From Halorientalis sp. IM1011 (GTDB taxonomy: Archaea; Halobacteriota; Halobacteria; Halobacteriales; Haloarculaceae), in the NCBI RefSeq assembly GCF_001989615.1, contig NZ_CP019067.1, positions 2,914,001 to 2,978,000 on the forward strand: 64,000 nucleotides of DNA, given 5' to 3'. The position numbers and the translations under genes were made by a program. The notes under the pieces were generated by a model that was not told where the DNA came from, ran no database searches, and was given only the letters and a program-made list of their open reading frames with translations. This document shows positions 1 to 64,000 of the stretch, in pieces. How positions within the stretch are numbered: the first letter of the stretch is position 1; each line of letters starts with the position of its first letter.

Positions 1-2991
1 CCTGGAGGGGATGCCGGTCCAACACCGGAACAGACGGAACCGGTCGCGGGCGAACCCGACCTCGAGGCGTTCGCGCCCAACCGGACCGTCCAGCCCGGTG
101 TCGACCGGCGACTGGCGATAAGCGTCGTCAACTCCGGCACTGTCGAGGACGGCGGAACCGGGACCGACCCCGAGGCGGAACAGGCGGTCACGACGGCCAG
201 GAACGTCCGGGTGACACTCACCGAGGGGGACGCGCCCGTCACCGTCGAGTCCGGGACGGTTCCACTGGGCGATCTGCAAAGCGGCGCAGTCTCGCGTGCA
301 GGGTTCGACATCGCCGTCGACGACGACGCCGATCCGGGGACCTACGAGCTCGACGCCGAGATCGAGTACGAGTTCACGGAGGAGATCGACGCGAACGACA
401 GCGACAGGGACGAGGAGAGCGTCACGGTCCCGGTCGAACTCGTCGTCACCGAACAGGGCCGCTTCGAGGTGGAATCGGTCGACGCCGACCTGCAGATCGG
501 CGAGCAGGGAACGGTCGAACTCGATCTGGAGAACACTGGCTCCGCGGACCTGACGGAGGCTTCGGTACTGATCCGCTCCCAGACCGGTGCGCTCCTCGTC
601 GACGGGAGCGCCGGCCGGCAGGGAACCGGCGAGAACGACGGGGCCGCCGGTGCCGGGGCGTCCCGCTTTATCGGCGACTGGGACGCCGGCGACACCGAGT
701 CGATCACGTTCTCGGCGACGCCGACCAACCGCTCGGCGACACAGGAGTACGCACTAGAAGCCGTCGTCCGGTACGTCGATCCCGACGGCGACCGACGGCG
801 CTCGCGCGACCTCACCTTCGGCGTCACGCCCGAGGAGGAACAGGAGTTCTCGCTGTCGGATCTGGAGGGCGACCTCGAGGTCGACGCCGACGGCACCATT
901 AGCGGGGAGATCACCAACGAGGGGCCGGATCCGGCCACCGACGCCGCGGTCCGGTTGGTCACCGGCGCGGACGTGGCCGTCACCGCCACCGGCGAGACCG
1001 ACGCCACGGTCGTCGCCCGCCGCGAGTCGGTGTCGCTGAGCGATCTCGACGCCGGCGAGACGGCCGACTTCGAGATCCCGGTCACGGTGCCCGACGACGC
1101 CGAACCCGGCCCCGTGCAGGTGCGACTGGTCGTCGACTACCTGAACGCCGACGGCGACCCGCGCGAGAGCCGACCGCTACGTGGTTCGGTCGAGATCGAC
1201 GACGAGGAACCAGACTTCGACCTCGACGAAGTCGACGGCGACGTGCAGGTCGGCGAAGCGGGGACTGTCTCGCTGGAACTCGACAACGAGGTCGGCGAGG
1301 ATCTCACCGAAGCGCGCGTGTCGCTCACCTCCCGGAGCGGCGACCTGCTCGTGGACGGGAGCGCGAACGCCTCCCGGTTCGTCGGCGACTGGGAGGACGG
1401 CGACTCCGAGACCGTGACGTTCGACGTCACCGCGACCAACGACTCGACCGTCGCCGAGTACCCCCTCACAGTCAGAGTCGCGTACACGGTCGACGGGGAC
1501 GACGAGCGGTCGGACCCGATCCGGACGAGCGTCGAACCCGACGCCGAGCAGGCGTTTACGATCCGGAACGTCAGTGCCACGCTCCGGGTGGGTGATGACG
1601 GCACCGTAGAGGGACGCGTGGAGAACACCGGGTCTCGGAACGTCTCGAACGCCGCGCTGGTCGTCGAGACCGGCGACGAGACCGTCACCGCCGACCGGCC
1701 GTCGGTCCCGATCGGTGACCTCGCGGTGAACGAGAGCGAATCGTTCACCTATCCGTTCGAGTTGGCCGACGACGCCGAACCCGGCCCCCGCCAGCTCCGC
1801 TTTGCCGTCGAGTACGAGACCGAGGACGGCGACCGCCGGCGGAGCGACCGGGACACCGTCACGGTCACGGTCAGCGCGGAACGCGACGGCTTCGCGGTCG
1901 TCGACACGACCGTCGAGACGCAGGTGGGCGATACGGGCACACTGACGCTAACAGTCGTAAACCGGCGGTCGGAGACGGTGAGCGACGCACGGGTCGGGCT
2001 CAGATCCAACAGCGCCGAACTCACCGTCGGTGGCGCGGACAACTCGACGCGGTTCGTCGGGGGGTGGGACCCCGGCGAGAACCGGACCGTCGAGTACGAA
2101 CTCCGGGCCGCCAACGACAGCGCGGTCCAGGCCTACGCCGTCCGGGCGCTGGTGGCTTACACGGACGACGGGGGCGACGACCGCGAGAGCGACCCCATCC
2201 GCTTCGGTGTCGTCCCGCTGGCCGAACAGGCCTTCACCATCGCGAACGTCACGAGTACCCTCCGGGTCGCCGAGGAGGGAGTCGTCGAGGGTCGGGTCCG
2301 CAACGAGGGGCCGGGCAACGTCACCGCGGCGGTCCTGCGACTGGAGACCGACACCGAGACGACGAACCCACAGGAGACCGAGTTCGCACTGGGCGACCTC
2401 GGAGCCGGTGGCTCCAGCCCCTTCTCCGTCCCGGTCGAGATCACCGAGGACGGTGCGGCCACACCACGATTGCTCAGCTTTCGCGTGGCCTACGCCGACG
2501 ACGGCGGCGACCGGACGGCGAGCGACGAACTAACGGCTCGCGTCCGGGTCCGCCCCGAGCGCGACCGGTTCGCCGTACGCGGGGTCGAGGCCGCAGTCGC
2601 CCAGGGAGAGACCGGGACCGTGACGCTCGTCGTCCGGAACGTCCGGAACGACACCCTCCGGGACGTGAACGCCAAGGTGTTCGCCGACGACCCACTCGAC
2701 ACCGGCGACGACGAGGCGTTCGTCCCGGTTCTGGAACCCAACGAGACCGTTCGGCTCGATTTCGACGTGAGCGCCGCGGGTGACGCCAGCACCCGAACCG
2801 TGCCGCTGCGCGCCGACTTCGAGTACGAACTGCCCGACGGCGACACGGAACTCTCCGAGACCTACCAGATCGGCGTGAACGTCACGGAACCCGAAGAGGA
2901 CGGGCTCATAAGCCGACTCTGGCCGCTGGGGCTGGTCACCCTGCTCGCGCTGACGGGTGGACTGGTCGGCCGGCGGTTCCGGAGCGAGTGA
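1..2991 (+). CDS. Surface repeat protein, COG1361/CARDB-like, N-terminus outside window
   Basis: The reading frame is open from base 1, so the gene starts upstream; at least 996 residues are present. It consists of about eight repeats of 110-120 residues, each opening with a pattern like (E/D)xxF-x6-L/V-x-V/A-G-x2-G-T-V-x8-N and alternating between two subtypes. This is the extracellular CARDB/COG1361 type of beta-sandwich domain. It is rich in Asp/Glu and in N-x-S/T sequons (glycosylation is inferred). The C-terminus has one membrane segment (about 20 residues) followed by a short basic tail, so the repeats should lie outside the cell. The stop overlaps the start of the RND exporter by 4 nt. 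Such proteins are commonly paired with RND exporters in haloarchaea; the ligand or substrate is unknown. Confidence 0.8.
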   Translation, partial: PGGDAGPTPEQTEPVAGEPDLEAFAPNRTVQPGVDRRLAISVVNSGTVEDGGTGTDPEAEQAVTTARNVRVTLTEGDAPVTVESGTVPLGDLQSGAVSRAGFDIAVDDDADPGTYELDAEIEYEFTEEIDANDSDRDEESVTVPVELVVTEQGRFEVESVDADLQIGEQGTVELDLENTGSADLTEASVLIRSQTGALLVDGSAGRQGTGENDGAAGAGASRFIGDWDAGDTESITFSATPTNRSATQEYALEAVVRYVDPDGDRRRSRDLTFGVTPEEEQEFSLSDLEGDLEVDADGTISGEITNEGPDPATDAAVRLVTGADVAVTATGETDATVVARRESVSLSDLDAGETADFEIPVTVPDDAEPGPVQVRLVVDYLNADGDPRESRPLRGSVEIDDEEPDFDLDEVDGDVQVGEAGTVSLELDNEVGEDLTEARVSLTSRSGDLLVDGSANASRFVGDWEDGDSETVTFDVTATNDSTVAEYPLTVRVAYTVDGDDERSDPIRTSVEPDAEQAFTIRNVSATLRVGDDGTVEGRVENTGSRNVSNAALVVETGDETVTADRPSVPIGDLAVNESESFTYPFELADDAEPGPRQLRFAVEYETEDGDRRRSDRDTVTVTVSAERDGFAVVDTTVETQVGDTGTLTLTVVNRRSETVSDARVGLRSNSAELTVGGADNSTRFVGGWDPGENRTVEYELRAANDSAVQAYAVRALVAYTDDGGDDRESDPIRFGVVPLAEQAFTIANVTSTLRVAEEGVVEGRVRNEGPGNVTAAVLRLETDTETTNPQETEFALGDLGAGGSSPFSVPVEITEDGAATPRLLSFRVAYADDGGDRTASDELTARVRVRPERDRFAVRGVEAAVAQGETGTVTLVVRNVRNDTLRDVNAKVFADDPLDTGDDEAFVPVLEPNETVRLDFDVSAAGDASTRTVPLRADFEYELPDGDTELSETYQIGVNVTEPEEDGLISRLWPLGLVTLLALTGGLVGRRFRSE

Positions 2992-5423
2992 TGAAGCGGA
3001 CGGAGACCGTCGCGAACTGGGTCGTCGACCGGCCGAAGACGGTCGTCCTCGGCTTCCTGCTGGTGACAGCCCTCTTCGCCGTCGGCCTCGGCCAGGTCTC
3101 GACGACCGCCGGGACCGAGCAGTTCACGGAGGGCACCCCGGCTCAGGAGGCCTTCGAGGACGTCCAACGGGAGTTCGGGGCCCCATTCGGGCCGGATAGT
3201 GGGACGACACAGTTGATCCAGACGGACCGGAACGTCCTCGCGAAGGGCGAACTGCTCGCGACGCTCCGGGCGCTCGAGGCCCTCGCCGAGCGCCCCGACC
3301 TCCGGGTCGAGTCCACCCAGAGCGCGGCGGGCCTGATAGCCACCGAACTCGACCCGGACGCGACGACGCTCGCCGAGAAGCGCCGCGCGATCGACCGCGC
3401 CGACGAGGCCGAGATCGACGCCGCCGTCGCGACCCTCTCGGACCGACCGTCGTTCACCGACCTCGTGAGCGACGACTTCAATCCGACCAGTGCCACCGCG
3501 AGCGCGACAGTCGCGGTCGTCACCCACCGGATCCCCACGGAACTGGACGAAGGGGGCGGCGGTGGCGGTGAACCCGGGCCGATGACGCCGATTCAGCTCC
3601 GGTCGCGGGGGATCGTCGACGCGGTCGACGCCGACCTCCGGGTGTTCGGGCAGGGGATCATCGCCGCGGAGTTCTCCAACGTGATCGGTGACTCCCTGCT
3701 CCTCGTGGTCCCGGCCGCGATCGTACTCATCCTCGCCTTCCTGATCGTCTCCTACCGCGATCCCGTCGATCTCGCGCTGGGGACGATATCGCTCGCCATG
3801 ACGCTCGTCTGGACGTTCGGCTTCCTCGGTCTCACCGGGATCCCCTTTACGCAGTTTCTGATCGCGGTGCCACCCCTGCTGCTGGCGGTCGGGATCGACT
3901 TCGGCATCCACACGATCAACCGCTACCGCGAGGAACGGGTCACCGGCGCGGGCGTCGACGCGTCGATCCGGCGGGCGCTCGACCAGTTGCTCGTGGCCTT
4001 CGCCATCGTCACCGGGACGACGGTCATCGGCTTCGCCGCCAACCTGACGAGCAGGCTCGCGCCCATCAGGGAGTTCGGGATCGTCGCCGCCGTCGGCATC
4101 GCCTTCACCCTCCTCGTGTTCGGCCTCTTCCTCCCGGCGGCGAAAGTCGCCAGCGACCGGTTTCGGGCGGCCCACGACCTCCCCGCGTTCGGCCAGCAAC
4201 CGCTCGGTCGCGAGGGGTCCCGGCTCGCCACCGTCCTCTCGGGTGGGGTCGCGGTCGCGCGGCGTGCGCCCGTCGCCTTCCTGGTCGTCGTCCTCCTGGT
4301 CTCCGGCGGGTCGGCCGCCTACGCGACCGGGATCGACACCGCGTTCTCCCAGGAGGACTTCCTGCCGCCCGAGGAGACGCCCGCTTACCTCGAGGATCTG
4401 CCCGAACCGTTCGCGCCGAACCAGTATACCGTCACTCGCGATATCCAATTCCTCGAAGACAACTTCGAGGCCGCCCAGGGGGAGACGGTGACGATATTCC
4501 TGCAGGGGCCGCTGACGCGGGACACGACGCTCGAATCGGTGCAGAAGGCCGGTCGGAACCCGCCGGAGTCGTTCGTCTCCCGCGACCGCCGGGCCGACTC
4601 CACCAGCATCGTGACGGTGATTCGCGACTACGCCAACGAGTCCGCGGAGTTCCGGGCGCTGGTAGAGCGCAACGACGTGGACGACGACGGCGTCCCTGAC
4701 GACAACCTCCGGCAGGTGTACGACGCGCTACTCACCTCGCCACAGCGCGACCGGGCGCTGCAGTACGTCACCGAGGACCGCCGGTCCGCCCGGGTCGAGT
4801 ACGAGACGGAAGCGACCGCGTCACAGGACGCGATCACCGCCGACGCTCGCGAGGTAGCCGACCGGTACAGGCCCGACGCCACCGCGACGGGGCAGGTCGT
4901 CGTCTTCCAGTCGATCGCCGCGCTCATCCTCCAGTCGGCGCTGGTGAGCCTCGCCACGGCGCTCCTGCTGGTCGCCGTCTTCCTGGTCGCCGTCTACGCC
5001 GTCCTCGAAGACGAACCCGCGCTGGGGCTGGTCAACCTCCTCCCCATCGCGGTGTCCGTGGCGCTGATCGCCGGGACGATGCGCCTGCTCGGCCTCTCCT
5101 TCAACGCCTTCACCGCGACGATCCTCTCGATCACGATCGGGCTGGGCATCGACTACTCCGCCCACGTCGTCCACCGGTTCGCCGACGAGTACGACGGTGA
5201 CGACCCCTTCCCGGCGCTCCGGCGGACTGTCGCGGGAACCGGCGGCGCGCTCACCGGGAGCATGCTCACGACGGCGGCCGGGATCGGCGTCCTCGTGTTC
5301 GCGCTCACACCGGTCCTCGGCCAGTTCGGCCTGCTGACCGCGCTCAGCATCGTCTACTCCTACGTCGTCGCTATCGCGATCACGCCGTCGGCCATCGCCG
5401 TGTGGGCGCGCTACACGGACTGA
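2988..5423 (+). CDS. RND superfamily (MMPL/SSD-type) exporter
   Basis: 811-residue integral membrane protein with the duplicated RND architecture: one N-terminal membrane helix, a large extracytoplasmic loop, a five-helix bundle, then the same again. Each half has the characteristic membrane motif, GIDFGIH near residue 302 and GIDYSAH near residue 721. Family members use the proton gradient to export lipids or other hydrophobic substrates, or act as sterol-sensing-like proteins. The ATGA overlap with the preceding surface repeat protein implies translational coupling and a joint function at the cell surface. Substrate cannot be read from the sequence. Confidence 0.87.
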   Translation: MMKRTETVANWVVDRPKTVVLGFLLVTALFAVGLGQVSTTAGTEQFTEGTPAQEAFEDVQREFGAPFGPDSGTTQLIQTDRNVLAKGELLATLRALEALAERPDLRVESTQSAAGLIATELDPDATTLAEKRRAIDRADEAEIDAAVATLSDRPSFTDLVSDDFNPTSATASATVAVVTHRIPTELDEGGGGGGEPGPMTPIQLRSRGIVDAVDADLRVFGQGIIAAEFSNVIGDSLLLVVPAAIVLILAFLIVSYRDPVDLALGTISLAMTLVWTFGFLGLTGIPFTQFLIAVPPLLLAVGIDFGIHTINRYREERVTGAGVDASIRRALDQLLVAFAIVTGTTVIGFAANLTSRLAPIREFGIVAAVGIAFTLLVFGLFLPAAKVASDRFRAAHDLPAFGQQPLGREGSRLATVLSGGVAVARRAPVAFLVVVLLVSGGSAAYATGIDTAFSQEDFLPPEETPAYLEDLPEPFAPNQYTVTRDIQFLEDNFEAAQGETVTIFLQGPLTRDTTLESVQKAGRNPPESFVSRDRRADSTSIVTVIRDYANESAEFRALVERNDVDDDGVPDDNLRQVYDALLTSPQRDRALQYVTEDRRSARVEYETEATASQDAITADAREVADRYRPDATATGQVVVFQSIAALILQSALVSLATALLLVAVFLVAVYAVLEDEPALGLVNLLPIAVSVALIAGTMRLLGLSFNAFTATILSITIGLGIDYSAHVVHRFADEYDGDDPFPALRRTVAGTGGALTGSMLTTAAGIGVLVFALTPVLGQFGLLTALSIVYSYVVAIAITPSAIAVWARYTD

Positions 5424-5559
5424 GCGCCACCCCTTCCACCGTATGGCCGCCCCAAAATCGAGCGGTCGTCCGCAACTACGCCGAAAGCATCGGGTCGGGT
5501 GCAGGCAGTCGTTCCGGGAATACCCCTTTCTCCGTGCTCGCCGAATCCACGGGCGATTA

Positions 5560-5581
5560 CGCCGACCGGCGGCGGTCGGCG
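5560..5581. promoter_or_regulatory. Inverted repeat before the HdeD-like gene
   Basis: CGCCGACC (5560-5567) and GGTCGGCG (5574-5581) form an 8-bp stem with a 6-nt loop, 17 nt before the start of the next gene. It lies in the 175-bp gap after the RND gene. It could be a hairpin ending the upstream transcript or an operator; the very high local GC content makes chance hairpins fairly likely. Confidence 0.3.
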
Positions 5582-5598
5582 ACCGTGACACATCGACC

Positions 5599-6264
5599 AT
5601 GGTATCCGACGACACCGCCGACCGCGACGGCACCACCGAGAACGGGTCGACGCGGGAGCAGTCCGGGGAGCGAACGTACAGCGACTCCGAGCGCTCGCTG
5701 GCCGCGAACCGGCTGACCGTGATGGTCGGCGGCGTGTTCCTGGTCGCACTGGGGTTGCTCGCGATCCTCGCCCCCTATCTCACCGGGATCGCGATCTCGC
5801 TGGTACTGGGTGCGCTGCTCGTGATCGGAGCGCTCGTCCAGATCGCCGCGGCCTTTTCCGTGCAGGCCTGGCGGGGCGCGGTCTTCGGCGTCCTCATCGC
5901 CGTGCTATACGGAGCCGCCGGGATCACGATGCTGGCCAATCCCACGCTGGGACTGGTGGCGCTGACGCTCGTCCTCGGCGTCTTCTTCCTCTCCGAGGGA
6001 CTGCTCCAGCTGGTGATGGGCCTGCGCCTCAGGAAAAACGAGAACTCGGGCTGGCTGGTGGCCTCCGGGGTCGTCGCGGTGTTGCTGTCCTCGTTGATCC
6101 TGCTCGGGTTCCCGACCAGCGCAGACTGGGCCGTCGGCCTGCTGTTCGGCGTGAACCTGCTCACGAGCGGTCTCGCGCTCGTCATGGTCGCGACGGCGGC
6201 CCCGTCCTCACGGGAGAGCGGGACGACTCGCCGCGTCGGTGAGCCGGGAACCGGATCGTCCTGA
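5599..6264 (+). CDS. HdeD-family (DUF308) membrane protein
   Basis: 221 residues. A charged, Ser/Thr-rich N-terminal tail of about 35 residues is followed by six predicted membrane helices, arranged as short paired helices typical of the HdeD/DUF308 family (family role in bacteria: acid-stress membrane protein; role in archaea unknown). The ATG at 5599 was chosen because upstream codons encode arginine-rich, non-conserved-looking sequence and the helices start soon after it. Transcribed alone, convergent with the following genes. Confidence 0.72.
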   Translation: MVSDDTADRDGTTENGSTREQSGERTYSDSERSLAANRLTVMVGGVFLVALGLLAILAPYLTGIAISLVLGALLVIGALVQIAAAFSVQAWRGAVFGVLIAVLYGAAGITMLANPTLGLVALTLVLGVFFLSEGLLQLVMGLRLRKNENSGWLVASGVVAVLLSSLILLGFPTSADWAVGLLFGVNLLTSGLALVMVATAAPSSRESGTTRRVGEPGTGSS

Positions 6265-6316
6265 GATCGGTCCCGCCGCCCGCGCGCTGGCCCATCTGCG
6301 ATCCGGCTGCCCGACA

Positions 6317-6475
6317 TTACTCTCCGTCGACGACGTGGTGCGGGCCGAGCGGGCCGTGCTCGGGACAGGCCCCGACGATGGGCGTCGCGTTGCAACAGCC
6401 GCCCCGCCGACCGGTCGCGACCAGTCCCGTCGTCAACGCCGCCCCGCAGAGCCGACAACGCGGCGAGTCTCCCAT
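6317..6475 (-). CDS. Very small cysteine-rich zinc-ribbon-like protein (52 aa)
   Basis: A 52-residue frame that begins with ATG at 6475 and ends with TAA. It contains CRLC near residue 7, a CC pair at 27-28 and CPEH at 37-40, a spacing able to bind one zinc ion as a compact ribbon. Its start lies 4 nt after the stop of the upstream alcohol dehydrogenase on the same strand, so the two probably form an operon. Similar tiny CxxC proteins are abundant in haloarchaea and function is mostly unknown. Support comes from the regular cysteine pattern and operon position. Confidence 0.6.
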   Translation of the reverse strand: MGDSPRCRLCGAALTTGLVATGRRGGCCNATPIVGACPEHGPLGPHHVVDGE

Positions 6476-6478
6476 CAC

Positions 6479-7678
6479 TCACCACGCGTCCCGGAGGACG
6501 CCTTCGAGGTCCTCGACCGTGGGGTCCAGATCGGCCGGTGCGTAGCCCATCATACTGTCGTCCAGCGTGTACGCCGCGATGTCGGAGAGGTCCGACTGGC
6601 TGATCCCATCGAGTTCCCTGATGCTCGACGGCAGGCCCAGCGCGTCCCGGATCTCGGCGACCCGTGAGACCACGGCGTCGGCCAGTTCGTCGTCGCTCAC
6701 GCCTGCGGTGTCGACGCCCAGCCCGTCGGCCAGCAGGCGACGCCGGCCGTCGACGCGCTCGAAGAGGTATTCGAGGGCGTGCGGTGCGATCACGGCGTGG
6801 GCGACCCCCTGCTGGACCGGGTAGCCGGCGGTGAGGCCGTGCCCGAAGGCGTGGAGCAGCGAGAGGGTCATCCCGTCCGGTCGGGAGGCCCCGTACTGGG
6901 CGAGGACGATTCCCGGAACCACCCGCTCCAGCGCCGCGTCCGTGTCCTCGCGTAGATCCGGCAGCCCATCGGAGAGCAGTTCGAGCGCGCGCTTGGCCGT
7001 CGCGTCCGTCACGGCCGATCGCGTGCTGGCGTAGAGGGTCTCGACCGCCTTGTCGAAGCCGTTCATCGCCGACCCGGCGAGCACGTCCGTCGGCGTCGTC
7101 GCGAACAGGTCCGGGTCGTACAGCAGGCCGGCGGGCATCAGCGATTCGGCGAAGAGACCGCCGCCGACCGGTTCGTCGACCAGCCCTGAGGCCGGTGTGG
7201 CGGTGATCCCCGCGGCCATCGAGAGGTCCGCCCCCGCGAGCGTCGTCGGGACCGCGACGATGGGGGGCACGTCGTCGGGGGCCGCGATGATGCCCGTCGA
7301 TTCGAGTTCGGCCGCGAGCGCCTCGGGGTCCTCGTCCCGGCCGGCCAGCACCGCGATGGCCTTCGCCACGTCGAGACTGCTCCCGCCGCCGAGACTGACG
7401 AGGGCGTCGGCGTCCACGTCGCGCATGGCTTCCAGCCCCGCCACGGCGGCACCGAGTCGTTTGTCAGGGGTCGTCCCGGCGAACGTACCCGCGTGGGCGT
7501 CGCCGAGGCCGTCCTCGACCGGGTCGATCACCGCGGGCGTCGACCCGACGGTCTTCCCGCAGACCACCAGCGCCCGTTCCGCGCCGATGTCGGCGAGCTC
7601 GTCGGCCAGCGCGTCCACACAGCCGCGGCCGTACCTGATCGGCCCGTGATCGTAGGCGAACCGAAAGGACTCGTCCAT
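6479..7678 (-). CDS. Iron-containing alcohol dehydrogenase (maleylacetate reductase-like)
   Basis: 399 residues, an NAD(P)-dependent group III dehydrogenase. The N-terminal Rossmann half carries the GGGSSLDVAKA nucleotide-binding motif near residue 96. The C-terminal helical half has the metal-binding histidine pattern, HAFGHGLTAGYPVQQGVAHA around residue 265-284. The length fits the Fe-ADH family (380-400). The ATG at 7678 is preferred to upstream starts because the typical beta strand begins right after it. The substrate may be an alcohol, glycerol-like polyol or maleylacetate. Glycerol-1-phosphate dehydrogenase belongs to the same superfamily but this sequence looks closer to maleylacetate reductases. 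Followed 3 nt later by the tiny zinc-ribbon gene. Confidence 0.8.
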   Translation of the reverse strand: MDESFRFAYDHGPIRYGRGCVDALADELADIGAERALVVCGKTVGSTPAVIDPVEDGLGDAHAGTFAGTTPDKRLGAAVAGLEAMRDVDADALVSLGGGSSLDVAKAIAVLAGRDEDPEALAAELESTGIIAAPDDVPPIVAVPTTLAGADLSMAAGITATPASGLVDEPVGGGLFAESLMPAGLLYDPDLFATTPTDVLAGSAMNGFDKAVETLYASTRSAVTDATAKRALELLSDGLPDLREDTDAALERVVPGIVLAQYGASRPDGMTLSLLHAFGHGLTAGYPVQQGVAHAVIAPHALEYLFERVDGRRRLLADGLGVDTAGVSDDELADAVVSRVAEIRDALGLPSSIRELDGISQSDLSDIAAYTLDDSMMGYAPADLDPTVEDLEGVLRDAW

Positions 7679-7730
7679 ACCCGGCGTAGTCAGGCCGGTG
7701 CAATAGGTCTGGTCCCGCCAGCCGGGGTCG

Positions 7731-8846
7731 TCACTCCTCTTCGTCTTCGAACGCCTCCCAGTCGAGGGCATGCTCGATGGTCTCGCGGTCGGTGTCCTGG
7801 GGGCCGCTCTGGAGGATGAACGGCCCGGCGGCGACCGTCCGCAGGGTGATCGTCGACGCCCGTAGGATGTACGACGTGAGCACGATGTACGGTGCGAGCG
7901 CGACGGTGTAGGCCAGCAGGACGAACAGTAGCAGCGGCGTGAGGGTGAACATCATCACGTCGGGGAGCAGGTCGGTGTCCAGCGAGAGGATGACGTAGGA
8001 GATGAACACGATGGAGGGGAGGGAGACGTAGAGGATACGGCTCGACAGCCGCGCGAGCTCCTGCTTGTAGTAGATCGACTTGAAGTACTCGCGGCCGATC
8101 GCGAGGTACTTCAGCGTCTCGACGAGGTCGTCGACGACCGCGCGCTGTTCCTCGGTCAGGTCGTCGCGGTAGGTCCGGTCGAGCATCCGCAGCGCCCGGA
8201 GCTGTTCGGAGTGGTCGTAGTTCAGACCCACGAGGAGGACGCCGAACGTACCGCTCCGGGTGTCGCTCAGCGTCGTTCGGGCCCGTCCGACCTGGACGAA
8301 CACGTCGGTGACGAACGGTTCGATGTCGTGTTGCAGGTCCTCGTCGCCCTGCTCGGCGGCGAGGTTCTGGAGGCGCTGGGTCCGCTCGAAGACGACGTGC
8401 AGGATGACCCGCAGGAACTCCGCCGGACGGGCCGGCGTGATCTCCTCCTCGACGAGTTCCCCGAGTCGTTTGCGGTACTTGATCGAGGCGTCGACCCGGT
8501 CCCGCTGGCTCTCGATGTCCGTGATCTCCTGGGAGAGCACGACCGAGTTGATCGAGACGACGATCGAGACCAGCAGGATCGTTCCGCTGAGGAGCGTGTT
8601 GAACAGGTTCTCGGTCGTGCTGGTCTCGGCGAGCAACACCCGCACGTCGATCGGCCGCAACACCGAGAGCCCCACGAGGACGGCCAGGATGAACACGAGG
8701 AGCGACGCCGAGACGACCATCCGTCTGCCCGTCAGCAGGAACCAGCGCGTCAGTCTCCCCTCCTCGTCGCGTCGAGCGGACGTCACCTGTCTGTCGATCC
8801 GCCCCACCTGCTCGTCGTCACCCTCGTCACGGTCGCTACCGCTCAT
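7731..8846 (-). CDS. Haloarchaeal membrane protein, function unknown
   Basis: 371 residues. A charged N-terminal region of about 40 residues is followed by two membrane helices, a cytoplasmic stretch of about 160 charged residues, and three or four further helices, ending in an acidic tail (EDEEE). No enzymatic motif was recognised. Haloarchaeal genomes have many such two-block membrane proteins, sometimes labelled ion-channel-like. The start at ATG 8846 gives a normal cytoplasmic N-terminus; an ATG at 8939 is also in frame. It lies 52 nt upstream of the alcohol dehydrogenase on the same strand. Confidence 0.65.
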   Translation of the reverse strand: MSGSDRDEGDDEQVGRIDRQVTSARRDEEGRLTRWFLLTGRRMVVSASLLVFILAVLVGLSVLRPIDVRVLLAETSTTENLFNTLLSGTILLVSIVVSINSVVLSQEITDIESQRDRVDASIKYRKRLGELVEEEITPARPAEFLRVILHVVFERTQRLQNLAAEQGDEDLQHDIEPFVTDVFVQVGRARTTLSDTRSGTFGVLLVGLNYDHSEQLRALRMLDRTYRDDLTEEQRAVVDDLVETLKYLAIGREYFKSIYYKQELARLSSRILYVSLPSIVFISYVILSLDTDLLPDVMMFTLTPLLLFVLLAYTVALAPYIVLTSYILRASTITLRTVAAGPFILQSGPQDTDRETIEHALDWEAFEDEEE

Positions 8847-8997
8847 GCCCTGCCCTCCGACCGCCGGGTCGCGCTCGGTCGCCGTCCGATCGACAATGGA
8901 CGCCCACGGTTCGGGCGCGAGGACCGTTGTTAGACACACCGTTGTCGACCCCGCGGTCCCGGGCGTGACGGTACGCTCTACTTACCGATCCGGATCG

Positions 8998-9657
8998 TTA
9001 GACCAGCGCCGCGACCAGTCCGTCCAGCGCGTCGAGTTCGTCGGCGTTGACGCCGTGACCCATCCCCTCGTAGATGCGCGTGGTCACGTCCCCGCCGAGG
9101 TTCTCGAGCACCTCGGCGGTCGCGTGGACGCGCTCCTCGGGGATGTGCGGGTCGACGTCGCTACAGCCAAGAAAGACCGGCGTGTCGTCGAGGTCGCCCT
9201 CGACCGCGAGGTAGTCGTCGGGGTCGACCGACTCGCCGATCAGTCCGCCCGAGAGGACCGCCAGCCCGCCGTAGCGGCGCGGGTTGCGCGCGACGAACTC
9301 GCTGGCGAGACAGCCGCCCTGCGAGAACCCGACGAGCAGCACTCGCTCGTGGGAAATCCCGGCGTCGACCGCGGCCTCCACGGCGTCCCCGATGGATTCG
9401 AGACCGGAGGAACGGCCCGGCTCGTTCTGCTCTGCGGGCGCGAGGAAGGAGTTGGGATACCAGGTGTTCCGGGCCGCCTGGGGTGCCAGCAGGGCGACGC
9501 CCTCGCGGTGGACCTCGCGGTGGACCTCGCGGCCGAGTTGCTGGACGATGCTCTCCGCGCTCGCGCCGCGGCCGTGGGCGAGCACGACGGCCGCTTCGGC
9601 GTCGTCGATGTCGGTCCCGGCGGTGACCAGCGACTGGTTCTGGTGGGGTCCGGTCAT
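8998..9657 (-). CDS. Alpha/beta hydrolase, phospholipase/carboxylesterase family
   Basis: 219 residues. The nucleophile elbow GFSQGG lies near residue 110; a strand plus Asp (CSDVDPH, near 163) and a late histidine (GMGHGVN, near 203) complete the Ser-Asp-His triad. Length and motif fit the YpfH/YqiA-type carboxylesterase family acting on short acyl esters. Around residue 43-52 the sequence reads REVHREVHRE, the product of a 12-bp direct duplication in the DNA (9511-9535). Transcribed alone from the region containing the 9760 palindrome. Confidence 0.8.
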   Translation of the reverse strand: MTGPHQNQSLVTAGTDIDDAEAAVVLAHGRGASAESIVQQLGREVHREVHREGVALLAPQAARNTWYPNSFLAPAEQNEPGRSSGLESIGDAVEAAVDAGISHERVLLVGFSQGGCLASEFVARNPRRYGGLAVLSGGLIGESVDPDDYLAVEGDLDDTPVFLGCSDVDPHIPEERVHATAEVLENLGGDVTTRIYEGMGHGVNADELDALDGLVAALV

Positions 9658-9759
9658 CGCTCGATCGACACCTCGTGCCGCGCAGTCCGGGTCTGAACGT
9701 TCATGATGACAGGGTACGCCCTCCAGATGTATAGGCGCTCTCTGGCCGGGATGACATCA

Positions 9760-9777
9760 GGTGACACCGGTGTCACC
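9760..9777. promoter_or_regulatory. Perfect 18-bp palindrome GGTGACACC/GGTGTCACC
   Basis: The two 9-bp arms are exact reverse complements with no spacer. It sits 9 nt after the stop of the NnrS-like gene and about 100 nt before the esterase start, both on the minus strand. It may be an operator for the esterase or a transcript-end hairpin for the upstream gene; no T-run follows it in the direction of transcription. Confidence 0.45.
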
Positions 9778-9786
9778 GGATGTCCG

Positions 9787-11157
9787 TCAGGCAGGTCGCT
9801 CCTCTCCCGCGCCGTCGTCCGTTCCGACGTCCTCGTCGGAGCGGGAGCGCGCGAACAGTACACCGGCGATGGTGTGGGGGCTGTGGTCGCGCAGAACCGC
9901 GAGCAGGTTCGCGGCGAACACGACGGAGCCGAGGGCGACGAGCGCGCCCGCGAGCGGGACGGCCAGCGCTGGCAGGGCGAACAGTTCCGCGGCGACCAGG
10001 ATGATCGCGCCGCCCAGAATCAGGCCGAAGTCCGCCGCGGCCAGTCGGTCGTCGTAGAGGTCGTCGATCATGGGCACGTCCTCGAACCCCAGCAGGTCGC
10101 TGTAGCGGTGGACCCAGACGATGAAGGGGACGATGTGGTACAGCGTCCCGAGGACGACGAACCCGACGACGCCCAGCGCGAGCAGGTGGACGGTGCCGGG
10201 CCCGCCGAAGCGGTGGGTCAGCGCGAGGGGGTCGGCAAGCCACGCCGGGGCGGTGAGCAGGCTCCAGGCGGCCATCGCCGCGGCGACGACGGCGTACCGC
10301 GAGAGCATCGGCGTCCAGTCGACACGGGTCTCGACCAGCCGGCGAGCCAGCAGGATCGAGAAGCCGGCCACGGCGACGACGATCAGGAGGCCCCCCACAC
10401 GTGCCAGCGGCGTGCTCCCGACCAGCCGACCGCCCGCGAGCGCGAGGACGCCCGCTGGGTAGCCGTAGGACTCGATCCGGCGGAGGTGGTGATCGATCCC
10501 GTGGAGCTCGGTCTGGGTGAACATCGTCCCGAGCTGGTAGAGCGCGCCGAAGACGGTCCCCAGGATCGCGCCGAAGACGGCGAGCGTGGCGTGTGCACCC
10601 ACCGTGCTGAACCGGGTGATCGGCAGGTCGGCGAACACGGGAACGGCATAGTCGAGCGCGAGCAGGAACCCGAGCCCGGTCACGAGCACGAAACAGGCGA
10701 GTGCGAACGCGAAGTGGGCCTCCGTCACGTCGAGGCCGTCGACGCGGGCGAGCGTCCGCCCGAGGTTGTAGGCGAACGTCCAGAACCCGGCCACCGCGAG
10801 CGTCCCGAAGACGTGGACCCAGGGCAGGGCTCCGAACAGGAAGCTCCCGGCCATCCCGAGGAGGCCGGCGACGACCAGCGGGAGCTGGACGCTCGCGAGT
10901 CGGCGCGAGTACAGCGAAACGCCGGACCAGACGGGAACGAACTGCGTCATCGCTCCCATGATGGTGATACAGATCCAGCCGGCCAGCAGGAGGTGGACGT
11001 GGGCGAGGGTGGCGAGCCCGGGCAGCCCGACGGCGGTGTCGGCGGCCGCGAGCCCGACCGCGCCGACGAGGAACCCGATCGCGACGACGAAGTGCCGGAG
11101 CGGGACGGTCATCGGCGGTCCCTGTCCGGCGTCGATGTTTCCGGGAACTACGCTCAT
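9787..11157 (-). CDS. Polytopic NnrS / cytochrome-oxidase-subunit-I-like membrane protein
   Basis: 456 residues with about twelve membrane helices. Several helices carry histidines in the pattern H-x(6-8)-G-x5-I-x-G, for example AHVHLLLAG followed by MTQFVPV near residue 50-70, and GTLYHIVPFIVW near 340. This recalls NnrS and short haem-copper oxidase I-like proteins linked to nitric oxide metabolism. The canonical CuB/Tyr oxidase motif is not evident, so oxidase activity is unlikely. A CGAAC-N2-GTTCG box ends 38 nt before the start, placing it with the denitrification genes. The protein at 50555-51745 shares the same motif layout. Specific biochemical role is inferred. Confidence 0.6.
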   Translation of the reverse strand: MSVVPGNIDAGQGPPMTVPLRHFVVAIGFLVGAVGLAAADTAVGLPGLATLAHVHLLLAGWICITIMGAMTQFVPVWSGVSLYSRRLASVQLPLVVAGLLGMAGSFLFGALPWVHVFGTLAVAGFWTFAYNLGRTLARVDGLDVTEAHFAFALACFVLVTGLGFLLALDYAVPVFADLPITRFSTVGAHATLAVFGAILGTVFGALYQLGTMFTQTELHGIDHHLRRIESYGYPAGVLALAGGRLVGSTPLARVGGLLIVVAVAGFSILLARRLVETRVDWTPMLSRYAVVAAAMAAWSLLTAPAWLADPLALTHRFGGPGTVHLLALGVVGFVVLGTLYHIVPFIVWVHRYSDLLGFEDVPMIDDLYDDRLAAADFGLILGGAIILVAAELFALPALAVPLAGALVALGSVVFAANLLAVLRDHSPHTIAGVLFARSRSDEDVGTDDGAGEERPA

Positions 11158-11195
11158 GGTCGTAAGTACGTGTCGGGCGGCCGAACGACTGTGCC

Positions 11196-11207
11196 CGAAC
11201 GTGTTCG
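11196..11207. promoter_or_regulatory. NarO-type box CGAACGTGTTCG
   Basis: Perfect CGAAC-N2-GTTCG palindrome, 38 nt from the start of the NnrS-like gene (11157). This spacing recurs at most boxes in the window and places the site just upstream of where a TATA element would sit in a leaderless promoter, consistent with an activator site. Confidence 0.75.
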
Positions 11208-11230
11208 CCAGGGATCGGGCGAGCGGTCGC

Positions 11231-11461
11231 TCAGGCGTGTTCGATGTCGACGTGGAACTCGTCGGGCCCGACCCGTTCGGTCTCGTGGGTGAACCCGCGC
11301 TGTTCCAGCACCGCGTACAGCGGTTCGGGCTCGAAGCTGTTGATCAGGCGCAGCCGCTCACCGTCGGGGAGGTCGTCGAGGGCCGCCATGATGTCGTCGA
11401 ACGGTTCACCGTCGATGTCGCGCACGTCGAGCCGTCTGTGGGTGGGGATATCCTGGCTCAT
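11231..11461 (-). CDS. DUF2249 (SirA/TusA-like fold) protein
   Basis: 76 residues covering essentially one DUF2249 domain: the opening LDVRDI, the central GERLRLINSFEPEPLY and a closing beta strand. The fold resembles SirA/TusA sulfur-carrier proteins, but the conserved CPxP cysteine is absent; there is no cysteine at all. Stand-alone DUF2249 proteins cluster with denitrification genes in haloarchaea; their biochemical role is not established. It has its own box at 11499. Three more copies of the domain occur in this window (52260, 53100 and fused to Mrp at 37648). Confidence 0.75.
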   Translation of the reverse strand: MSQDIPTHRRLDVRDIDGEPFDDIMAALDDLPDGERLRLINSFEPEPLYAVLEQRGFTHETERVGPDEFHVDIEHA

Positions 11462-11498
11462 ACTTCGAGGTTCGTGAGAACTGCGGTCCGTCTTGTCC

Positions 11499-11510
11499 CG
11501 GACATGTTCG
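11499..11510. promoter_or_regulatory. NarO-type box, one mismatch (CGGACATGTTCG)
   Basis: Lies 37 nt before the DUF2249 start at 11461. One base differs from the CGAAC half-site. It is preceded on the plus strand by the end of the next minus-strand gene, so it can serve only this DUF2249 gene or the cassette leftward of it. Confidence 0.6.
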
Positions 11511-11527
11511 ACCCGTCGGTGGGACGA

Positions 11528-11824
11528 TCACTCGATCGTTCGCGGTTCGTCGCCGGTATCGAGCGGGACGGGGTCGGCGTCCTCGTCGAGATCGTGGGTG
11601 GAGTAGCGCCGGACCGCCTCCGCGGGGCAGAGCCACACGTCGTCGGCGAACCAGGCGAACAGCTTCGTCGCCTGTTCGTAGGCCACGTCGGCGTCGGGGG
11701 CGGTGACGCTCCCGACGTAGCGCATGCGGCCGTCGCTCTCTTCGCGGACGAACACCTCCCACTCGCGTTCGGTAGCGTCCCGCGGTGCATCGCCGACGCG
11801 GGCGCGTTCGGGTTTCTCGACCAT
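11528..11824 (-). CDS. PaaB-like small protein, Htur_1727-type candidate RiPP precursor
   Basis: 98 residues. The core EWEVFVRE...VGSVTAPDADVAYEQATKLFAW...DDVWLCPA resembles the PaaB fold (small subunit of phenylacetyl-CoA epoxidase), but no other paa genes are nearby. From memory, haloarchaeal proteins of this length and with the ending STHDLDEDADPVPL...DEPRT are classed as Htur_1727-family partners of radical SAM enzymes, that is candidate RiPPs. No radical SAM gene adjoins it; the only one in the window is at 54892. A NarO-type box (11862) precedes it at the usual distance. Assignment to the RiPP family is by recall and should be tested by profile search. Confidence 0.6.
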   Translation of the reverse strand: MVEKPERARVGDAPRDATEREWEVFVREESDGRMRYVGSVTAPDADVAYEQATKLFAWFADDVWLCPAEAVRRYSTHDLDEDADPVPLDTGDEPRTIE

Positions 11825-11861
11825 GGATATCGTCAGCAGTCGGACGGCGAATCAGTTGTGC

Positions 11862-11873
11862 CGAATCCGTTCG
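11862..11873. promoter_or_regulatory. NarO-type box, one mismatch (CGAATCCGTTCG)
   Basis: Lies 37 nt before the PaaB-like gene start at 11824, abutting the multicopper oxidase stop at 11874. The spacing matches the other boxes, which supports it despite the mismatch. Confidence 0.6.
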
Positions 11874-13037
11874 TCACATCTCGTAGCCGGCGTAGTCCAT
11901 CAGGTCGGCGAAGATGTCGGTGTCCATCGCCTCCTCGTAGACGATGCCGGTGACCATGCCGCCGGGGTAGGACGCGGCGGCGTCGAGGCCGTTCGTGGCG
12001 TGGTTGACCTTGTGACAGTGCATCAGATAGATGCCGGGCTCGGCGTTGGCCTCGAACTCGATGGTGCGTCGCTGTGCGGGTGCGACGTTGACGATGTCCT
12101 GTTCGACGCGGAGCGCGTCGGGGAGCTGGGTGCCGTCCTTCTCGACCACTTCGAACCGGTGATTGTGCGTGTGCATCGGGTGGGCCATGTACCCGCCGAC
12201 GTTCACGAGGTGGACCCGGACCGTATCGCCCTTGCTGACGATCAGCGGCGAGCCGTCCTCCGGGTGCAAGGTACGGGGCAGGGACCGGCCGTTGATCGTG
12301 AACACGTCTGCCTTGCGGTGGTGGGCGCTGTAGCTCACGTCCTCGCCGCCGTACATTCGTGAGAGCCGGGAGTCCCAGTCCTTGACGGTGAGGAAGTACT
12401 CGCGGTCGGCCTCCTGATACCCCTCGGGATCGACCCGGAAGATACCGTACATCCCCATCTCGATGTGCTGGTGGGTCTGGTAGTGGCAGTGATAGCCGTG
12501 GGTCCCGGGGGTGTTGGCGGGGATCTCGTAGGTGTGTTTCTCGCCGGCCGGGACCTGAATCCCGGAGGTCGTCGGGACGCCGTCGTCCTTCCAGGCCTTC
12601 TGGACGCCGTGGAAGTGGACGGTGTGGGGCCGCTTGCCGTCGGTGTTGTCCAGCGTCACGTCGATAACGTCACCCTCCTGTGCACGCAGGACGGGGCCCG
12701 GAACGCTGGGCTGGCCGTCGTCGGCCGCGAACGCCCACACTCGTGGGAGTTCGATGGGACCGCCAAGCGAGTCCTCGGGATGGACCGGGAGCCGTGCCGG
12801 CACGGTCTTCAGCGTGACCTCGTTACCCTGCTCTGCGAGGTCGACCATCTCCGGCGGGGCCGCGGCTGGCAGCGACGACTGGTTCGACTTGGACGACTGG
12901 GTCGTCGCCGTTCCGGCGCTATCTGCGCGCGGCGCGCCCTGACAGCCGGCCAGGGCGACGGCCGTCGCACCACTGGTAGCCTTCACGAAATCGCGACGCG
13001 AGAACCGCGTTCCCGGCGCACTCATCTGATCACTCAT
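11874..13037 (-). CDS. Tat-exported multicopper oxidase
   Basis: 387 residues. The N-terminus has a twin-arginine signal (SRRDFVKA) and a lipobox-like LAGC, so it is folded inside, exported and probably lipid-anchored. Two cupredoxin domains carry all four HxH copper motifs: HFHG and HCHYQTHQH in the first, HPMHTHNH and HCHKVNHATNG in the second. The first HCH is followed by a GMxG methionine suited to a type-1 copper. This is the arrangement of two-domain laccase-like oxidases that reduce O2, or of a nitrite-reductase relative. ATG 13037 is preferred over 13022 because a TATATA element lies 26-31 nt upstream. A NarO-type box lies further upstream at 13105. Confidence 0.82.
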   Translation of the reverse strand: MSDQMSAPGTRFSRRDFVKATSGATAVALAGCQGAPRADSAGTATTQSSKSNQSSLPAAAPPEMVDLAEQGNEVTLKTVPARLPVHPEDSLGGPIELPRVWAFAADDGQPSVPGPVLRAQEGDVIDVTLDNTDGKRPHTVHFHGVQKAWKDDGVPTTSGIQVPAGEKHTYEIPANTPGTHGYHCHYQTHQHIEMGMYGIFRVDPEGYQEADREYFLTVKDWDSRLSRMYGGEDVSYSAHHRKADVFTINGRSLPRTLHPEDGSPLIVSKGDTVRVHLVNVGGYMAHPMHTHNHRFEVVEKDGTQLPDALRVEQDIVNVAPAQRRTIEFEANAEPGIYLMHCHKVNHATNGLDAAASYPGGMVTGIVYEEAMDTDIFADLMDYAGYEM

Positions 13038-13062
13038 GACACCACGATGTTTGGGGGATTGA

Positions 13063-13068
13063 TATATA
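13063..13068 (-). promoter_or_regulatory. TATA element of the multicopper oxidase gene
   Basis: TATATA at 26-31 nt before ATG 13037, the spacing expected of a leaderless haloarchaeal transcript. Among the box-linked genes this one has an unusually strong TATA. Confidence 0.55.
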
Positions 13069-13104
13069 CCTCACGTGGGTATTCCAACGGTCCGGGAATT
13101 GAAT

Positions 13105-13116
13105 CGAACGTGTTCG
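13105..13116. promoter_or_regulatory. NarO-type box CGAACGTGTTCG between divergent genes
   Basis: Perfect palindrome in the divergent gap between the multicopper oxidase (start 13037, 67 nt away) and the DUF389 protein (start 13202, 85 nt away). The distance to either gene differs from the usual 37-43 nt; relative to the oxidase TATA it lies about 36 nt upstream. Confidence 0.65.
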
Positions 13117-13201
13117 GCCCAGAAACGTTCCGAATCGGCCCGGCTCCCTGGCCTGCACACGCTGGGGAAGTCCTTTCGAGGGGAGACGGTGTACCCGGCC
13201 T

Positions 13202-14536
13202 GTGCGGCTGCTCCACCTCTCGGTTCCAACGGAGGACCGTGACGCGGTGGTCGACACTATCGAGGAGGGCGAGTTCGGATACTTCGAGACGGTCGGTGGG
13301 GGTGACCGGGACGACCACACGCTCGTCTCGGTCGTCGTGCCGGCCGACGCGGTCGAACACGTCCTCGAGGACCTCGACGCGGCCGGGTACGACGACTCGA
13401 CGTTCACCGTGTCGGTCGAAACCCAGTTCGCGAACTTTCCCGGGATCGACGGGATACAGGACGCGTGGGCCGACACGCCGAACAAATTGGCTCCGCGGAC
13501 GCTCCGCTCGAAGGCCAAGGACATGCGGTACAACACGCGGGCGTATCTCTGGATGATGATCCTGGCCGCCGTCGTCGCCGTCGCAGGCCTCCTGCTTGCC
13601 TCCCCCGCCGTGGTCGTGGGGTCGATGGTCATCGCACCCATCGTCAGCCCGATGCTGACCGCGAGCGTCGGGGCCGTCCGCAGCGACCGGGCGATGCTGT
13701 ACGAGAGCCTCAAGATGCAGGTCGCCGGCCTGATCGTGGCGACCCTCGCCGCCGCCGCGTTCAGCCTCGCCGTCAAGGAGTTTTTCGCCGTCCCGCAGGC
13801 GCTCGCGATCACGAGCCTCGAACTCGTCGCCTTGCGGACCTCGCCCGGACTGTTGTCGATCACCGTCGGGTTGGCGGCCGGTGCGGCCGGTGCCTTCGGC
13901 CTGGCGACGAAGGGTCAGGTGAGCATCGTCGGCGTCATGATCGCTGCGGCGTTGATCCCCACGGCCGGCGTCGCCGGGATCGGGCTGGCGTGGGCCGAGT
14001 TCCAGCTCGGCCTCGGGGCGCTGGTGTTGCTGTTCGCGACGATCGTGGCGGTGAACGTCGGCGCGTTCTCGATGCTGTGGTATCTCGGCTATCAGGACGA
14101 ACCGGGACCGGGAAGGCCCATCTCGACCGATTCGCTCGGGCGGACGCTGCAGGTCGGGGGGACCTTCTTCCTCATCTTCGTCATCGTGGCGTTCGTCGCC
14201 GTCGGGTTCGTCCAGCAGAGCGCTTTCGAGCGGACGGCCAACGGTGCCGCGACGGACGTGTTGAACCGCGCGGAGTACCAGGGGCTGGAAGTCACGGAGT
14301 CGTCCTACGAATACACCGGTATCGGCCCGTTCACGACCCCGACGAGCGTCACTTACTCGATCCGACGGACGAGCGACAGGGCACACGCGAACCTTCCGAG
14401 GGCACTCGACCGGCGCATCGCAGCGGCGACGGGCGCGAACGTCACCGTTCAGGTCCGGTTCGTCGACTACCAGGTGTCGGGGACCGGATCGGACGCAGGC
14501 CCCCGACCCGGGAGAGCCACCACCGCCCGCGGATAA
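13202..14536 (+). CDS. TIGR00341/DUF389 family membrane protein
   Basis: 444 residues starting with GTG. The N-terminal 110 residues form a soluble ferredoxin-like domain (RLLHLSVP start). Then come five or six membrane helices with the family signature SMVIAPIVSPMLTASVG near residue 141 and a matching AALIPTAGVAG near 250. A C-terminal soluble domain of about 90 residues ends the protein. The family is widespread, with no established function (possible channel or transporter). Divergent from the multicopper oxidase. Confidence 0.78.
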   Translation: MRLLHLSVPTEDRDAVVDTIEEGEFGYFETVGGGDRDDHTLVSVVVPADAVEHVLEDLDAAGYDDSTFTVSVETQFANFPGIDGIQDAWADTPNKLAPRTLRSKAKDMRYNTRAYLWMMILAAVVAVAGLLLASPAVVVGSMVIAPIVSPMLTASVGAVRSDRAMLYESLKMQVAGLIVATLAAAAFSLAVKEFFAVPQALAITSLELVALRTSPGLLSITVGLAAGAAGAFGLATKGQVSIVGVMIAAALIPTAGVAGIGLAWAEFQLGLGALVLLFATIVAVNVGAFSMLWYLGYQDEPGPGRPISTDSLGRTLQVGGTFFLIFVIVAFVAVGFVQQSAFERTANGAATDVLNRAEYQGLEVTESSYEYTGIGPFTTPTSVTYSIRRTSDRAHANLPRALDRRIAAATGANVTVQVRFVDYQVSGTGSDAGPRPGRATTARG

Positions 14537-14609
14537 CTGGGGAGGCGCCACTTCGTGGCCGCTCGCCACCACGACCAAAATCTATTTGGGCCTCTCCGTC
14601 GTGGCTGTG

Positions 14610-14639
14610 AGCAAGCTCGCTTGCTATAGATAAAGCAAG
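14610..14639. promoter_or_regulatory. Candidate operator overlapping the TATA box of the CbiX-like gene
   Basis: AGCAAGC (14610-14616), TC, GCTTGCT (14619-14625) is a perfect 7-bp inverted repeat. A further AGCAAG occurs at 14634-14639. The TATAGATAAA element at 14624-14633 lies between them, about 20-27 nt before ATG 14651. A protein binding here would block the promoter, as for metal- or haem-responsive repressors. Confidence 0.5.
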
Positions 14640-14650
14640 ATTGTATACAT

Positions 14651-15436
14651 ATGGTCGAGGACACACTCGTACTCGTCGGGCAGGAGGGAACACACGCCAG
14701 GGAGACGCTGGCGACCCACGCGGAACGGATCGAGCGACGCGGTGCGGTCGACGTAGCCCACGCGGTCACGTACGCAGAGGAGCCGGGTCGGGAACTCCGG
14801 GACCGGTTTCGGGACGTCGAGGGCGGCATCGTCTACGTACTGCCGGCGTCGCTGGCCCACAGTCGCGAGACGACGGACGTGTTACCCCGGACGTTCCCCG
14901 CGTTCGAGGGGACGGTCCGGTACTGTGAACCCGTCGGCGCGAGCCCTGCCATCACGAGACTGGTGATAGAGCGCGCGGCCGCCTTGACCGAACCGGGATC
15001 CGACGCCACGCTCGTCCTCGTCGGACAGGGGAGCAGTTCCCAGCCCTACCACCGGCAGATGGTCGAGTACCACGCCACCCGGATCGCCGACCGTACCGAC
15101 TACGCCGCCGTCGAGCCTTCCTACCTCCTGCAGAACCCCGCCGTCGAGTGTGTCCGCTATGCCGTGGAGACCGACCGATCGGTCGCCGTCCCGCTCTTTC
15201 TGACAGCGAACGCGACGACCGACCACCGGATCCCCGCGAAACTCGAACTCCACCGCGGCGGAATGGCCTACGCCGACCCGCTGGGTGACCACCCGCTCGT
15301 GACCGACGCCATCGAAGGCGAGATCACCCGACAACGCGCTCTAGCGGCCACAGATCGTGCCCAACCCGCTTCCTTCGAGGACGCGCTGGTGCAGGGGGCG
15401 CGATCGGTCGCGACCGACGGCGAGGGACGGATCTAG
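14651..15436 (+). CDS. Divergent two-domain CbiX/sirohydrochlorin-chelatase-like protein
   Basis: 261 residues made of two CbiX-type domains (about 1-120 and 121-235). Both begin with the LVLVGQ strand, but the family's metal-chelating GHGS histidine is replaced: GQEGTH in the first and GQGSSSQPYH in the second. The second conserved histidine site (PLFL...H...IP) reads PLFLTANATTDHRIP, with the His shifted. It may therefore chelate metal differently or act as a non-catalytic relative. It stands outside the B12 operon, with its own palindromic operator overlapping the TATA box. The regular CbiX is at 29390. Confidence 0.62.
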   Translation: MVEDTLVLVGQEGTHARETLATHAERIERRGAVDVAHAVTYAEEPGRELRDRFRDVEGGIVYVLPASLAHSRETTDVLPRTFPAFEGTVRYCEPVGASPAITRLVIERAAALTEPGSDATLVLVGQGSSSQPYHRQMVEYHATRIADRTDYAAVEPSYLLQNPAVECVRYAVETDRSVAVPLFLTANATTDHRIPAKLELHRGGMAYADPLGDHPLVTDAIEGEITRQRALAATDRAQPASFEDALVQGARSVATDGEGRI

Positions 15437-15626
15437 CGCGGAGCATCCTCTGACCGAACCCGGCCCACAGGTGTCGACCGACCACGCGCCGTGTTCGTCC
15501 CGACCGTCTTTGCTAACATATTTGAGCGGAGGGCTCCTCGTTTACGGTATACGTGTATTCTCCGCTCCCCGGTGTCCAGCGACGCGCTCCCGTCTCGGAA
15601 CCGTTCACAGCCGACGGAGGTGAACT

Positions 15627-16361
15627 GTGAACCCGAGCCGCGTCGACTCGATAGTCGATCTCACCTATGGCCTGCTGATCGCCCTTTCAGTCGCGCTGAT
15701 CGTAGTCGCCGACAACGCCGTCGGGCTGGCGTTCGGGTTCGGGGTCCTGCTATCCTATCTCATCCACGTCGTCTGGAAGATGGCTCGCTTCGATCCGGAC
15801 TGGATGACCACGGCGGTCAAAGAGACCGTACAGGAGACCGTCGACGAGACGGTCGAAGAGAAAGTCGGCGAGACCGTGGAGAAGACCGTCGACGAAACGG
15901 TCGGCGAAACGGTCGAAGAGACGGTCGGTGAAACTGTCGAGGAAACCGTCGGAGAAACTGTCGAGGAGAAAGTCGGTGAAACTGTCGAGGAAACCGTCGG
16001 TGAAACTGTCGAGGAGACAGTCGAGGAAACCGTCGGAGAAACTGTCGAGGAAAAGGTCGGCGAGGCGGTCGAAGAGAAGGTCGGTGAGACGGTGGAGAAG
16101 ACTGTCGACGAAACCGTCGAGGAGAAAGTCGGTGAGACGGTGGAGAAGACCGTCGACGAAACCGTCGAGGAGACAGTGGGCGAAACGGTCGAGGAGACGG
16201 TCGGACAGGCGGTCGAGGAGAAGGTAACGGAGACCGTCGAGGAGACGGTCGAGGAGACGCTCGAAGAACAACTCGACGGTGACGAGGACGACGAGTCGAC
16301 CGACGAGGACGACGAGGCCGACGAATCGATCGACGAGAACGACGAGGACAGGTGGAACTGA
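15627..16361 (+). CDS. Membrane protein with long ExVx tetrapeptide repeat
   Basis: 244 residues from a GTG start. Two membrane helices (about residues 10-30 and 33-52) are followed by about 147 residues made almost entirely of four-residue units of the type ETVE, ETVG, EKVG, DETV, and then a very acidic tail of some 30 residues. Valine at every fourth position and Glu elsewhere suggests a long amphipathic helix or rod projecting into the cytoplasm. Its stop overlaps the start of the PiT transporter (TGATG), so the two are co-translated. The function is unknown; it may scaffold or regulate the transporter. Confidence 0.7.
   Translation: MNPSRVDSIVDLTYGLLIALSVALIVVADNAVGLAFGFGVLLSYLIHVVWKMARFDPDWMTTAVKETVQETVDETVEEKVGETVEKTVDETVGETVEETVGETVEETVGETVEEKVGETVEETVGETVEETVEETVGETVEEKVGEAVEEKVGETVEKTVDETVEEKVGETVEKTVDETVEETVGETVEETVGQAVEEKVTETVEETVEETLEEQLDGDEDDESTDEDDEADESIDENDEDRWN
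15822..16262 (+). repeat. 12-bp tandem repeat tract encoding ExVx units
   Basis: About 36-37 imperfect copies of a 12-bp unit near GAGACCGTCGAG run through the coding sequence. Copies group into higher-order 24- and 48-bp blocks, e.g. units reading ETVEETVG and EKVGETVEKTVD. Such tracts change length by slippage or recombination while keeping the frame. Confidence 0.85.
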
Positions 16362-17539
16362 TGGTTCAAGTACTGCTCGTGGCCGGCGTTCTCGTGGCGA
16401 TGTTCGTCGCGTACAACATCGGGGGGTCCACGACGGGGCCGGCGTTCGGGCCGGCCGTCGGCGCGGACGCCATCTCGAAGACCGGTGCGGCGGCGCTGAT
16501 GGGCGTGTTCTTCTTCCTCGGTGCCTGGACGATCGGTCGGAACGTCGTGACGAAGCTCGGAACGGAACTGGTGGTCGACACCGGGGTGTTCACGCTCGAA
16601 ACGTCGATCGCGGTCCTGTTTTTCATCGGCGTCGCGCTACTCGTCGGGAACGTCTTCGGCGTCCCGGCCTCGACCTCGATGACCGCCGTGGGAGCCATCG
16701 CGGGGCTGGCACTGGCCGGCGAAGTGCTCGACCTCGCGGTCATGGGCGAGATCGTCATCTGGTGGGTCGTCTCTCCGATCATCGGCTTCTGGGTGTCGCT
16801 GATCATCGGCCGGTACTTCTACGCGCGACTCAATCGGTTCGTCGCGATGGAGCGTAGCGAGGGACCCCTACTCGACTGGGATCGCTCGGGGCTGGTTCCG
16901 ATCCCACGCGTCCATCGGACGACCAACCGCCGGGAGCTGATCGGGACGGTCACCGTCGTCGCCATCGGCTGTCTGATGGCCTTTAGCTCCGGGACCTCGA
17001 ACATCGCCAACGCCGTCGCACCGCTGGTCGGGAGCGGTGAACTGGCGATGGATCCCGCGATCGCCCTCGGCGGTGTCGCCGTGACGATCGGTGCGTTCAC
17101 GATCGCCCGACGGACGCTGGAGACGATGGGCAGCGACATCACCGAACTCCCGCTGACGGCTGCGATCGTCGTCGCGTCGGTCAGTTCGACGCTCGTCGTC
17201 TTCCTCTCGATACTGGGCATTCCGGCGAGCTTCGTCATCATCGCGACGGTGTCGATCATCGGGCTGGGGTGGGGGCGAGCGACTCGACCGGTGACCGTTC
17301 CGGAAGCGGTCAGAGCGGAGAAATCGCCGCCGATGACCGTCGACGCGTTGGCCGACGACGAACCGGGCGAGGAGTTGCCGCCCATCGGCGAGGAGGATCC
17401 CGAGGAGATACCGCGTGCGGGAGATCTGTTCGACCCCGCGACGACCGCCCGCGTCGTCCTGATGCAGAACGTCGTGCCCGCCATCGCGACACTCGGCGCG
17501 TACCTCACTTTCCGGTTCGTCCCGATCTTCGGCCTCTGA
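16361..17539 (+). CDS. PiT-family inorganic phosphate (or sulfate) transporter
   Basis: 392 residues with about ten membrane helices and a cytoplasmic acidic loop near residue 330-365. Two inverted halves carry relatives of the PiT signature: AYNIGGSTTGPAFGPAVGA near residue 19 and SSGTSNIANAVAPLVG near residue 208; the strict GANDVANA form is altered in both. PiT proteins move phosphate with Na+ or H+. ATG 16361 overlaps the stop of the repeat protein; an upstream GTG at 16352 is also possible. The unusual signature leaves sulfate as an alternative substrate. Confidence 0.75.
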   Translation: MVQVLLVAGVLVAMFVAYNIGGSTTGPAFGPAVGADAISKTGAAALMGVFFFLGAWTIGRNVVTKLGTELVVDTGVFTLETSIAVLFFIGVALLVGNVFGVPASTSMTAVGAIAGLALAGEVLDLAVMGEIVIWWVVSPIIGFWVSLIIGRYFYARLNRFVAMERSEGPLLDWDRSGLVPIPRVHRTTNRRELIGTVTVVAIGCLMAFSSGTSNIANAVAPLVGSGELAMDPAIALGGVAVTIGAFTIARRTLETMGSDITELPLTAAIVVASVSSTLVVFLSILGIPASFVIIATVSIIGLGWGRATRPVTVPEAVRAEKSPPMTVDALADDEPGEELPPIGEEDPEEIPRAGDLFDPATTARVVLMQNVVPAIATLGAYLTFRFVPIFGL

Positions 17540-17552
17540 ACGAACGACCAAC

Positions 17553-18335
17553 CTACGTTCGTCGCACGACCAGTACCGACAGGTCCGAGAATGGCGTCTC
17601 CTCCGATCCGTCGCCGCCAGCGTGGTCGGCCAGCCCCCCGAGCGTCGTCCGCGTGATCGACTCGTCCTCGTGGGTCAGCCGTTCCAGCACGAGCGCGTCG
17701 AGATCGTCCGGCGCGCCCGCGTCCAGCAACTCGGCGGCTACGTCGCCGGGCATCAGATCGTAGGGGCGCGGCAGGACGAGCAGGTGTCGCTCGCCGACCG
17801 CATCCCGGAGCCGGTCGAGATCGGCCGATAGATCACCGCTCTTGTGCAGGGTCACGAATTCGCTGTCCTCCATCGGTGTTCGGGCCATGGAGGCGGCCAC
17901 CTGTAGCGCGGAGATTCCGGGTATCACGCGGACAGGTCCCGCACCCTCGTTCTCGACGGCCCGCTCGACCTTCCCGAGGAACTGGTAGCCCGAATGGTTC
18001 GGGTCGCCCATCAGCACCGCCGTCCCGGTCTCGCCGTCGGCGACCCGCTCGGCGAACCGGGCGAGCGTCTCACCCTCGTCGCGGTAGCCACAGGTAAGCA
18101 AGTCGGCGTCGGTCAGGTCGGCGACGAACTCGACGACCGTCTCGAAGCCGACCACCACGTCCGCGTCCGCGACGGCCCGCCGACCGCGCGGCGTCAGGAA
18201 CTCGGGGTTTCCGGGGCCGATACCCACGGCGTGGATCGGCTCGTCAGCATCGGCCGCTTCCGGCGCGCTCGCCGCGAAGTCCGCGGGGTCCGGACCGGAA
18301 TCCAGGTCGTACTCCTCGCTTTCGGCGTCGCTCAT
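17553..18335 (-). CDS. cbiE: Cobalt-precorrin-7 C5-methyltransferase CbiE
   Basis: 260 residues. After a variable acidic N-terminus of about 30 residues comes the tetrapyrrole methylase fold: HAVGIGPGNPEFLTPRG binds the SAM region, MGDPNHSGY is the second glycine motif and VIPGISALQVAAS the third. This combination is typical of CbiE, which methylates C5 of the corrin ring; the C15 methylation/decarboxylation partner CbiT is encoded separately at 36105. The start overlaps the cbiC stop by 4 nt, in an operon cobN-cbiC-cbiE. Confidence 0.85.
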   Translation of the reverse strand: MSDAESEEYDLDSGPDPADFAASAPEAADADEPIHAVGIGPGNPEFLTPRGRRAVADADVVVGFETVVEFVADLTDADLLTCGYRDEGETLARFAERVADGETGTAVLMGDPNHSGYQFLGKVERAVENEGAGPVRVIPGISALQVAASMARTPMEDSEFVTLHKSGDLSADLDRLRDAVGERHLLVLPRPYDLMPGDVAAELLDAGAPDDLDALVLERLTHEDESITRTTLGGLADHAGGDGSEETPFSDLSVLVVRRT

Positions 18336-19093
18336 CGGTCCAGGTCGACGTTCGTCAGGTCACCGGAGCGGTGGTCGCTGGCGACGTGAACCAGTTCGTT
18401 CGTCAGCCCGGCCGCCAGCCCGCTTCCGCCGCGCCGGCCGACGTTCGTGATCGCTGGCACGCCGTGGGCGGCGGCGACTTCCCGGAGTCGCTTCCGGCTC
18501 TCCGCGGCCTTGACGAACCCGACCGGCGTCGCGACGACGACGGCCGGCCGCGTGCCGTCCTCGATGCAGTCGGCCAGCGCCAGCGCCGCAGTCGGTGCGT
18601 TGCCCACGACGGCAACCGCGTCGTCGTAGACGCCCTCGCGGTCGAGTTCCAGCACCGAGGCGGCGGTGCGGGTCATCCCGGTCTCGGCGGCCAGCTCCGC
18701 GCCGTTGCCGATGGCCTTCCGGACCGGGCAGTCGTGGCCGCGGCCGGTGATGCCCTCCTTGACCATCGTGATGTCGGTGACAATGGGCCGTTCGTCGAGG
18801 ACGGCTCGCGCGCCCGCGACGACGGGCTCGTCCTCGGTCTCGCCGGTGAACCGGACGAGGTGCTGGAACTCGGGGTCGCCCGTGGCGTGGACCGATTTCT
18901 GTCTGATGCGGTCCGCCAGCGTCTCGTCGGGGACGAGTTCGCGCACGCGGTCCATCGAGGTCTCGGCGATCTCCATGGCGTTCTCGGTGGTCGCGCCGAG
19001 GTCGGCGTACGCCTCGAACTCCGAGCCATCCGCGTCGGCGGTTGCACCGCCTCCGTCTCGCGACTCCTCCGGAGTCGCGCCATCAGTCGTCAT
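18332..19093 (-). CDS. cbiC: Precorrin-8X / cobalt-precorrin-8 methylmutase
   Basis: 253 residues. Moves the C11 methyl group to C12, giving (cobalt-)hydrogenobyrinate. The catalytic histidine lies in RQKSVHATGDPEFQHL near residue 68, and the conserved blocks TDITMVKEGI, VGNAPTAAL and PVGFVKAAESK-like (ATPVGFVKAAESRK) are present. The first 25 residues are low-complexity and acidic. It lies between cobN (11-nt overlap) and cbiE (4-nt overlap), implying coupled translation. Confidence 0.88.
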   Translation of the reverse strand: MTTDGATPEESRDGGGATADADGSEFEAYADLGATTENAMEIAETSMDRVRELVPDETLADRIRQKSVHATGDPEFQHLVRFTGETEDEPVVAGARAVLDERPIVTDITMVKEGITGRGHDCPVRKAIGNGAELAAETGMTRTAASVLELDREGVYDDAVAVVGNAPTAALALADCIEDGTRPAVVVATPVGFVKAAESRKRLREVAAAHGVPAITNVGRRGGSGLAAGLTNELVHVASDHRSGDLTNVDLDR

Positions 19094-22000
19094 CGCTGGT
19101 CACCTCCTCGGAATCGTGACCGGCGCGGTCCGCAGCCGCCCGCGCCTCCAGATCACCGTCTACGTCGAGGTTGATGTCACGCAACCGGTCCTCCAACTCG
19201 GTGTCGGCGTCCCAGAGCCCGCGGTCGATGGCTTCCAGCAGGGTGTCGGTGATCGAGTCCAGCGCCCACGGATTCACGTCCTTCAACCAGTCCTGGCGCT
19301 CCTCGTCGAAGGCGAACTTCTCGGCCACGTCCGCCCAGAGGTGGTCCGAGACGACGCCGGTGGTGGCGTCCCAGCCGAGCACCACGTCGACGGTGGTCGA
19401 GAGGTCGCCAGCGCCCTTGTAGCCGTGCTCCTCCATGGAGTCGAGCCACTCCGGATTGAGGACCCGGGCGCGCATCGCCTTCCGGACCTTCTCCTCGTTG
19501 GTGTAGACGTCCACGTTGTCCGGATCGGCCGAGTCGCCCACGTAGGACGCGGGTTCCTCGCCGCTGGTCTCGGCGACAGCGGTGATGAATCCGCCGTGGA
19601 AGGCGTACCAGTCCGAGGAGTCGAACTCGTCCTGTTCGGCCGTATCCTCGATCTTGACGGTCGCGTCGACGTTGCCGAGGCGGCGCTCGAACGCGTCGTG
19701 GGCCTCGGAGACCTTTCCACGGGACCCCATCGCGTAGCCGCCCCACTGGACGTACACGTCGGCGAGGTCGCCGCGGTCGTCCCAGTTGCCCTCGTCGACG
19801 GCCTTGTTCGTCCCCGCGCCGTAGCCGCCGGGTCGCGTCGTGAACACGCGGTGTGTCGCCGCGTCGCGAGCCTCGTCGGGGTCGAGTCCGTCGGCCTCCA
19901 GTTTCTCGGCCTCCTCCTCGACGTGTTTCTTGACGTAGTTCATCTCGTGGGGTTCGTCCAGGTCGACCACGGCGTCGACGGCGTCGTGGATCACGCCCGC
20001 CGCCGCGGGGAAGGCGTCCCGGAACAACCCCGAAACCCTGGTCGTCACGTCGATTCTGGGTCTGTCGAGTTCCTCCAGCGGGATCGGTTCCACACCGTCG
20101 ACTCGGCCGGCGTCGGTCCACTGCGGTTCGACGCCCATCAGGGCCAGCACCTGTGCGATGGTCTCGCCGCGGGTCCGGACGGTCGGGGTGCCCCACGCGA
20201 CCACGCCGATCTCCTCGGGGTATTCGCCTTCCTCGTCGTGGTGTCGTACAGCAACGCCGTCGGCGACCTCCCGGCCCACGTCCCACGCGCTCTTGGCCGG
20301 GACCTTCCGGGGGTCGAGCGTGTAGAAGTTCCGCGCCGTCGGGAGCAAGTCGACGCCGCCCCGGGTCGGCGCGCCCGACCCGCCCGGCGGAACGTACTCG
20401 CCGGCCAGTGCGTCCGCGGTGCGGGGGATCTCGTCTTCCGCCCCCGCCACGCGCGGCGCGGCCTCCTCACAGATGAACGAGAGTGCCTCGCGCAGGTCGT
20501 CGTGTGCGCCGGACTGCGCGCGAGCGTCCCCGAGCGGATCGATATCGACCACGAGCAGGTTCATGTTGACCTCGCTGTCGCCCTCGGCGAGTTCGCTCTC
20601 GGGCACGTCGAAGTCGTGGGCGGCCAGCGTCTCCACCAGATCGAGGCTGGTCTCGTACACCTCGTCGGCGGCCTGCGCGTAGGTCATGCCCAGTTCGTCG
20701 TCGTAGGTCCCGGGTTCGTCGAGCATCCGCTGGTAGTCGATCCCGAGCACGCCCGCGACGGCTTCCCGGAGGCTCGGTCCGCCGGGATTGTCCAGTCGCG
20801 TCAGCGCGACCAGGTACTCCGTCAGCCGGTCGTCTTCGGGTGGTTCACCCATCGTGTGCAGTCCGAGCCTGATCTGAGTCGTCTTCACGTCCGTCAGGTA
20901 CTCGTGGATGCGCTCGACGAGGTCGTCGATAGCCACGTCGTCGCCCTCGACGGTGCCCTCCGCGAGCGTCGACCCGGCCTCGTCGGGCCCCCTGACATCT
21001 GCCTTCTCGTCGATCTCCCCTGCGATCCCCAACTCGACGGCCAGATCGAGGTCGTCGACCGCCTCGCGGATCCGATCAGCCAGCGCTTTGCCGTCGTCCG
21101 TGCGGGCGTCCTCCATCCCGGCCTCGCGGTAGCGGTCCGCGAGTTCCTCCAGGTCGGCCAGGTCGTCGTAGGTGCCGGCGTTGGACATCACCGGCGTCAG
21201 ATAGTCGACGACCGCGGCGTAGGATCGGCGCTTGGCCTGGGTCCCCTCGCCGGGGTTGTTGATGATGTAGGGGTAGATGTTGGGCACGGCGTCGATCAGC
21301 TGGTCGGGCGCGCTCTCGCCGTCCAGCCCGACGGTCTTGCCGGGGAGCCACTCCAGACTGCCGTGGGTGCCCAGATGGACGACGGCGTCGGCGGCGAACT
21401 CCCGCTTGAGCCACTCGTAGAAGGCCACGTAGTCGTGGGGCGGCTGGAGGTCCGAGTCGTGGTAGACCTTCGAGGGGTCCATGCCGAACCCGCGCGGGGG
21501 CTGGACGGTGACGAGGACGTTGTCGAACTCGACGCCCGGGATGGCGAACGGCCGGTCGGGGGCCTCGCCCCACTCCTCGATAACGTTCTCCCGGAAGCGG
21601 TCGTCTTTGTCGTCGAACCAGTCCGTGTACTGCCCGGGTGCGACGGTATCGACCGAGAGCTCCCGTACGTCCTCGGGCGCGACCCAGCGGTCGTCGAGGG
21701 TCAACTGCGCGGTGAGGTCGTCGATCAGTGACTGGCCGTCAGTCGGAACGTCGCCGCCCATCTCGTACCCTCGGGCCCGTAGCTCGTCGAGGAGGTTGAC
21801 CGTACTCTCCGGACTGTCGAGCCCGAAGGCGGTCCCGATGCCGTCGTCGCTGGGCGGGTAGTTGTGGAGGACGACGGCGACCTGCTTGTCCTCGTTGGGG
21901 GTGTGACGCAGTTCGGCCCAGTTGACCGCCAGGCGGGCGGCGTGGTCCACGCGGTCGTCGATGGGGAAGTGCTGTTTCGGGGCACTGCCGATGTCGGCCG

Positions 22001-22985
22001 CGTCGTCGGTGCGCTCCTTCCCGCTGATCGGGTGGGTGATGACGTTGCCGTCGAACTCCGGGAGGGCGACGGAGAGGGCCAGCTCGAAGCCCATCACGCC
22101 GGTGTCGCTCGCCTCGTACCGCGAGCGCGAGCGCATCGTCGTCACGGTCTGGATGACCGGGACGCCCAGCCTGTCGAGGAACACGTCCTCGGCGCTGTCG
22201 CCCTCGTCGTCGGCGCTGCGGCCGCGCTCGTCCATCGACAGCGAGAACATGAACGAGGAGAGGACGGCGTCGACCACGGGCTCGCCGCGAGCGTCCAGCA
22301 ACCACTCCTCGGTGACGCGCTCGGCGTCCCACTGTCCGTCGGCGTCGGTGGCGGGCTCACAGAAAATCGGCAGGGCGTTTGCCCCCTCCGCTTCGACGGC
22401 GCGAACCTGCGCGTCGACGTAGCGGGTGTTCTCGTGGGTCCAGTGAGACTCGTAGAACCAGATCGCCACGGTCGGCGCGTCGGGGTCGAACGTCTCGACC
22501 AGTTCGTCGTAGCTCGCCGCCGGGTGATCCGGGTGGTAGACTCCCTCCGTCGGGAGGGTCACGGGATCGTCGTACGCGGGGTCGGCCGCGGGGTCGTAGG
22601 TGGCGACCAGATAGCGCAGGCAGTTGGCGACGTTCGCGGTGCCGCCACGGTCCAGGTACTCACAGACCCGCTCGCGCTCGCCGCTGGCGACCGTCGTGTC
22701 CTCGATGGCGAAGGCGTCGCCGGTCGACTCGACGATCAGCGGGACGCCCGCCTCGGCAAGGCGCTCGCGGGCGTGATCGTACCCAGGCATGCTGTCCTGG
22801 CCGCCGTGGAGCCAGAACACGACCGCCGTCGCGTCGGTCAGTTCGTCGACGAACGCGTCTACGTCGTCCACGCCGTCGAGGTCCCCGTCCGAGCGCACGA
22901 CCAGGTCGACATCGACCTCTGCGGCCGCACGCTGGACCGCGCCCAGTTCGTTCTCCGTCGCGGTGTATAACCCGATCTTCGGCAT
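19083..22985 (-). CDS. cobN: Cobaltochelatase large subunit CobN
   Basis: 1300 residues, the usual CobN/BchH size. It inserts Co2+ into hydrogenobyrinic acid a,c-diamide-type rings using ATP hydrolysis by a separate AAA+ motor. The conserved segment VVHLGTHGSLEWLPGKTVGL lies near residue 535, followed by NIYPYIINNPGEGTQAKRR. CobN, rather than magnesium chelatase BchH, is supported by the B12 context and the absence of chlorophyll genes. It is divergent from the motor gene at 23020 over a 34-bp gap, and begins the operon cobN-cbiC-cbiE. Confidence 0.88.
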   Translation of the reverse strand: MPKIGLYTATENELGAVQRAAAEVDVDLVVRSDGDLDGVDDVDAFVDELTDATAVVFWLHGGQDSMPGYDHARERLAEAGVPLIVESTGDAFAIEDTTVASGERERVCEYLDRGGTANVANCLRYLVATYDPAADPAYDDPVTLPTEGVYHPDHPAASYDELVETFDPDAPTVAIWFYESHWTHENTRYVDAQVRAVEAEGANALPIFCEPATDADGQWDAERVTEEWLLDARGEPVVDAVLSSFMFSLSMDERGRSADDEGDSAEDVFLDRLGVPVIQTVTTMRSRSRYEASDTGVMGFELALSVALPEFDGNVITHPISGKERTDDAADIGSAPKQHFPIDDRVDHAARLAVNWAELRHTPNEDKQVAVVLHNYPPSDDGIGTAFGLDSPESTVNLLDELRARGYEMGGDVPTDGQSLIDDLTAQLTLDDRWVAPEDVRELSVDTVAPGQYTDWFDDKDDRFRENVIEEWGEAPDRPFAIPGVEFDNVLVTVQPPRGFGMDPSKVYHDSDLQPPHDYVAFYEWLKREFAADAVVHLGTHGSLEWLPGKTVGLDGESAPDQLIDAVPNIYPYIINNPGEGTQAKRRSYAAVVDYLTPVMSNAGTYDDLADLEELADRYREAGMEDARTDDGKALADRIREAVDDLDLAVELGIAGEIDEKADVRGPDEAGSTLAEGTVEGDDVAIDDLVERIHEYLTDVKTTQIRLGLHTMGEPPEDDRLTEYLVALTRLDNPGGPSLREAVAGVLGIDYQRMLDEPGTYDDELGMTYAQAADEVYETSLDLVETLAAHDFDVPESELAEGDSEVNMNLLVVDIDPLGDARAQSGAHDDLREALSFICEEAAPRVAGAEDEIPRTADALAGEYVPPGGSGAPTRGGVDLLPTARNFYTLDPRKVPAKSAWDVGREVADGVAVRHHDEEGEYPEEIGVVAWGTPTVRTRGETIAQVLALMGVEPQWTDAGRVDGVEPIPLEELDRPRIDVTTRVSGLFRDAFPAAAGVIHDAVDAVVDLDEPHEMNYVKKHVEEEAEKLEADGLDPDEARDAATHRVFTTRPGGYGAGTNKAVDEGNWDDRGDLADVYVQWGGYAMGSRGKVSEAHDAFERRLGNVDATVKIEDTAEQDEFDSSDWYAFHGGFITAVAETSGEEPASYVGDSADPDNVDVYTNEEKVRKAMRARVLNPEWLDSMEEHGYKGAGDLSTTVDVVLGWDATTGVVSDHLWADVAEKFAFDEERQDWLKDVNPWALDSITDTLLEAIDRGLWDADTELEDRLRDINLDVDGDLEARAAADRAGHDSEEVTSDDD

Positions 22986-23019
22986 AACGTTGTTAAACCT
23001 CTGTTTACTTAACGCAAGT
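22986..23019. promoter_or_regulatory. Short divergent promoter region cobN / ChlID-like
   Basis: Only 34 bp separate the two start codons, and the region is markedly AT-rich against its surroundings. It holds AAAC-CTCT-GTTT (an inverted repeat) flanked by GTTAA and TTAAC. Both promoters must extend into the opposite coding regions. A GTTGTTA stretch resembles, with an insertion, the TACAAC motif at cbtB and cbiT. Confidence 0.45.
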
Positions 23020-25224
23020 ATGGTTGATTACGCCCACGGCAAAAAAGCTTCGCAGGGCCGGGCGGAGAGTGGAGGTAGCCGGCCGGGCTTCGGCGAAATC
23101 GTCGGGCAAACGGAGTTCAAGCGGGCTTTACTCGCGACCGCGGCGAACGCCGACCTCGACGGGTTACTCGTCTCCGGCGAGAAGGGGACGGCCAAGTCGA
23201 CGGCCGTCCGCGCGCTGGCCGATCTCCTCCCCGACCAGCGTGCGGTCGCCGACTGTCCGTACGGCTGCCCGCCCGAGGACCCCGACCGGCAGTGCTCGGA
23301 CTGCCGGGAGCGCGACGACCCGCCAGTCGAGGAGCGGTCGGTCCCGCTCGTGACGCTCCCGCTCGGGGCGACCCGTGATCGGGTCGTCGGGACGCTCTCG
23401 GTGGAAGATGCCCTCGACGGCGAGAGTGAGTTCGAGCCCGGACTGCTGGCGCGGGCCAACCGCGGCATCCTCTACGTCGACGAGGTGAATCTGCTGGACG
23501 ATCACCTCGTCGACGTGTTGCTCGACGCAGCCGCGAGCGGTGTCAACCGCGTCGAGCGCGACGGCGTGAGCGTCGTCCACCCAGCGGAGTTCACGCTGAT
23601 CGGGACGATGAACCCCGAGGAGGGCGATCTGCGCCCCCAGCTACGGGATCGGTTCGCCCTTCAGGCAACGGTGACGGGCTGTCGCGAGATCGACGACCGC
23701 GTGGCGATCATCCGGCAGGCCCTCGGGGAGCACGAGGGTATGGCGGCTGATGACGATCCCGCGGCGCGACTCCGGCGTGCCCGCGCGACCCTTCCGGACG
23801 TGACGCTCCCGGACGAGTTCGCGGCCGAGATCGCCGAGTTGTGCCGGGATGCTGGCGTCGACGGCCACCGCGGGGATATCGCGATGGCACGGGCCGCCCG
23901 CGCGTTCGCGGCACTCGACGGCCGCGCGCGAGTGATCGCGTCGGACGTGCGGCGGGCCGCCGAACTGGCATTGCCCCACCGGCTCCAGTCGCGCCCCTTC
24001 GAAGATGCGCCGGATCCGGAGGACGTACTCGACGACCACTTCGATGAGGCTGACGGCGACGAAGCCGACAGTCCCGACGACGGCGACGGAACCGGCGACG
24101 CCGACGACGGACAGGGCGAACCCGACGATGCGGACGACGAACGGACACCGGAGGCGGGGACAGGTGACGACGGAGCTGAGTCCGGGTCCGGCGGAGAGGG
24201 ATCGACGGACGGCACTGCGGACGGGGGCGGCGACGGGAGAGACGACGGACGGGACGGAAGCGGCGAGTCGGATTCCCGACCATCGCCGACCGCTGACGGT
24301 GGGACGGGCCGAAGCAACGCGATGCCCGAGAGCGGCGGAGATGCGGACGGAACGGGCGAGAGTGACGACGCAGATCCGGAGGGTGACGACGATGCGAACG
24401 AGGCGACAGACCCCGCGACGCCGTTGCTTCCCGGACAGCGCCGGGCGGATGTCGGGGATGCGGAGGCACCGGAGCTCTCGACGCCCGAAGCGATCGACAA
24501 TGCGGGCGGTGATTCCGGGCGTGGCTCGCGTGCTCGGTCGACGCCGAGTCCGGACGCCGAGGGATCGCGGGTGCGGACGACGCGGGCCGACGCGAGCGAC
24601 AGCGTCGACGCGGCGGCCTCGGTCCGGGCGGCGGCCCGGCGGGGCGGGTCGGCGGTCGAGTCGCGCGACCTCAGACAGTCCGTCAGAGCGGGCGAGACGG
24701 GTGCACTCGTGCTGTTCGTCGTCGACGCGAGCGCCTCGATGCGGGGCGCGATGCGGACGGCGAAGGGCACGGTACTGAAACTGCTGGAGGACGCCTACCA
24801 GCAGCGCGACGAAGTCGGGTTCGTCGCCGTCGCCGGGGACGGCGCCGAGGTGGTCCTCCCGCCGACCGACAGCGTCACCCGCGCCGCTCGCCACCTCAAG
24901 GACCTCCCGACGGGCGACCGGACGCCGCTGCCGGACGGCCTGCGGACGGCGCGCACGGTCCTGGACCGTGCCGACCCGGAGGCGGCGGTGGTCGTGCTGG
25001 TCACCGATGGACGGGCCAACGTCGCCGACGGGAGTCCGACCGCCGAAACCCGTACGGCCGCCCGTGAACTTGCAGCCACCGACGCCGAGACCGTCGTCGT
25101 CGACGCCGGCGATGGAGCCCGCGCCGGGGTGACCGATCTCGTCTGTGAGACCCTCGACGCGACCCGGGTTCCACTCTCGGCGCTCTCGGCCGACCGCGTG
25201 GCTGACGCCGTTGGCCGCAACTGA
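23020..25224 (+). CDS. Fused ChlI/ChlD-type AAA+ subunit of cobaltochelatase
   Basis: 734 residues. Residues 1-330 are an AAA+ ATPase of the magnesium/cobalt chelatase I type: Walker A GEKGTAKST near residue 50, Walker B GILYVDEVNLLDD near 150, and GTMNPEEGDLRPQLRDRF. Residues about 340-530 are an extremely acidic Asp/Gly linker. The C-terminal 190 residues are a von Willebrand A domain with the MIDAS motif DASASMRG. It combines what CobS/CobT or ChlI/ChlD do separately and should power CobN, encoded divergently. The ATG at 23020 starts the conserved part. No second motor subunit is in the window. Confidence 0.83.
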   Translation: MVDYAHGKKASQGRAESGGSRPGFGEIVGQTEFKRALLATAANADLDGLLVSGEKGTAKSTAVRALADLLPDQRAVADCPYGCPPEDPDRQCSDCRERDDPPVEERSVPLVTLPLGATRDRVVGTLSVEDALDGESEFEPGLLARANRGILYVDEVNLLDDHLVDVLLDAAASGVNRVERDGVSVVHPAEFTLIGTMNPEEGDLRPQLRDRFALQATVTGCREIDDRVAIIRQALGEHEGMAADDDPAARLRRARATLPDVTLPDEFAAEIAELCRDAGVDGHRGDIAMARAARAFAALDGRARVIASDVRRAAELALPHRLQSRPFEDAPDPEDVLDDHFDEADGDEADSPDDGDGTGDADDGQGEPDDADDERTPEAGTGDDGAESGSGGEGSTDGTADGGGDGRDDGRDGSGESDSRPSPTADGGTGRSNAMPESGGDADGTGESDDADPEGDDDANEATDPATPLLPGQRRADVGDAEAPELSTPEAIDNAGGDSGRGSRARSTPSPDAEGSRVRTTRADASDSVDAAASVRAAARRGGSAVESRDLRQSVRAGETGALVLFVVDASASMRGAMRTAKGTVLKLLEDAYQQRDEVGFVAVAGDGAEVVLPPTDSVTRAARHLKDLPTGDRTPLPDGLRTARTVLDRADPEAAVVVLVTDGRANVADGSPTAETRTAARELAATDAETVVVDAGDGARAGVTDLVCETLDATRVPLSALSADRVADAVGRN

Positions 25225-25246
25225 GAGTTGGCGCACTCGAAAGTTT

Positions 25247-25285
25247 TACAACTAAGCTTGCTGTTCTACAACTGTAGTTTACAAT
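25247..25285 (+). promoter_or_regulatory. TACAAC direct repeats in the cbtB promoter
   Basis: TACAACT occurs at 25247-25253 and 25267-25273, exactly 20 bp apart (two helical turns), and TACAAT at 25280-25285 runs into the start codon. The same hexamer lies as an inverted pair around the TATA box of cbiT (36688, 36718). This suggests a shared cobalt- or B12-responsive regulator. Confidence 0.55.
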
Positions 25286-25469
25286 GGCGACAGCGAACAC
25301 CGTTCACGGACGTATCGAATCGGCGCGGCCGGCGCTGACGACGCCACGGGTCGCGCTCGGACTCGCACTACTGGCGATTCTTGGCTTCACGCTCCTGTTC
25401 GTCCAGGAGCCGCTGGTCCACGACTCGCTTCACAACGCCCGGCACGCGGCCGGTATCACCTGCCACTGA
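25284..25469 (+). CDS. cbtB: Cobalt transporter subunit CbtB
   Basis: 61 residues: one membrane helix (about 26-44) followed by the histidine-rich CbtB tail with His residues at VHDSLHNARH and the end CH, suited to bind Co2+. CbtB works with CbtA as a predicted cobalt importer in B12 producers. It shares its stop with the cbtA start (TGATG). Confidence 0.85.
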   Translation: MATANTVHGRIESARPALTTPRVALGLALLAILGFTLLFVQEPLVHDSLHNARHAAGITCH

Positions 25470-26284
25470 TGCTCGAATCGTATCTGGTGCGGGGGCTGAA
25501 GGCCGGGCTTGTCGCCGGCGTGGCACTAGGACTGTTCGTCGCCCTCCTGGCGAACCCGATGATCGCCGCCGCGGAGGGACTGGCCGGCGAGGGCGGCGGC
25601 CACAGCCACGCCGACGGCGGCCACGCGGACGGCGGTTCCGGCGGGCACCACGCCGGCGAAGGCGGGCACAGTCACGGCGGGGACGCGTCGGGTGTTCTCG
25701 ATGTCGTCCCCGCGCCCCTGATCAGCGTCGTCGGGGGCGTGTTCTGGGGCCTGCTACTCGGTGTCGTGGCCTTCGGGCTCGCCTTCTACTTCCTCGAACC
25801 GGCGATTCCCGGGACCGGGGCGACCAAGAGTGCCGTCGCGGCTGCCGTGGGCTTCGTCACCGTCTCGGGTGCGCCGTGGCTCGTCCTGCCGCCCCAGCCG
25901 CCAGGGGTCGAGCAGGCACTGTCCGTGGACGCTCGGCTCCCCATCTACGCGGGCATGATGCTGGCCGGTCTCACGGCGTGTCTGCTCGCCGGATACACCT
26001 ACAACCGGCTCCGTGATGACGGACGCGCCCGTGCGCTGGCCGGAGCCGCGGTCCCGTTCGCATTACTCGTGGGTCTCGCGATCGCTCTGCCGACGAACGC
26101 GACCACGCAGTCGCTCCCGGCCGCGTTCGTCGCCGCCTTCCGCGCACAGGTCCTGTTCGGTCAGTTGATGGTCTGGGGACTGCTGGCCGGCACCCACGCG
26201 TGGCTCGCGGACGGAGATTCCGACACCACCACCACTGGCCCGGTCGATGGGATTCCGTCCGATCCTCGACCTACCTCGGACTGA
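25469..26284 (+). CDS. cbtA: Cobalt transporter subunit CbtA
   Basis: 271 residues with about six membrane helices. After the first helix there is a Gly/His-rich loop (residues 38-72, about ten His residues in GGHSHADGGHADGG-like units) that probably collects Co2+ outside the membrane. Family members are usually found beside CbtB and B12 genes, as here. The short acidic C-terminus ends without known motifs. Confidence 0.85.
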   Translation: MLESYLVRGLKAGLVAGVALGLFVALLANPMIAAAEGLAGEGGGHSHADGGHADGGSGGHHAGEGGHSHGGDASGVLDVVPAPLISVVGGVFWGLLLGVVAFGLAFYFLEPAIPGTGATKSAVAAAVGFVTVSGAPWLVLPPQPPGVEQALSVDARLPIYAGMMLAGLTACLLAGYTYNRLRDDGRARALAGAAVPFALLVGLAIALPTNATTQSLPAAFVAAFRAQVLFGQLMVWGLLAGTHAWLADGDSDTTTTGPVDGIPSDPRPTSD

Positions 26285-26344
26285 TTCGCCCGCCCCATCG
26301 ACTTCGGAACGGACTCGTAGTCGGCGAAACGGATCTATCAGGGC

Positions 26345-26356
26345 CTAACATGTTCG
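26345..26356. promoter_or_regulatory. NarO-type box, one mismatch (CTAACATGTTCG), before the R2-like oxidase
   Basis: Located 43 nt before ATG 26400; a GTTAAT TATA-like element lies 28 nt before the same ATG. The match to box plus TATA spacing supports 26400 as the start and ties this gene to the denitrification regulon 23 kb away. Confidence 0.5.
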
Positions 26357-26399
26357 TTCCCGGAACGACCGTGTTAATCGACCCACATTTTCCGGGGGA

Positions 26400-27503
26400 A
26401 TGCCTACGCGAACAGTTCCCGTGCCCACTGGTATGTCGATGCACGACATGGACGCGGTGGAGACGGGTCGCGTGGACACCGACAGCCAGTGGTACGAACT
26501 CTACCAGAAGGGGATCGAACTCGGGACGTGGGACGTTTCGAAACTCGTCGAGACCGTGGGGGTCGAGGAGGATCTGGCGGTGTGGAACTCGCTTGCGCCC
26601 GAGGAGAAAGAGCAGTGGGCGCGGCTGATCGCGGCGTTCGTCGATCTGGAACACGCAGTCGCCGAGGACGGCCGACGGATCATCGAGCAGATGGCGTCGC
26701 CGTATCTCGACGACTCCATCGAGAAGGAGATGTACGCGACGGTGTTCGCCATGACGGAGGCCAAACACACGCAGTTTTTCGACATGTACATCAACACCGT
26801 CATGAGCGACGTGTTCCCGGACACCCACCTCGACATCCGGCGTGGTGGGCAACCGCTTCCCCGCACGTCGGCCTGTGGCATGTCCAAACTCGGCGAGCGA
26901 CAGGGGGCACACATGGCGCTGGCGGCCAACAACGGCGATCCCGTCGAGATAGCCCGCGCCGCGACGACCTACCACATGATGGTCGAGGGCATCGCCGCCC
27001 GCGGCGGCTACTTCCTCAAGAACAACATGATGGCCGAAGCCCCGCTCCCGCTGCTCAACAAGGGGTTCCAGTTCGTCAGTACGGACGAGGGCCGCCACGT
27101 GACCCACGGGCTGGAACTACTCTCGGAACTGCTAGAGAAGGAACGAGAGGGGATCCCGGAGTACCAGGGCGTCGACGAGGCCATCTGGGAGGAGTCGCTG
27201 GAGTGTCTCCCCCACGTCATCGACACGGCTTACTTCGTCTCGGCGGCGATGGACGATCCGCTCGGCGCGGACTTCGACGGCCTCATCCAGCGCGGGATGG
27301 AGCTGTGGCACGCCCAGTTCGAGGAGACGCTGGATCTGGAGGCCTACGCCCCGAACACCTTCTCGAAGGTGGCCCAGCGTGCCGCGAACGAGGCCGACGA
27401 GACCGACTACGACGCCCGGATCGAACACCACGCCGAGACCTACGCGAAGAAACTCGACCTCGGCGAGGCGACCGTCGTCACCGGAGGTGTCGCGGATGAC
27501 TGA
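26400..27503 (+). CDS. R2-like ligand-binding oxidase (R2lox), ferritin-like di-metal protein
   Basis: 367 residues; would usually be labelled ribonucleotide reductase beta subunit. Metal ligands are visible as E84, E120-x2-H123, E196, E230-x2-H233. The residues that form the Val-Tyr ether cross-link in R2lox proteins are both at the right offsets: V87 (first ligand Glu +3) and Y191 (third Glu -5). No reductase large subunit is nearby. R2lox proteins carry a Mn/Fe centre and a bound fatty acid; their reaction is not known. The start at 26400 is supported by a TATA-like element and a NarO-type box. It overlaps the next small gene by 8 nt. Confidence 0.72.
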   Translation: MPTRTVPVPTGMSMHDMDAVETGRVDTDSQWYELYQKGIELGTWDVSKLVETVGVEEDLAVWNSLAPEEKEQWARLIAAFVDLEHAVAEDGRRIIEQMASPYLDDSIEKEMYATVFAMTEAKHTQFFDMYINTVMSDVFPDTHLDIRRGGQPLPRTSACGMSKLGERQGAHMALAANNGDPVEIARAATTYHMMVEGIAARGGYFLKNNMMAEAPLPLLNKGFQFVSTDEGRHVTHGLELLSELLEKEREGIPEYQGVDEAIWEESLECLPHVIDTAYFVSAAMDDPLGADFDGLIQRGMELWHAQFEETLDLEAYAPNTFSKVAQRAANEADETDYDARIEHHAETYAKKLDLGEATVVTGGVADD

Positions 27504-27759
27504 CCTGACCGACATCGCGGGCGGTGGGGAGTTCACCGCCTCCGACGAAGAGATTGAACGAGCGCTGGAGGAAGCGAGCGAGGAACTCGGCGAACCAGTC
27601 GCGGAAATCGAGGAGGAAGTCGCCTACATCCTGGATTCGGGTACCGGGAGCGCGACCAACGAGGGCGTCGCCGGCACGTCCGTCGGTGCGAACGCCACGG
27701 CCTCCTCGGATCCACGGCTGGAGGCGCTGGAACTGTACAAATTGAACAACCGGATCTGA
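27496..27759 (+). CDS. Small acidic protein coupled to the R2-like oxidase
   Basis: 87 residues, acidic, with a predicted helix (EEIERALEEASEELGEPVAEIEEEVA region) and a low-complexity Gly/Ser/Ala middle; it ends ELYKLNNRI. The start overlaps the oxidase stop by 8 nt, so it is translated with it. No known domain was recognised. It may be a partner or assembly factor of the oxidase; this rests on position only. Confidence 0.6.
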   Translation: MTDLTDIAGGGEFTASDEEIERALEEASEELGEPVAEIEEEVAYILDSGTGSATNEGVAGTSVGANATASSDPRLEALELYKLNNRI

Positions 27760-27768
27760 GACGATCCG
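27751..27768. terminator. Hairpin between convergent genes
   Basis: CGGATC-TGAGAC-GATCCG, a 6-bp stem with a 6-nt loop, spans the stop codon of the small acidic protein and lies 7 nt beyond the end of the opposing B12 operon. It could mark transcript ends on both strands. No T-run follows. Confidence 0.35.
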
Positions 27769-27774
27769 CCCCGC

Positions 27775-29010
27775 TCACTCTCGTTCGACTCGCAGCACGC
27801 GATAGGCCCCACGCTCCTCGCTTTCGTCGTGGTACGCGACCGGTTCCTCGACGGCGACGACCGATTCCTCGTCCAGCGCCGCAGCCGTCACCACGCCGTC
27901 TGCGGCCTTCGTGGACACCGCTCCGTCGGCCACGTCGAACACCCGAAGCCCGTGGCCGTCGGCCTCACGGTCCCGGAAGTGCTGTGCGCTCGGTACGGCG
28001 ATACGGTCGCCGGAGGTTCCGATCCCGGACGCGAACCCGCCGACCTCGGCGCGCCACGTACGTTCCCCATCGGGGCCGACGCCGATCGCGGTGTGTTCGT
28101 TCGGGTGGCGTGCGTCGGTCTCGCGGCCTTCCTCGGGGTAGGTGTTGCCGGTCACGAAGACGGCCCCGGAGTCGGTGGCGTGGACGTGGTTCGGGTAGGC
28201 GTAGACGCGTTCGCCGTCGACCGTATCGGGCGTCGCCAGCGGAACGCACCAGCGGTGGCTCCCGTCCTCCTCCAGCAGATAGCCGCAGTAGTCCCCGTGG
28301 CTCGCGACGGCGATCCCGTCGGCGAGGAGGGACACGTCCCCCACGCGCCGCCCGCCGTCGGTTCCGGGATCCCAGGTCATCCGTTCGGTCCCGTCCGCTC
28401 GGTCCAGCACGACCAGCCCGCACTGGTGGTCGCCGGGACAGCGGTTGTACGCCACCGCCACGCGGTCGTCCCGGACTGCGAGGCTGATCGGCGAGGCGTC
28501 CGTCCGGTAGCGCCAGTCGACGGCTCCGCCGGGATCGAAGGCGTAGACGACGCTGCGGAACTCTCGGCCCTCGTCGCCGCGTTCGTATCGGCGCGCCGCG
28601 ACGTAGAACCGGCTCTCGCCCGCAACCACGTCCGCGACGAACGGTAACAGGAACCGGGTCTCGTCCTGCGGTTCACCCACGTCGGCGGCGGTCTCGTAGC
28701 GCCACCGAAGATCGCCGCTTTTCGGGTCGTGACACCGCACCGCGCCAGCAGCACCGCGCTCGCCGACGACGGCTGTGCCTTCGAGGGTATCGATGGCCAC
28801 GACGCTCCCGTCGCTGGTCTCGCCGGGTCCGTCCCCGGCCGCGGTCCACCGCGGCGTCAGGTCGCGGTCGAACGCCCGGAGGTCGCCGTCGGCCGTCCCG
28901 ACCAGCACTGCGTCGTCGGTGAGCGCGACGGCCGACCGTCGACCGAGGTGGCGGGAGCCGGCCGGGTCGACCTCGCCCAGCGGCGCGGTTCGGCGGCCGA
29001 AACTACTCAT
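27775..29010 (-). CDS. PQQ-like beta-propeller protein of the cobalamin operon
   Basis: 411 residues with repeated blade motifs of the type (A/V)xDxxxGxxxWRYxT (for example HDPKSGDLRWRYET near residue 105 and FDPGGAVDWRYRTD near 160), as in PQQ-binding/BamB-like propellers. No signal peptide is evident, so it is probably cytoplasmic. It is the last gene of the cbi operon and overlaps the DUF3209 gene by 8 nt. Role in B12 synthesis is unproven; the propeller could be a scaffold. Confidence 0.7.
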   Translation of the reverse strand: MSSFGRRTAPLGEVDPAGSRHLGRRSAVALTDDAVLVGTADGDLRAFDRDLTPRWTAAGDGPGETSDGSVVAIDTLEGTAVVGERGAAGAVRCHDPKSGDLRWRYETAADVGEPQDETRFLLPFVADVVAGESRFYVAARRYERGDEGREFRSVVYAFDPGGAVDWRYRTDASPISLAVRDDRVAVAYNRCPGDHQCGLVVLDRADGTERMTWDPGTDGGRRVGDVSLLADGIAVASHGDYCGYLLEEDGSHRWCVPLATPDTVDGERVYAYPNHVHATDSGAVFVTGNTYPEEGRETDARHPNEHTAIGVGPDGERTWRAEVGGFASGIGTSGDRIAVPSAQHFRDREADGHGLRVFDVADGAVSTKAADGVVTAAALDEESVVAVEEPVAYHDESEERGAYRVLRVERE

Positions 29011-29374
29011 CGACGGGGAACGCCTCGTGGAGATGGTGGTGAGCCTCCCCGAACCCGTCGAGGACGCTCTCGGCCTGTTCGGTCAGCCGGTGGATCGCCC
29101 GCTCGGCGTCCCGGACGGCAACCAGCCGTCCGCGTGTGTAATCGTATTCCGGATCGTCGGAGTCCATCTGCGCGACCTCCTCTTCGAGGTCCACGAGGGC
29201 GGCGTCGAGGTGACGTTCGATCTCCGGTAAGGTTTCGGCGTTCGCCAGGGCCTCGATGGGGCCGTCAAGACTCCCTTCGAGTTCTGTCCGTGCGTGTTCG
29301 CGCGTACTTTCGTCGCCGATGCCGAGTGCCGTCATGACGCCCAATCTGAGGGCTTCGAGTTCGTCACAGCTCAT
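29003..29374 (-). CDS. DUF3209 family protein in cobalamin operon
   Basis: 123 residues, almost entirely helical, opening MSCDELEALRLGVMTALG and with a His-rich end (EAHHHLHEAFP) that may bind metal. DUF3209 members recur next to cbiX in B12 clusters. It lies 15 nt after cbiX and overlaps the propeller gene. A role in cobalt delivery to CbiX is an inference from histidines and position. Confidence 0.75.
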   Translation of the reverse strand: MSCDELEALRLGVMTALGIGDESTREHARTELEGSLDGPIEALANAETLPEIERHLDAALVDLEEEVAQMDSDDPEYDYTRGRLVAVRDAERAIHRLTEQAESVLDGFGEAHHHLHEAFPVDE

Positions 29375-29389
29375 AGTGTATCGTGTCGA

Positions 29390-30622
29390 TCACAGCGTCT
29401 GATCGACGAGGTCGGAGACGATGCGGTCCCGGTCGAGGTGGGACGAGACGATGCGGTCGGCGTCCTCGTCGGCCACGCCGCCGTACCAGACGCCGTCGGG
29501 GTAGACGGCGACCATCGGCCCCTCGCCACAGCGGCCGAGGCAGGACGAGCGGGTGACGCGGGCGTCACACTCCTCGGAGTCCCGGACGGTCTGCCGGAGA
29601 GTCTCCAGCACGGCGGGCGCGCCGTCGGCGGCGCAGGTCTGGTTCGTACAGACCGCGACGTGCTTCTCGGGGGCGTCGTGGACGTGCGGGTCGTCGGCCA
29701 CGTCCTCGCGGTCGGCGTGGGTCTCCTGGTGGGTCAGGGCTCGCAACATGGCCCGCGCGCCGCCCACGTCTTCCTCGTACCCGTCGAGTTCGACCTTGTA
29801 CTTGCAGGTGTCACAGGACATCTCGACGCTCCCGCTACGGGCCTCCTGCCAGCGGTCGCCCAGCACGTCGAGCAACCGCGAGTCCGTGCCCAGCGGGTCG
29901 CCCGCCGCCGCGTCGACGTAGGGGTACTCCTCGTCGAACTCGTCGGTGTGATCGCGGATCCGCTGGGTCAGGACGCCGTCGCCCAGCATGTACGGGATCA
30001 CGACCACGGCGTCGGGGCGGCGCTTGGCGATTCCGTGCAGGCTCTCCGAGAGGAGGGGTTCGGTCACGCCGATGAACGAGGCCTCGACGCGCGAGAACGC
30101 CCGCCCCTCGTCGAGGAGGCGGGCGAGCTTGTGCACGTCGCCGTTGGCATCGGGATCGCTCGACCCCCGCGCACAGACCACGGCGACCACGTCGTCCTCG
30201 GTCCGGTCCACCCCGAGGTCGGTCTCGATCGCGGCCGCCCGGTCGTCCAGCAGGTCGACGATTGCGGGGTGAATTCCGAGGTGCGCGCCGTTGTTCACGG
30301 TCAGCCCGTCGTGTGCCGCCCGGGCCTGCTGGACGGCCAGCGGCACGTCGTTTTTGACGTGACTCGCGGCGAACAGCGAGAGCGGGACCACGGTCACCTC
30401 AGAGACCGTCGCCGCGAGGCCGGCGATGGCCTCCGGGATCGCCGGCTCCGCGAGTTCGAGAAAGCCCGCGTCGACGGGCACGCCCAGCCGGTCTTCGAGG
30501 GCGGCCGCCAGCTCCCGGACCTGCTCGTTGGACTTCTCGCGCCGGGAGCCGTGGCCGACGAGCAGGACCGCCTCGTCGTCGAACGCGCCCGCGGCGTCGC
30601 CGCCTGCGGTGCTCCGACTCAC
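29390..30622 (-). CDS. cbiX: Sirohydrochlorin cobaltochelatase CbiX with C-terminal ferredoxin-like domain
   Basis: 410 residues. The first 240 residues are a double CbiX unit with the chelating motif VLLVGHGSRREKSNEQV and SLFAASHVKNDVP, both with the metal His. A linker with CDTCKY leads to a C-terminal thioredoxin-like 2Fe-2S ferredoxin domain: CTNQTC, SSCLGRC. CbiX puts Co2+ into sirohydrochlorin in the anaerobic route. The GTG start at 30622 is chosen because it overlaps the upstream stop as GTGA. The fused iron-sulfur domain is a haloarchaeal trait, perhaps for redox control. Confidence 0.82.
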   Translation of the reverse strand: MSRSTAGGDAAGAFDDEAVLLVGHGSRREKSNEQVRELAAALEDRLGVPVDAGFLELAEPAIPEAIAGLAATVSEVTVVPLSLFAASHVKNDVPLAVQQARAAHDGLTVNNGAHLGIHPAIVDLLDDRAAAIETDLGVDRTEDDVVAVVCARGSSDPDANGDVHKLARLLDEGRAFSRVEASFIGVTEPLLSESLHGIAKRRPDAVVVIPYMLGDGVLTQRIRDHTDEFDEEYPYVDAAAGDPLGTDSRLLDVLGDRWQEARSGSVEMSCDTCKYKVELDGYEEDVGGARAMLRALTHQETHADREDVADDPHVHDAPEKHVAVCTNQTCAADGAPAVLETLRQTVRDSEECDARVTRSSCLGRCGEGPMVAVYPDGVWYGGVADEDADRIVSSHLDRDRIVSDLVDQTL

Positions 30623-31293
30623 GGGTCGACGCCCTCCGCCTGATCGAGGCTCCGCTGGAGCTTCCGCCGCCGCGACGGCGCGAACAGACCCGTCTCCTCG
30701 CTGCCTTCGTAGAGCCACGGGCCGACAGTCGGGACACTCTCGTCCTCGATCCCGAACCAGTAGCCGCCCGAGGAGGTCTCGGCGATCTCGTCACTGGGGG
30801 CGTCGACAGGCAGACCGTCGAGGAGTCCCCGAATCGTCTCCAGCAGTCGCCGGTCGTCGGCGACGAACGAGAGACCGACCGTCTCCGCCGAACTCTTGAA
30901 ACAGATCGTGCCACAGCCTTCGAGCAGCCCCCGGAGGAGCTGTCGGTCGTGGTCGCCGAAGGTGTCGAACCGGTAGCCGCCCGGCTGGCCGTCCCGCGGG
31001 AGGCCGAAGGCCGCAGCGGCGCGAGACGGGAGATCGCCGAACACCTGCACCGTGAACTCCTCCTCGGCGCGGGTGATCGACGTGTCGTGGGCGTACTCGC
31101 GTTCGCGGATGCGCCGGTCGACCTGCTCGGCTCCCGCGATGGACGCGAGCCGCCGGGCCGCCGTCTCGTCGTTGGTCCTGACCGTCACGCAGTCCTCGCC
31201 GAGGTCGCCGTCGCCGACGACGCGGCCCCAGAAGTACGCCGTCTCCGGGTGACTCGCCAGCAGGTCCGACGGCACACCGGTCTCGACGCTCAT
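30619..31293 (-). CDS. LAGLIDADG-like protein embedded in the cobalamin operon
   Basis: 224 residues. Two helices resemble the paired LAGLIDADG motifs of homing endonucleases and WhiA-like DNA-binding proteins: FWGRVVGDG at 21-29 and LRGLLEGCG at 120-128, each followed by a strand as in that fold. The acidic residue of motif 1 is kept (D28), but the matching position of motif 2 is Cys127, so cleavage activity is unlikely. It overlaps the ferredoxin (ATGG region, 4 nt) and cbiX (GTGA). In haloarchaea the family is only annotated as a cobalamin biosynthesis protein. Function unknown; DNA binding or ring binding are both possible. Confidence 0.6.
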   Translation of the reverse strand: MSVETGVPSDLLASHPETAYFWGRVVGDGDLGEDCVTVRTNDETAARRLASIAGAEQVDRRIREREYAHDTSITRAEEEFTVQVFGDLPSRAAAAFGLPRDGQPGGYRFDTFGDHDRQLLRGLLEGCGTICFKSSAETVGLSFVADDRRLLETIRGLLDGLPVDAPSDEIAETSSGGYWFGIEDESVPTVGPWLYEGSEETGLFAPSRRRKLQRSLDQAEGVDP

Positions 31294-31553
31294 GGGTCCC
31301 CTCCGTCGGTTGCGGCGACCTGGATCGCGTCGACCGGACACGCCGCGGCGGCCTGTTCGGCGTTCTCCCGGCGATCGTCGTCGAAGGTGACGGTCACCGT
31401 GTCGCCCTGGGTTCTCCGGTCGCGCTCGGCACTGTCGGCCGTCTCCTCGATGCCGGCCAGTCCGTCCTCCCGCTCGGTAAATCGGTCGTCCCTGACGAGA
31501 CAGGCGAAGATCCCGTCGCAGGCCGCCCGATCGAGCGTGATGGTGTAGCTCAT
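31290..31553 (-). CDS. 3Fe-4S-type ferredoxin of the cobalamin operon
   Basis: 87 residues. One cluster site is visible: C-x5-C (CDGIFAC, residues 12-18) and a distal CPVDAI, the pattern of 3Fe-4S ferredoxins rather than a two-cluster type. A charged insertion of about 35 residues separates them. It sits between cbiH and the LAGLIDADG-like gene with 1- to 4-nt overlaps. It may supply electrons for ring contraction or for the missing precorrin-6A reduction step; this is inference. Confidence 0.78.
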   Translation of the reverse strand: MSYTITLDRAACDGIFACLVRDDRFTEREDGLAGIEETADSAERDRRTQGDTVTVTFDDDRRENAEQAAAACPVDAIQVAATDGGDP

Positions 31554-32521
31554 CAGTAGTCGTACTTGGTCTCGTAGCCCCGCGGGGTCACCATCCGGTC
31601 GTCCCAGACGTAGGTCTCGTCGTTGCCCACGAGGATCGTGGTCGTCATGTCGATCAGGTCCGTCTCGCCCAGTTCCGGGAGCTCCTCGAGGTCGACGATC
31701 TCGACTTCCTCGTCCTTTCGGCCAGCGGCGTGGACCACGCCGACGGGCGTGTCGGGGTCGCGGTGTTCCAGCAGGATCTCACAGCACTTCTCGAAGTTCT
31801 CCCGGCGCTTGCGGCTCCAGGGGTTGTAGATCGAGATTGTAAAGCCCTCCTTGGCGGCGGCGTGGAGCCGCGACTCGATGGTTGGCATGTCGGTGAGGTG
31901 GTCCGACAGCGAGATCGAGACGGTGTCGTTCACGAGGGGCGCACCCACGCGTGCTGCGCAGGACTGCGCGGCGGGGACGCCGGGCACCACGTCGAAGTCG
32001 AGCATCGAGGCGGTCGCGCCCTTGGACTCGACGATCTCCAGCGCGAGGCCGGCCAGCGCGTAGACGTTCGGGTCGCCGCTCCCGATGATCGCCACGTCGT
32101 TGCCGGCCAGCGCCCGGTCGATGGCCTCCTCGGTCCGGGAGACCTCGCCGCACATCGGCGTGTCGTAGATGTCCTCCGCGGATTCAGTTATCTCGTCGGG
32201 CAGGAGCTCGACGTAGGTCGTGTACCCGACGATGTGTTCCGCGTCGGCCAGCGCGGCCTTGGCCCGGTCGGTCATCCCTTCCGGTTGGCCGGGACCGAGA
32301 CCGACCGCGATCAACTGCCCGGGATCGGCGTCGAAATCGTCGACCGTCGCGCCGACTTCCTCCTCCTCGTCGGAACTCGCGCCGCACCCGCTGGAGGAAC
32401 TCGACGACGAAGACGCTCCGCAGTTGGATTCGGTGCTGTCTTGGGTGCCGGTCGTCGCTCCGCCGCACTTCGATTCCGTGTCTGTACTCGCGTCGTTGGT
32501 GGTGGTGTCGTCGGTACTCAT
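31553..32521 (-). CDS. cbiH: Cobalt-factor III C17-methyltransferase, copy 2
   Basis: 322 residues. A low-complexity N-terminus (about 70 residues with several CG/CGA motifs rich in Ser and Cys) precedes the methylase fold: AVGLGPGQPEGMTDRAKAAL, GDPNVYALAG and VVPGVPAAQSCAARVGAPL. CbiH methylates C17 and contracts the ring. The Cys-rich tail could bind a metal cluster. It is one of two CbiH-like proteins in tandem (see 32525); one may have another methylation role. Confidence 0.8.
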   Translation of the reverse strand: MSTDDTTTNDASTDTESKCGGATTGTQDSTESNCGASSSSSSSSGCGASSDEEEEVGATVDDFDADPGQLIAVGLGPGQPEGMTDRAKAALADAEHIVGYTTYVELLPDEITESAEDIYDTPMCGEVSRTEEAIDRALAGNDVAIIGSGDPNVYALAGLALEIVESKGATASMLDFDVVPGVPAAQSCAARVGAPLVNDTVSISLSDHLTDMPTIESRLHAAAKEGFTISIYNPWSRKRRENFEKCCEILLEHRDPDTPVGVVHAAGRKDEEVEIVDLEELPELGETDLIDMTTTILVGNDETYVWDDRMVTPRGYETKYDY

Positions 32522-32524
32522 CGT

Positions 32525-33442
32525 TTAGAAATCCTCCACGTCACGCCCGCCGCGGGGCGTGACGAGGAACTCGCGGTGGTCGTTCGCCCATACCTTCGTC
32601 TCCGTCGTGCCGATCAGGATAGACGAGCCCATCCCGCCGACCTTCTCGTCGTGGTCGGTCACCTCGTCGAGGGTGGTGATCGTCTGCGTCTCGCCGTCGA
32701 CGTTGCGGCCGGCGTCGTCGCGGCCGGCGTCGTTGATGATGGCGACCGGCACGTCGTCGGCCCGCTGTTCGCGGACGACATCGATGGCCCGTTCGTAGTC
32801 GCGCCAGCAGTTGTAGAGGACGATGACGAACTCCGAGATCGCGGCCGCCCGCAGTTTCTCCTCGATCTCGTCCCACCCGCGCCACTTGTCCGACAGCGAC
32901 ACGGTGCAGAAGTCGTTCGAGAGCGGCGCGCCGAGGTTGGCCGCCCCGCCCAGTGCCGCCGTGACGCCGGGGACGATCTCGATGGGCACGTCCGTCGCGC
33001 CCTCCTCCTCGGCCATCGTGAACAGCAGGTCGGACTTGCCGTAGACGTTCGGGTCACCGCCCGAGACGTGAGCCACGTCCTCGCCGGCCCGCACGCGGTC
33101 GAACGCCTCGCGTGCGAGTTCGACCTGCCGGCCCATGGTCGAGCGGACCAGTTCCTGACGGTCGCCGTTCGGTCGTTCGAGGACGGTTCCTTCGTCGGAA
33201 CTGGCGGCGACCCCACCGTCCGCGGCGGCCTCGACGGCTGCACTCTCGGGCGGCAGGGTTCCGTCCTTCCGGAGGAACTCCTGGTAGAGGTTCGAGGCGA
33301 TCACGCAGTCGGCGGTGCTGATCACGTCTTTGGCTCGCTGGGTCATCCCGCCCGGGAGCCCGGGGCCGATGCCGACGACGTAGAGCGTACCGTAGTCGTC
33401 GGCCGCTGTCGTGTCGGCTCCGGCGTCGTCGGCCCCGCTCAT
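32525..33442 (-). CDS. cbiH: Cobalt-factor III C17-methyltransferase, copy 1
   Basis: 305 residues, SAM-dependent tetrapyrrole methylase: VVGIGPGLPGGMTQRAKDVI near residue 21, SGGDPNVYGKSDLLF and VPGVTAALGGAANLGAPL. The pattern matches CbiH/CobJ; it is a paralogue of the next gene and lacks its Cys-rich tail. It has an insertion of about 35 Ala/Glu-rich residues near residue 60-95. ATG 33442 overlaps the cbiG stop (ATGA). Confidence 0.8.
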   Translation of the reverse strand: MSGADDAGADTTAADDYGTLYVVGIGPGLPGGMTQRAKDVISTADCVIASNLYQEFLRKDGTLPPESAAVEAAADGGVAASSDEGTVLERPNGDRQELVRSTMGRQVELAREAFDRVRAGEDVAHVSGGDPNVYGKSDLLFTMAEEEGATDVPIEIVPGVTAALGGAANLGAPLSNDFCTVSLSDKWRGWDEIEEKLRAAAISEFVIVLYNCWRDYERAIDVVREQRADDVPVAIINDAGRDDAGRNVDGETQTITTLDEVTDHDEKVGGMGSSILIGTTETKVWANDHREFLVTPRGGRDVEDF

Positions 33443-34449
33443 CGTCCCACCGCCACCGTCACGGCCTCGTCGTAGCGCTCCTTCTCGCCGATCAGTTCGT
33501 GCTCGCGGCCGCCCGCGATGGCCGACGCCTCCGCGATACCGGGCCAGCCGATCAACTCCTTCGAACGCGAGGGTGAGGGGCCCTCGAACCCCTCTAAAGT
33601 CTCCTTCTCGAAGGCGACGACGCCCAGATCGAGGTCGGCCGCGGCCTCCAGCAGTCCCTCCTCGTCGTCCTTCCGCGTCCCGGTCGCGACGAAGTCCACG
33701 TCTTCCAGATCGTACTCTGTGCCTTCGAGGACATTCCGCCAGGCGGTCTCGAACTGCTCGGGTTTCGCGCCGGAGACGCTGCCGGTGCCAAGCACGACGC
33801 CGTCGTCGCCGTTGCGCTTCAACACCGTCACGTCGTCGTCGACCATCACGGCTCTGGGTCCGTCCAGTCGCTCCACGGGACCGAGTTCGTCGTCGAGTAC
33901 GGCGAGGTTCGTCGCCACCGTCGAATCGCCGTTGACGACGTGGGCGTCCAGCGCCTTGGCCTGTTTCTCGACGCCCTGTTTGTCCGCGGCCTCGGACGCG
34001 GTGGTCATCGCCGGGACCGCGCCCATCGTCGCGAGGTCGTCGGCCACCTGATTCGCGCCGTGGTGACCCCCGGTTATGGGGATGGCCCACGTCAGTTCCT
34101 CGTCGACGACGACGATTGCGGGGTCGTCCCACTTGTCGTCCAGCAGGGGCGCTGTCTTGCGCATCGCGATCCCGCTCGCCATCAGCCCGACGAAGCAGTC
34201 GTACTCGCCCCAGTACTCTTCGAACACGTCGCCGTGGTACTCGATCAGGTCGATGGTCTCGTAGCGGTCGCCGATCTCCGCTTCGATCTCCTCCGCAGTC
34301 TCCCACTTTCGCTCGAAGGAAATTACTGCGATTTCCTCGGCGACCTCCCCGTCGCTGTCGGGGGTCGAGCAGTGGCCGCCGCCGTCGCTCGATCCGTCGC
34401 CGTCCGCGTCTGTGCTCCCGTCCGTTGTGTCGTTCGTATCCGTACTCAT
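33439..34449 (-). CDS. cbiG: Cobalt-precorrin-5A hydrolase CbiG
   Basis: 336 residues. CbiG opens the delta-lactone of cobalt-precorrin-5A and releases acetaldehyde. After an acidic 35-residue start, the core has the family segments YDCFVGLMASGIAMRKTAPLL, WAIPITGGHHGANQVADDLA and, in the C-terminal domain, VATGTRKDDEEGLLEAAADL. Length and order fit CbiG. Overlaps cbiF by 1 nt and cbiH by 4 nt. Confidence 0.85.
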   Translation of the reverse strand: MSTDTNDTTDGSTDADGDGSSDGGGHCSTPDSDGEVAEEIAVISFERKWETAEEIEAEIGDRYETIDLIEYHGDVFEEYWGEYDCFVGLMASGIAMRKTAPLLDDKWDDPAIVVVDEELTWAIPITGGHHGANQVADDLATMGAVPAMTTASEAADKQGVEKQAKALDAHVVNGDSTVATNLAVLDDELGPVERLDGPRAVMVDDDVTVLKRNGDDGVVLGTGSVSGAKPEQFETAWRNVLEGTEYDLEDVDFVATGTRKDDEEGLLEAAADLDLGVVAFEKETLEGFEGPSPSRSKELIGWPGIAEASAIAGGREHELIGEKERYDEAVTVAVGR

Positions 34450-35339
34450 CAGTCGTCAGCCTCCGTTTCCGCGTCGTCGCTCCCACGCGACGCCCAGCCG
34501 TCGTAGAGGTAGGACCGCTCGTAACCGTCACCCGCGACCGCCTCGCCGACGATCACCAGTGCCGATGCGCGATAGCCGGCCTCTTCGACCCGGTCGCCGA
34601 TGGTTTCGATCGTCCCCTCGATCACGTCCTCGTCCGGCCAGGACGCGTGGTAGACGACCGCGACGGGCGTCTCGGGGTCGTGGCCCTGGTCCAGCAGTCG
34701 GTCCATCGTCTCCGCGACGGCGTGGGTTCCGAGGTAGATACAGGTCGTCACGTCGCCCATCTCGACGAACTCCGAGATGTGATCCTCGTCGGCGTCCAGC
34801 GTCTTCCCCTGCGGTCGGGTGAACGCGACGTGGTTCGAGACCTCGTTGAGGGTCAACTGGGTCCGCAGCGTTGCGCTCGCGGCGAACGCGGCGGTCACGC
34901 CGGGAACGAAGTAGGTCGGGACGCCCTCGTGTTCCAGCGCGTCCATCTGCTCCAGCGCCGCGCCGTAGATGGCCGGGTCGCCGCTGTGGAGTCGGACCAC
35001 GTTCTCGCCGGCCTCGTAGGCGTCCCGCATCAGCGGGATCAGCTCTTCGAGATCCTTGCCGATAGAGGAGACCGTCTCCGCGTCCGCGCAGTACTCGTCG
35101 AGGAGTTCGCTGTTGACCAGCGACCCGGCGTGGACGACGAGGTCGGCGGCCTCGACCAGTTCCCGGCCCGCGACCGTCAGCAGTTTCGGGTCGCCCGGGC
35201 CGGCACCGATGAAGGGGATCCCCTCCTGCTCGTCGCCGGCGCTGTGTTCGTAGACCCGGGAATCGCGGTCGGTCCGGCCCGCGGTCGCGTCGATGGCGTC
35301 CTGCGGGTCGGTCGGCCCCTCCGCGTCGGGGTCAGTCAT
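34449..35339 (-). CDS. cbiF: Cobalt-precorrin-4 C11-methyltransferase CbiF
   Basis: 296 residues. SAM-dependent methylase with IPFIGAGPGDPKLLTVAG near residue 38, LHSGDPAIYGAALEQM and the CbiF-typical YFVPGVTAAFAASATL and FTRPQGKT. It methylates C11. ATG 35339 gives an 8-nt overlap with cbiL and avoids a basic, low-quality extension upstream. Confidence 0.87.
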   Translation of the reverse strand: MTDPDAEGPTDPQDAIDATAGRTDRDSRVYEHSAGDEQEGIPFIGAGPGDPKLLTVAGRELVEAADLVVHAGSLVNSELLDEYCADAETVSSIGKDLEELIPLMRDAYEAGENVVRLHSGDPAIYGAALEQMDALEHEGVPTYFVPGVTAAFAASATLRTQLTLNEVSNHVAFTRPQGKTLDADEDHISEFVEMGDVTTCIYLGTHAVAETMDRLLDQGHDPETPVAVVYHASWPDEDVIEGTIETIGDRVEEAGYRASALVIVGEAVAGDGYERSYLYDGWASRGSDDAETEADD

Positions 35340-36108
35340 CAGATCGCACCTCCGGCGGTTCGTCGCCACAGGCGACGCCTTCCGCTCGTTCCTCCGTGAC
35401 GGGGGCGGGGTCATCGTCGCCTGCCGTCTCGAACTGCGCTGTCGCCAGCTCCTCTTCCGCGTCGCTCCGGGTCGCGTAGGCCAGCGTGTAGTAGTCGCGT
35501 TCGTCGATCTCGTCGGGATCGCCGGTCACGACCGTCTCGCCCTGCTCCATGAACAGCCGGCGGCCGTAGGTCACGTCGTAGTCCGCGTCGACCAGCCCCT
35601 CGTGGGTCGCGGGCGCGTCGGTCACTTTGAAGAGGATCATCCGATCCGGTCCCGTGGGGGAGCGGCCCCCATCGGCCTCCCGGAGTGCGAGCCCCGAGCC
35701 GGCCGGCACCTCGACGCCCAGCGCCGTCGCGAACGCCGTCATGGCGCTGACGCCGGGGACGACCTCCAGATCCACGTCGGGGTGGAAGGCATCCAGCGTG
35801 CGACGGAGGTGGCCGAACGTCGAGTAGACGTTCGGGTCGCCCAGCGTGACGAAGGCGGCGTCGCCCTCCCGGGCTCTGGGCGCGATTTCGGCGGCGGCTT
35901 CCTTCCAGGCCTGCCGGAGTGTCTCCTCGTCGCGAGTCATCGGGAAGTCCAGGTCGCCGATGCGCTCCGCGGGGACGTGCTCTGTCGCGACCGAGCGAGA
36001 CAGTCGCCCCGGCGAGTACACCACGTCGGCCTCGTCGAGGACGCGTTTCCCCCTGACCGTCACGAGGTCGGCCTCGCCCGGGCCGAGTCCGACGCCGTAG
36101 AGGGTCAT
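35332..36108 (-). CDS. cbiL: Cobalt-factor II C20-methyltransferase CbiL
   Basis: 258 residues; starts directly with the methylase motif LYGVGLGPGEADLVTVRG, then TLGDPNVYSTFGHL and VVPGVSAMTAFATALGVEV. This is the C20 methyltransferase of the anaerobic branch. ATG 36108 overlaps the cbiT stop (ATGA). The C-terminal 40 residues are acidic and probably disordered. Confidence 0.87.
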   Translation of the reverse strand: MTLYGVGLGPGEADLVTVRGKRVLDEADVVYSPGRLSRSVATEHVPAERIGDLDFPMTRDEETLRQAWKEAAAEIAPRAREGDAAFVTLGDPNVYSTFGHLRRTLDAFHPDVDLEVVPGVSAMTAFATALGVEVPAGSGLALREADGGRSPTGPDRMILFKVTDAPATHEGLVDADYDVTYGRRLFMEQGETVVTGDPDEIDERDYYTLAYATRSDAEEELATAQFETAGDDDPAPVTEERAEGVACGDEPPEVRSDD

Positions 36109-36680
36109 GGCTGCCCTCCGTCCGCCGCAACCTCCGACCCACTCGCGCTCCCGATCAGCATGTAGACCGGGTTGTCCGAGTCGAAACTCGTCGCGCCGGC
36201 GAGTTCGTAGCCGTGGCTGACCTGGAACTGGACGACGTCTTCCAGCAGGCCACGTTCGCGAAAGGCCTCGGTGGCCGCACCGGCGACCTCCAGCCGCGAG
36301 ACGTTCATGATCACGCGATCGACACCGGTCTCGACGGCGTGATCGAGAACTGCCTCGTAATTGCGGGAACCGCCGAGAAAGAGCGCGTCGGCGTCCTCGG
36401 GCAACCCCTCGGGGGCCTCCGCGGCTCGCAGGTCGACCTCGGCGCTGGTCTCGTTCGCGTCGAGGTTCTTCTCGGTCGTCTCCAGTCGCGATTCCTTTCG
36501 TTCGACGGCGGTGACGCGTCCGGCCTGCCGGGCCGCCTCGATGGTGACCGCACCGGTACAGGAGCCGACTTCGACGAAGTGATCCCCGTCCGTGAGCCCT
36601 AGCTTCGAGAGCAACACGGCCCGGACCTCGGGTTTGGTCGGCCCCGCCTTCGCGTCGTGTGGGAGCGCTACGCGGGACAT
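36105..36680 (-). CDS. cbiT: Cobalt-precorrin-6B C15-methyltransferase (decarboxylating) CbiT
   Basis: 191 residues, Rossmann-type methyltransferase with the SAM motif FVEVGSCTGAVTIEAAR near residue 36 and ALFLGGSRNYEAVL. CbiT removes the C12 acetate carboxyl group and methylates C15; CbiE (17553) does C5. It is first in the ten- to eleven-gene leftward B12 operon. Start ATG 36680 is 26 nt from the AT-rich TTTTATTC element at 36703-36710 (read leftward), suggesting a leaderless transcript. Confidence 0.87.
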   Translation of the reverse strand: MSRVALPHDAKAGPTKPEVRAVLLSKLGLTDGDHFVEVGSCTGAVTIEAARQAGRVTAVERKESRLETTEKNLDANETSAEVDLRAAEAPEGLPEDADALFLGGSRNYEAVLDHAVETGVDRVIMNVSRLEVAGAATEAFRERGLLEDVVQFQVSHGYELAGATSFDSDNPVYMLIGSASGSEVAADGGQP

Positions 36681-36687
36681 CACCGAA

Positions 36688-36724
36688 TACAACCGGAGTC
36701 TCGAATAAAACAATTTTGGTTGTA
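36688..36724. promoter_or_regulatory. TACAACC/GGTTGTA inverted repeat around the cbiT promoter
   Basis: TACAACC (36688-36694) lies 7 nt from the cbiT start and GGTTGTA (36718-36724) 23 bp further; the AT-rich TATA-like element lies between. The gap is shared with the divergent winged-helix regulator at 36829. The same TACAAC word is repeated upstream of cbtB, so this regulator is a candidate reader. Confidence 0.5.
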
Positions 36725-36828
36725 CTAACGAAAGCTAGATTTTCAACCCCGGCCGAGAACGGGCCGCTCGGGAAAGTATGCCGGGAGTATGGCAAAGGTA
36801 CTTGAGTTTCCGGGACGCAGGGAGAGGC

Positions 36829-37632
36829 ATGTCGGACGAGTCCGGCGAGTCGAACGTGCTCCGGAGCAAGCGGGACGCGACCCGCTACCAGATCCTCGTC
36901 CAGATCGCCGAGCGCCAGCCCGCGGTCAGCCAGCAGGAAGTCGCCGAGGCTATCGGGATCACCTCCCAGGCGGTCAGCGATTACCTGCAGGATCTCATCA
37001 AGCAGGGTTTCGTTCGGAAACACGGCCGGGGTCGCTACGAGGTGACCAAGGAGGGCGTCGACTGGCTCATCTCTCACACCAGCCGCCTCGAGGAGTACGT
37101 CACTCACGTCTCAGAGGAGGTGATCGGTCAGGTCGAGATCGAGACCGCCATCGCGACGGGCGACATCGAGGAAGGCCAGCCCGTCTCGCTGTCGATGCAC
37201 GACGGTACTCTCCAGGCCACGCCCGGTACTGCCGGCTCGGCGACGGCGGTCGCGGTTACCGACGCCGACGCCGGAACGGACGTCGGTGTCACCGACTTCG
37301 AGGGCGTCCTCGACTACGAACTCGGCGACGTGACCATCGTCTCGCTCCCGCGGGTCGATAACGGCGGGAGCCGCGCCGTCGACACCGACCGCGTAGCGAA
37401 TCTCGCCGCCGACCACGATCTGCTGGCGGTGGGGGGCACCGAGGCGCTGGCCGCCGCCCGCGCCGCCGACACCGACCCGGACCTCCGCTTCGGCACCGCC
37501 GAGGCCGTCCGCGAGGCCGCGACCCGCGGGCTAGACGTCCTCCTCCTGACCGTCGAAACCGACCTCGCGGGCCACACCGATCGGCTCCGCGAGGACAACG
37601 TCAGTTACGAGATCGTCGACGCCGCCGAATAA
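36829..37632 (+). CDS. Winged-helix transcriptional regulator, divergent from cbiT
   Basis: 267 residues. The N-terminal 75 residues are a clear MarR-like winged helix: VSQQEVAEAIGITSQAVSDYLQDLIKQGFV followed by a GRYEVTKEG wing. Residues about 100-265 form an alternating alpha/beta domain without known motif, possibly sensing a ligand. It is divergent from the cbi operon. ATG 36829 is preferred since the conserved part begins soon after; 36778 is in frame as an alternative. It is the best local candidate to bind the TACAAC motif. Confidence 0.72.
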   Translation: MSDESGESNVLRSKRDATRYQILVQIAERQPAVSQQEVAEAIGITSQAVSDYLQDLIKQGFVRKHGRGRYEVTKEGVDWLISHTSRLEEYVTHVSEEVIGQVEIETAIATGDIEEGQPVSLSMHDGTLQATPGTAGSATAVAVTDADAGTDVGVTDFEGVLDYELGDVTIVSLPRVDNGGSRAVDTDRVANLAADHDLLAVGGTEALAAARAADTDPDLRFGTAEAVREAATRGLDVLLLTVETDLAGHTDRLREDNVSYEIVDAAE

Positions 37633-37647
37633 CGAAAGGACAGCTGC

Positions 37648-38961
37648 TCAGGGCTTTTCAGTCCGACACCGCCAGGTGTCCGGGTTCTGCCGCTTGACCT
37701 GGCAGGTCGTCAGTTCACCGTCGATCAGGTCTTCGAGGAACTCCCGGACCGGCCCGGGATTCCGGTCGCTGACGACCTCGAACCGCTCGCCGCTCTCGAT
37801 TCCCTCGAAGGCATCCCGGACGCGATCGCGGCGTTCCTCCGGCGGAACGCCACGGAGATCGACCGCGTTCTCGGGCACCTCGACGGTCCAGATCTCCTCG
37901 ATTCGGTCGGCGACGGCTCCGCCGAGTTCCAGTGCCACGTCGGGCACGTCGTCGGGGGTCGGGCGAGGCTGGGACTGCATGTCGCCCGTGAAGGGGACTT
38001 CTGCGAGAACTGGCACGTCGAGGGCGTCGATGGGGTCGTCGCCGTCGAACAGGTCGTGGTGTTCGCCACAGGAGTCACAGACGAACTCGCCCATGTTCGA
38101 GACCACGCCGAGGACGGGTACCTCGTTCTCCTCGAACAGCTGGAGCGAGCGGTGGGTGTCCGAGACCGCCGCGTGGAAGGGCGTGGTCACGAAGACGACG
38201 CCGTCGACTCGCACCTCCTGCAGGGTGGTCAGGGCCACGTCCCCGGTGCCGGGCGGCAGGTCGATCACGAGCGTGTCGGGGGCGGCCCAGGCCGTCTCCT
38301 CGAACAGTTCGGTCAGCGCGTCGTGGGCCATCGCCCCCCGCCAGGCCAGGGGCTGGCTGTCGTTCATCAGCCCGACGCTCATGATTTCGAGGTCCCCCGG
38401 GCCGCCGTCGGCGTCCTCGTCGCCGCGGACCGCTCCGTCGCTCGCGCTCACGTCGATCGGCACGGGGTGCCCCTCCTCGTCGGACTGTACTGGGCCGCTC
38501 ACGGAGAGGAGTTCGGGGACGTTCGGGCCGTGGATGTCGGCGTCGAACAGCGCCACGTCGTCGCCGTGGGCCGCCAGCGCGCAGGCCAGCGTCGTCGCCA
38601 CTGTGGTCTTCCCGACGCCGCCTTTCGCGCTGGCGACGGCGATCACGCGGTCGGCCGTCTCGACGCCGATCTCGCGGCCCTCGGTGTCGGCAGACCTTGG
38701 GGCCTGCTCGACGTGGGCTCGCTCGACGCCCTCTACGTCCGAGACGGCCCGCATCATCGTCGACGTGACGGCCTGGCCCTCGCTGGGCGGGAACTCGGAG
38801 AGGTCCACCTGTACTGTCACGTCGCTGCCGTCGATTCGCACGTCGTCGATCAGGCCCGCCTCGAAGACGTTCACGTCGGCGTCGGGATCGCGCACCTTCC
38901 TGAGTGCGGCCTCGACGCGGTCGGAAAGCGGTTCGGTCGTGGTGGTATCCTCGGAACTCAT
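37648..38961 (-). CDS. Mrp/NBP35-type ATPase fused to a DUF2249 domain, end of nar operon
   Basis: 437 residues in three parts: a MIP18/DUF59 domain (about 10-80), an Mrp P-loop NTPase (VASAKGGVGKTTVAT near 105; IDLPPGTGDVAL; FVCDSCGEH with the CxxC that bridges an iron-sulfur cluster), and a C-terminal DUF2249 domain (VDLRGVPPEERRDR to the end), which closes with CQVKRQNPDTWRC. Mrp proteins carry and deliver Fe-S clusters. The first two parts suggest a maturase, here probably for NarG/NarH. It overlaps the HEAT gene by 4 nt and is the last gene of the nar operon. Confidence 0.82.
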   Translation of the reverse strand: MSSEDTTTTEPLSDRVEAALRKVRDPDADVNVFEAGLIDDVRIDGSDVTVQVDLSEFPPSEGQAVTSTMMRAVSDVEGVERAHVEQAPRSADTEGREIGVETADRVIAVASAKGGVGKTTVATTLACALAAHGDDVALFDADIHGPNVPELLSVSGPVQSDEEGHPVPIDVSASDGAVRGDEDADGGPGDLEIMSVGLMNDSQPLAWRGAMAHDALTELFEETAWAAPDTLVIDLPPGTGDVALTTLQEVRVDGVVFVTTPFHAAVSDTHRSLQLFEENEVPVLGVVSNMGEFVCDSCGEHHDLFDGDDPIDALDVPVLAEVPFTGDMQSQPRPTPDDVPDVALELGGAVADRIEEIWTVEVPENAVDLRGVPPEERRDRVRDAFEGIESGERFEVVSDRNPGPVREFLEDLIDGELTTCQVKRQNPDTWRCRTEKP

Positions 38962-39791
38962 AGATCGGGTCTGCGGTTCAGCCGGTCCTCCCCCGGTAAC
39001 GCCGTGCTCTCGCCCTCGATGCCGCCGGTGAACTGCCGGCGGAACTTCCCGGGATCGGCCTCTACGGCCCGGGCCGCCGTGCTCCTGACGACCTGGGGCT
39101 CGTCGTCGTCCTCGGCCAGTTCGGTCAGTCGCTCTGTCGCGCGCTCGTCGTCGATCCCGGCCATGAGGTGTGCGGCCCACTCCCGTAAACGTTCGCTGTC
39201 GGCACGGGACTGCTCCAGCAGGACCGGGAGCAGATCCTCGCCGCGGTGTTTGAACAGCGAGATGGCGGCGTTGCGACGAACGGCGTGGTGGTCGTCGGAC
39301 AGCGCCGCCTCGATACGGTCCTCGAACTCGATACGATCGATGTTGTCGAGCGCGACGACCGCCTCGGCTCGCACCCAGGGGTCCTCGTCGGCCAGCGTCT
39401 CGACGACGGCCGCCGCCGCTCGCTCGCCACCCAGGTCCGCCAGCGACTCGACGGCGAACTGTCGCACGTCGTCGTCGGGGTCGTTCGTCGCCGCGATCAC
39501 CGCGTCCAGCACGGCCTCCTCGGGGCGTTCCTCGCCCAGCGCCAGCGCGGCCCGTCGGCGCTCGACGTGGTCGCCCGAAAGCAGGTCGTCGATCTTCTCG
39601 GCGGCCGATGCGTCCGCGACGGGTGACAGATCGGTCGCCTGGAGTTCTCTCGGGGTAGCCTCGCCGATAGTTACGTCCCGGCTCACCTCGATATCTTCGA
39701 GGCCCTCGGGGTCCTCGCCGAAGCCCGGGCTCTGCTCCGGGTGGGTCCGCGGGTCCGGCGGCCCGTCGGTCGCCTCCTCGGGGTCTCTCAC
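38958..39791 (-). CDS. HEAT-repeat protein of the nitrate reductase operon
   Basis: 277 residues. After about 75 acidic residues come five or six HEAT/PBS-lyase-type helical repeats, each about 30 residues with a D-x-R or DDxVR pattern (DDDVRQFAVESLADLGG, EDPWVRAEAVVALDN). Such repeats make a protein-binding solenoid. Start GTG 39791 overlaps the upstream stop as GTGA. It may assist cofactor insertion or assembly of the nitrate reductase; only position supports this. Confidence 0.72.
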   Translation of the reverse strand: MRDPEEATDGPPDPRTHPEQSPGFGEDPEGLEDIEVSRDVTIGEATPRELQATDLSPVADASAAEKIDDLLSGDHVERRRAALALGEERPEEAVLDAVIAATNDPDDDVRQFAVESLADLGGERAAAAVVETLADEDPWVRAEAVVALDNIDRIEFEDRIEAALSDDHHAVRRNAAISLFKHRGEDLLPVLLEQSRADSERLREWAAHLMAGIDDERATERLTELAEDDDEPQVVRSTAARAVEADPGKFRRQFTGGIEGESTALPGEDRLNRRPDL

Positions 39792-40699
39792 GCCGTCACC
39801 CCCGTCTGCTCCGCGGTCGCACGCGTCACCAGCGCGACGCCGAGCAAGACGCCCATCGCCCGCGGGAGCGTGGCCGGCACGCCCGCGAGGACGACCAGCA
39901 GCGCACCCACTGTGAGCAGCGGCGTCCCGCGGCGCAATCCTGCGACGGCGGCCGCCTCGCCGCCGCCCAGCGCGAACGCGACGAGCAGGTGTGGCACGGC
40001 CACGACGCCGAACCCGACGAGCAGGACGGTCCCCGTCAAATAAGGAACAGTGACCGCCACAGCGACGAGGCCGGCGGCCGTTGTGAGTCCTGTGAGGGCG
40101 GCCAATCGGTCGATCTCGACCAGCAACGCGATCGCACCGGTCGCCACCAGCGCCAGCCCCGCGCCGACGGTCATGCCGGTACCGAGAAGACCCGTCGCGG
40201 CGGACAGCGAGAGCGCGACGGCCGCGACGAACCCGACGACGACGGCCGCGTGTCGCCCCTCGCGGTAGGTGGTCGGTCGGTCGAGTGACCCGGTCAGCGC
40301 GAGCGCGCCCCCGCCGATGACGCCGGCTACGGCGGGCAGGGTCGCCGCCGACGACAGCGTGGCGAGCGGTCCGAACACGCCGGCGAACAGCAGGCCGACC
40401 CGTCGCGTCGGCTCGGTTTCGGTGAGTGCGACGGCGAACAGCGTCGCGCCCAGCACCAGCGGCGTCCCGACGGCGAACGCGTCGAGGACGACCGCTGGCA
40501 CCGCCAGCGGATCGAACGGGGCGTTGTGTGCGATGGTGACCGCGAATCCGACCGCGGTCATCGCGAGCGCGCAGATCCCCGCCCACAGCGCGGCCCGGTC
40601 GCCGTCGACTTCGATCCGGGCGAGCGCCGCCAACACCGACGACTCCGTTTCCTCGTCGGTCTCGGCAGTCGGGTTCGCAGTCGGTGACTCCCCGCTCAC
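39788..40699 (-). CDS. Membrane protein of the nitrate reductase operon, unknown
   Basis: 303 residues, about nine membrane helices with Gly/Ala/Val-rich sequence; no charged catalytic motif or conserved His pair for haem was seen, apart from a few His residues in helix ends (VPHLLVAF). A short acidic N-terminus precedes the first helix. It is translated through a 4-nt overlap with narJ and with the HEAT gene. Not one of the standard Nar subunits. Confidence 0.65.
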   Translation of the reverse strand: MSGESPTANPTAETDEETESSVLAALARIEVDGDRAALWAGICALAMTAVGFAVTIAHNAPFDPLAVPAVVLDAFAVGTPLVLGATLFAVALTETEPTRRVGLLFAGVFGPLATLSSAATLPAVAGVIGGGALALTGSLDRPTTYREGRHAAVVVGFVAAVALSLSAATGLLGTGMTVGAGLALVATGAIALLVEIDRLAALTGLTTAAGLVAVAVTVPYLTGTVLLVGFGVVAVPHLLVAFALGGGEAAAVAGLRRGTPLLTVGALLVVLAGVPATLPRAMGVLLGVALVTRATAEQTGVTA

Positions 40700-41403
40700 G
40701 CCGACCCACCTCCTTCGCGGCGGGCGGCGAGGTCGTCCACGTCCGCGTCGGTGAACGCGTCGAGGAACTCGCCGAGGTCGCCGTAGAACTCAGTCCCGGG
40801 TTCCGCGGCGATTCCGTCGGCGACGGCCTCGCCGACAACCCGGAGGTGCCGGTCGTGGAAGTCGAGCCGCGCCGCCGCCACGTCCGGATCGACTGCCGCT
40901 TCACGGCGGCAGAGATAGCCCATGAACTCCAGCTGTAGCTGAAGGTGGTCGTGATTGTCCCGCTCGTCCTGATCGACCTGACAGCCGAAGTACTCGTAAG
41001 CCCGCGCCAGGTCGAGGTTCACGTCGTTCCAGGACACCTCCGGCCGGTGGGCGGACTCGTACAGCGAGACCGGCGGTTCCTCGTGGCGCATCGTCCCGTC
41101 GGTGGCGTCGACCACCTCCGAGAACCCGATCACGAACAGGTCGTTGTACCGCGCACACAGTTTCTCGTAGTCGTCCTCGGTGGTCAGATCGGGCACTGTC
41201 ACGTCCAGATCGGTGCGGTCGACCAGCGCGGCGATCTCCTCGCGGAACGCGCCGGTCTCGACCGCACGGTAGAGTTCCTCGTCGGGCTGGTCGAACGCAG
41301 CCGCCAGCAACGCGTAGACCGCGCCGCGAGCGCCCGCGTCGGTGTCGATCTCACCGGCCAGTCGGCCCGGATCCGGGCCGGTCGGTGCGTCGTTCGAGGC
41401 CAT
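40696..41403 (-). CDS. narJ: Nitrate reductase assembly chaperone, NarJ/TorD type
   Basis: 235 residues, all helical. The family markers are a start of the type ARGAVYALLAAAFDQPDEELYRAV, the central PPVSLYES motif near residue 110 and a later DNHDHLQLQLEFMGYLCRRE block. TorD-like chaperones hold the molybdenum subunit until the cofactor is in place and guard its Tat signal. The gene sits after narH and the haem-b subunit, as in the haloarchaeal nar operon described for Haloferax mediterranei. Confidence 0.85.
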   Translation of the reverse strand: MASNDAPTGPDPGRLAGEIDTDAGARGAVYALLAAAFDQPDEELYRAVETGAFREEIAALVDRTDLDVTVPDLTTEDDYEKLCARYNDLFVIGFSEVVDATDGTMRHEEPPVSLYESAHRPEVSWNDVNLDLARAYEYFGCQVDQDERDNHDHLQLQLEFMGYLCRREAAVDPDVAAARLDFHDRHLRVVGEAVADGIAAEPGTEFYGDLGEFLDAFTDADVDDLAARREGGGSA

Positions 41404-42221
41404 CAGGCCTCACCCCGCGTGCGCCGGACACCTTCGACCGTCACGAGCGTCGTGATGACGATTGCTGCGCCAGCGACGGCCCACAGCAGGAGTTCGTAGG
41501 GCGGCCCCTGCGGCCCGCCACTGAGTTCGAGGTAGTACCAGTCGCTCGCGGCCTTGTGGCCCGAGCGCTCCCCGTTCGAGCCGTTCCAGACCGCGACGGC
41601 AAGGTCTAGGTCTTCCTCGTCGGGGATCGCCGTCCGGTTGGCCCCGTCGCCCGCAGTATCACGTGAGAGGACGACTTCCCAGGTCCCGTTCTCGTATCGG
41701 CTGGCGTTCTCGAGGGTGCCGCCCATCGGCGACGTGGTGCCGGCACCGCCCGCGAGCAGTTCCTCGTGCGTGCCGTCGGCTCGCCAGAACCAGACGTTCA
41801 CCGGGTTGTCCGCCGCGCCCATGGTGATCGGCGGTCGGGCGCTCTCGTTGACCGGCAACTGAACGGCGACCGCGTCCGCGAACTCCCGGACCTCGGCCGT
41901 GGAGGTATCCCTCGTCGCGTCCGCCCAGCTGAGTTTGAGGTAGAGCCGCTCGTCGGCCCGGACGGCCTGCAGATCCACTTCCTCGACGCTGGTCGAACTG
42001 GCGTTGGGGAGGCCGCTCTCGGCGCTGCTCAGGTGCAGCGTCGCCGCCGGAGCTTCGTCCCAGTCCTCGCTGCCCGGGCTGTCGAAGGTGGCATCGTCGC
42101 CGCCCTCGTGGACCGGCACCGCGAAGGCCGGCCGCGCCTCGACCAGCGCCGGTACCGCAACCGTCGTCGCGACCAGCGCCACCGCGAGCGCGGCCGCGAG
42201 CGTGAGTTCCCTACTCCTCAT
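41403..42221 (-). CDS. Exported haem-b subunit (ethylbenzene-dehydrogenase-related) of nitrate reductase
   Basis: 272 residues. An N-terminal signal sequence of about 30 residues is followed by a beta-rich domain: LHLSSAESG, EEVDLQAVRADERLYLKLSWAD, AVAVQLPVNE, then a single C-terminal membrane helix (YELLLWAVAGAAIVITTLVTV). This matches the EB-DH gamma type haem-binding family. It should pass electrons outside the membrane between the cytochrome b and the catalytic subunits. It corresponds to orf7 of the Haloferax operon; overlaps narH by 11 nt. Confidence 0.78.
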   Translation of the reverse strand: MRSRELTLAAALAVALVATTVAVPALVEARPAFAVPVHEGGDDATFDSPGSEDWDEAPAATLHLSSAESGLPNASSTSVEEVDLQAVRADERLYLKLSWADATRDTSTAEVREFADAVAVQLPVNESARPPITMGAADNPVNVWFWRADGTHEELLAGGAGTTSPMGGTLENASRYENGTWEVVLSRDTAGDGANRTAIPDEEDLDLAVAVWNGSNGERSGHKAASDWYYLELSGGPQGPPYELLLWAVAGAAIVITTLVTVEGVRRTRGEA

Positions 42222-43281
42222 CGTCGAAGACCTCCAGCCGGTACTGCTGGGCGGGGTTGTCGGTCGTCAGGATGTCCATCACCTCGCTCTCCTCGCCCCG
42301 TTCGACCCTGTTTCGCTCCCGTTCGATCGTGTTCAGCGCCTCGTTGACCTCCGGCCCGAACAGCTCTTCGAGGTAGTTGCGCGGAATGCGCTCGGAGTCG
42401 AGGCTCTCCCCGCGCTCTGAGTGCTGTGGCGGCGCGTAGGGTGGGATGTAGTAGACGTTGGGCTCGGTGCGGTACTCGGGGTGGAGCCGGACCGCCACCT
42501 CGTGTTCGTTCACGAGTTTGTGGATCGGCCCGTCCTCGTCGTCGAGGTAGCCGACCAGCCGCAACTGGGGCGGACAGTCCTCGGCACAGGATGGGGCCCG
42601 AACCTCGCCCTCCGGTCCTTCACCCTCGATGCGGGGGTAACAGAAGATGCACTTCTCGGAGGTCTTCTTCACCGAGTTGTAGTACACCTTCTTGTAGGGA
42701 CAGCCCTCGACGCAGTAGCGGTAGCCCCGACACCGTTCCTGGTCGACGAGGACGATGCCGTCTTCCTCGCGCTTGTAGAGGGCGCTGCGGGGGCAGGCCT
42801 CCACGCAGGACGGGTGGGTGCAGTGGTTACAGATCCGGGGCAGGTAGAAGTAGTAGGAGTTGGGGTACTCGCCGGCCCCCTCGTCCTCGTCCCAGTTGGG
42901 CCCCCACTCCGCACCGTCCATGGGCCGGAGCGGTTCGTCGCTGCCCTCGTAGAAGATCTGTTCGTGGTTGAACTCCCAGGCGCGGCCGTACTCCTCCTTC
43001 TCGGGGAGCTGGCCGGGTTGGCGTTCGCTCCCGTCGTCGGTCCAGCCGCCGCCCATCTCCTCCCAGTCCTTGGGATAGCCCGACCCGGGCTTGGTCTCGA
43101 CGTTGTTCCAGTACATGTAGTCCCGGCCGCCGCCCTCGGTCCAGTTGGTCTTGCAGGCGATGGTACAGGTCTGACAGCCGATACACTTGTTCAGGTCCAT
43201 CACCATCGCGACCTGGTGGTCGATTCCCTCCGCGAGGTCGACGCCGTCTCCCGCGTCGCCGCCGTCGCTCTGGGAACTCAC
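42211..43281 (-). CDS. narH: Nitrate reductase beta subunit (iron-sulfur) NarH
   Basis: 356 residues with four ferredoxin-type cysteine clusters: CIGCQTCTIAC near residue 35, CNHCTHPSCVEAC, CRGYRYCVEGC and CIFCYPRIE...CAEDC. The third has Tyr at the place of one Cys (as in CRGWRMC of E. coli NarH), so it should hold a 3Fe-4S cluster; the other three are 4Fe-4S. It wires electrons to NarG and, lacking its own signal, rides out with NarG through Tat. ATGA overlap with narG. Confidence 0.9.
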   Translation of the reverse strand: MSSQSDGGDAGDGVDLAEGIDHQVAMVMDLNKCIGCQTCTIACKTNWTEGGGRDYMYWNNVETKPGSGYPKDWEEMGGGWTDDGSERQPGQLPEKEEYGRAWEFNHEQIFYEGSDEPLRPMDGAEWGPNWDEDEGAGEYPNSYYFYLPRICNHCTHPSCVEACPRSALYKREEDGIVLVDQERCRGYRYCVEGCPYKKVYYNSVKKTSEKCIFCYPRIEGEGPEGEVRAPSCAEDCPPQLRLVGYLDDEDGPIHKLVNEHEVAVRLHPEYRTEPNVYYIPPYAPPQHSERGESLDSERIPRNYLEELFGPEVNEALNTIERERNRVERGEESEVMDILTTDNPAQQYRLEVFDDEE

Positions 43282-46172
43282 TGGCCGTCACCTCCGCCGC
43301 TGCCGCCGGAACCAGACCCGTCGGTGGGTTCGACTTCGACGCGGACCTCGCTGTTGACGCCGGTCGGCCCCCAGTAGTTGGGGAAGAAGTACAGGTGTTC
43401 GCCGGTGTCTTCGGGGTACTGGACGAGCTGTGTGGGTTTCATGTACATCGGTACGAGACTGTTGAAGTTGTTGTCGTTCGGGAACTGGAACTTCTCCCAG
43501 GCGAAGTACATCCGGACGGTGCCGGGTTCGCTGCTGGGATACCTCTTGGCCTGGACCTCGACTTCGGCCAGGTCGTTGTACACCGTCACGGTGTCGCCGT
43601 CCTCGATCCCCCGTTCGGCCATGTCCTCGGGGTTGAGGTAGACGACGGGTTCGCCGCGCTGGAGCCGCAGCATCTTCTCGCTGTCGCGCCAGGTCGAGTG
43701 GATCGACCACCGACCGTGGGGCGTGTTGTATCGCAGCGGGTAGTCCGACTTCTCCTGCAGCGTCGGCGGCGACTTGTGCGTCGGTAGTTCCTCGTCGAGT
43801 TCGAGGAACCAGTCGTGATCGACGTAGTACTGCTGGCGTCCCGTGAAGGTCGGCCACGGCTCCTTGTCCTGCACGTAGCGCTTCCAGGGCGTGTACGCCT
43901 CGCCCTCCTCGATGTCCGAGGTCCAGTGGTCGCCGGCCGCGAGCAGCCGCCGGGGCTGTTCGTCGATGTCGTCGAAGGTCAACTGTTCGTTCGTGTCCGA
44001 CGGATTCGACTCCTCGGAGTGTTCGAGGATGTACTCGGAGGCGGCCCTGTCCTCGGTCAGCGCGCCCTCCTCGCCGGTCTCCCAGTCGCGGACGTAGTCG
44101 TCGTGCACGCTCGTCAGGTCGATCTCACGGTCGAACTTCCGGTCGGGGATCGGGTCGATCCCGCGTTGCTGGGCGATCTCCTGGATCTTCCCGGCCAGTT
44201 CCCGGAAGATCTGCCAGTCGGTCTTGGAGTTCCCGAGGGGTTCGACCGCCGGGGTAAAGGGGTGCACGTAGCTGTGCATGTCCGTCATCGAGAGATCGTG
44301 TTTCTCGTAGTGGCTCGCCGTCGGCAGGACGATGTCGGCGTTCATCGCCGTCGAGTCCATCCGGAAGTTGATGTCCACGACGAGGTCGAGTTTCGGCCAG
44401 AGCTCCTCCTCGACGGCGACGTTGCCCTTGGCCTGATTGAAGTAGTTCCCCCGCCAGACGAAGAGGACGGATGGGTCGGGACGAGTTCCGTCCGACCGTT
44501 CCGAGGGATAGAGCGGCATCCAGTCCTTCTCGATGGACTCGCGGATCTTCGCCGCGGTCTCGGCGTCGGTGTTGTCGAGGATGCCCGCGTGGAAGTAGGT
44601 CCACAGCGTCGTCGGCACCCCGCGAACGGAGCCGGTCGGGAAGGACAGGGTCTGCCAGCCCTTGTACGTCCAGATCTTCTCCTGCCCGACGTAGTGGTCG
44701 AGCCCGGTGCCCTGCTCGCCCAGATTGCCAGTCAGCGTCACGAGCAACTGGATCGCGCGGTTCCCGAGGTCGTTGTGGTACCAGTCGTTGACCCCCTTGC
44801 CGTGGATGATCTTGGCCTTCTCGGCCTCGGCGAACTCGCGAGCGATCTCCTGGTGGGTCTCTCGCCCGACGCCCGTCTCCTCGTAGATGTACTCGGGCGT
44901 GTAGTTCGCCAGTTCGTCGGTGAGGTTGTTCCAGACCGACTGAATCGAGACCTGTCCGTCCGTCGTCCGGACCGACCCCTCGACGGCGAGTTGCGGGTCG
45001 AAGTCGAGTGCGATGCTCTCGGTCGGGTCCTTCTGCCCGTCGCGTTCGCCGAGCGACCCGGGCGCGACCCGCAGGTTCCCCTGCCCGTCCTGCATGACGA
45101 ACATCTGGTCCGGGCGGTCGGCGTTCGTCGACAGGCCCTGGACCTCGCTGACCCGGAGGAACTTCCCGGTGTCCTCCCGGACCAAAAGCGGCATGTCGGT
45201 CTGCTCTTTGAGGTGGGCCTCGTCGTACAACCCCTCCTCGACGATGACACGGGCCATCCCCAGGGCGAGTGCGGTGTCGGTGCCCGGTTCCGGACTGATC
45301 CACTCGTCCGTGTGGATCGCCGTCTGGGAGTAGTCGGTGAAGATGCCGACGCGTTTCGTGCCGTTGTAGGCAGCTTCGAGGAAATACTTCGCGTCGGGGA
45401 TGCGCGTGACGTTGATGTTCGAGCCCCAGGCGATGATGTAGTCGGCGTTGTACCAGTCGGCGCTCTCGGCGTTGTCCGTCTGGGTGCCCCACGTGATCGG
45501 CTGGCCCGGCGGCAGGTCCGAGTACCAGTCGTAGAAGCTGTGGGAGACGCCGCCCAGCAGATTGATCAGCCGCGAGCCCGACGCGAACGAGACCGGGCTC
45601 ATCGCAGGGATCGGCGTGAACCCGGAGATGGCGTCGTACTCCTCGGCCTGCACCGTTTCGATCACCTCCTCGGCGATCTCGGTGAGGGCCTCGTCCCAGG
45701 AGATCTGTTCCCACTGGCCCGAGCCGCGATCGTCGACCCGCCGAAGCGGATTCAGGACGCGCTGGTCGGCGTTGACGTAGTCGGAGTAACAGGCCCCCTT
45801 CTGACAGCCCCGGGGGTTCGGATCCGGGATGTCTTCGTCGAATCGGGGGTAGTCAGCCGCCTGCGATTCGCGCCAGACCTGCCCGTTGCGGACGTACACC
45901 TCCCACGAGCAACTGCCGGTGCAGTTGACCGAGTGGGTCGACCGGGCCGTCGAGTCCCAGTCCCACTCCTCGCGGTAGAGGTCCTCCCAGTCCCGATAGG
46001 GGTAGTCCCCGATCGGGTCGTCGACGATCTCCAAACTGTTCATCGCACTCTGCTGTCCCAGGCCGAAGCCGGTGACGCCGACCGCCGTCGCCGCGCCGAG
46101 TCCCTTCAGGAAATCACGGCGGGCCGCGTCGACTCCGTCCGATCCGTCGTCCGTATCCGTTCGTTCACTCAT
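43278..46172 (-). CDS. narG: Nitrate reductase alpha subunit (molybdenum) NarG, Tat-exported
   Basis: 964 residues, DMSO-reductase superfamily. The twin-arginine signal RRDFLKG near residue 18 shows the enzyme faces outside the membrane, the archaeal pNar type. The FS0 cluster motif H-x3-C-x3-C is present (THSVNCTGSCSW near residue 78) with CQKGAC beyond, as in NarG where one ligand is His. The C-terminal molybdopterin-binding domain includes VYLNPEDMAERGIEDGD. It reduces nitrate to nitrite. ATG 46172 overlaps the small membrane gene by 4 nt. Confidence 0.92.
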   Translation of the reverse strand: MSERTDTDDGSDGVDAARRDFLKGLGAATAVGVTGFGLGQQSAMNSLEIVDDPIGDYPYRDWEDLYREEWDWDSTARSTHSVNCTGSCSWEVYVRNGQVWRESQAADYPRFDEDIPDPNPRGCQKGACYSDYVNADQRVLNPLRRVDDRGSGQWEQISWDEALTEIAEEVIETVQAEEYDAISGFTPIPAMSPVSFASGSRLINLLGGVSHSFYDWYSDLPPGQPITWGTQTDNAESADWYNADYIIAWGSNINVTRIPDAKYFLEAAYNGTKRVGIFTDYSQTAIHTDEWISPEPGTDTALALGMARVIVEEGLYDEAHLKEQTDMPLLVREDTGKFLRVSEVQGLSTNADRPDQMFVMQDGQGNLRVAPGSLGERDGQKDPTESIALDFDPQLAVEGSVRTTDGQVSIQSVWNNLTDELANYTPEYIYEETGVGRETHQEIAREFAEAEKAKIIHGKGVNDWYHNDLGNRAIQLLVTLTGNLGEQGTGLDHYVGQEKIWTYKGWQTLSFPTGSVRGVPTTLWTYFHAGILDNTDAETAAKIRESIEKDWMPLYPSERSDGTRPDPSVLFVWRGNYFNQAKGNVAVEEELWPKLDLVVDINFRMDSTAMNADIVLPTASHYEKHDLSMTDMHSYVHPFTPAVEPLGNSKTDWQIFRELAGKIQEIAQQRGIDPIPDRKFDREIDLTSVHDDYVRDWETGEEGALTEDRAASEYILEHSEESNPSDTNEQLTFDDIDEQPRRLLAAGDHWTSDIEEGEAYTPWKRYVQDKEPWPTFTGRQQYYVDHDWFLELDEELPTHKSPPTLQEKSDYPLRYNTPHGRWSIHSTWRDSEKMLRLQRGEPVVYLNPEDMAERGIEDGDTVTVYNDLAEVEVQAKRYPSSEPGTVRMYFAWEKFQFPNDNNFNSLVPMYMKPTQLVQYPEDTGEHLYFFPNYWGPTGVNSEVRVEVEPTDGSGSGGSGGGDGQ

Positions 46173-46345
46173 GCGTCTATCACCACGGTTGCCAGTCCGC
46201 ACATCACGCCGAGCGCCGCCAGCGCGAGGCCCGCTGCCGTGTCGCCGCCGACCTCGAGGCCGGTTGCGATCAGCGCGACCCCGCAGAGCTTGCTCGTTCG
46301 ATCCAGCCAGCGATACCGCCGTGCGCTCAGTTCGATCTCAGTCAT
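46169..46345 (-). CDS. 58-aa membrane protein between narC and narG
   Basis: A short frame from ATG 46345 to a TGA that overlaps the narG start as ATGA; it overlaps narC by 8 nt at its own start. It opens [15 protein letters not shown], then has two short hydrophobic stretches separated by EVGGD, with one Cys in each. A small gene occurs at this position (orf4) in the Haloferax mediterranei nar operon. Function unknown; perhaps a small subunit or assembly aid. Confidence 0.7.
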
Positions 46346-47729
46346 CCGTGTCCTCCGTCGTCGATCCTGTCCGTGCCGGTGCGCCGCCGTCCGCCGCCGC
46401 GCTCTCGCCGCCCGCCGGCGGTTCCTCGCCCCCGCGCAACACCGCGTAGGTGATCAGCCCCGCGGCGATGGGAACCAGGAACAGCGCGGCCAGCAGGAAC
46501 GGCTTGATCGCGGCCGTCGACGAGCCCACGATGTCCGCGACGATCACGTCCATCCCCGCGATGGAGGCGACCATGATGAAGGTCACTCCGGCGATGCCGA
46601 CCGCGGTCTGCCAGGGCCGCTCGAGGGGGCTCGTCGCGAAGTGGGTCTGCTCCTCGCTGTAGTCGATGAACGGCCAGGCCGCGACCGCCAGGAACACCAG
46701 CCCGGGCAGCATGAGGCCGCCGATGAACTCCGCGCTGACGTGGATCCCGAACAGGTCGAAGCTCATCCACGCGGGCACGAGCTTCAGGAACCCGTAGCCC
46801 CACATCAGGAACCAGTCGGGCATGATCAGCGACGGGGTCGAGGCGGGGTTGTTGGGACCGTACTCGGCGATGTTGTGGACCGGGAGGAACCCGGCCAGAA
46901 GCGAGAGCACCGCCAGTGTCAGGAAGAACACGACGGCGCTGACCGCCACCTGGTTGGGCACCGCCGGCAGGCCGATTACGACGGTGTCGTCGTCCCGGTC
47001 GACGGTCTCCCGACCGGCCACGTCGCCCTCGCGCTCGGCCTCCGTGTGCTTCTGGCGCATCAGGATAAGCATGTGCACGGCCAGCAGCGCGCCGATTATC
47101 AGCGGGAATATCAGTACGTGCAGGAAGAAGAGTCTGGGGATGGTCGCACTGGAGGGGAAGCTCCCGCCGAAGACGACCTGCCCCAGCGTCTCGCCGATCA
47201 GCGGCACCGATAGCGCCACGTTGTAGCCGATGCCGACGGCCGTGCTGGCGAACTCGTCGAACGGCAGCGCGTAGCCCGTGTAGGCCGCGAACATCGACGA
47301 CCCGGCCAGACCCGTTCCGACGAGCCAGTTGAGCTCCCGCGGGTTGCGGTACGCCCCCGTGAAGAACACCCGTAACATGTGCAGGGCCATCGAGGCGATG
47401 AACAGGTGGGCCGCCCAGTGGTGCATCCGCCGGAGCAGCATGCCGAAGGGCACGTCGTAGGTGATGTTGAGGACGCTCACGAACGCCTCCGGCAGCTCCT
47501 CGCCCTGATACTCGGCGACGCTGCCCTCGTACTCGACTTCGGTGGTGCTCGGCTCGAAGAAGAAGCCGAGGAACATCCCCGTGAGGACGAGGATCAGGAA
47601 GCAAAACAGCGCGACCTCGCCGAGCAGGAACGAATCCTCGGCGGGGAAGGCCTTCCCGAGGAAGGATTTACTCTCTTCGAGGTCCAGCCGGTCGTCGAAG
47701 AAGCCGTAGATGCGGTCGAGTCGCCCCAT
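46338..47729 (-). CDS. narC: Cytochrome b subunit of nitrate reductase / Rieske complex, NarC
   Basis: 463 residues, cytochrome b/b6-like. Haem-ligand histidines fit the family: [21 protein letters not shown] in helix B and LHVLIFPL...AVHMLILM in helix D, giving two haem groups. The [11 protein letters not shown] turn and the quinone-site segment [14 protein letters not shown] (PEWY-like, here PDWF) are also present. With the Rieske protein it takes electrons from menaquinol. ATG 47729 begins with a family-like MGRLDRIY; a GTG at 47738 is in frame. Confidence 0.88.
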
Positions 47730-47730
47730 C

Positions 47731-48444
47731 TCACTCACCCCCCGCGCCGATCGGACCCTCGAAGTCGCCGGTGGCGACGAGATGGCCCTCGCTCGACAGC
47801 GTGATCGGGAGCTGTGGCAGGGACCGCGGCGGCGGCCCGCCGGTGACGGCCGCGCCGGAGAGCGGATCGAACCGCCCGGAGTGACAGGGACAGACCAGCG
47901 TCTGCCCGTCGCGGTCGGCCACCATACAGCCCGCGTGGGTGCACACCTTCGAGTAGGCGGCATAGCCCGAGACGGTAAACGCGGAGTTGGTGTCGCCGCC
48001 GTAGGCGTCCTCCGGGAACCGCACGAGCAGGGTCGGCGAGTCGGCCAGCCCTGGCCGCGGTTCCGGGAACACCGTGAGCTGTTCGCCCTCGGAGAGCCGG
48101 TCTTCGGTGATCCGCTCGCCGGCGTCGTCGATCAGCGCGACGCCGTCGGAGTAGATGGGGCCGGTGTACTCCCGCTCGAACACCTGACTCAGGCCGATCA
48201 GCGGCGCGGTGAGGCTGCCGATGGCCGTCAGCCCGCCGATGGTCGCCAGCGCCTTGGCGTAGTCCCGGCGCTCCATCTCCGCGCGAGCGTCCCCGTAGAA
48301 GTCCTGATAGATGCTCGGCCGGGTCTCGCCCGCGACCTCGGCCGAACAGGGACAGTCGCCGCCGTCGCCTCCGCCCGTGTCCCCGTTCTCGTCGGACGTT
48401 GGATACGACCGTCCGAGGTCCGGCGAGGGTGTGTCGTCGGACAT
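47731..48444 (-). CDS. narB: Rieske iron-sulfur protein, NarB
   Basis: 237 residues. After an N-terminal cytoplasmic part with CPCS and one membrane anchor (about residues 64-84), the Rieske domain holds the 2Fe-2S ligands CTHAGC near residue 170 and CPCHSG near 188, followed by the closing [12 protein letters not shown]. It transfers electrons from quinol at NarC towards the haem-b subunit and NarGH. It overlaps the small upstream subunit by 1 nt. Confidence 0.9.
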
Positions 48445-49031
48445 CAGTGTCCCCTCCGTTCGGCCACTTCGATGTGGGGCATGAACCAGGCGTAGTACGA
48501 GACGGTCAACCCGGTGAGGGACATGAACATCCCGAACGCGTAGACGCCGAAGTACTGGGTGCGGGCCAGCGTGAGGTACTCGCCGGTGAACAGCGCGGCG
48601 AACACGATCGAGAGGGCGGTCAGTCCGCCCATCGCGATCAGGCCCTCGATGGCGTCGCTGGCGGGGTGGTACTCGACGAGCCAGCGGTCCTCAGTCTCGA
48701 TCCAGGGAAGGGACAGGCCACCTCCATCGGCGGCCGTCTCGGTCACCGTGGCGTCTTCGCCCTCGTCGGGTCGGGCCGCGCGGTTCATGAACCGGTGGAA
48801 GAAGGCCAACACTCCCACCAGCGCGAACAGCGCGACCCAGACGATCACGCCCACCTGACTCGGCGAGAGCTTGGTGGGAGTGTCGACGAACCCGCCGAGC
48901 GGTCGGATCTCGCTGACGCTCTGGTCGATCTGGATCTCTTCCGACGGCGGCTCGCCCTGTATCGCCACGAACCACATCGGAAGCAACACGGCAAGCAGTA
49001 CGAACAGAATGACGATCGTTTTGCCTTGCAT
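48444..49031 (-). CDS. Membrane subunit at the head of the nar operon (orf1/NarA-like)
   Basis: 195 residues. An N-terminal hydrophobic segment (KTIVILFVLLAVLLPMWFVA) is followed by an external stretch and three more helices, with a soluble acidic loop about residues 90-125. The protein ends EVAERRGH. In Haloferax the first gene of the operon encodes a similar small membrane protein of unconfirmed role. It shares 1 nt with narB, so it is part of the operon. ATG 49031 is preferred; frames upstream have no membrane-like sequence. Confidence 0.7.
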   Translation of the reverse strand: MQGKTIVILFVLLAVLLPMWFVAIQGEPPSEEIQIDQSVSEIRPLGGFVDTPTKLSPSQVGVIVWVALFALVGVLAFFHRFMNRAARPDEGEDATVTETAADGGGLSLPWIETEDRWLVEYHPASDAIEGLIAMGGLTALSIVFAALFTGEYLTLARTQYFGVYAFGMFMSLTGLTVSYYAWFMPHIEVAERRGH

Positions 49032-49244
49032 GCGTGAGTTCGGTAGTTTCGGTTCGCGACCCGCGGTTACGTGTCCAGCATCCGGCACGTCCGGCCGCCA
49101 CAGCGTCCCATCGTCCACTCGAGTCGGTGTCGACGCACGAATACGTGTGCCTCGCCGGCGACCGGTGTTAGAGGGGGACCCACTGAATAGGGGGGCTTCA
49201 AGACGGGGCAACGGTTTAGTTCCGGGGCTGTCTACGGAATTGCC
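49032..49244. promoter_or_regulatory. Divergent promoter region nar operon / NarO-like regulator
   Basis: 213 bp between the start codons of the nar operon and the regulator. A GGTTTAGTT element at 49213-49221 suits the regulator's TATA. No clear CGAAC-N2-GTTCG box was found; the closest is CGAATACGTGTG at 49138-49149, with three mismatches, 106 nt from the nar start. The nar transcript may start far upstream or use a degenerate site. Confidence 0.4.
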
Positions 49245-49892
49245 ATGGCCGAGGGCATCCTCGCTACCGTCGCGGTCAGAGAACCGAACTGCTGTCCGGT
49301 CGCGCCGATGAGCTCGGACGGTCGCGTTCGGTCGGTCTCACAGGGTCACCCCGTCGACGGGAAAGTCACGGTCGAAGTGACGACCGACGAGTCCGTCTCC
49401 GGGGCGGACGTTCCTGGTGAGGAGATATTCAGCTACGAATCCGAGGCCATCCACCGCCTCGAACGGCAGGCCGATCAGGACTGCGCCTGCGAGCGCGTCG
49501 AGGCGCACGGGTGTCCGGTGCGGAACGTGACTGCAGCCGGTGGGGCGGTCAAACTATCCTTCATCGCGGAAGACCTCGGCGTGCTCCGGTCGGTGGTCGC
49601 GGACCTGCGCGAGACCGAGGAGGCCGTCACCGTCCGATCGCTGCGCCGTTCGGACGAGAACGGCCCTCACTCCGAACCGGTCTTCGTCGACAAATCCTCG
49701 TTCACGGCGCGCCAGCGGGAAGTGTTGCGGACGGCCCACAGACTGGGGTACTTCGAGCGCCCGAAAGGTGCGAACGCCGAGCAAGTCGCGACCGAACTCG
49801 GCGTCGCACCCTCGACGTTCGCGGAACACCTCGCGGCCGCCCAGACGAAACTGATGGCTGCGCTGTTCGATCCGACCGCCGACGGAAACTAA
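49245..49892 (+). CDS. narO: NarO-like cysteine-rich Bat-type transcriptional regulator
   Basis: 215 residues. The C-terminal HTH_10 domain has FTARQREVLRTAHRLGYFERPKGANAEQVA near residue 152. In the N-terminal half the cysteines are C16, C17 and C80-A-C82-x7-C90. That matches the CXnCXCX7C arrangement reported for NarO of Haloferax volcanii, where it is proposed to hold an iron centre sensing O2 and to activate nar, nir and dms genes. It is divergent from the nar operon and close to the boxes at 49912 and 51785. Best local candidate for the box-binding protein. Direct evidence is the cysteine spacing and context; the name is by resemblance. Confidence 0.78.
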   Translation: MAEGILATVAVREPNCCPVAPMSSDGRVRSVSQGHPVDGKVTVEVTTDESVSGADVPGEEIFSYESEAIHRLERQADQDCACERVEAHGCPVRNVTAAGGAVKLSFIAEDLGVLRSVVADLRETEEAVTVRSLRRSDENGPHSEPVFVDKSSFTARQREVLRTAHRLGYFERPKGANAEQVATELGVAPSTFAEHLAAAQTKLMAALFDPTADGN

Positions 49893-49911
49893 CCACCCCG
49901 TCGGACGAACC

Positions 49912-49923
49912 CGAACCAGTTCG
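49912..49923 (+). promoter_or_regulatory. NarO-type box CGAACCAGTTCG
   Basis: Perfect palindrome ending 38 nt before ATG 49962. It lies 20 nt after the regulator's stop, so it can be assigned only to the following gene. Confidence 0.75.
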
Positions 49924-49961
49924 GGACTGTACCCAGGGCGTGGCCGACCGTACCGTCTCGC

Positions 49962-50558
49962 ATGAACGTTCCCTCGCCGTTCTCCGCGGACGACCCCACG
50001 TTCGACGACTACGACGCGTTCGTCCCCGAGAGCGTCCCCGAACCCGGAGCGTACCTGACCGAACACGACGTGCTCGCGGGCCGAGAGCACGTCGCCTTTC
50101 ACCGCCTGACCCGCGAACTGTTCGACGAGCGCGGCGTCTACGACATGACCTTCGGCTACAACCTCGCGCGCCTGAACCTCGACGTGCGCCACCCCGACGC
50201 CGGCTACCGCTACGCGCGCGAGCGCGGCACCGTCGACGGCCCCGACGCCGGCGACCGTGACGTGTTGATCGCCGAGTTCACGCCGACGACCGAGTTCTGC
50301 CCCCAGAGCACGACGCTGGCGAAAGGATCCTTCCGGGCCTGGAACGGCCTCGCCGACCGCCACGAGTACGACCTCGTCCGGGTCCGGGTCGACGGCATGC
50401 ACCACAAGAGCGGCGTGATCAACGAGGAACTGCGCGACCACGAGGCCCGATATCTGGACTCCGGTGACCTCCCGGACGAACGTGGCGGCGCTGGCGGCGG
50501 ACAGACCGGCGTCCCGAACGAGGAGGGCTACGCCGAGGAGACGGGGACCCCCTTCTAG
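49962..50558 (+). CDS. Denitrification-linked protein of unknown function
   Basis: 198 residues, cytoplasmic, no membrane segment. A helix-rich N-terminal half is followed by a part reading EFTPTTEFCPQSTTLAKGSFRAW and a strand with VRVRVDGMHHKSGVINEELR. The single conserved-looking Cys in the CPQS motif and the nearby HH pair could bind a metal; the arrangement vaguely recalls MIP18/DUF59 iron-sulfur assembly proteins, but this is weak. Control by a NarO-type box at 49912 is clear from sequence. Its end overlaps the convergent NnrS-like gene by 4 nt. Confidence 0.68.
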   Translation: MNVPSPFSADDPTFDDYDAFVPESVPEPGAYLTEHDVLAGREHVAFHRLTRELFDERGVYDMTFGYNLARLNLDVRHPDAGYRYARERGTVDGPDAGDRDVLIAEFTPTTEFCPQSTTLAKGSFRAWNGLADRHEYDLVRVRVDGMHHKSGVINEELRDHEARYLDSGDLPDERGGAGGGQTGVPNEEGYAEETGTPF

Positions 50559-51745
50559 CGCCGCGCTCGCGCCCGGAAGATTCCCAGAAGGAGCCACGCG
50601 TACCCGACTGCACCCAGTGCAGCGAGCGCGAGGCCGACGTTGGCCACGGCCACCTGTTCGGCGAGTCGTCCCGCGAAGTCGACGACGAGTCCCCCACCGA
50701 GCGCCGCCATCGCGGCCAGCGCCAGGTGGTCGCCGTCGACGGGGAACTCGCCGACTGCCGGCGGGTAGAACTGGGTGGCGACGCCGACGATGGTCAGCCC
50801 GAGGAAGCCGACCAGCGCGAACCGGTAGTGGGTCACCACGAGCGCGTAGTCGAGGCCGCCGACGGCGAAGGAGATGCCGAGCGCGACCACCGCCACGCCG
50901 AACAGCGCGCCGGCGGCGACGCCGTACCGACCGACGCGCTCGCGATCGCTCTCCACAATCAGGGACAGCACCGCGAGCGCGAAGGCGACGACCGCGACGG
51001 CTTCCAGGGCCGCCCCCAGCTGGAAGAGCGGTCCCGCGGGCAGTGAGAGGGCGATGATCGCCGGCCCGAGCGCGCCGAACGGGAGTGCCACCGCGACCAG
51101 CGGTTTCGGCGGGGTGGCGACGAAGAACCTGGGGAGCAGCCGGAATCCGACGCCGAAGACGAGCAGGGCGGCGGTCCCGGCCGCGAACAGGTGCGTGCGC
51201 CGTGGTGCGTACGCGAACGGGGCCGCAATAGGGAGGTAGGCGGCGACGAGCACCGCACTGGCGACGGCCAGGTAGAGGAAGGCGACGGGCAACGCGGCGT
51301 TGGCCGACCGGTCGACCGGCCGCCGGTCCGCGTCGTGGTCGCCGGTCCCAGTCTCAGCACCACTCAGATTGTCCCGGACCGTCCAGGCGAGCGTTCCGAG
51401 GAAGACCGCGACGCCACCGGTCCACAGCAGTGCTCCGGCCCCGCCGACGATCCCGGGGACCCACGGGAGTCCCACTGCAGCCAGCCCGACCGTGCCGAGG
51501 ACTGCGAGCGGAAGGTGGATCGTCGGGGCCCGTGACACGGCGAGTTCCCGGTCGAAGTAGGAGGGGACGAGCGCGTACGCCTTGCCGAACAGTGTATGAA
51601 AGACGAAGCCGAACAGCGCCAGTGTAATCTCGGTACGGCGCGGGAGGCCGGCGAGCGCGGCGAGACTCCAGAGGACGAGCCAGACGGTCCCGGCCGCGAC
51701 GAACCGGCGGGTCCACGTCGAGACGGTCGCACTCGCCGTTGCCAT
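50555..51745 (-). CDS. NnrS-like polytopic membrane protein
   Basis: 396 residues with about eleven membrane helices. Histidine-led helices have the pattern THLFAAGTAALLVFGVGFRLLPRF near residue 190 and THYRFALVGFLGLTIVGVATQFYPP near 330, resembling NnrS, which in bacteria relieves NO stress and may bind haem and copper. The VATQFYPP end closely parallels the MTQFVPV of the 9787-11157 protein. It shares the NarO-type box at 51785 with the divergent cupin gene. ATG 51745 is chosen over 51802 because it lies 39 nt from that box. Confidence 0.7.
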   Translation of the reverse strand: MATASATVSTWTRRFVAAGTVWLVLWSLAALAGLPRRTEITLALFGFVFHTLFGKAYALVPSYFDRELAVSRAPTIHLPLAVLGTVGLAAVGLPWVPGIVGGAGALLWTGGVAVFLGTLAWTVRDNLSGAETGTGDHDADRRPVDRSANAALPVAFLYLAVASAVLVAAYLPIAAPFAYAPRRTHLFAAGTAALLVFGVGFRLLPRFFVATPPKPLVAVALPFGALGPAIIALSLPAGPLFQLGAALEAVAVVAFALAVLSLIVESDRERVGRYGVAAGALFGVAVVALGISFAVGGLDYALVVTHYRFALVGFLGLTIVGVATQFYPPAVGEFPVDGDHLALAAMAALGGGLVVDFAGRLAEQVAVANVGLALAALGAVGYAWLLLGIFRARARR

Positions 51746-51784
51746 GGACGGCCAGTCACACGCCGGCGTGAAAAGCCCCGGTCC

Positions 51785-51796
51785 CGAACCGATTCG
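51785..51796. promoter_or_regulatory. Shared NarO-type box CGAACCGATTCG between two divergent genes
   Basis: One mismatch. It is 39 nt from the NnrS-like start (51745) and 38 nt from the cupin start (51835), so a single palindrome is placed to serve both directions at the same distance. Confidence 0.75.
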
Positions 51797-51834
51797 GGAC
51801 AACCGGCAGGGCGCGGCCGACGGTAGGACCGGGT

Positions 51835-52206
51835 ATGCCAGCCACGGACGTCGACAGCGAGCGGGTCTACGACGACGATCAGTTCAGCGCGCAGGGCGTG
51901 TTCAAGACCGAGCGCTCCAAGGCCGTTTGCGCGTACTTCGAGCCCGGGCAGTTCATCCCGGTCCACGCACCCGACAGCGACGTGACCGTCGTGGTCCAGT
52001 CCGGAACGGGAATCGTCAGGGACGGCGATACCGACCACGCCGTCGTACCCGGTTCGGTGGTGAGCGTCCCCGCCGGTCGCGACCGGGGCATCAAAGCGGA
52101 CGACGACGAGCGCCTCGAAGCCGTCATGGTGGTCGCGCCGCCGCCCTCGGACGCCGAACACGAACCCGTCCGCCGGGGCATCCGCGAGGGCGAGTTCGAG
52201 CCCTGA
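51835..52206 (+). CDS. Small cupin-fold protein
   Basis: 123 residues with a cupin core: PGQFIPVHAPDSDVTVVVQSGTG, then VPGSVVSVPAG. Only one histidine is at the usual metal positions of the first motif (VHAP), so metal binding may be weak or altered. Cupins of this kind are sensors or small enzymes; here the promoter is shared with the NnrS-like gene, so a role in NO or nitrite response is likely but unproven. Confidence 0.72.
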   Translation: MPATDVDSERVYDDDQFSAQGVFKTERSKAVCAYFEPGQFIPVHAPDSDVTVVVQSGTGIVRDGDTDHAVVPGSVVSVPAGRDRGIKADDDERLEAVMVVAPPPSDAEHEPVRRGIREGEFEP

Positions 52207-52208
52207 AC

Positions 52209-52220
52209 CGAACACGTTCG
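52209..52220 (+). promoter_or_regulatory. NarO-type box CGAACACGTTCG
   Basis: Perfect palindrome 39 nt before the DUF2249 gene at 52260 and only 2 nt after the cupin stop. Confidence 0.78.
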
Positions 52221-52259
52221 GGGCAATCCGGAGGCGTCCCGAGGGGGAACTGTCGGTGT

Positions 52260-52487
52260 ATGCCAGAAATCGACGTGCGCGAGGTTCCGCCGAAGGAGCG
52301 CCACCCCAAGATCATGGACGCGTTCGCGGACATGGACGCGGGTGAGACCCTCCGGCTGATCAACGACCACGATCCCAAGCCGCTGTACTACGAGATGGAC
52401 GCGGAGGTCGAGGACTTCGACGCCGACAACTACGAGGTGCGCCGCGAGGCAAAAGAAAAATTCGTCGCGGAGTTTCCCAAACGGTGA
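52260..52487 (+). CDS. DUF2249 family protein
   Basis: 75 residues: IDVREVPPKERHPKIMDAFADM, then GETLRLINDHDPKPLYYEM. It has no cysteine, so it cannot carry sulfur as TusA does. The domain is the same as at 11231 and 53100. It has a NarO-type box at the standard distance and shares the TGATG junction with the next cupin gene, so they form an operon. Confidence 0.78.
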   Translation: MPEIDVREVPPKERHPKIMDAFADMDAGETLRLINDHDPKPLYYEMDAEVEDFDADNYEVRREAKEKFVAEFPKR

Positions 52488-52786
52488 TGGCCGAAACCAT
52501 CGCACTCGACGAGTTGACCGCGTCGCCCCACGCCAAACTGTTCGACGAGCCGCTGACGATCCGACTCGAACTGGCAGCGGGCGAGCGCGTCGACCCGCAC
52601 ACTCACCCCGAGCGAACGGTCGTCCTGCACCTGCTCTCGGGGGAAGTGGAACTCGATCTGGACGACGAGACTCACGAGCTGGAATCGGACGACGTGATCC
52701 GGTTCGACGGCCGCCGCGAGGTATCACCGAAAGCCGTCACGGACAGCGAGGCGCTGCTCGTCCTCTCGAAACGCGTCGAGGACTAG
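52487..52786 (+). CDS. Cupin-domain protein coupled to DUF2249
   Basis: 99 residues. The cupin motif has HTHPERT near residue 39 and a second motif around SDDVIRFDG; two His and one Glu could bind a metal. It is translated from the ATG overlapping the stop of the DUF2249 gene. It ends in a 4-nt overlap with the convergent gene. It may be a small redox or metal enzyme of the NarO regulon. Confidence 0.72.
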   Translation: MAETIALDELTASPHAKLFDEPLTIRLELAAGERVDPHTHPERTVVLHLLSGEVELDLDDETHELESDDVIRFDGRREVSPKAVTDSEALLVLSKRVED

Positions 52787-53103
52787 TCGCCGAACAACTC
52801 GAGCGCGACCCGCACCGCGTCGTCGCCGTCGGGGTGGCGATCCGACGAGGCCGTCGCGGTCCGCAGGGCTTCTTTCGGCGTCGCGATCAGCCGCTCGGTG
52901 AGCCGGGTGGCCACACGCCGGACTGCAGCGCGGGTCTCGGGGTCGGTGTCGTCGTGCGAATCGAGTTCCGACAGCGCGCGCTCGACTTGTCGATCCCGAA
53001 CTGCGGCCGCACGGTCGTCGATCCGCTCGATGGTCCGGGCCACGTCGGGCGCTCGGTCCTCGGCGGCGGATGCCTCTTCGGGGGGCTCGGTGCTCGCCGT
53101 CAC
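52783..53103 (-). CDS. Stand-alone protein resembling the dimerisation domain of glutamyl-tRNA reductase
   Basis: 106 residues, all helical. The stretch RQVERALSEL...VRRVATRLTERLIATPKEALRTA resembles the C-terminal dimerisation helix region of HemA (LTxxLLHxPxxxLR). There is no catalytic or NADPH domain, so it cannot be an active reductase. It is cotranscribed with the DUF2249 gene (overlap of 4 nt) under the box at 53417. Possible roles: regulating HemA during haem-demanding denitrification, or a decoy partner. Similarity is moderate and read by eye. Confidence 0.6.
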   Translation of the reverse strand: MTASTEPPEEASAAEDRAPDVARTIERIDDRAAAVRDRQVERALSELDSHDDTDPETRAAVRRVATRLTERLIATPKEALRTATASSDRHPDGDDAVRVALELFGD

Positions 53104-53378
53104 GGTCGCCAGATCACGGTCACGACGGCCGCGTCCAGTTCGACGGTGCCGTACTCGTACCCGCGGTCGTCGAGTTTCGGGTAGAGGTGCTGGGGCGCGC
53201 GGTCGTTGAGCTGTATCAGGACCGTCTCGTCGTCCAGTTCCGCGAGCCGCTCCAAGGTGTTTTTCAGCGGCTTCGGCGGCCCGAGGTCGCGTGCGTCGAG
53301 CCGGTCACGCGGGGCCTCGGGCGGTGCACCCGTCTCGTCGACGGCCAGTCGGGCGGTCTCGGTCGGTTCGGTTCCCAT
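53100..53378 (-). CDS. DUF2249 family protein
   Basis: 92 residues: a disordered acidic start of about 25 residues, then the DUF2249 fold with LDARDLGPPKPLKNTLERLAEL and DDETVLIQLNDRAPQHLYPKL. Again no Cys. ATG 53378 lies 38 nt from the box at 53417, which supports this start rather than 53453. Operon with the GluTR-like gene. Confidence 0.75.
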   Translation of the reverse strand: MGTEPTETARLAVDETGAPPEAPRDRLDARDLGPPKPLKNTLERLAELDDETVLIQLNDRAPQHLYPKLDDRGYEYGTVELDAAVVTVIWRP

Positions 53379-53416
53379 ACTTCCCTGTTTCTCGTCACCG
53401 CCCCCAACCCTTATCC

Positions 53417-53428
53417 CGAACGCGTTCG
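53417..53428 (-). promoter_or_regulatory. NarO-type box CGAACGCGTTCG (leftward)
   Basis: Perfect palindrome, 38 nt before the leftward DUF2249 gene. It is one of a pair in a divergent promoter; the sister box at 53439 serves the rightward gene. Confidence 0.78.
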
Positions 53429-53438
53429 GACGAAATGC

Positions 53439-53450
53439 CGAACATGTTCG
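53439..53450 (+). promoter_or_regulatory. NarO-type box CGAACATGTTCG (rightward)
   Basis: Perfect palindrome 38 nt before ATG 53489 and 22 bp (centre to centre) from the leftward box, two helical turns. Symmetric spacing to both genes argues strongly for functional sites. Confidence 0.8.
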
Positions 53451-53488
53451 CAAACACCTACTGGTCCGCGCGTGGACAACTCTGACCC

Positions 53489-54145
53489 ATGCCTCGAGCG
53501 AAACTGAGCGTCAAACTGCCGCAGGCGGCCTGGATCGGGGATCTCTCGACGGACTACCCGGACGTGGAGTTCAGGGTGCTGGCGGCCCTGCCGACCGGGG
53601 AGACGGGTGTCGGTCTCGTGGAACTGAGCGGGCCGAACCTGCCGGAGGTGATCAAACGGATCCAGGAGCGTGAGACCATCGTGTCGCTGGATCTGCTGGG
53701 GGAGTCCGACGACCGGACGCTGATCCAGTTCGAGACGACCGAGCCCCTCCTGTTGTTCTCGGTCAAGGAGTCGGGGATCCCGCTGGAACCGCCGGTCGAG
53801 ATTCTCGACGGACACGCCACCGTCGAGGTGACCGCGTCCCAGGATCGGCTGTCGACCTTCGGGTCACAGCTCGAACAGTTCGGGATGAGCTTCGACGTGG
53901 AGTACGTCCGGCGGACGGTCGACTCGACGGACCAGTTGCTGACCGACCGCCAGCGCGACCTGATCGTCGCGGCGGTCCAGCAGGGGTACTACGACACGCC
54001 CCGCGAGTCGTCGCTGACGGAGCTGGCCGATCACCTCGGAATGGCGAAATCGACGGTCAGCGAGACGCTCCACCGCGCCGAGGAGACCGTCGTCAAGGAG
54101 TTCGTCGCGGAACTCGACGACGGACTGATCGCCGAGGCCCAGTGA
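53489..54145 (+). CDS. Bat-type HTH_10 regulator without cysteines
   Basis: 218 residues. The C-terminal helix-turn-helix is of HTH_10 type (LTDRQRDLIVAAVQQGYYDTPRESSLTELADHLGM near residue 151). The N-terminal part (about 140 residues) is a bacterio-opsin-activator-like sensory domain and lacks the Cys cluster of the NarO-like protein. The box at 53439 puts it inside the regulon, so it may be a second-layer regulator of NO or nitrite genes. Confidence 0.77.
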   Translation: MPRAKLSVKLPQAAWIGDLSTDYPDVEFRVLAALPTGETGVGLVELSGPNLPEVIKRIQERETIVSLDLLGESDDRTLIQFETTEPLLLFSVKESGIPLEPPVEILDGHATVEVTASQDRLSTFGSQLEQFGMSFDVEYVRRTVDSTDQLLTDRQRDLIVAAVQQGYYDTPRESSLTELADHLGMAKSTVSETLHRAEETVVKEFVAELDDGLIAEAQ

Positions 54146-54195
54146 CGCCTCTTCCTACAGCGTGAGAACACCAGCCCCCGGTTTTGGTGTCGGGC

Positions 54196-54207
54196 CGAGA
54201 ACGTTCG
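54196..54207 (+). promoter_or_regulatory. Degenerate NarO-type box at the start of the second Cys-rich regulator
   Basis: CGAGAACGTTCG, two mismatches, ends 3 nt before ATG 54211. Unlike the other boxes it lies downstream of the TATA-like TTTT element at 54182. A site there would be suited to repression, for example by the gene's own product. Confidence 0.35.
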
Positions 54208-54210
54208 AGT

Positions 54211-54876
54211 ATGAGCACGACCGAACCCGATCCCGTTCAGGCCGGTGTCAGGGTGACCCTCGCGATAACCCAGCCCCGTGAGTGTCCGCTCGCGGTCGCG
54301 TCGACCGACGCAGGGGCCCGGGTCGAGTCAGTCGCCCGGACCAGTTGCGGGTCACAGAACAGCACGAGTACCGAGTTTACCGTCCAGACGGATTCGACAG
54401 CCGACGGTATCGACGCCGATCCGGTGTTCCGGACCGAGGAAGGGGTTCGCTATCGCTGTCAGTGCGAGGCCGAGTCCTGCATCACCGATCTGGTCGAGAG
54501 CTACGGCTGTCCGGTCAGCGACGTCCACGCCGTCGACGGGACGCTGTATCTGGTGTTCTACGCACCGGATGCGGACCGCGTCCGGGATATCGTCGCGGCG
54601 GCCCGCGAGCGGTTCGACGACGTGGCCGTCCGCAACCTCAGCCAGTCCGGCGAACTGGTCGGCAACGGCTTCGTCACCGTCGACACCGCCCGGCTGACCG
54701 CGCGCCAGCGCGAGGTGCTCTCGACCGCCTTCGAGATGGGCTACTTCGACTACCCGAAAGGAGCGAACGCCGAGGAGGTAGCGGCCGAACTGGAGATTTC
54801 GCCGTCGACGCTCGCCGAACACCTCGCCGCGGCCCAGCAGAAGGTCCTCGGCCCGGTCGCCCGCGAGTCCGTCTAG
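54211..54876 (+). CDS. Second cysteine-rich Bat-type regulator (NarO paralogue)
   Basis: 221 residues, same plan as the protein at 49245: a Cys-rich N-terminal region and an HTH_10 domain (LTARQREVLSTAFEMGYFDYPKGANAEEVAAEL, near residue 157). Cysteines here are C25, C46, C83-x-C85-x4-C90 and C100, spaced unlike the NarO arrangement and with two additional ones. It may sense a different redox state or gas (NO versus O2). ATG 54211 is the first in the conserved frame. Confidence 0.75.
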   Translation: MSTTEPDPVQAGVRVTLAITQPRECPLAVASTDAGARVESVARTSCGSQNSTSTEFTVQTDSTADGIDADPVFRTEEGVRYRCQCEAESCITDLVESYGCPVSDVHAVDGTLYLVFYAPDADRVRDIVAAARERFDDVAVRNLSQSGELVGNGFVTVDTARLTARQREVLSTAFEMGYFDYPKGANAEEVAAELEISPSTLAEHLAAAQQKVLGPVARESV

Positions 54877-54891
54877 GGCAGGTCGGTCCGG

Positions 54892-55986
54892 CTAATCGCC
54901 CGTCGCTCCGTCCCCAGTCCTGCCGTCGGCCGTCCACCCCTCGGGAACGTGCGGGCAGAGCGGGTCGCTCGCCAGCGGATCGCCGGTCGTCGCGTACGCC
55001 CGCGACCGGCTCCCCCCACAGACGTGCCGGAACTCACAGGCCCCGCACTTCCCGGTGAGGGCGTCCCGGTCCCGCAGATCGGTGAACAGGTCGGAGTCCC
55101 GGTACAGGTCCACGAGGTCGTCCTCGGGGACGGTGCCGGCGGCCTCGGGGAGGAACCCGGAGGGGAACACGTCGCCGGTGTGGCTCACGAACGCGAAGCC
55201 GTCGCCAGCGACGATACCGCCCCTGCGTCGCAGCCCGGCGTCGGCGGCGTCTTCACCCGCCTCGGCCCGTCGCTGGAGCTTCACGCGCCGGTAGTGGGGT
55301 GCTTCGGTCGTCTTGACGCCGAACGGCTCCTCGTCGGCGGTTTCGGCGAGCCACTCCATCACCCGATCGGCCCGTTCGGGCGCGATGGGGTCGAGCAACC
55401 TCCCACGGCCGACCGGGACGAGGAAGAAGACGCTCCAGAGGACGGCCCCGAGTTCGCGGACCCGCTCGCGGATCGCCGGCAACTGATCGACCGTCTCGGC
55501 ACAGACCGTCGTGTTGATCTGGAGGGGGAGCCCGGCCTCGCGGGCGTCCGCCGCGGCTTGCATCGTCGCCTCGAAACTCCCGGTCTCCCCGCGGAAGGCG
55601 TCGTGGCGCTCGGCGTCGCCACCGTCGAGGCTGAGGGCCATCCGCCGGAGGCCGGCTTCTGACAGGTCCTCCAGCACGTCGGCCGTCAACTCGTCGGTCC
55701 CGCTCGGGGTCAGCGACATGCTCAACCCGACCTCGTCCCCGTAGCGGACGAGGTCGGTGAGATCGGGGCGTTTGCACGGATCGCCGCCGGAGAGGACGAC
55801 GAGCTGGTTCTCGCCGAACTCGCGGGCCGAATCGAGCAGGGCCTTTCCCTCCTCGGTCGTGAGTTCGTCGGGGTGGCGCGCAGACTGTGCGTCGGCCCGG
55901 CAGTGTTCACAGGCGAGTTCGCAGGCCTGCGTGACCTCCCAGATCAACACCATGGGCCGCCGACTCGTATCGAGGTCTCGGTTCAT
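54892..55986 (-). CDS. Radical SAM/SPASM protein, TIGR04053-type
   Basis: 364 residues. The radical SAM cluster is C22-x3-C26-x2-C29 (CELACEHC), followed by LSGGDP. The C-terminal SPASM-type extension has CGACEFRHVCGG and a last DPLCP, for extra 4Fe-4S clusters. Such enzymes modify peptides (RiPPs) or act in haem d1/alternative haem synthesis (NirJ/AhbC). The gene begins 62 nt after the CGCGG-type small gene on the same strand and has no promoter-like box of its own, so the pair look like an operon. Confidence 0.8.
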   Translation of the reverse strand: MNRDLDTSRRPMVLIWEVTQACELACEHCRADAQSARHPDELTTEEGKALLDSAREFGENQLVVLSGGDPCKRPDLTDLVRYGDEVGLSMSLTPSGTDELTADVLEDLSEAGLRRMALSLDGGDAERHDAFRGETGSFEATMQAAADAREAGLPLQINTTVCAETVDQLPAIRERVRELGAVLWSVFFLVPVGRGRLLDPIAPERADRVMEWLAETADEEPFGVKTTEAPHYRRVKLQRRAEAGEDAADAGLRRRGGIVAGDGFAFVSHTGDVFPSGFLPEAAGTVPEDDLVDLYRDSDLFTDLRDRDALTGKCGACEFRHVCGGSRSRAYATTGDPLASDPLCPHVPEGWTADGRTGDGATGD

Positions 55987-56048
55987 GAGTCAGAGTGAAT
56001 ATCGAGTGTTTGTAACGACGGGCGCGGATTCCCACGGGCCGGGAACGA

Positions 56049-56354
56049 TCACTGGTCCACGTGGACGCGGGTGACGTGGCCGCCACAGCCGCACTGCTCG
56101 ACGTACTCGTAGTCGACGGCGTCGCCGTAGGCCGCGTCGAGTTCCTCGTACAGGTACGTCTCCGGGTGGCCGTGATCGCCGTGGGTCACGAGGTTGACGT
56201 GGTTGCCCGGCTCGGTGTGGTCGACGGCATCGCGGGCCTGCGCCAGAACCAGTTCCCTGTCCTCGGCGTGGTGAGGTTTCTCCAGGTTCGCCGACCAGGA
56301 GTTGTCGTGGGTCCGCTCCGTCACCGGCTCGACCGTGTCGTGTGAGGCAGTCAT
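56049..56354 (-). CDS. CGCGG-type candidate RiPP precursor
   Basis: 101 residues, rich in His and acidic residues. It has no Cys until the near-terminal CGCGG (residues 88-92), followed by HVTRVHVDQ. NCBI-type family descriptions (from memory) call such proteins CGCGG family rSAM-modified RiPPs, the modified site being the CGCGG block. Upstream and downstream genes fit: a radical SAM/SPASM enzyme immediately follows. Start ATG 56354 lies 41 nt from the perfect box at 56396. The product is unknown; a role under denitrifying conditions is inferred from the promoter. Confidence 0.72.
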   Translation of the reverse strand: MTASHDTVEPVTERTHDNSWSANLEKPHHAEDRELVLAQARDAVDHTEPGNHVNLVTHGDHGHPETYLYEELDAAYGDAVDYEYVEQCGCGGHVTRVHVDQ

Positions 56355-56395
56355 CTCGTCTCGACGTTGTCCCTCCTTCGTCGAACACTCTTGGC

Positions 56396-56407
56396 CGAAC
56401 ATGTTCG
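56396..56407 (-). promoter_or_regulatory. NarO-type box CGAACATGTTCG (leftward, RiPP operon)
   Basis: Perfect palindrome, 41 nt before the CGCGG gene start. With the sister box at 56435 it forms another divergent arrangement, the second serving the beta-grasp gene. Confidence 0.78.
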
Positions 56408-56434
56408 AGCCGCTGCGGCGACGACAGGACTCGC

Positions 56435-56446
56435 CGAATATGTTCG
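56435..56446 (+). promoter_or_regulatory. NarO-type box, one mismatch (CGAATATGTTCG)
   Basis: Ends 37 nt before ATG 56484 of the beta-grasp gene. A CATAGTTTTGG stretch follows, where a weak TATA element may lie. Confidence 0.65.
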
Positions 56447-56483
56447 GCCCATAGTTTTGGGGGACGAGCGCCTAATTGGTGCC

Positions 56484-56888
56484 ATGACAGGCACAGCCGT
56501 CGAGTCGGGAACCGGGAGCGACGGGCGAGAGACGACGGTGACGGTGAAGTGTACGGGCCACGTCCGAACGGAAGTGGGCGAGCCCCGACTGGAGTTTCCC
56601 TTCGAGGGAACGACGTTACGGGAGTTCCTCGACGCCTTCTTCGCCGAGTACGACGTGGCCGACATGCTCATCGCCGAGACGGAGGCGGAGGCAACGACCC
56701 GTGGCTGGGCACCCGTCGAGGAGGAACTGCCCGGGACGTGGAACGCGAATCCTGAGGGCGAACAGACGCGTGCGTACGCGCGTGTCCTCGTCAACGGCCG
56801 GTTCAACGAGTCACTGGACGGCCTCGACACCGCGCTGGCGGACGGTGATCGGGTCGCGCTCGTCTATCCGTTCATGTTCTGCCTATAA
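56484..56888 (+). CDS. Beta-grasp (MoaD/ThiS-like) protein lacking the GG tail
   Basis: 134 residues. The ubiquitin-like pattern is visible: VTVKCTGHVRTEVGEPRLEF, TTLREFLDAFFAEYDVADML, then after an insertion, YARVLVNGRFNESLDGLDTALADGDRVALVYP. Instead of the Gly-Gly end used for sulfur transfer or conjugation, it ends PFMFCL. It therefore cannot be activated as MoaD or ThiS are, unless the Cys acts. The gene is upstream of nirK in the same direction and has its own NarO-type box. It may be a scaffold or modified carrier in NirK or cofactor maturation. Confidence 0.65.
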   Translation: MTGTAVESGTGSDGRETTVTVKCTGHVRTEVGEPRLEFPFEGTTLREFLDAFFAEYDVADMLIAETEAEATTRGWAPVEEELPGTWNANPEGEQTRAYARVLVNGRFNESLDGLDTALADGDRVALVYPFMFCL

Positions 56889-56894
56889 GGTATC

Positions 56895-56906
56895 CGAACC
56901 GGTTCG
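56895..56906 (+). promoter_or_regulatory. NarO-type box CGAACCGGTTCG before nirK
   Basis: Perfect palindrome 110 nt before ATG 57017, farther than at other genes; a transcript starting at the usual distance would carry a leader of about 72 nt. It lies 6 nt after the beta-grasp stop. Confidence 0.7.
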
Positions 56907-56933
56907 CCTTTTTCCAGGTTCGTTCTTACCGCC

Positions 56934-56948
56934 TGAGAAGGCTTCTCA
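56934..56948 (+). promoter_or_regulatory. Inverted repeat TGAGAAG-G-CTTCTCA before nirK
   Basis: A perfect 7-bp inverted repeat with one-base spacer, about where transcription would begin if the box at 56895 acts at normal distance. It may be a second regulator's operator or a hairpin at the 5' end of the nirK message. Confidence 0.45.
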
Positions 56949-57016
56949 CGCCGCAGGAACGCACTTCTCGCTTTATCCCTTTCCTCCCACAATTCGTATC
57001 TGTAAGGTGACTCCCA

Positions 57017-58144
57017 ATGTTCGACTCCACGCGGCGAAAGTGGCTCCAGGCCCTCGGGATCAGCGGCGCAGCGGCGACCATCGCCGGCTGTACCGGGAAC
57101 GAGGCCCCTGCGGTGACCGAGACGGCGAATAACTCCACGACTACCCAGTCCGACGGGCCGGCAGAGACCGACGTGGATCGGGTGGCTGCGGACCCGACCG
57201 ATCTCCCGGACCCCGTCGACTGGTCGTCCCCGAAGACCCACGAGGTGACGCTGACCGTCGAGGAGGTGACCGCCGAGATCGAACCCGGGGTCACGTTCGA
57301 CTACATGACCTTCGACGGGCAGGTCCCGGGGCCGATGGTCAGGGTTCGACAGGGCGACACGGTGGAGTTCACGATGGAGAACGCCCCGGAAAGCGGGATG
57401 GTCCACAACGTCGACTTCCACGCGGTCTACGGGACTGGCGGCGGTGCGGTGGCGACGACGGCCAACCCGGGCAGCGAGAACTCCATGCGGTTCCGCGCGG
57501 AGTACCCCGGCGCGTTCATCTACCACTGTGCCGTCCCGAACCTGGACTACCACATCAGCGCCGGGATGTTCGGGATGATCCTGGTCGAACCCGAACAGGG
57601 ACTCCCCGAGGTCGACCGTGAACTGTACCTCGGTCAGCACGAACTGTACACGGACAAGGACACGGGCGAGGAGGGCCACCACAAGTTCGACTTCGAGGCG
57701 ATGGCCGACGAGAGCCCGACCTACGTCCTCCTGAACGGGGAGAAACACGCCTGGGCGGCGGGTCGGTACGGCCCCGTCGAGGTCCAGCAGGACGAACGCG
57801 TCCGGGTGTTCATGGTCGACGGCGGCCCGAACGTCTCCAGCAACTTCCACCCCATCGGGAACGTCTGGAGCGAGGCCTACCGCGACGGCGGCATCCCCGA
57901 AGACGGCGACCTCAGCGCGTACGCCGACAAGAACATCCAGACGATGAAGGTGCCGCCGGGAAGCTGTATGATCGGCGAGATGGACACGCCGGTCCCCTCC
58001 CGGATCAAACTCGTCGACCACGCCCTCTCCCGGGTCGCCCGGAAGGGCCTGCTCGCCGAGGTGGACGTGGTCGGCAACGAGGACGAAGGGATCTACGACC
58101 CCGACGCGATGGGCACGAGCCACGAGGACCCGCTCTACGAGTGA
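57017..58144 (+). CDS. nirK: Copper-containing nitrite reductase NirK
   Basis: 375 residues. The N-terminus has a RRKWLQALG twin-arginine-like signal and IAGC lipobox. Copper ligands fit NirK: HNVDFH near residue 134, YHCAVPNLDYHISAGMFGM near 175 (type-1 Cys, His, Met and a type-2 His), and FHPIGN near 282 and VDHALSR near 337 for type-2 copper. It reduces nitrite to NO outside the cell membrane. It is distinct from the multicopper oxidase at 11874, which has laccase-type HxH pairs. NO reductase (norB) is not in this window. Confidence 0.9.
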   Translation: MFDSTRRKWLQALGISGAAATIAGCTGNEAPAVTETANNSTTTQSDGPAETDVDRVAADPTDLPDPVDWSSPKTHEVTLTVEEVTAEIEPGVTFDYMTFDGQVPGPMVRVRQGDTVEFTMENAPESGMVHNVDFHAVYGTGGGAVATTANPGSENSMRFRAEYPGAFIYHCAVPNLDYHISAGMFGMILVEPEQGLPEVDRELYLGQHELYTDKDTGEEGHHKFDFEAMADESPTYVLLNGEKHAWAAGRYGPVEVQQDERVRVFMVDGGPNVSSNFHPIGNVWSEAYRDGGIPEDGDLSAYADKNIQTMKVPPGSCMIGEMDTPVPSRIKLVDHALSRVARKGLLAEVDVVGNEDEGIYDPDAMGTSHEDPLYE

Positions 58145-58250
58145 TCGGCCACCCCGTGCAGGGGGCACCCGGTGATTCCGTTTTCGACGCTCGATATCGG
58201 TCGGTGTACTGGACGCCAGGTTAAACCGTGCCGAAACTCTGTGGTGTGGT

Positions 58251-58835
58251 ATGACACAGCACGGGTCCGATACGATCGGTCGTGTGTTCGGTCTCCAGCG
58301 GACGGCGATCCGCGAGAGCCGGATGGCTGTGTGGGACGGCCTCCTCTTCCAGCGGCGAGTCGACGATGCCGTTCTCGCCGGGTTCCGGGCGGAGGCGGCA
58401 ACGCGCGAGGCGGCGGTGGAACTGTGCGTCGACACCGTTCGGGACGTTGCCGACAGACTCGACGGCGCACTCGGTGATACTGGCTCGACAGACGAATCGG
58501 GCCGGATTCGAGGGCTCGTCGAGTCTCCGCTCGGAGCCCTCGTTTCGGCCAGCGAGACGGCCGACGAGACGGTAATCGGCGTCGCTGCAGAGGGGCTCGA
58601 CCGGTACGAGCGCGGACTCCGGGCGGTGTTGCTCGCCCTGAACCGACGGATCAGCACGCTCTTAGACAAACATGAGGCCCTCGAAGCACGGCTCCGGGAG
58701 TACGTCGAGTCACTCGACGACGACGAGCGAGCCGAGCAGGTGACCGAGTTCCGCCGGCAACTGTCAGACCTCCGGGGCGACCTGCAGACCATGCGAACCC
58801 AGATCGGCGCGTACGATACGGAGACGGCTGACTGA
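58251..58835 (+). CDS. Helical phasin-like protein, paralogue 1
   Basis: 194 residues, predicted helical with a coiled coil near residue 130-185 (LNRRISTLLDKHEALEARLREYVESL). Its N-terminus, VFGLQRTAIRESRMAVWDGLLFQRRV, is related to that of the next gene (VFELQRQALERSQQAMEQGIEFQQRL), so they are tandem duplicates. The pattern recalls phasins (granule-coat proteins of polyhydroxyalkanoate), but no pha genes are seen here. A GTTAAAC element lies 25-31 nt before the start. Confidence 0.6.
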   Translation: MTQHGSDTIGRVFGLQRTAIRESRMAVWDGLLFQRRVDDAVLAGFRAEAATREAAVELCVDTVRDVADRLDGALGDTGSTDESGRIRGLVESPLGALVSASETADETVIGVAAEGLDRYERGLRAVLLALNRRISTLLDKHEALEARLREYVESLDDDERAEQVTEFRRQLSDLRGDLQTMRTQIGAYDTETAD

Positions 58836-58899
58836 CGCCGATCGGAGGTGGGGCTGTCGCATCACTGGCTTGAAGCGGCTGGCCGTAGATGTTTCTCAC

Positions 58900-59463
58900 A
58901 TGGCAAACGACGACAACCCCGTCAGTCAGGTCTTCGAACTGCAGCGACAGGCGCTCGAACGGAGCCAGCAGGCGATGGAGCAGGGCATCGAGTTCCAGCA
59001 GCGACTCAACGAGGCGATGGTGAGCGGGATGGAAGGTAGCGCCGAGGCGTCCGAACGCGGCACCGAGATGACCCGGGAGGCGATCCACAGCTCGCTGGAC
59101 GCCATCGAGGGGATGGTTCCCGAGGGCGAGGCGAACTTCGAGGAGATCCACGAAGCGGTCGACCAGCAGTTCGACGCCGCGGAAGAGGCGACCCAGCAGG
59201 CGAACGAACAGGCAGTCGAGTTCACCGAGACCGGTTTCGAGAACGCCGAGGAGGCCGCCGAGTCCTACGTCGAGTCGGTCGACCAGCAGGTCGAACAGCT
59301 CCGGGAGGCCCACGAGGACCTCGAATCACAGACGCTCGAGTTCCTCGAACGAACCGAGGAACAACTGGAGCAACTCCAGGTTGAAACGGACGGCACGCCG
59401 TTCGAGGGCTTCGAACAGCTCCGAACCCAGATGGAGGAACTGCGCGAGCGGCTCTCGCAGTGA
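58900..59463 (+). CDS. Helical phasin-like protein, paralogue 2
   Basis: 187 residues, rich in Gln and Glu, almost wholly amphipathic helix with a coiled coil in the last 80 residues (YVESVDQQVEQLREAHEDLE...LEQLQVE). It opens with FELQRQALERSQQAMEQG, typical of phasin-type proteins. It has no membrane segment or signal. Together with the preceding paralogue it may coat storage granules or vesicles; neighbouring genes do not settle this. ATG 58900 gives the best match to its paralogue. Confidence 0.62.
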   Translation: MANDDNPVSQVFELQRQALERSQQAMEQGIEFQQRLNEAMVSGMEGSAEASERGTEMTREAIHSSLDAIEGMVPEGEANFEEIHEAVDQQFDAAEEATQQANEQAVEFTETGFENAEEAAESYVESVDQQVEQLREAHEDLESQTLEFLERTEEQLEQLQVETDGTPFEGFEQLRTQMEELRERLSQ

Positions 59464-59568
59464 GGCGGGCGAACGGCGGTCCGCTGGTTTCAGAGCGGGG
59501 CGTCGCATCCGCCGACCGTCGGCGGAGGTACGCTTAAGAGTGCGGCGTCCGACCGCCAACGTACAGCA

Positions 59569-60003
59569 ATGGCAGACGATACGCCAGTCAGCGAGATCAT
59601 GAGCTCGCCGGTCAAGACGGTCGGGACGGACGCCACCGTCGAGGAGATCGCGCGCGTGTTCGCGGAGGAGGGCGTCGGCTCACTCGTCGTCGGCGAGAAC
59701 CCGATCGACGGCATCATCACCGAGTACGACGTCGTCAAGTCCATCGGTCAGGGGAAGGACCCGGCGGACACCACGGTCGGCCAGTTGATGTCCGAACCGG
59801 TGGTGACCATCCGGCCCGACGACACCGTCGAGAACGCCGGTGATCGCATGGGTAACAACGGCGTCAAGAAGTTGCCCGTCACCGAGGACGGCGAGCCCGT
59901 CGGCATCGTCACGACGACCGACCTGGCGCATTTCCTGCCCCACCACCGGCTGGAGATGGCCGGGCAGACCGAAGAAGACGTTTCCGACGGCGAGTTCGAG
60001 TAA
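59569..60003 (+). CDS. CBS-domain pair protein
   Basis: 144 residues consisting of two CBS domains. The first has VSEIMSSPVKTVGTDATVEEIARVFAEEGVGSLVV, the second VGQLMSEPVVTIRPDDTVENAGDRMGNNGVKKLPV, then a short acidic tail. Such pairs bind AMP, ATP or SAM and regulate partners by cellular energy status. A TTAAG element (59534-59538) lies about 30 nt upstream. The partner is unknown. Confidence 0.85.
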   Translation: MADDTPVSEIMSSPVKTVGTDATVEEIARVFAEEGVGSLVVGENPIDGIITEYDVVKSIGQGKDPADTTVGQLMSEPVVTIRPDDTVENAGDRMGNNGVKKLPVTEDGEPVGIVTTTDLAHFLPHHRLEMAGQTEEDVSDGEFE

Positions 60004-60114
60004 CCACCGCGCGTCGCCGACCGTCCGCCTATTTTAACTGACCCTAGCAGTGCCCCCGAAACTATACACCCGACCGCTCGGCCCCTCATCCATCCACAGG
60101 GTGGTGGGACCCGA

Positions 60115-61296
60115 ATGCGAGAGTACGAGTACTATCGACGGACGTTCGCCGACCGCGAGTTACCGCTGGCGTTCGTAGATCGCGACGCCCTCGACGGGAA
60201 CGTCGAGGCCGTGCGGTCCCGCGCCGAGTCGCTCCCGGTCCGGCTCGCATCGAAATCGCTCCGATGTCGCGCCGTCATGGAGTACGTCCTCGACCACGAC
60301 GGGTTCCGCGGCGTCATGTGCTATCACGGCGACGAGGCCGCACACCTCGCCGAACACGGGTTCGAGGATCTGCTCGTGGCCTATCCGATCTCTCAGCCGT
60401 CGGAGCTCCGAACCGTCTGTGAGGGTATCGAAGACGGGACGACGATCACGCTCATGGTGGACAGTGAGGCCCACGTCGAACGCGTGGGTGCGGTCGCGTC
60501 CGACGCCGGCGTCGAGGTCCCGCTCTGTCTCGACGTGGATATGTCGAGCGAGCATCTCGGGGTGTTCTTCGGCACACGCCGCTCGGACGTTCGGACCCCC
60601 GACGACGCGCTCACGGTAGCCGACGCGATCGAGCGGACCGACGGCGTCCGCCTCGACGGCGTGATGGGATACGAGGGCCAGATCGCCGGCCTGCCGGACC
60701 GGAACCCAGCGAACAACGCGGCGGTGAACGCGGCCGTACGACTGCTGAAAGGGCGGTCCAGGGGTGCGATCGCCGACCGCCGCGGGGCCGTCGTCGACGC
60801 GCTGGAAGACCGCGGGCACGACCTCCGGTTCGTCAACGGCGGCGGGACCGGCAGTCTCGAGTATACGACTTCGGACCCGGCGGTCACCGAGGTGACCGTC
60901 GGCTCGGGCTTCTACGCGCCGACGCTGTTCGACCACTACGACGCGTTCCAGCACACGCCGGCGGCGGCCTACGCCGTCGAGGTCGTCCGGCAGCCCGCCG
61001 ACGGGATCTACACCTGCCGCGGTGGCGGCTACGTCGCGTCCGGGCCCGCAGGCCCGGACAAGACGCCGACGGTCGCGCGGCCCTCGGACGCCGAGTTGAC
61101 CGACACCGAGGGCGCTGGCGAGGTCCAGACGCCGATCACGTACGACGGTGACCTCTCGCTGGGCGATCCGGTCGTCTTGCGCCACGCCAAGGCCGGCGAA
61201 CTGTGCCGTAACTTCGACTCGCTCGCGCTCGTCGCCGACGGCGAGGTCGTCGAGACGGCTCCCACGTACCGAGGTGATGGCCGATGTTTCGTGTGA
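60115..61296 (+). CDS. PLP-dependent amino acid aldolase/racemase (fold type III)
   Basis: 393 residues. The N-terminal alanine-racemase-type barrel begins with LPLAFVDRDALDGNVEAVRSRA and has the PLP lysine in VRLASKSLRC near residue 47. Further blocks CLDVDMSSEHLGVF, GYEGQIAG and FVNGGGTGSLEY complete the barrel and phosphate-binding part; the C-terminal beta domain ends DGRCFV. Family members are D-threonine aldolase- or amino acid deaminase-like. It precedes the lactone oxidase by 54 nt, and the same pair occurs in actinobacteria. Confidence 0.8.
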   Translation: MREYEYYRRTFADRELPLAFVDRDALDGNVEAVRSRAESLPVRLASKSLRCRAVMEYVLDHDGFRGVMCYHGDEAAHLAEHGFEDLLVAYPISQPSELRTVCEGIEDGTTITLMVDSEAHVERVGAVASDAGVEVPLCLDVDMSSEHLGVFFGTRRSDVRTPDDALTVADAIERTDGVRLDGVMGYEGQIAGLPDRNPANNAAVNAAVRLLKGRSRGAIADRRGAVVDALEDRGHDLRFVNGGGTGSLEYTTSDPAVTEVTVGSGFYAPTLFDHYDAFQHTPAAAYAVEVVRQPADGIYTCRGGGYVASGPAGPDKTPTVARPSDAELTDTEGAGEVQTPITYDGDLSLGDPVVLRHAKAGELCRNFDSLALVADGEVVETAPTYRGDGRCFV

Positions 61297-61350
61297 AACT
61301 CACGGCGGTACCGACGACCGAACGCGACGGGCCTGGGACGGAGGGCGACG

Positions 61351-62637
61351 ATGCGCGGTAAGTGGCGCAACTGGGGTAGGACGGCCTCGTGTCACCCCCG
61401 GCAGTGGGCGACGCCCGCGTCCGAAGACGAACTGCGAGATCTGATCGCGGACGTCGAGTCCGGGACGATCCGCGTGGCCGGGTCGGGCCACTCCTTTTCC
61501 CCGGTCGTGCCCAGCGCGGACGTACTGATCTCCCTGGAGAACTACACTGGCATCGTCGACGTGGACGACGCGGCCCGGCAGGTGACCGTTCGTGCGGGGA
61601 CGCCGCTGTCCCGACTCACGAGCGAACTCGCCTCGCACGGGCTGGCGATGGAGAACCTCGGCGACATCGACAGACAGACCGTCGCGGGTGCGATCAGCAC
61701 CGGAACCCACGGCACCGGCAGCGATCTGGGCATCCTGTCGACGCAGGTCGCCCGCCTCCGACTCGTCACCGCCGACGGCGAGGTCGTCGAGTGTTCGCCC
61801 GACGAACGCCCGGACCTGTTCCGGGCCGCCCAGGTCTCGCTCGGCGGACTCGGCGTCCTCTCGACCGTCACGCTCGACGTGGTGCCCGCCTACGATCTCG
61901 AACTCCGGACGCGACCGATGTCGCTCGACGAGTGTCTGGACGACCTCGCGCGACTCCGGTCGGAGAACCGCCACTTCGAGGTCTTCTGGTTCCCCCATAC
62001 GGAGACGGCCTTCGTCAAGACGATGAACCGGACCGACGCCGAGCGGACCGGCGAGGGCGGCGACTTCGACAGCACAGTAGAGAACCTCGCGTGGGAGGGG
62101 TTGTGTCGACTTTCCACCGCCATCCCGTCGACCGCCCCGTACGCGACTCGGTTGGCCGCGTGGTCGTTCTCGTCCGACCGGGCTGTCGGTCCGAGTCACG
62201 AGCTGTTCGCCCACGACCGGACGGTCCGGTTCGCCGAGAGCGAGTGGAGCGTCCCCGCCGACGAGGTCGCGCCGGCGATACGGGAACTCAGAAGCTGGAT
62301 CGAGCGCCACGACGAACCGGTCACGTTCCCTGTCGAGGTCCGATACGTCGCGGGCGACGACATCCCGCTCAGCCCCGCCTATGGCCGTGACTCGGGGTTC
62401 GTCGCGGTCCACAAGTACCACCGCAAACCCCACGAGCGGTACTTCGACGCCGCCGCCTCGATCTTCCGAGAGCGCGACGGCCGGCCCCACTGGGGGAAAC
62501 TCCACTCGCTCGACGGCACGGACGTCCCCCGACTCTACCCCGAGTGGGAGACCTTCGAGCGGTGTCGCGAGGAGTGTGACCCCGACCGACTGTTCCAGAA
62601 CGACCACCTCGACCGCTTGTTCGCCGACCGGGACTGA
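61351..62637 (+). CDS. FAD-linked D-arabinono-1,4-lactone oxidase family protein
   Basis: 428 residues. The N-terminal VAO-type FAD domain has IRVAGSGHSFSP near residue 41 and a later TVAGAISTGTHGTG near 111; the C-terminal ALO domain ends with the family motif HWGK near residue 381 (PHWGKLHSLDG). It oxidises sugar lactones or alditols using O2 or another acceptor. Covalent FAD attachment through the His in GHSFS is likely. Co-directional with the aldolase, consistent with one pathway for a sugar-like amino alcohol. Confidence 0.83.
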   Translation: MRGKWRNWGRTASCHPRQWATPASEDELRDLIADVESGTIRVAGSGHSFSPVVPSADVLISLENYTGIVDVDDAARQVTVRAGTPLSRLTSELASHGLAMENLGDIDRQTVAGAISTGTHGTGSDLGILSTQVARLRLVTADGEVVECSPDERPDLFRAAQVSLGGLGVLSTVTLDVVPAYDLELRTRPMSLDECLDDLARLRSENRHFEVFWFPHTETAFVKTMNRTDAERTGEGGDFDSTVENLAWEGLCRLSTAIPSTAPYATRLAAWSFSSDRAVGPSHELFAHDRTVRFAESEWSVPADEVAPAIRELRSWIERHDEPVTFPVEVRYVAGDDIPLSPAYGRDSGFVAVHKYHRKPHERYFDAAASIFRERDGRPHWGKLHSLDGTDVPRLYPEWETFERCREECDPDRLFQNDHLDRLFADRD

Positions 62638-62729
62638 CTGCTCCGGTCACCGAGCCGCCACACTCGACCGATACGATCGCGGGACCGATGCGGAAACACA
62701 CCCACCAGATCAGCCCCGAGAGATAGCGG

Positions 62730-62918
62730 TTACCGATCGCCGTCCCAGTCCGTCCGACACGACCCGTTACAGAAATGTGCCGACTGGACCTGTGCGTCTT
62801 CGATCCAGGTGACGACGCGGTGGTCCGGTTCGTCGACGACGACATCTCCACACGTCTCACAGGCGGGCGCGTCGTCCTCCGATACGTCTTCGCCGATATC
62901 CGATGTCGGATCGACCAT
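62730..62918 (-). CDS. Small zinc-finger protein (haloarchaeal DUF type)
   Basis: 62 residues. Cysteines CETC near residue 20 and CNGSC near 50, with HF just before, can hold one zinc ion; the middle contains a WIEDAQ strand. Such small zinc-finger proteins are numerous in haloarchaea, with roles in stress or transport mostly unknown. ATG 62918 is chosen for the family-like MVDPTSDIG start. Confidence 0.7.
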   Translation of the reverse strand: MVDPTSDIGEDVSEDDAPACETCGDVVVDEPDHRVVTWIEDAQVQSAHFCNGSCRTDWDGDR

Positions 62919-63005
62919 TGGGTGTACCTGTGGAACCGACGTACTTAATCCCACATATCGGCACCGAACGACGCAGGTTCACGGCCGTCCGTCTGTGGCC
63001 GGGAA

Positions 63006-63857
63006 TCAGATCGTTCGTTCGTACTCGGGATCGAACATCTGTGCGGAGAGGGGCGCAGGGTCGCCCTCGGTGAGGTTGTACTCGCCGAAGTCGGTGACGC
63101 CGGCCTCGGAGAGCAGTTCCTCGTCGTAGACCGCCTCGCCGGTGAACTCCGTGGGGTCTCGCGAGAGGATCTCCATGACCGTGTCGGCGACGATCTGGGG
63201 GGTCCGCCAGTCGTCTTCGGTGCCCATGCCGAAGTAGCGGGTCGCCCGCGTATCGATGGCAGTCACCGGCCAGAAGGAGTTACAGCCGATGTCGTACCCA
63301 CCGAGTTCCTGAGCCAGTGAGAGCGTGACGAAGGACATCCCCATCTTCGACCACGAGTAGGCGGCCTTGCCCGGCGAGCGGTCGATCTCGACCGGCGGGG
63401 CGTTCGTCAGGATCCAGGCGTCCTCCTCGACCTCCTTGAGGTGGTCGATGAACGCCCGGGAGATCAGGTAGGTCCCGCGGACGTTGACCTCGTTCATGAG
63501 GTCGTAGCGATTGGCCGGCATCTGCTCGACGTTAGCCATCTGGATCGCGCTGGCGTTGTTGATGACGATGTTGATCTCACCCATCTCGTCGATAGCCTCC
63601 TCCACAGCGGCCTCGACGGCGTCCTCGTCGCGAACGTTCAGCTGAATCGCGTGGGTGTCGACGCCCTTCTCGGCGCACTCCTCGGCCGTCTTGTGGATCG
63701 TCCCTTCCAGATCGCTGTCGGAGTCGTCGACGGTCTTGCCCGTCGAGACGATGTTACAGCCTGCCTCGGCGAGTTCGAGGGCGAGCGTCTTGCCGATGCC
63801 GCGGGTAGTTCCAGTGATGAACGCGGTCTGACCGCTCAGGTCGGGTGTCTCGATCAT
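63006..63857 (-). CDS. Short-chain dehydrogenase/reductase
   Basis: 283 residues. NAD(P)-binding TGTTRGIGKTLAL near residue 16, structural NNAS near 102, and catalytic Tyr in AAYSWSKMG near 170 (YxxxK). The serine that usually precedes it is replaced in the TNAPPVEID stretch, a variation common in the hydroxysteroid dehydrogenase-like (HSDL2) subgroup. It probably acts on a keto or hydroxy lipid. Start ATG 63857 begins the typical nucleotide fold. Divergent from the partial gene at the right end. Confidence 0.82.
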   Translation of the reverse strand: MIETPDLSGQTAFITGTTRGIGKTLALELAEAGCNIVSTGKTVDDSDSDLEGTIHKTAEECAEKGVDTHAIQLNVRDEDAVEAAVEEAIDEMGEINIVINNASAIQMANVEQMPANRYDLMNEVNVRGTYLISRAFIDHLKEVEEDAWILTNAPPVEIDRSPGKAAYSWSKMGMSFVTLSLAQELGGYDIGCNSFWPVTAIDTRATRYFGMGTEDDWRTPQIVADTVMEILSRDPTEFTGEAVYDEELLSEAGVTDFGEYNLTEGDPAPLSAQMFDPEYERTI

Positions 63858-63975
63858 CCGTGAGTGGTCCACTCTGGCATACCTCAAATAACTCCTGCAA
63901 CGGCAGTCCCTACGGGAAGCGGTGGATCGAGCCGAACGCCGTGAAATTAAGTCCCGGCCCGTCGAACCGTCGGGT

Positions 63976-64000
63976 ATGTCCGCTGCCGTCGCCGCCAACG
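63976..64000 (+). CDS. Start of a gene running beyond the right edge
   Basis: ATG at 63976 followed by eight codons (MSAAVAAN) with no stop before the window ends. A GAAATTAAG stretch lies about 26-34 nt upstream, where a haloarchaeal TATA element would be expected. Product unknown. Confidence 0.4.

Follow-up and report, generated by a model that had tools for sequence, protein, structure and literature searches.

The closest described system is the denitrification regulon of Haloferax mediterranei. There, the motif CGAAYATDKTYG precedes nirK, nor, nos and DUF2249 genes and the bacterioopsin-activator-like gene E6P09_00735; eight copies lie in the 12.5 kb nirK-nor cluster, and motif mutations reduce the activity of the nos and nor promoters (PMC10062603, PMC11218638). 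The motif distances are 79 nt for nirK, 66 nt for nor and 69 nt for nos. High promoter activity requires low oxygen together with nitrate or nitrite, and the narG promoter does not follow the box (PMC10062603, PMC11218638). The only regulator described for haloarchaeal denitrification is NarO of H. volcanii; the study of it (J Bacteriol 2016) is cited for a similar motif. However, the authors of the H. mediterranei work state that a NarO homologue is absent from this species, in which the motif is present (PMC10062603, PMC11218638). The 2024 H. mediterranei paper calls the motif-binding regulator undisclosed, and a literature search of main texts found no further paper naming it. For haloarchaeal promoters in general, BRE, TATA and -10 elements have been published, with 72% leaderless transcripts in H. 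volcanii.

We analysed a stretch of 64,000 nt (the window) from Halorientalis sp. IM1011 (NZ_CP019067.1, positions 2,914,001 to 2,978,000). It contains eight exact copies of the palindrome CGAAC-N2-GTTCG (the box), starting at 11196, 13105, 49912, 52209, 53417, 53439, 56396 and 56895, exactly where a preliminary description of this DNA had placed them. In 100 dinucleotide shuffles the mean number of exact boxes was 0.40 and the maximum two. With at most one mismatch, 24 boxes were observed against 7.0 expected. The five one-mismatch boxes listed previously are five of 16 such sites and were evidently chosen for their position before genes. The palindrome appears to be that of H. mediterranei, but the central two bases vary here: among the 13 listed sites, three fit CGAAYATDKTYG exactly, five have one mismatch and five have two. 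The box core is already known. What is added here is the spacing of 38-39 nt with BRE abutment, the recurrent targets, the nor box and a candidate for the reader; the accessible text of the H. mediterranei motif publications contains neither the 38-nt rule, nor the BRE abutment, nor the class-wide target set.

Eleven of the 13 boxes end 37-43 nt upstream of a start codon, which confirms the spacing in the preliminary description. On the minus strand, the exact box CGAACACGTTCG (11196..11207) lies 38 nt before the gene of an NnrS-like membrane protein (9787..11157), which has weak matches to COX1/ccoN profiles and none to an NnrS profile; the name is that of the preliminary description. One-mismatch boxes on the same strand stand 37 nt before the genes of a 76-aa DUF2249 protein (box 11499..11510, gene 11231..11461, profile E 5e-21) and a PaaB-like protein (box 11862..11873, gene 11528..11824). 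The exact box at 13105..13116, one of the two outliers, lies between a multicopper oxidase gene (11874..13037, minus strand, 67 nt) and a DUF389 gene (from 13202, plus strand, 85 nt). The multicopper oxidase gene has its own TATA-like stretch. A one-mismatch box (26345..26356, plus strand) lies 43 nt before an R2-like oxidase gene (26400..27503).

Further along the plus strand, the exact box at 49912..49923 lies 38 nt before the gene of a conserved 198-aa protein (49962..50558), a regulon member with no Pfam or NCBIfam match. A cupin gene (51835..52206) is preceded at 38 nt by a one-mismatch box (51785..51796), and the gene of a 75-aa DUF2249 protein (52260..52487), overlapping a second cupin gene (from 52484), at 39 nt by an exact one (52209..52220). 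Two exact boxes then lie close together. The first (53417..53428, minus strand) is 38 nt before another DUF2249 gene (53100..53378). The second (53439..53450, plus strand) is 38 nt before the gene of a 218-aa HTH_10 protein, here called BatR (53489..54145), and is a predicted autoregulatory site. The minus strand also encodes a radical SAM/SPASM protein (54892..55986, TIGR04053) and a candidate CGCGG-family rSAM-modified RiPP (56049..56354, TIGR03995, 141 bits), the latter with an exact box at 41 nt (56396..56407). On the plus strand, a one-mismatch box (56435..56446) lies 37 nt before the gene of a ThiS/MoaD-like beta-grasp protein (56484..56888). The second outlier (56895..56906, plus strand) is an exact box 110 nt before nirK (57017..58144), whose product is a copper nitrite reductase (TIGR02376, 374 bits). 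Outside the window, a box is found 67 nt before nor, so that nirK and nor are both boxed here, as with the published motif.

The spacing is conserved in other species. The window and 29 named haloarchaeal loci together contain 96 exact box-ATG pairs, of which 34 are at 38 or 39 nt. When one mismatch is allowed, the same set gives 47 pairs at 38 nt, 19 at 39 nt and about 1.8 per distance outside 30-46 nt. Eight permuted palindromes combined yielded a single pair at 36-41 nt; this control and the shuffles reject a chance origin of the boxes. A logo was built from 39 sites at 38 nt; its source set includes the window and related loci, whereas 13 of 73 sites were left out because their coding frames were poor. 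Directly 3' of the box it has a G-G-R-N-A-A tendency (G 87% at -38, G 74% at -37, R 95% at -36, A 44% and 64% at -34 and -33), followed by T 51% and W 87% at -28 and -27, and by W-A at -11 and -10 (85% and 82%). Across haloarchaea the box thus forms a sharp peak at 38-39 nt, abutting what, judged by sequence, would be the TFB-recognition position of leaderless promoters. The nirK box of the window lacks the G-G-R-N-A-A stretch.

The whole genome (3.78 Mb) contains 44 exact boxes. Of the 36 outside the window, 20 lie within long coding-type frames as defined by a frame filter; the nor promoter is one of the remaining 16. The idea that every exact motif in the genome is functional was dropped because of these 20 sites. 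The preliminary description had expected the motif to be rarer inside genes than before start codons; the bare motif departs from this in part, by the same count, and the motif combined with its spacing does not.

The existence of a nitrogen-oxide regulon marked by the box, as proposed in the preliminary description, is supported by conservation in haloarchaea and by the published H. mediterranei work. The recurring boxed targets are genes of NnrS-like proteins, CGCGG RiPPs, ThiS/MoaD-like proteins, DUF2249 proteins and cupins. Twenty stretches chosen for their boxes hold 78 box-ATG pairs with a spacing of 36-42 nt. In 68 of these pairs the gene encodes a relative of a window protein, which in eight of the 68 is BatR; at exactly 38 nt, the relatives account for 49 of 51 pairs. 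Stretches selected in this way include ten NnrS-like targets, and in eight of the stretches a box lies 37-39 nt upstream of BatR. In the named nirK loci outside the window, a box lies 37-41 nt upstream of the NnrS-like gene in three of the seven having one, and, as a counterpart of the box at the 198-aa gene, a box with at most one mismatch lies 38 nt from a start in nine of 12 loci. The nirK box recurs at the same 110 nt, with one mismatch, in Halorientalis persicus and H. regularis (loci L016 and L017). As a sample not chosen by the box, the RiPP locus was retrieved from every seventh BatR-bearing genome having one (n=25, the genome of the window included); a box with at most one mismatch lies 37-43 nt before an in-frame RiPP start in 22 of the 25. 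No box was found before the second RiPP copies of genomes G049, G154, G189 and G196. Seventeen genomes have the strict box without a NirK over the family cut-off. For three of the 13 listed sites (11862, 13105 and 26345), the named nirK loci give no cross-species support.

The preliminary description named the NarO-like protein at 49245 as the obvious reader of the box. This assignment is not supported, and BatR is predicted from sequence comparisons to be the better candidate. A strict box signature, designed from the 38-nt logo and hence from a set taking in the window and related loci, was searched in 242 genomes. It occurs in none of the 21 genomes that lack a BatR homologue and in 100 of the 221 others. 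With labels permuted within families, 7.7 BatR-less genomes would be expected to have it, and none of 20000 permutations gave zero. Eleven genomes whose BatR homologue is weak (E 1e-28 to 1e-33) were kept apart from the strict 21. The strict signature is missing from all 11, and looser boxes precede the RiPP gene in four of them; in the four that also have the RiPP, the best pieces of the weak homologue are 36-55% identical. The strict signature is also missing from 110 of 210 genomes with a good BatR. A looser signature, CGAAYNNRTTCGN{37,39}ATG, was rejected as too noisy, since 237 of 242 genomes have it, among them BatR-less ones; its reversed-pattern control differs in dinucleotides, is likely biased low and was given little weight.

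Absence of the box from BatR-less genomes is partly expected under any reader, because most of the 21 also lack the targets: NirK is over the cut-off in two and the RiPP in two. Only two of these genomes, from one genus, are therefore informative, as only they carry both. In these two, which also have DmsR_N, the box is absent despite the targets: the 400 nt before nirK contain no box even when two mismatches are allowed, and in the 10 kb examined no box with at most one mismatch is followed by an ATG at 35-43 nt. Genomes G069 and G124 each contain one distant box with at most one mismatch and without a start at 35-43 nt.

Position also argues for BatR. Among the matches listed, 52 of 96 genomes have BatR no more than 15 kb from NirK, and 14 of the 29 named haloarchaeal loci have it near nirK. 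The HTH_10 domain of BatR is clear (E 1.2e-17), and its recognition helix is strongly conserved in an alignment of relatives. No PAS/GAF sensor domain, as in Bat, was matched, and the BAT domain match is weak (E 0.008). BatR has no cysteine, and its alignment has no invariant one. The predicted fold consists of two ferredoxin-like repeats and the HTH; a fold search with the model (pLDDT 79, pTM 0.55) returned no informative match. One relative has a sub-threshold match to HVO_0513_N, for which we found no paper. Its reported location within the nirK-nor cluster makes E6P09_00735 a candidate batR orthologue in H. mediterranei.

Two NarO/DmsR-type proteins are encoded in the window, both on the plus strand: R1 (49245..49892), with five cysteines, and R2 (54184..54876), with six. 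They share with a third protein, encoded outside the window, the DmsR_N (PF24277) and HTH_10 domain pair of NarO/DmsR regulators. R1 has a CXCX7C spacing, which we take to be that of NarO. That R1 or R2 reads the box is unlikely, despite this resemblance to the only regulator described. The strict signature does not track the family, occurring in 90 of 208 genomes with a NarO/DmsR-type match and in 10 of 34 without a DmsR_N match (p=0.14). None of the 27 genomes that have DmsR_N and lack a good BatR contains it; ten of these 27 have a weak BatR homologue. The recognition helices of R1 and R2 are unlike that of BatR, and their relatives are near nirK in only two of 29 named loci plus one partial match, against 14 for BatR. 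A count of DmsR_N within 15 kb of NirK (1 of 64) is not used, as it covers part of the best-scoring matches and misses R1 and R2. Among the matches listed, 13 of 77 genomes have a NarO/DmsR-type gene no more than 5 kb from BatR, and these 13 belong to a single genus. Three NarO/DmsR-type genes have a box at 38 nt, as expected of an autoregulated reader; no box with at most one mismatch lies within 200 nt upstream of R1. Since these three genes are boxed, NarO/DmsR-type proteins may be targets.

It is still less probable that BatR and NarO-type proteins, sharing the HTH_10 fold, both read the same or overlapping boxes and so integrate nitrogen-oxide and oxygen signals. Both families are present in 181 of 242 genomes, boxes precede both kinds of regulator gene, and the H. 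mediterranei promoters respond to both conditions; however, the recognition helices differ, and strict boxes occur without DmsR_N. That the palindrome is a general core-promoter feature of haloarchaea and no operator, as its place beside the expected BRE might suggest, is very improbable given its rarity in the genome with eight of 44 copies in the window, the same few target families and the absence of the strict signature from BatR-less genomes.

The boxes are likely the operator of a single activator, predicted to be BatR, that would switch on the nitrogen-oxide regulon from directly upstream of the probable TFB-recognition element. BatR may bind next to TFB as a dimer, bringing TFB to promoters that lack a good TATA box, and may activate its own gene through the box at 53439. 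Because most mRNAs of boxed genes are inferred to start at the ATG, 38 nt would be a constant distance from the start of transcription; therefore nirK would have a leader of about 72 nt and nor one of about 29 nt. NarO-like proteins would act as further regulators, in part downstream; BatR differs from them in having neither DmsR_N nor cysteines, and the distribution of boxes follows BatR. Similar modes of action occur in other archaeal regulators. In H. volcanii, OxsR (PMC9426492) activates transcription from a motif located upstream of BRE/TATA. For EarA of Methanococcus maripaludis (PMC5512572), recruitment of TFB to a weak BRE has been suggested. Both resemble the action proposed for BatR and differ from it in their motifs and signals. 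OxsR belongs to the TrmB family, and EarA is not known to be an HTH_10 protein.

A broader proposal is made tentatively. BatR may be the master activator of haloarchaeal nitrogen-oxide metabolism, a class-wide HTH_10 protein that reads CGAAC-N2-GTTCG 38 nt from the transcription start, takes the place of the TATA box by keeping TFB on the neighbouring BRE, and activates itself. It would command a core module of NnrS-like, CGCGG peptide, ThiS/MoaD-like and DUF2249 genes, also in the 17 genomes with the strict box but without NirK over the cut-off, and NarO-type oxygen sensors would be its subordinates or partners. The class-wide pattern points to a single gene for the regulator that was called undisclosed in H. 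mediterranei. From the architecture rule of box, 38 nt and ATG, regulon members and transcription starts can be predicted in many haloarchaea. The class-wide pattern also ties the CGCGG RiPP, DUF2249, the 198-aa protein and the ThiS/MoaD-like protein, so far without an assigned function, to nitrogen-oxide handling.

The palindrome CGAAC-N2-GTTCG occurs eight times without mismatch in the window (11196, 13105, 49912, 52209, 53417, 53439, 56396 and 56895, in agreement with the preliminary description), against 0.4 copies expected in shuffled sequence. The near-constant spacing claimed there also holds: 11 of the 13 listed boxes, which include five with one mismatch, end 37-43 nt from a start codon. 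Only 13105 and 56895 deviate: the former lies 67 nt ahead of a multicopper oxidase gene, the latter 110 nt ahead of nirK (57017-58144). Gene identities were assigned with Pfam and NCBIfam profiles. Besides NirK, these match three DUF2249 proteins, two cupins, a candidate CGCGG-family RiPP (TIGR03995), a ThiS/MoaD-like protein and an R2-like oxidase; the NnrS-like membrane protein keeps its earlier name, and the profiles give it just weak COX1/ccoN similarity. Three HTH_10 regulators are encoded. R1 (49245) and R2 (54184) carry DmsR_N, the NarO/DmsR-family domain; BatR (53489-54145) has neither this domain nor cysteine. The TIGR04053 radical SAM gene (54892-55986) adjoining the boxed RiPP gene (56049-56354) has no box within 200 nt before it in the window; its counterpart in the fetched stretch L101 has one at 38 nt.

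The motif CGAAYATDKTYG has been described in Haloferax mediterranei, where it precedes nirK, nor and nos, and nar less well, and is found in 83 promoter regions in all. As these reports describe it, point mutation of the motif significantly lowers nos and nor promoter activity, and the 12.5-kb nirK-nor cluster contains eight motif copies and two DUF2249 genes; a bacterioopsin-activator-like gene in the cluster, E6P09_00735, is put forward as a candidate regulator. Their authors report finding no NarO homologue and call the identity of the motif reader undisclosed (PMC10062603, PMC11218638). Since motif and regulon are already published, the boxes of the window are an instance of that regulon in a Halorientalis-like genome. 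The nearest named NirK is that of Halorientalis persicus (89% identity).

Spacing was analysed in the window and 29 named haloarchaeal loci found via NirK, four of 33 loci having been dropped as non-haloarchaeal. Exact boxes form 96 pairs with ATG codons, 34 of them at 38 or 39 nt. With at most one mismatch there are 47 pairs at 38 nt and 19 at 39 nt; distances outside 30-46 nt have about 1.8 pairs each. Eight permuted palindromes together yield one pair at 36-41 nt. For promoter context, 60 of 73 sites at 37-39 nt were retained for good coding frames. At the 39 sites with a distance of exactly 38 nt, the box is followed by G at -38 (87%), G at -37 (74%), R at -36 (95%), A at -34/-33 (44/64%), weak T/W at -28/-27, and W-A at -11/-10. 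The elements reported as proposed for Haloferax volcanii are BRE CGAAA, TATA TTWT and -10 WW, and leaderless transcripts are given as 72% of its protein-coding transcripts. On the simplest reading, transcription of the 38-nt genes would start at the ATG, the box would sit immediately next to the BRE, and most of these promoters would lack a good TATA box.

The nirK box lies at 110 nt in the window, Halorientalis persicus (L016) and H. regularis (L017), at 79 or 80 nt in L032, L042 and L043, from three genera, and at a reported 79 nt in H. mediterranei (PMC10062603, PMC11218638). All six fetched or window loci have a Shine-Dalgarno-like GGTGA 6 nt before the nirK start (57017 in the window). 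This sequence is consistent with a leadered nirK mRNA among boxed genes that are otherwise likely leaderless; with such a leader, nirK would fit the 38-nt rule. Twelve of the other named nirK loci have no box with at most one mismatch within about 200 nt of nirK. In the window's own genome, nor is encoded 530 kb away; an exact box precedes its ATG at 67 nt, and the distance reported for H. mediterranei is 66 nt (PMC10062603, PMC11218638).

We scanned 242 haloarchaeal genomes for a strict signature (box, G-S-R-N-N-R, W-A at -11/-10, ATG). It is present in 100 genomes; the reversed pattern gave one match overall. BatR is the candidate reader proposed here, and its homologues are near-universal: in 21 genomes no homologue scores better than E 1e-20, and a further 11 have a weak one only. 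The signature occurs in none of the 21, none of the 11 and 100 of the other 210, and a within-family permutation gives 7.7 expected among the 21. The NarO-like protein at 49245, initially considered the obvious reader, is not favoured, as the signature does not track the NarO/DmsR domain PF24277: it occurs in 90 of 208 genomes with a match and 10 of 34 without (p=0.14), 14 of the 34 being inferred from absence among the matches listed. Of 96 genomes for which both gene places were taken from the matches listed, 52 have BatR no more than 15 kb from NirK. The 29 named nirK loci contain BatR in 14 cases, and relatives of R1/R2 in two plus one partial match.

The main weakness of the argument from BatR absence is that it rests on two genomes of one genus, G069 and G124, the only ones of the 21 BatR-less genomes in which NirK and RiPP both exceed the cut-offs. 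Each has DmsR_N matches, and in each the 400 nt preceding nirK contain no box even when two mismatches are allowed. Among the 11 genomes with a weak BatR only, four have boxes before RiPP, which agrees with a BatR-like reader in those genomes. At L187:8802-14386, some 68 kb ahead of the window, a third NarO/DmsR-type gene and a type II DMSO-reductase-like operon are arranged head to head, and a one-mismatch box lies 38 nt before the regulator gene. An R1-like and an R2-like gene, in L101 and L107, likewise have a box at this distance. Such boxes might reflect autoregulation; some NarO-type genes look like targets. A Nitrososphaeria-labelled MAG contig (L044:324-2479) encodes a NirK 43% identical to that of the window, adjoined by a BatR-like HTH_10 gene (26%), and contains no box with at most one mismatch.

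The predicted BatR fold (pLDDT 79) has two ferredoxin-like repeats, as we read them from strand and helix order, followed by the HTH. The recognition helix is strongly conserved and unlike those of R1 and R2. Bound to the palindrome next to the BRE, a BatR dimer would keep TFB in place, much like the mechanism suggested for EarA (PMC5512572). The reported OxsR motif, activating from upstream of BRE/TATA, is in line with this proposal (PMC9426492).

Regulon members were surveyed in 20 stretches from 18 genomes, chosen around box matches. Of 78 box-ATG pairs at 36-42 nt, 68 involve relatives of window proteins (49 of 51 at exactly 38 nt): DUF2249 (20), RiPP (11), NnrS-like (10), BatR (8), ThiS-like (6), the 198-aa protein (5), cupins (5), and, once each, a radical SAM protein, an R1-like and an R2-like regulator. 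In a sample independent of the box (every seventh BatR-bearing genome, 32 including that of the window), 25 genomes have RiPP over the cut-off, and in 22 of these a box with at most one mismatch lies 37-43 nt ahead of an in-frame start codon for RiPP, some genomes offering two or more candidate starts.

The 198-aa protein (49962-50558) has no Pfam or NCBIfam match. It is present in 12 further named nirK loci, nine of which show a box at 38 nt from a start, and it represents an unnamed family, likely tied to nitrogen oxides. About 400 kb from the window (L188:1916-3733), a gene for a small membrane protein starts 92 nt after an exact box; the next gene encodes a protein with four DUF2249 stretches. 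On the minus strand of L105, in one genome, a box lies 38 nt from a gene we take to be protoporphyrinogen-oxidase-like, a possible link to heme supply.

The proposed denitrification regulon stands insofar as boxes recur before the same gene families across haloarchaea. It is not confined to denitrification: 17 of the 100 strict-signature genomes (counted by eye) lack a NirK that exceeds the family cut-off, three of them with an intermediate score. It is real and largely known already; the present work adds the assignment of a candidate reader and the 38-nt rule.
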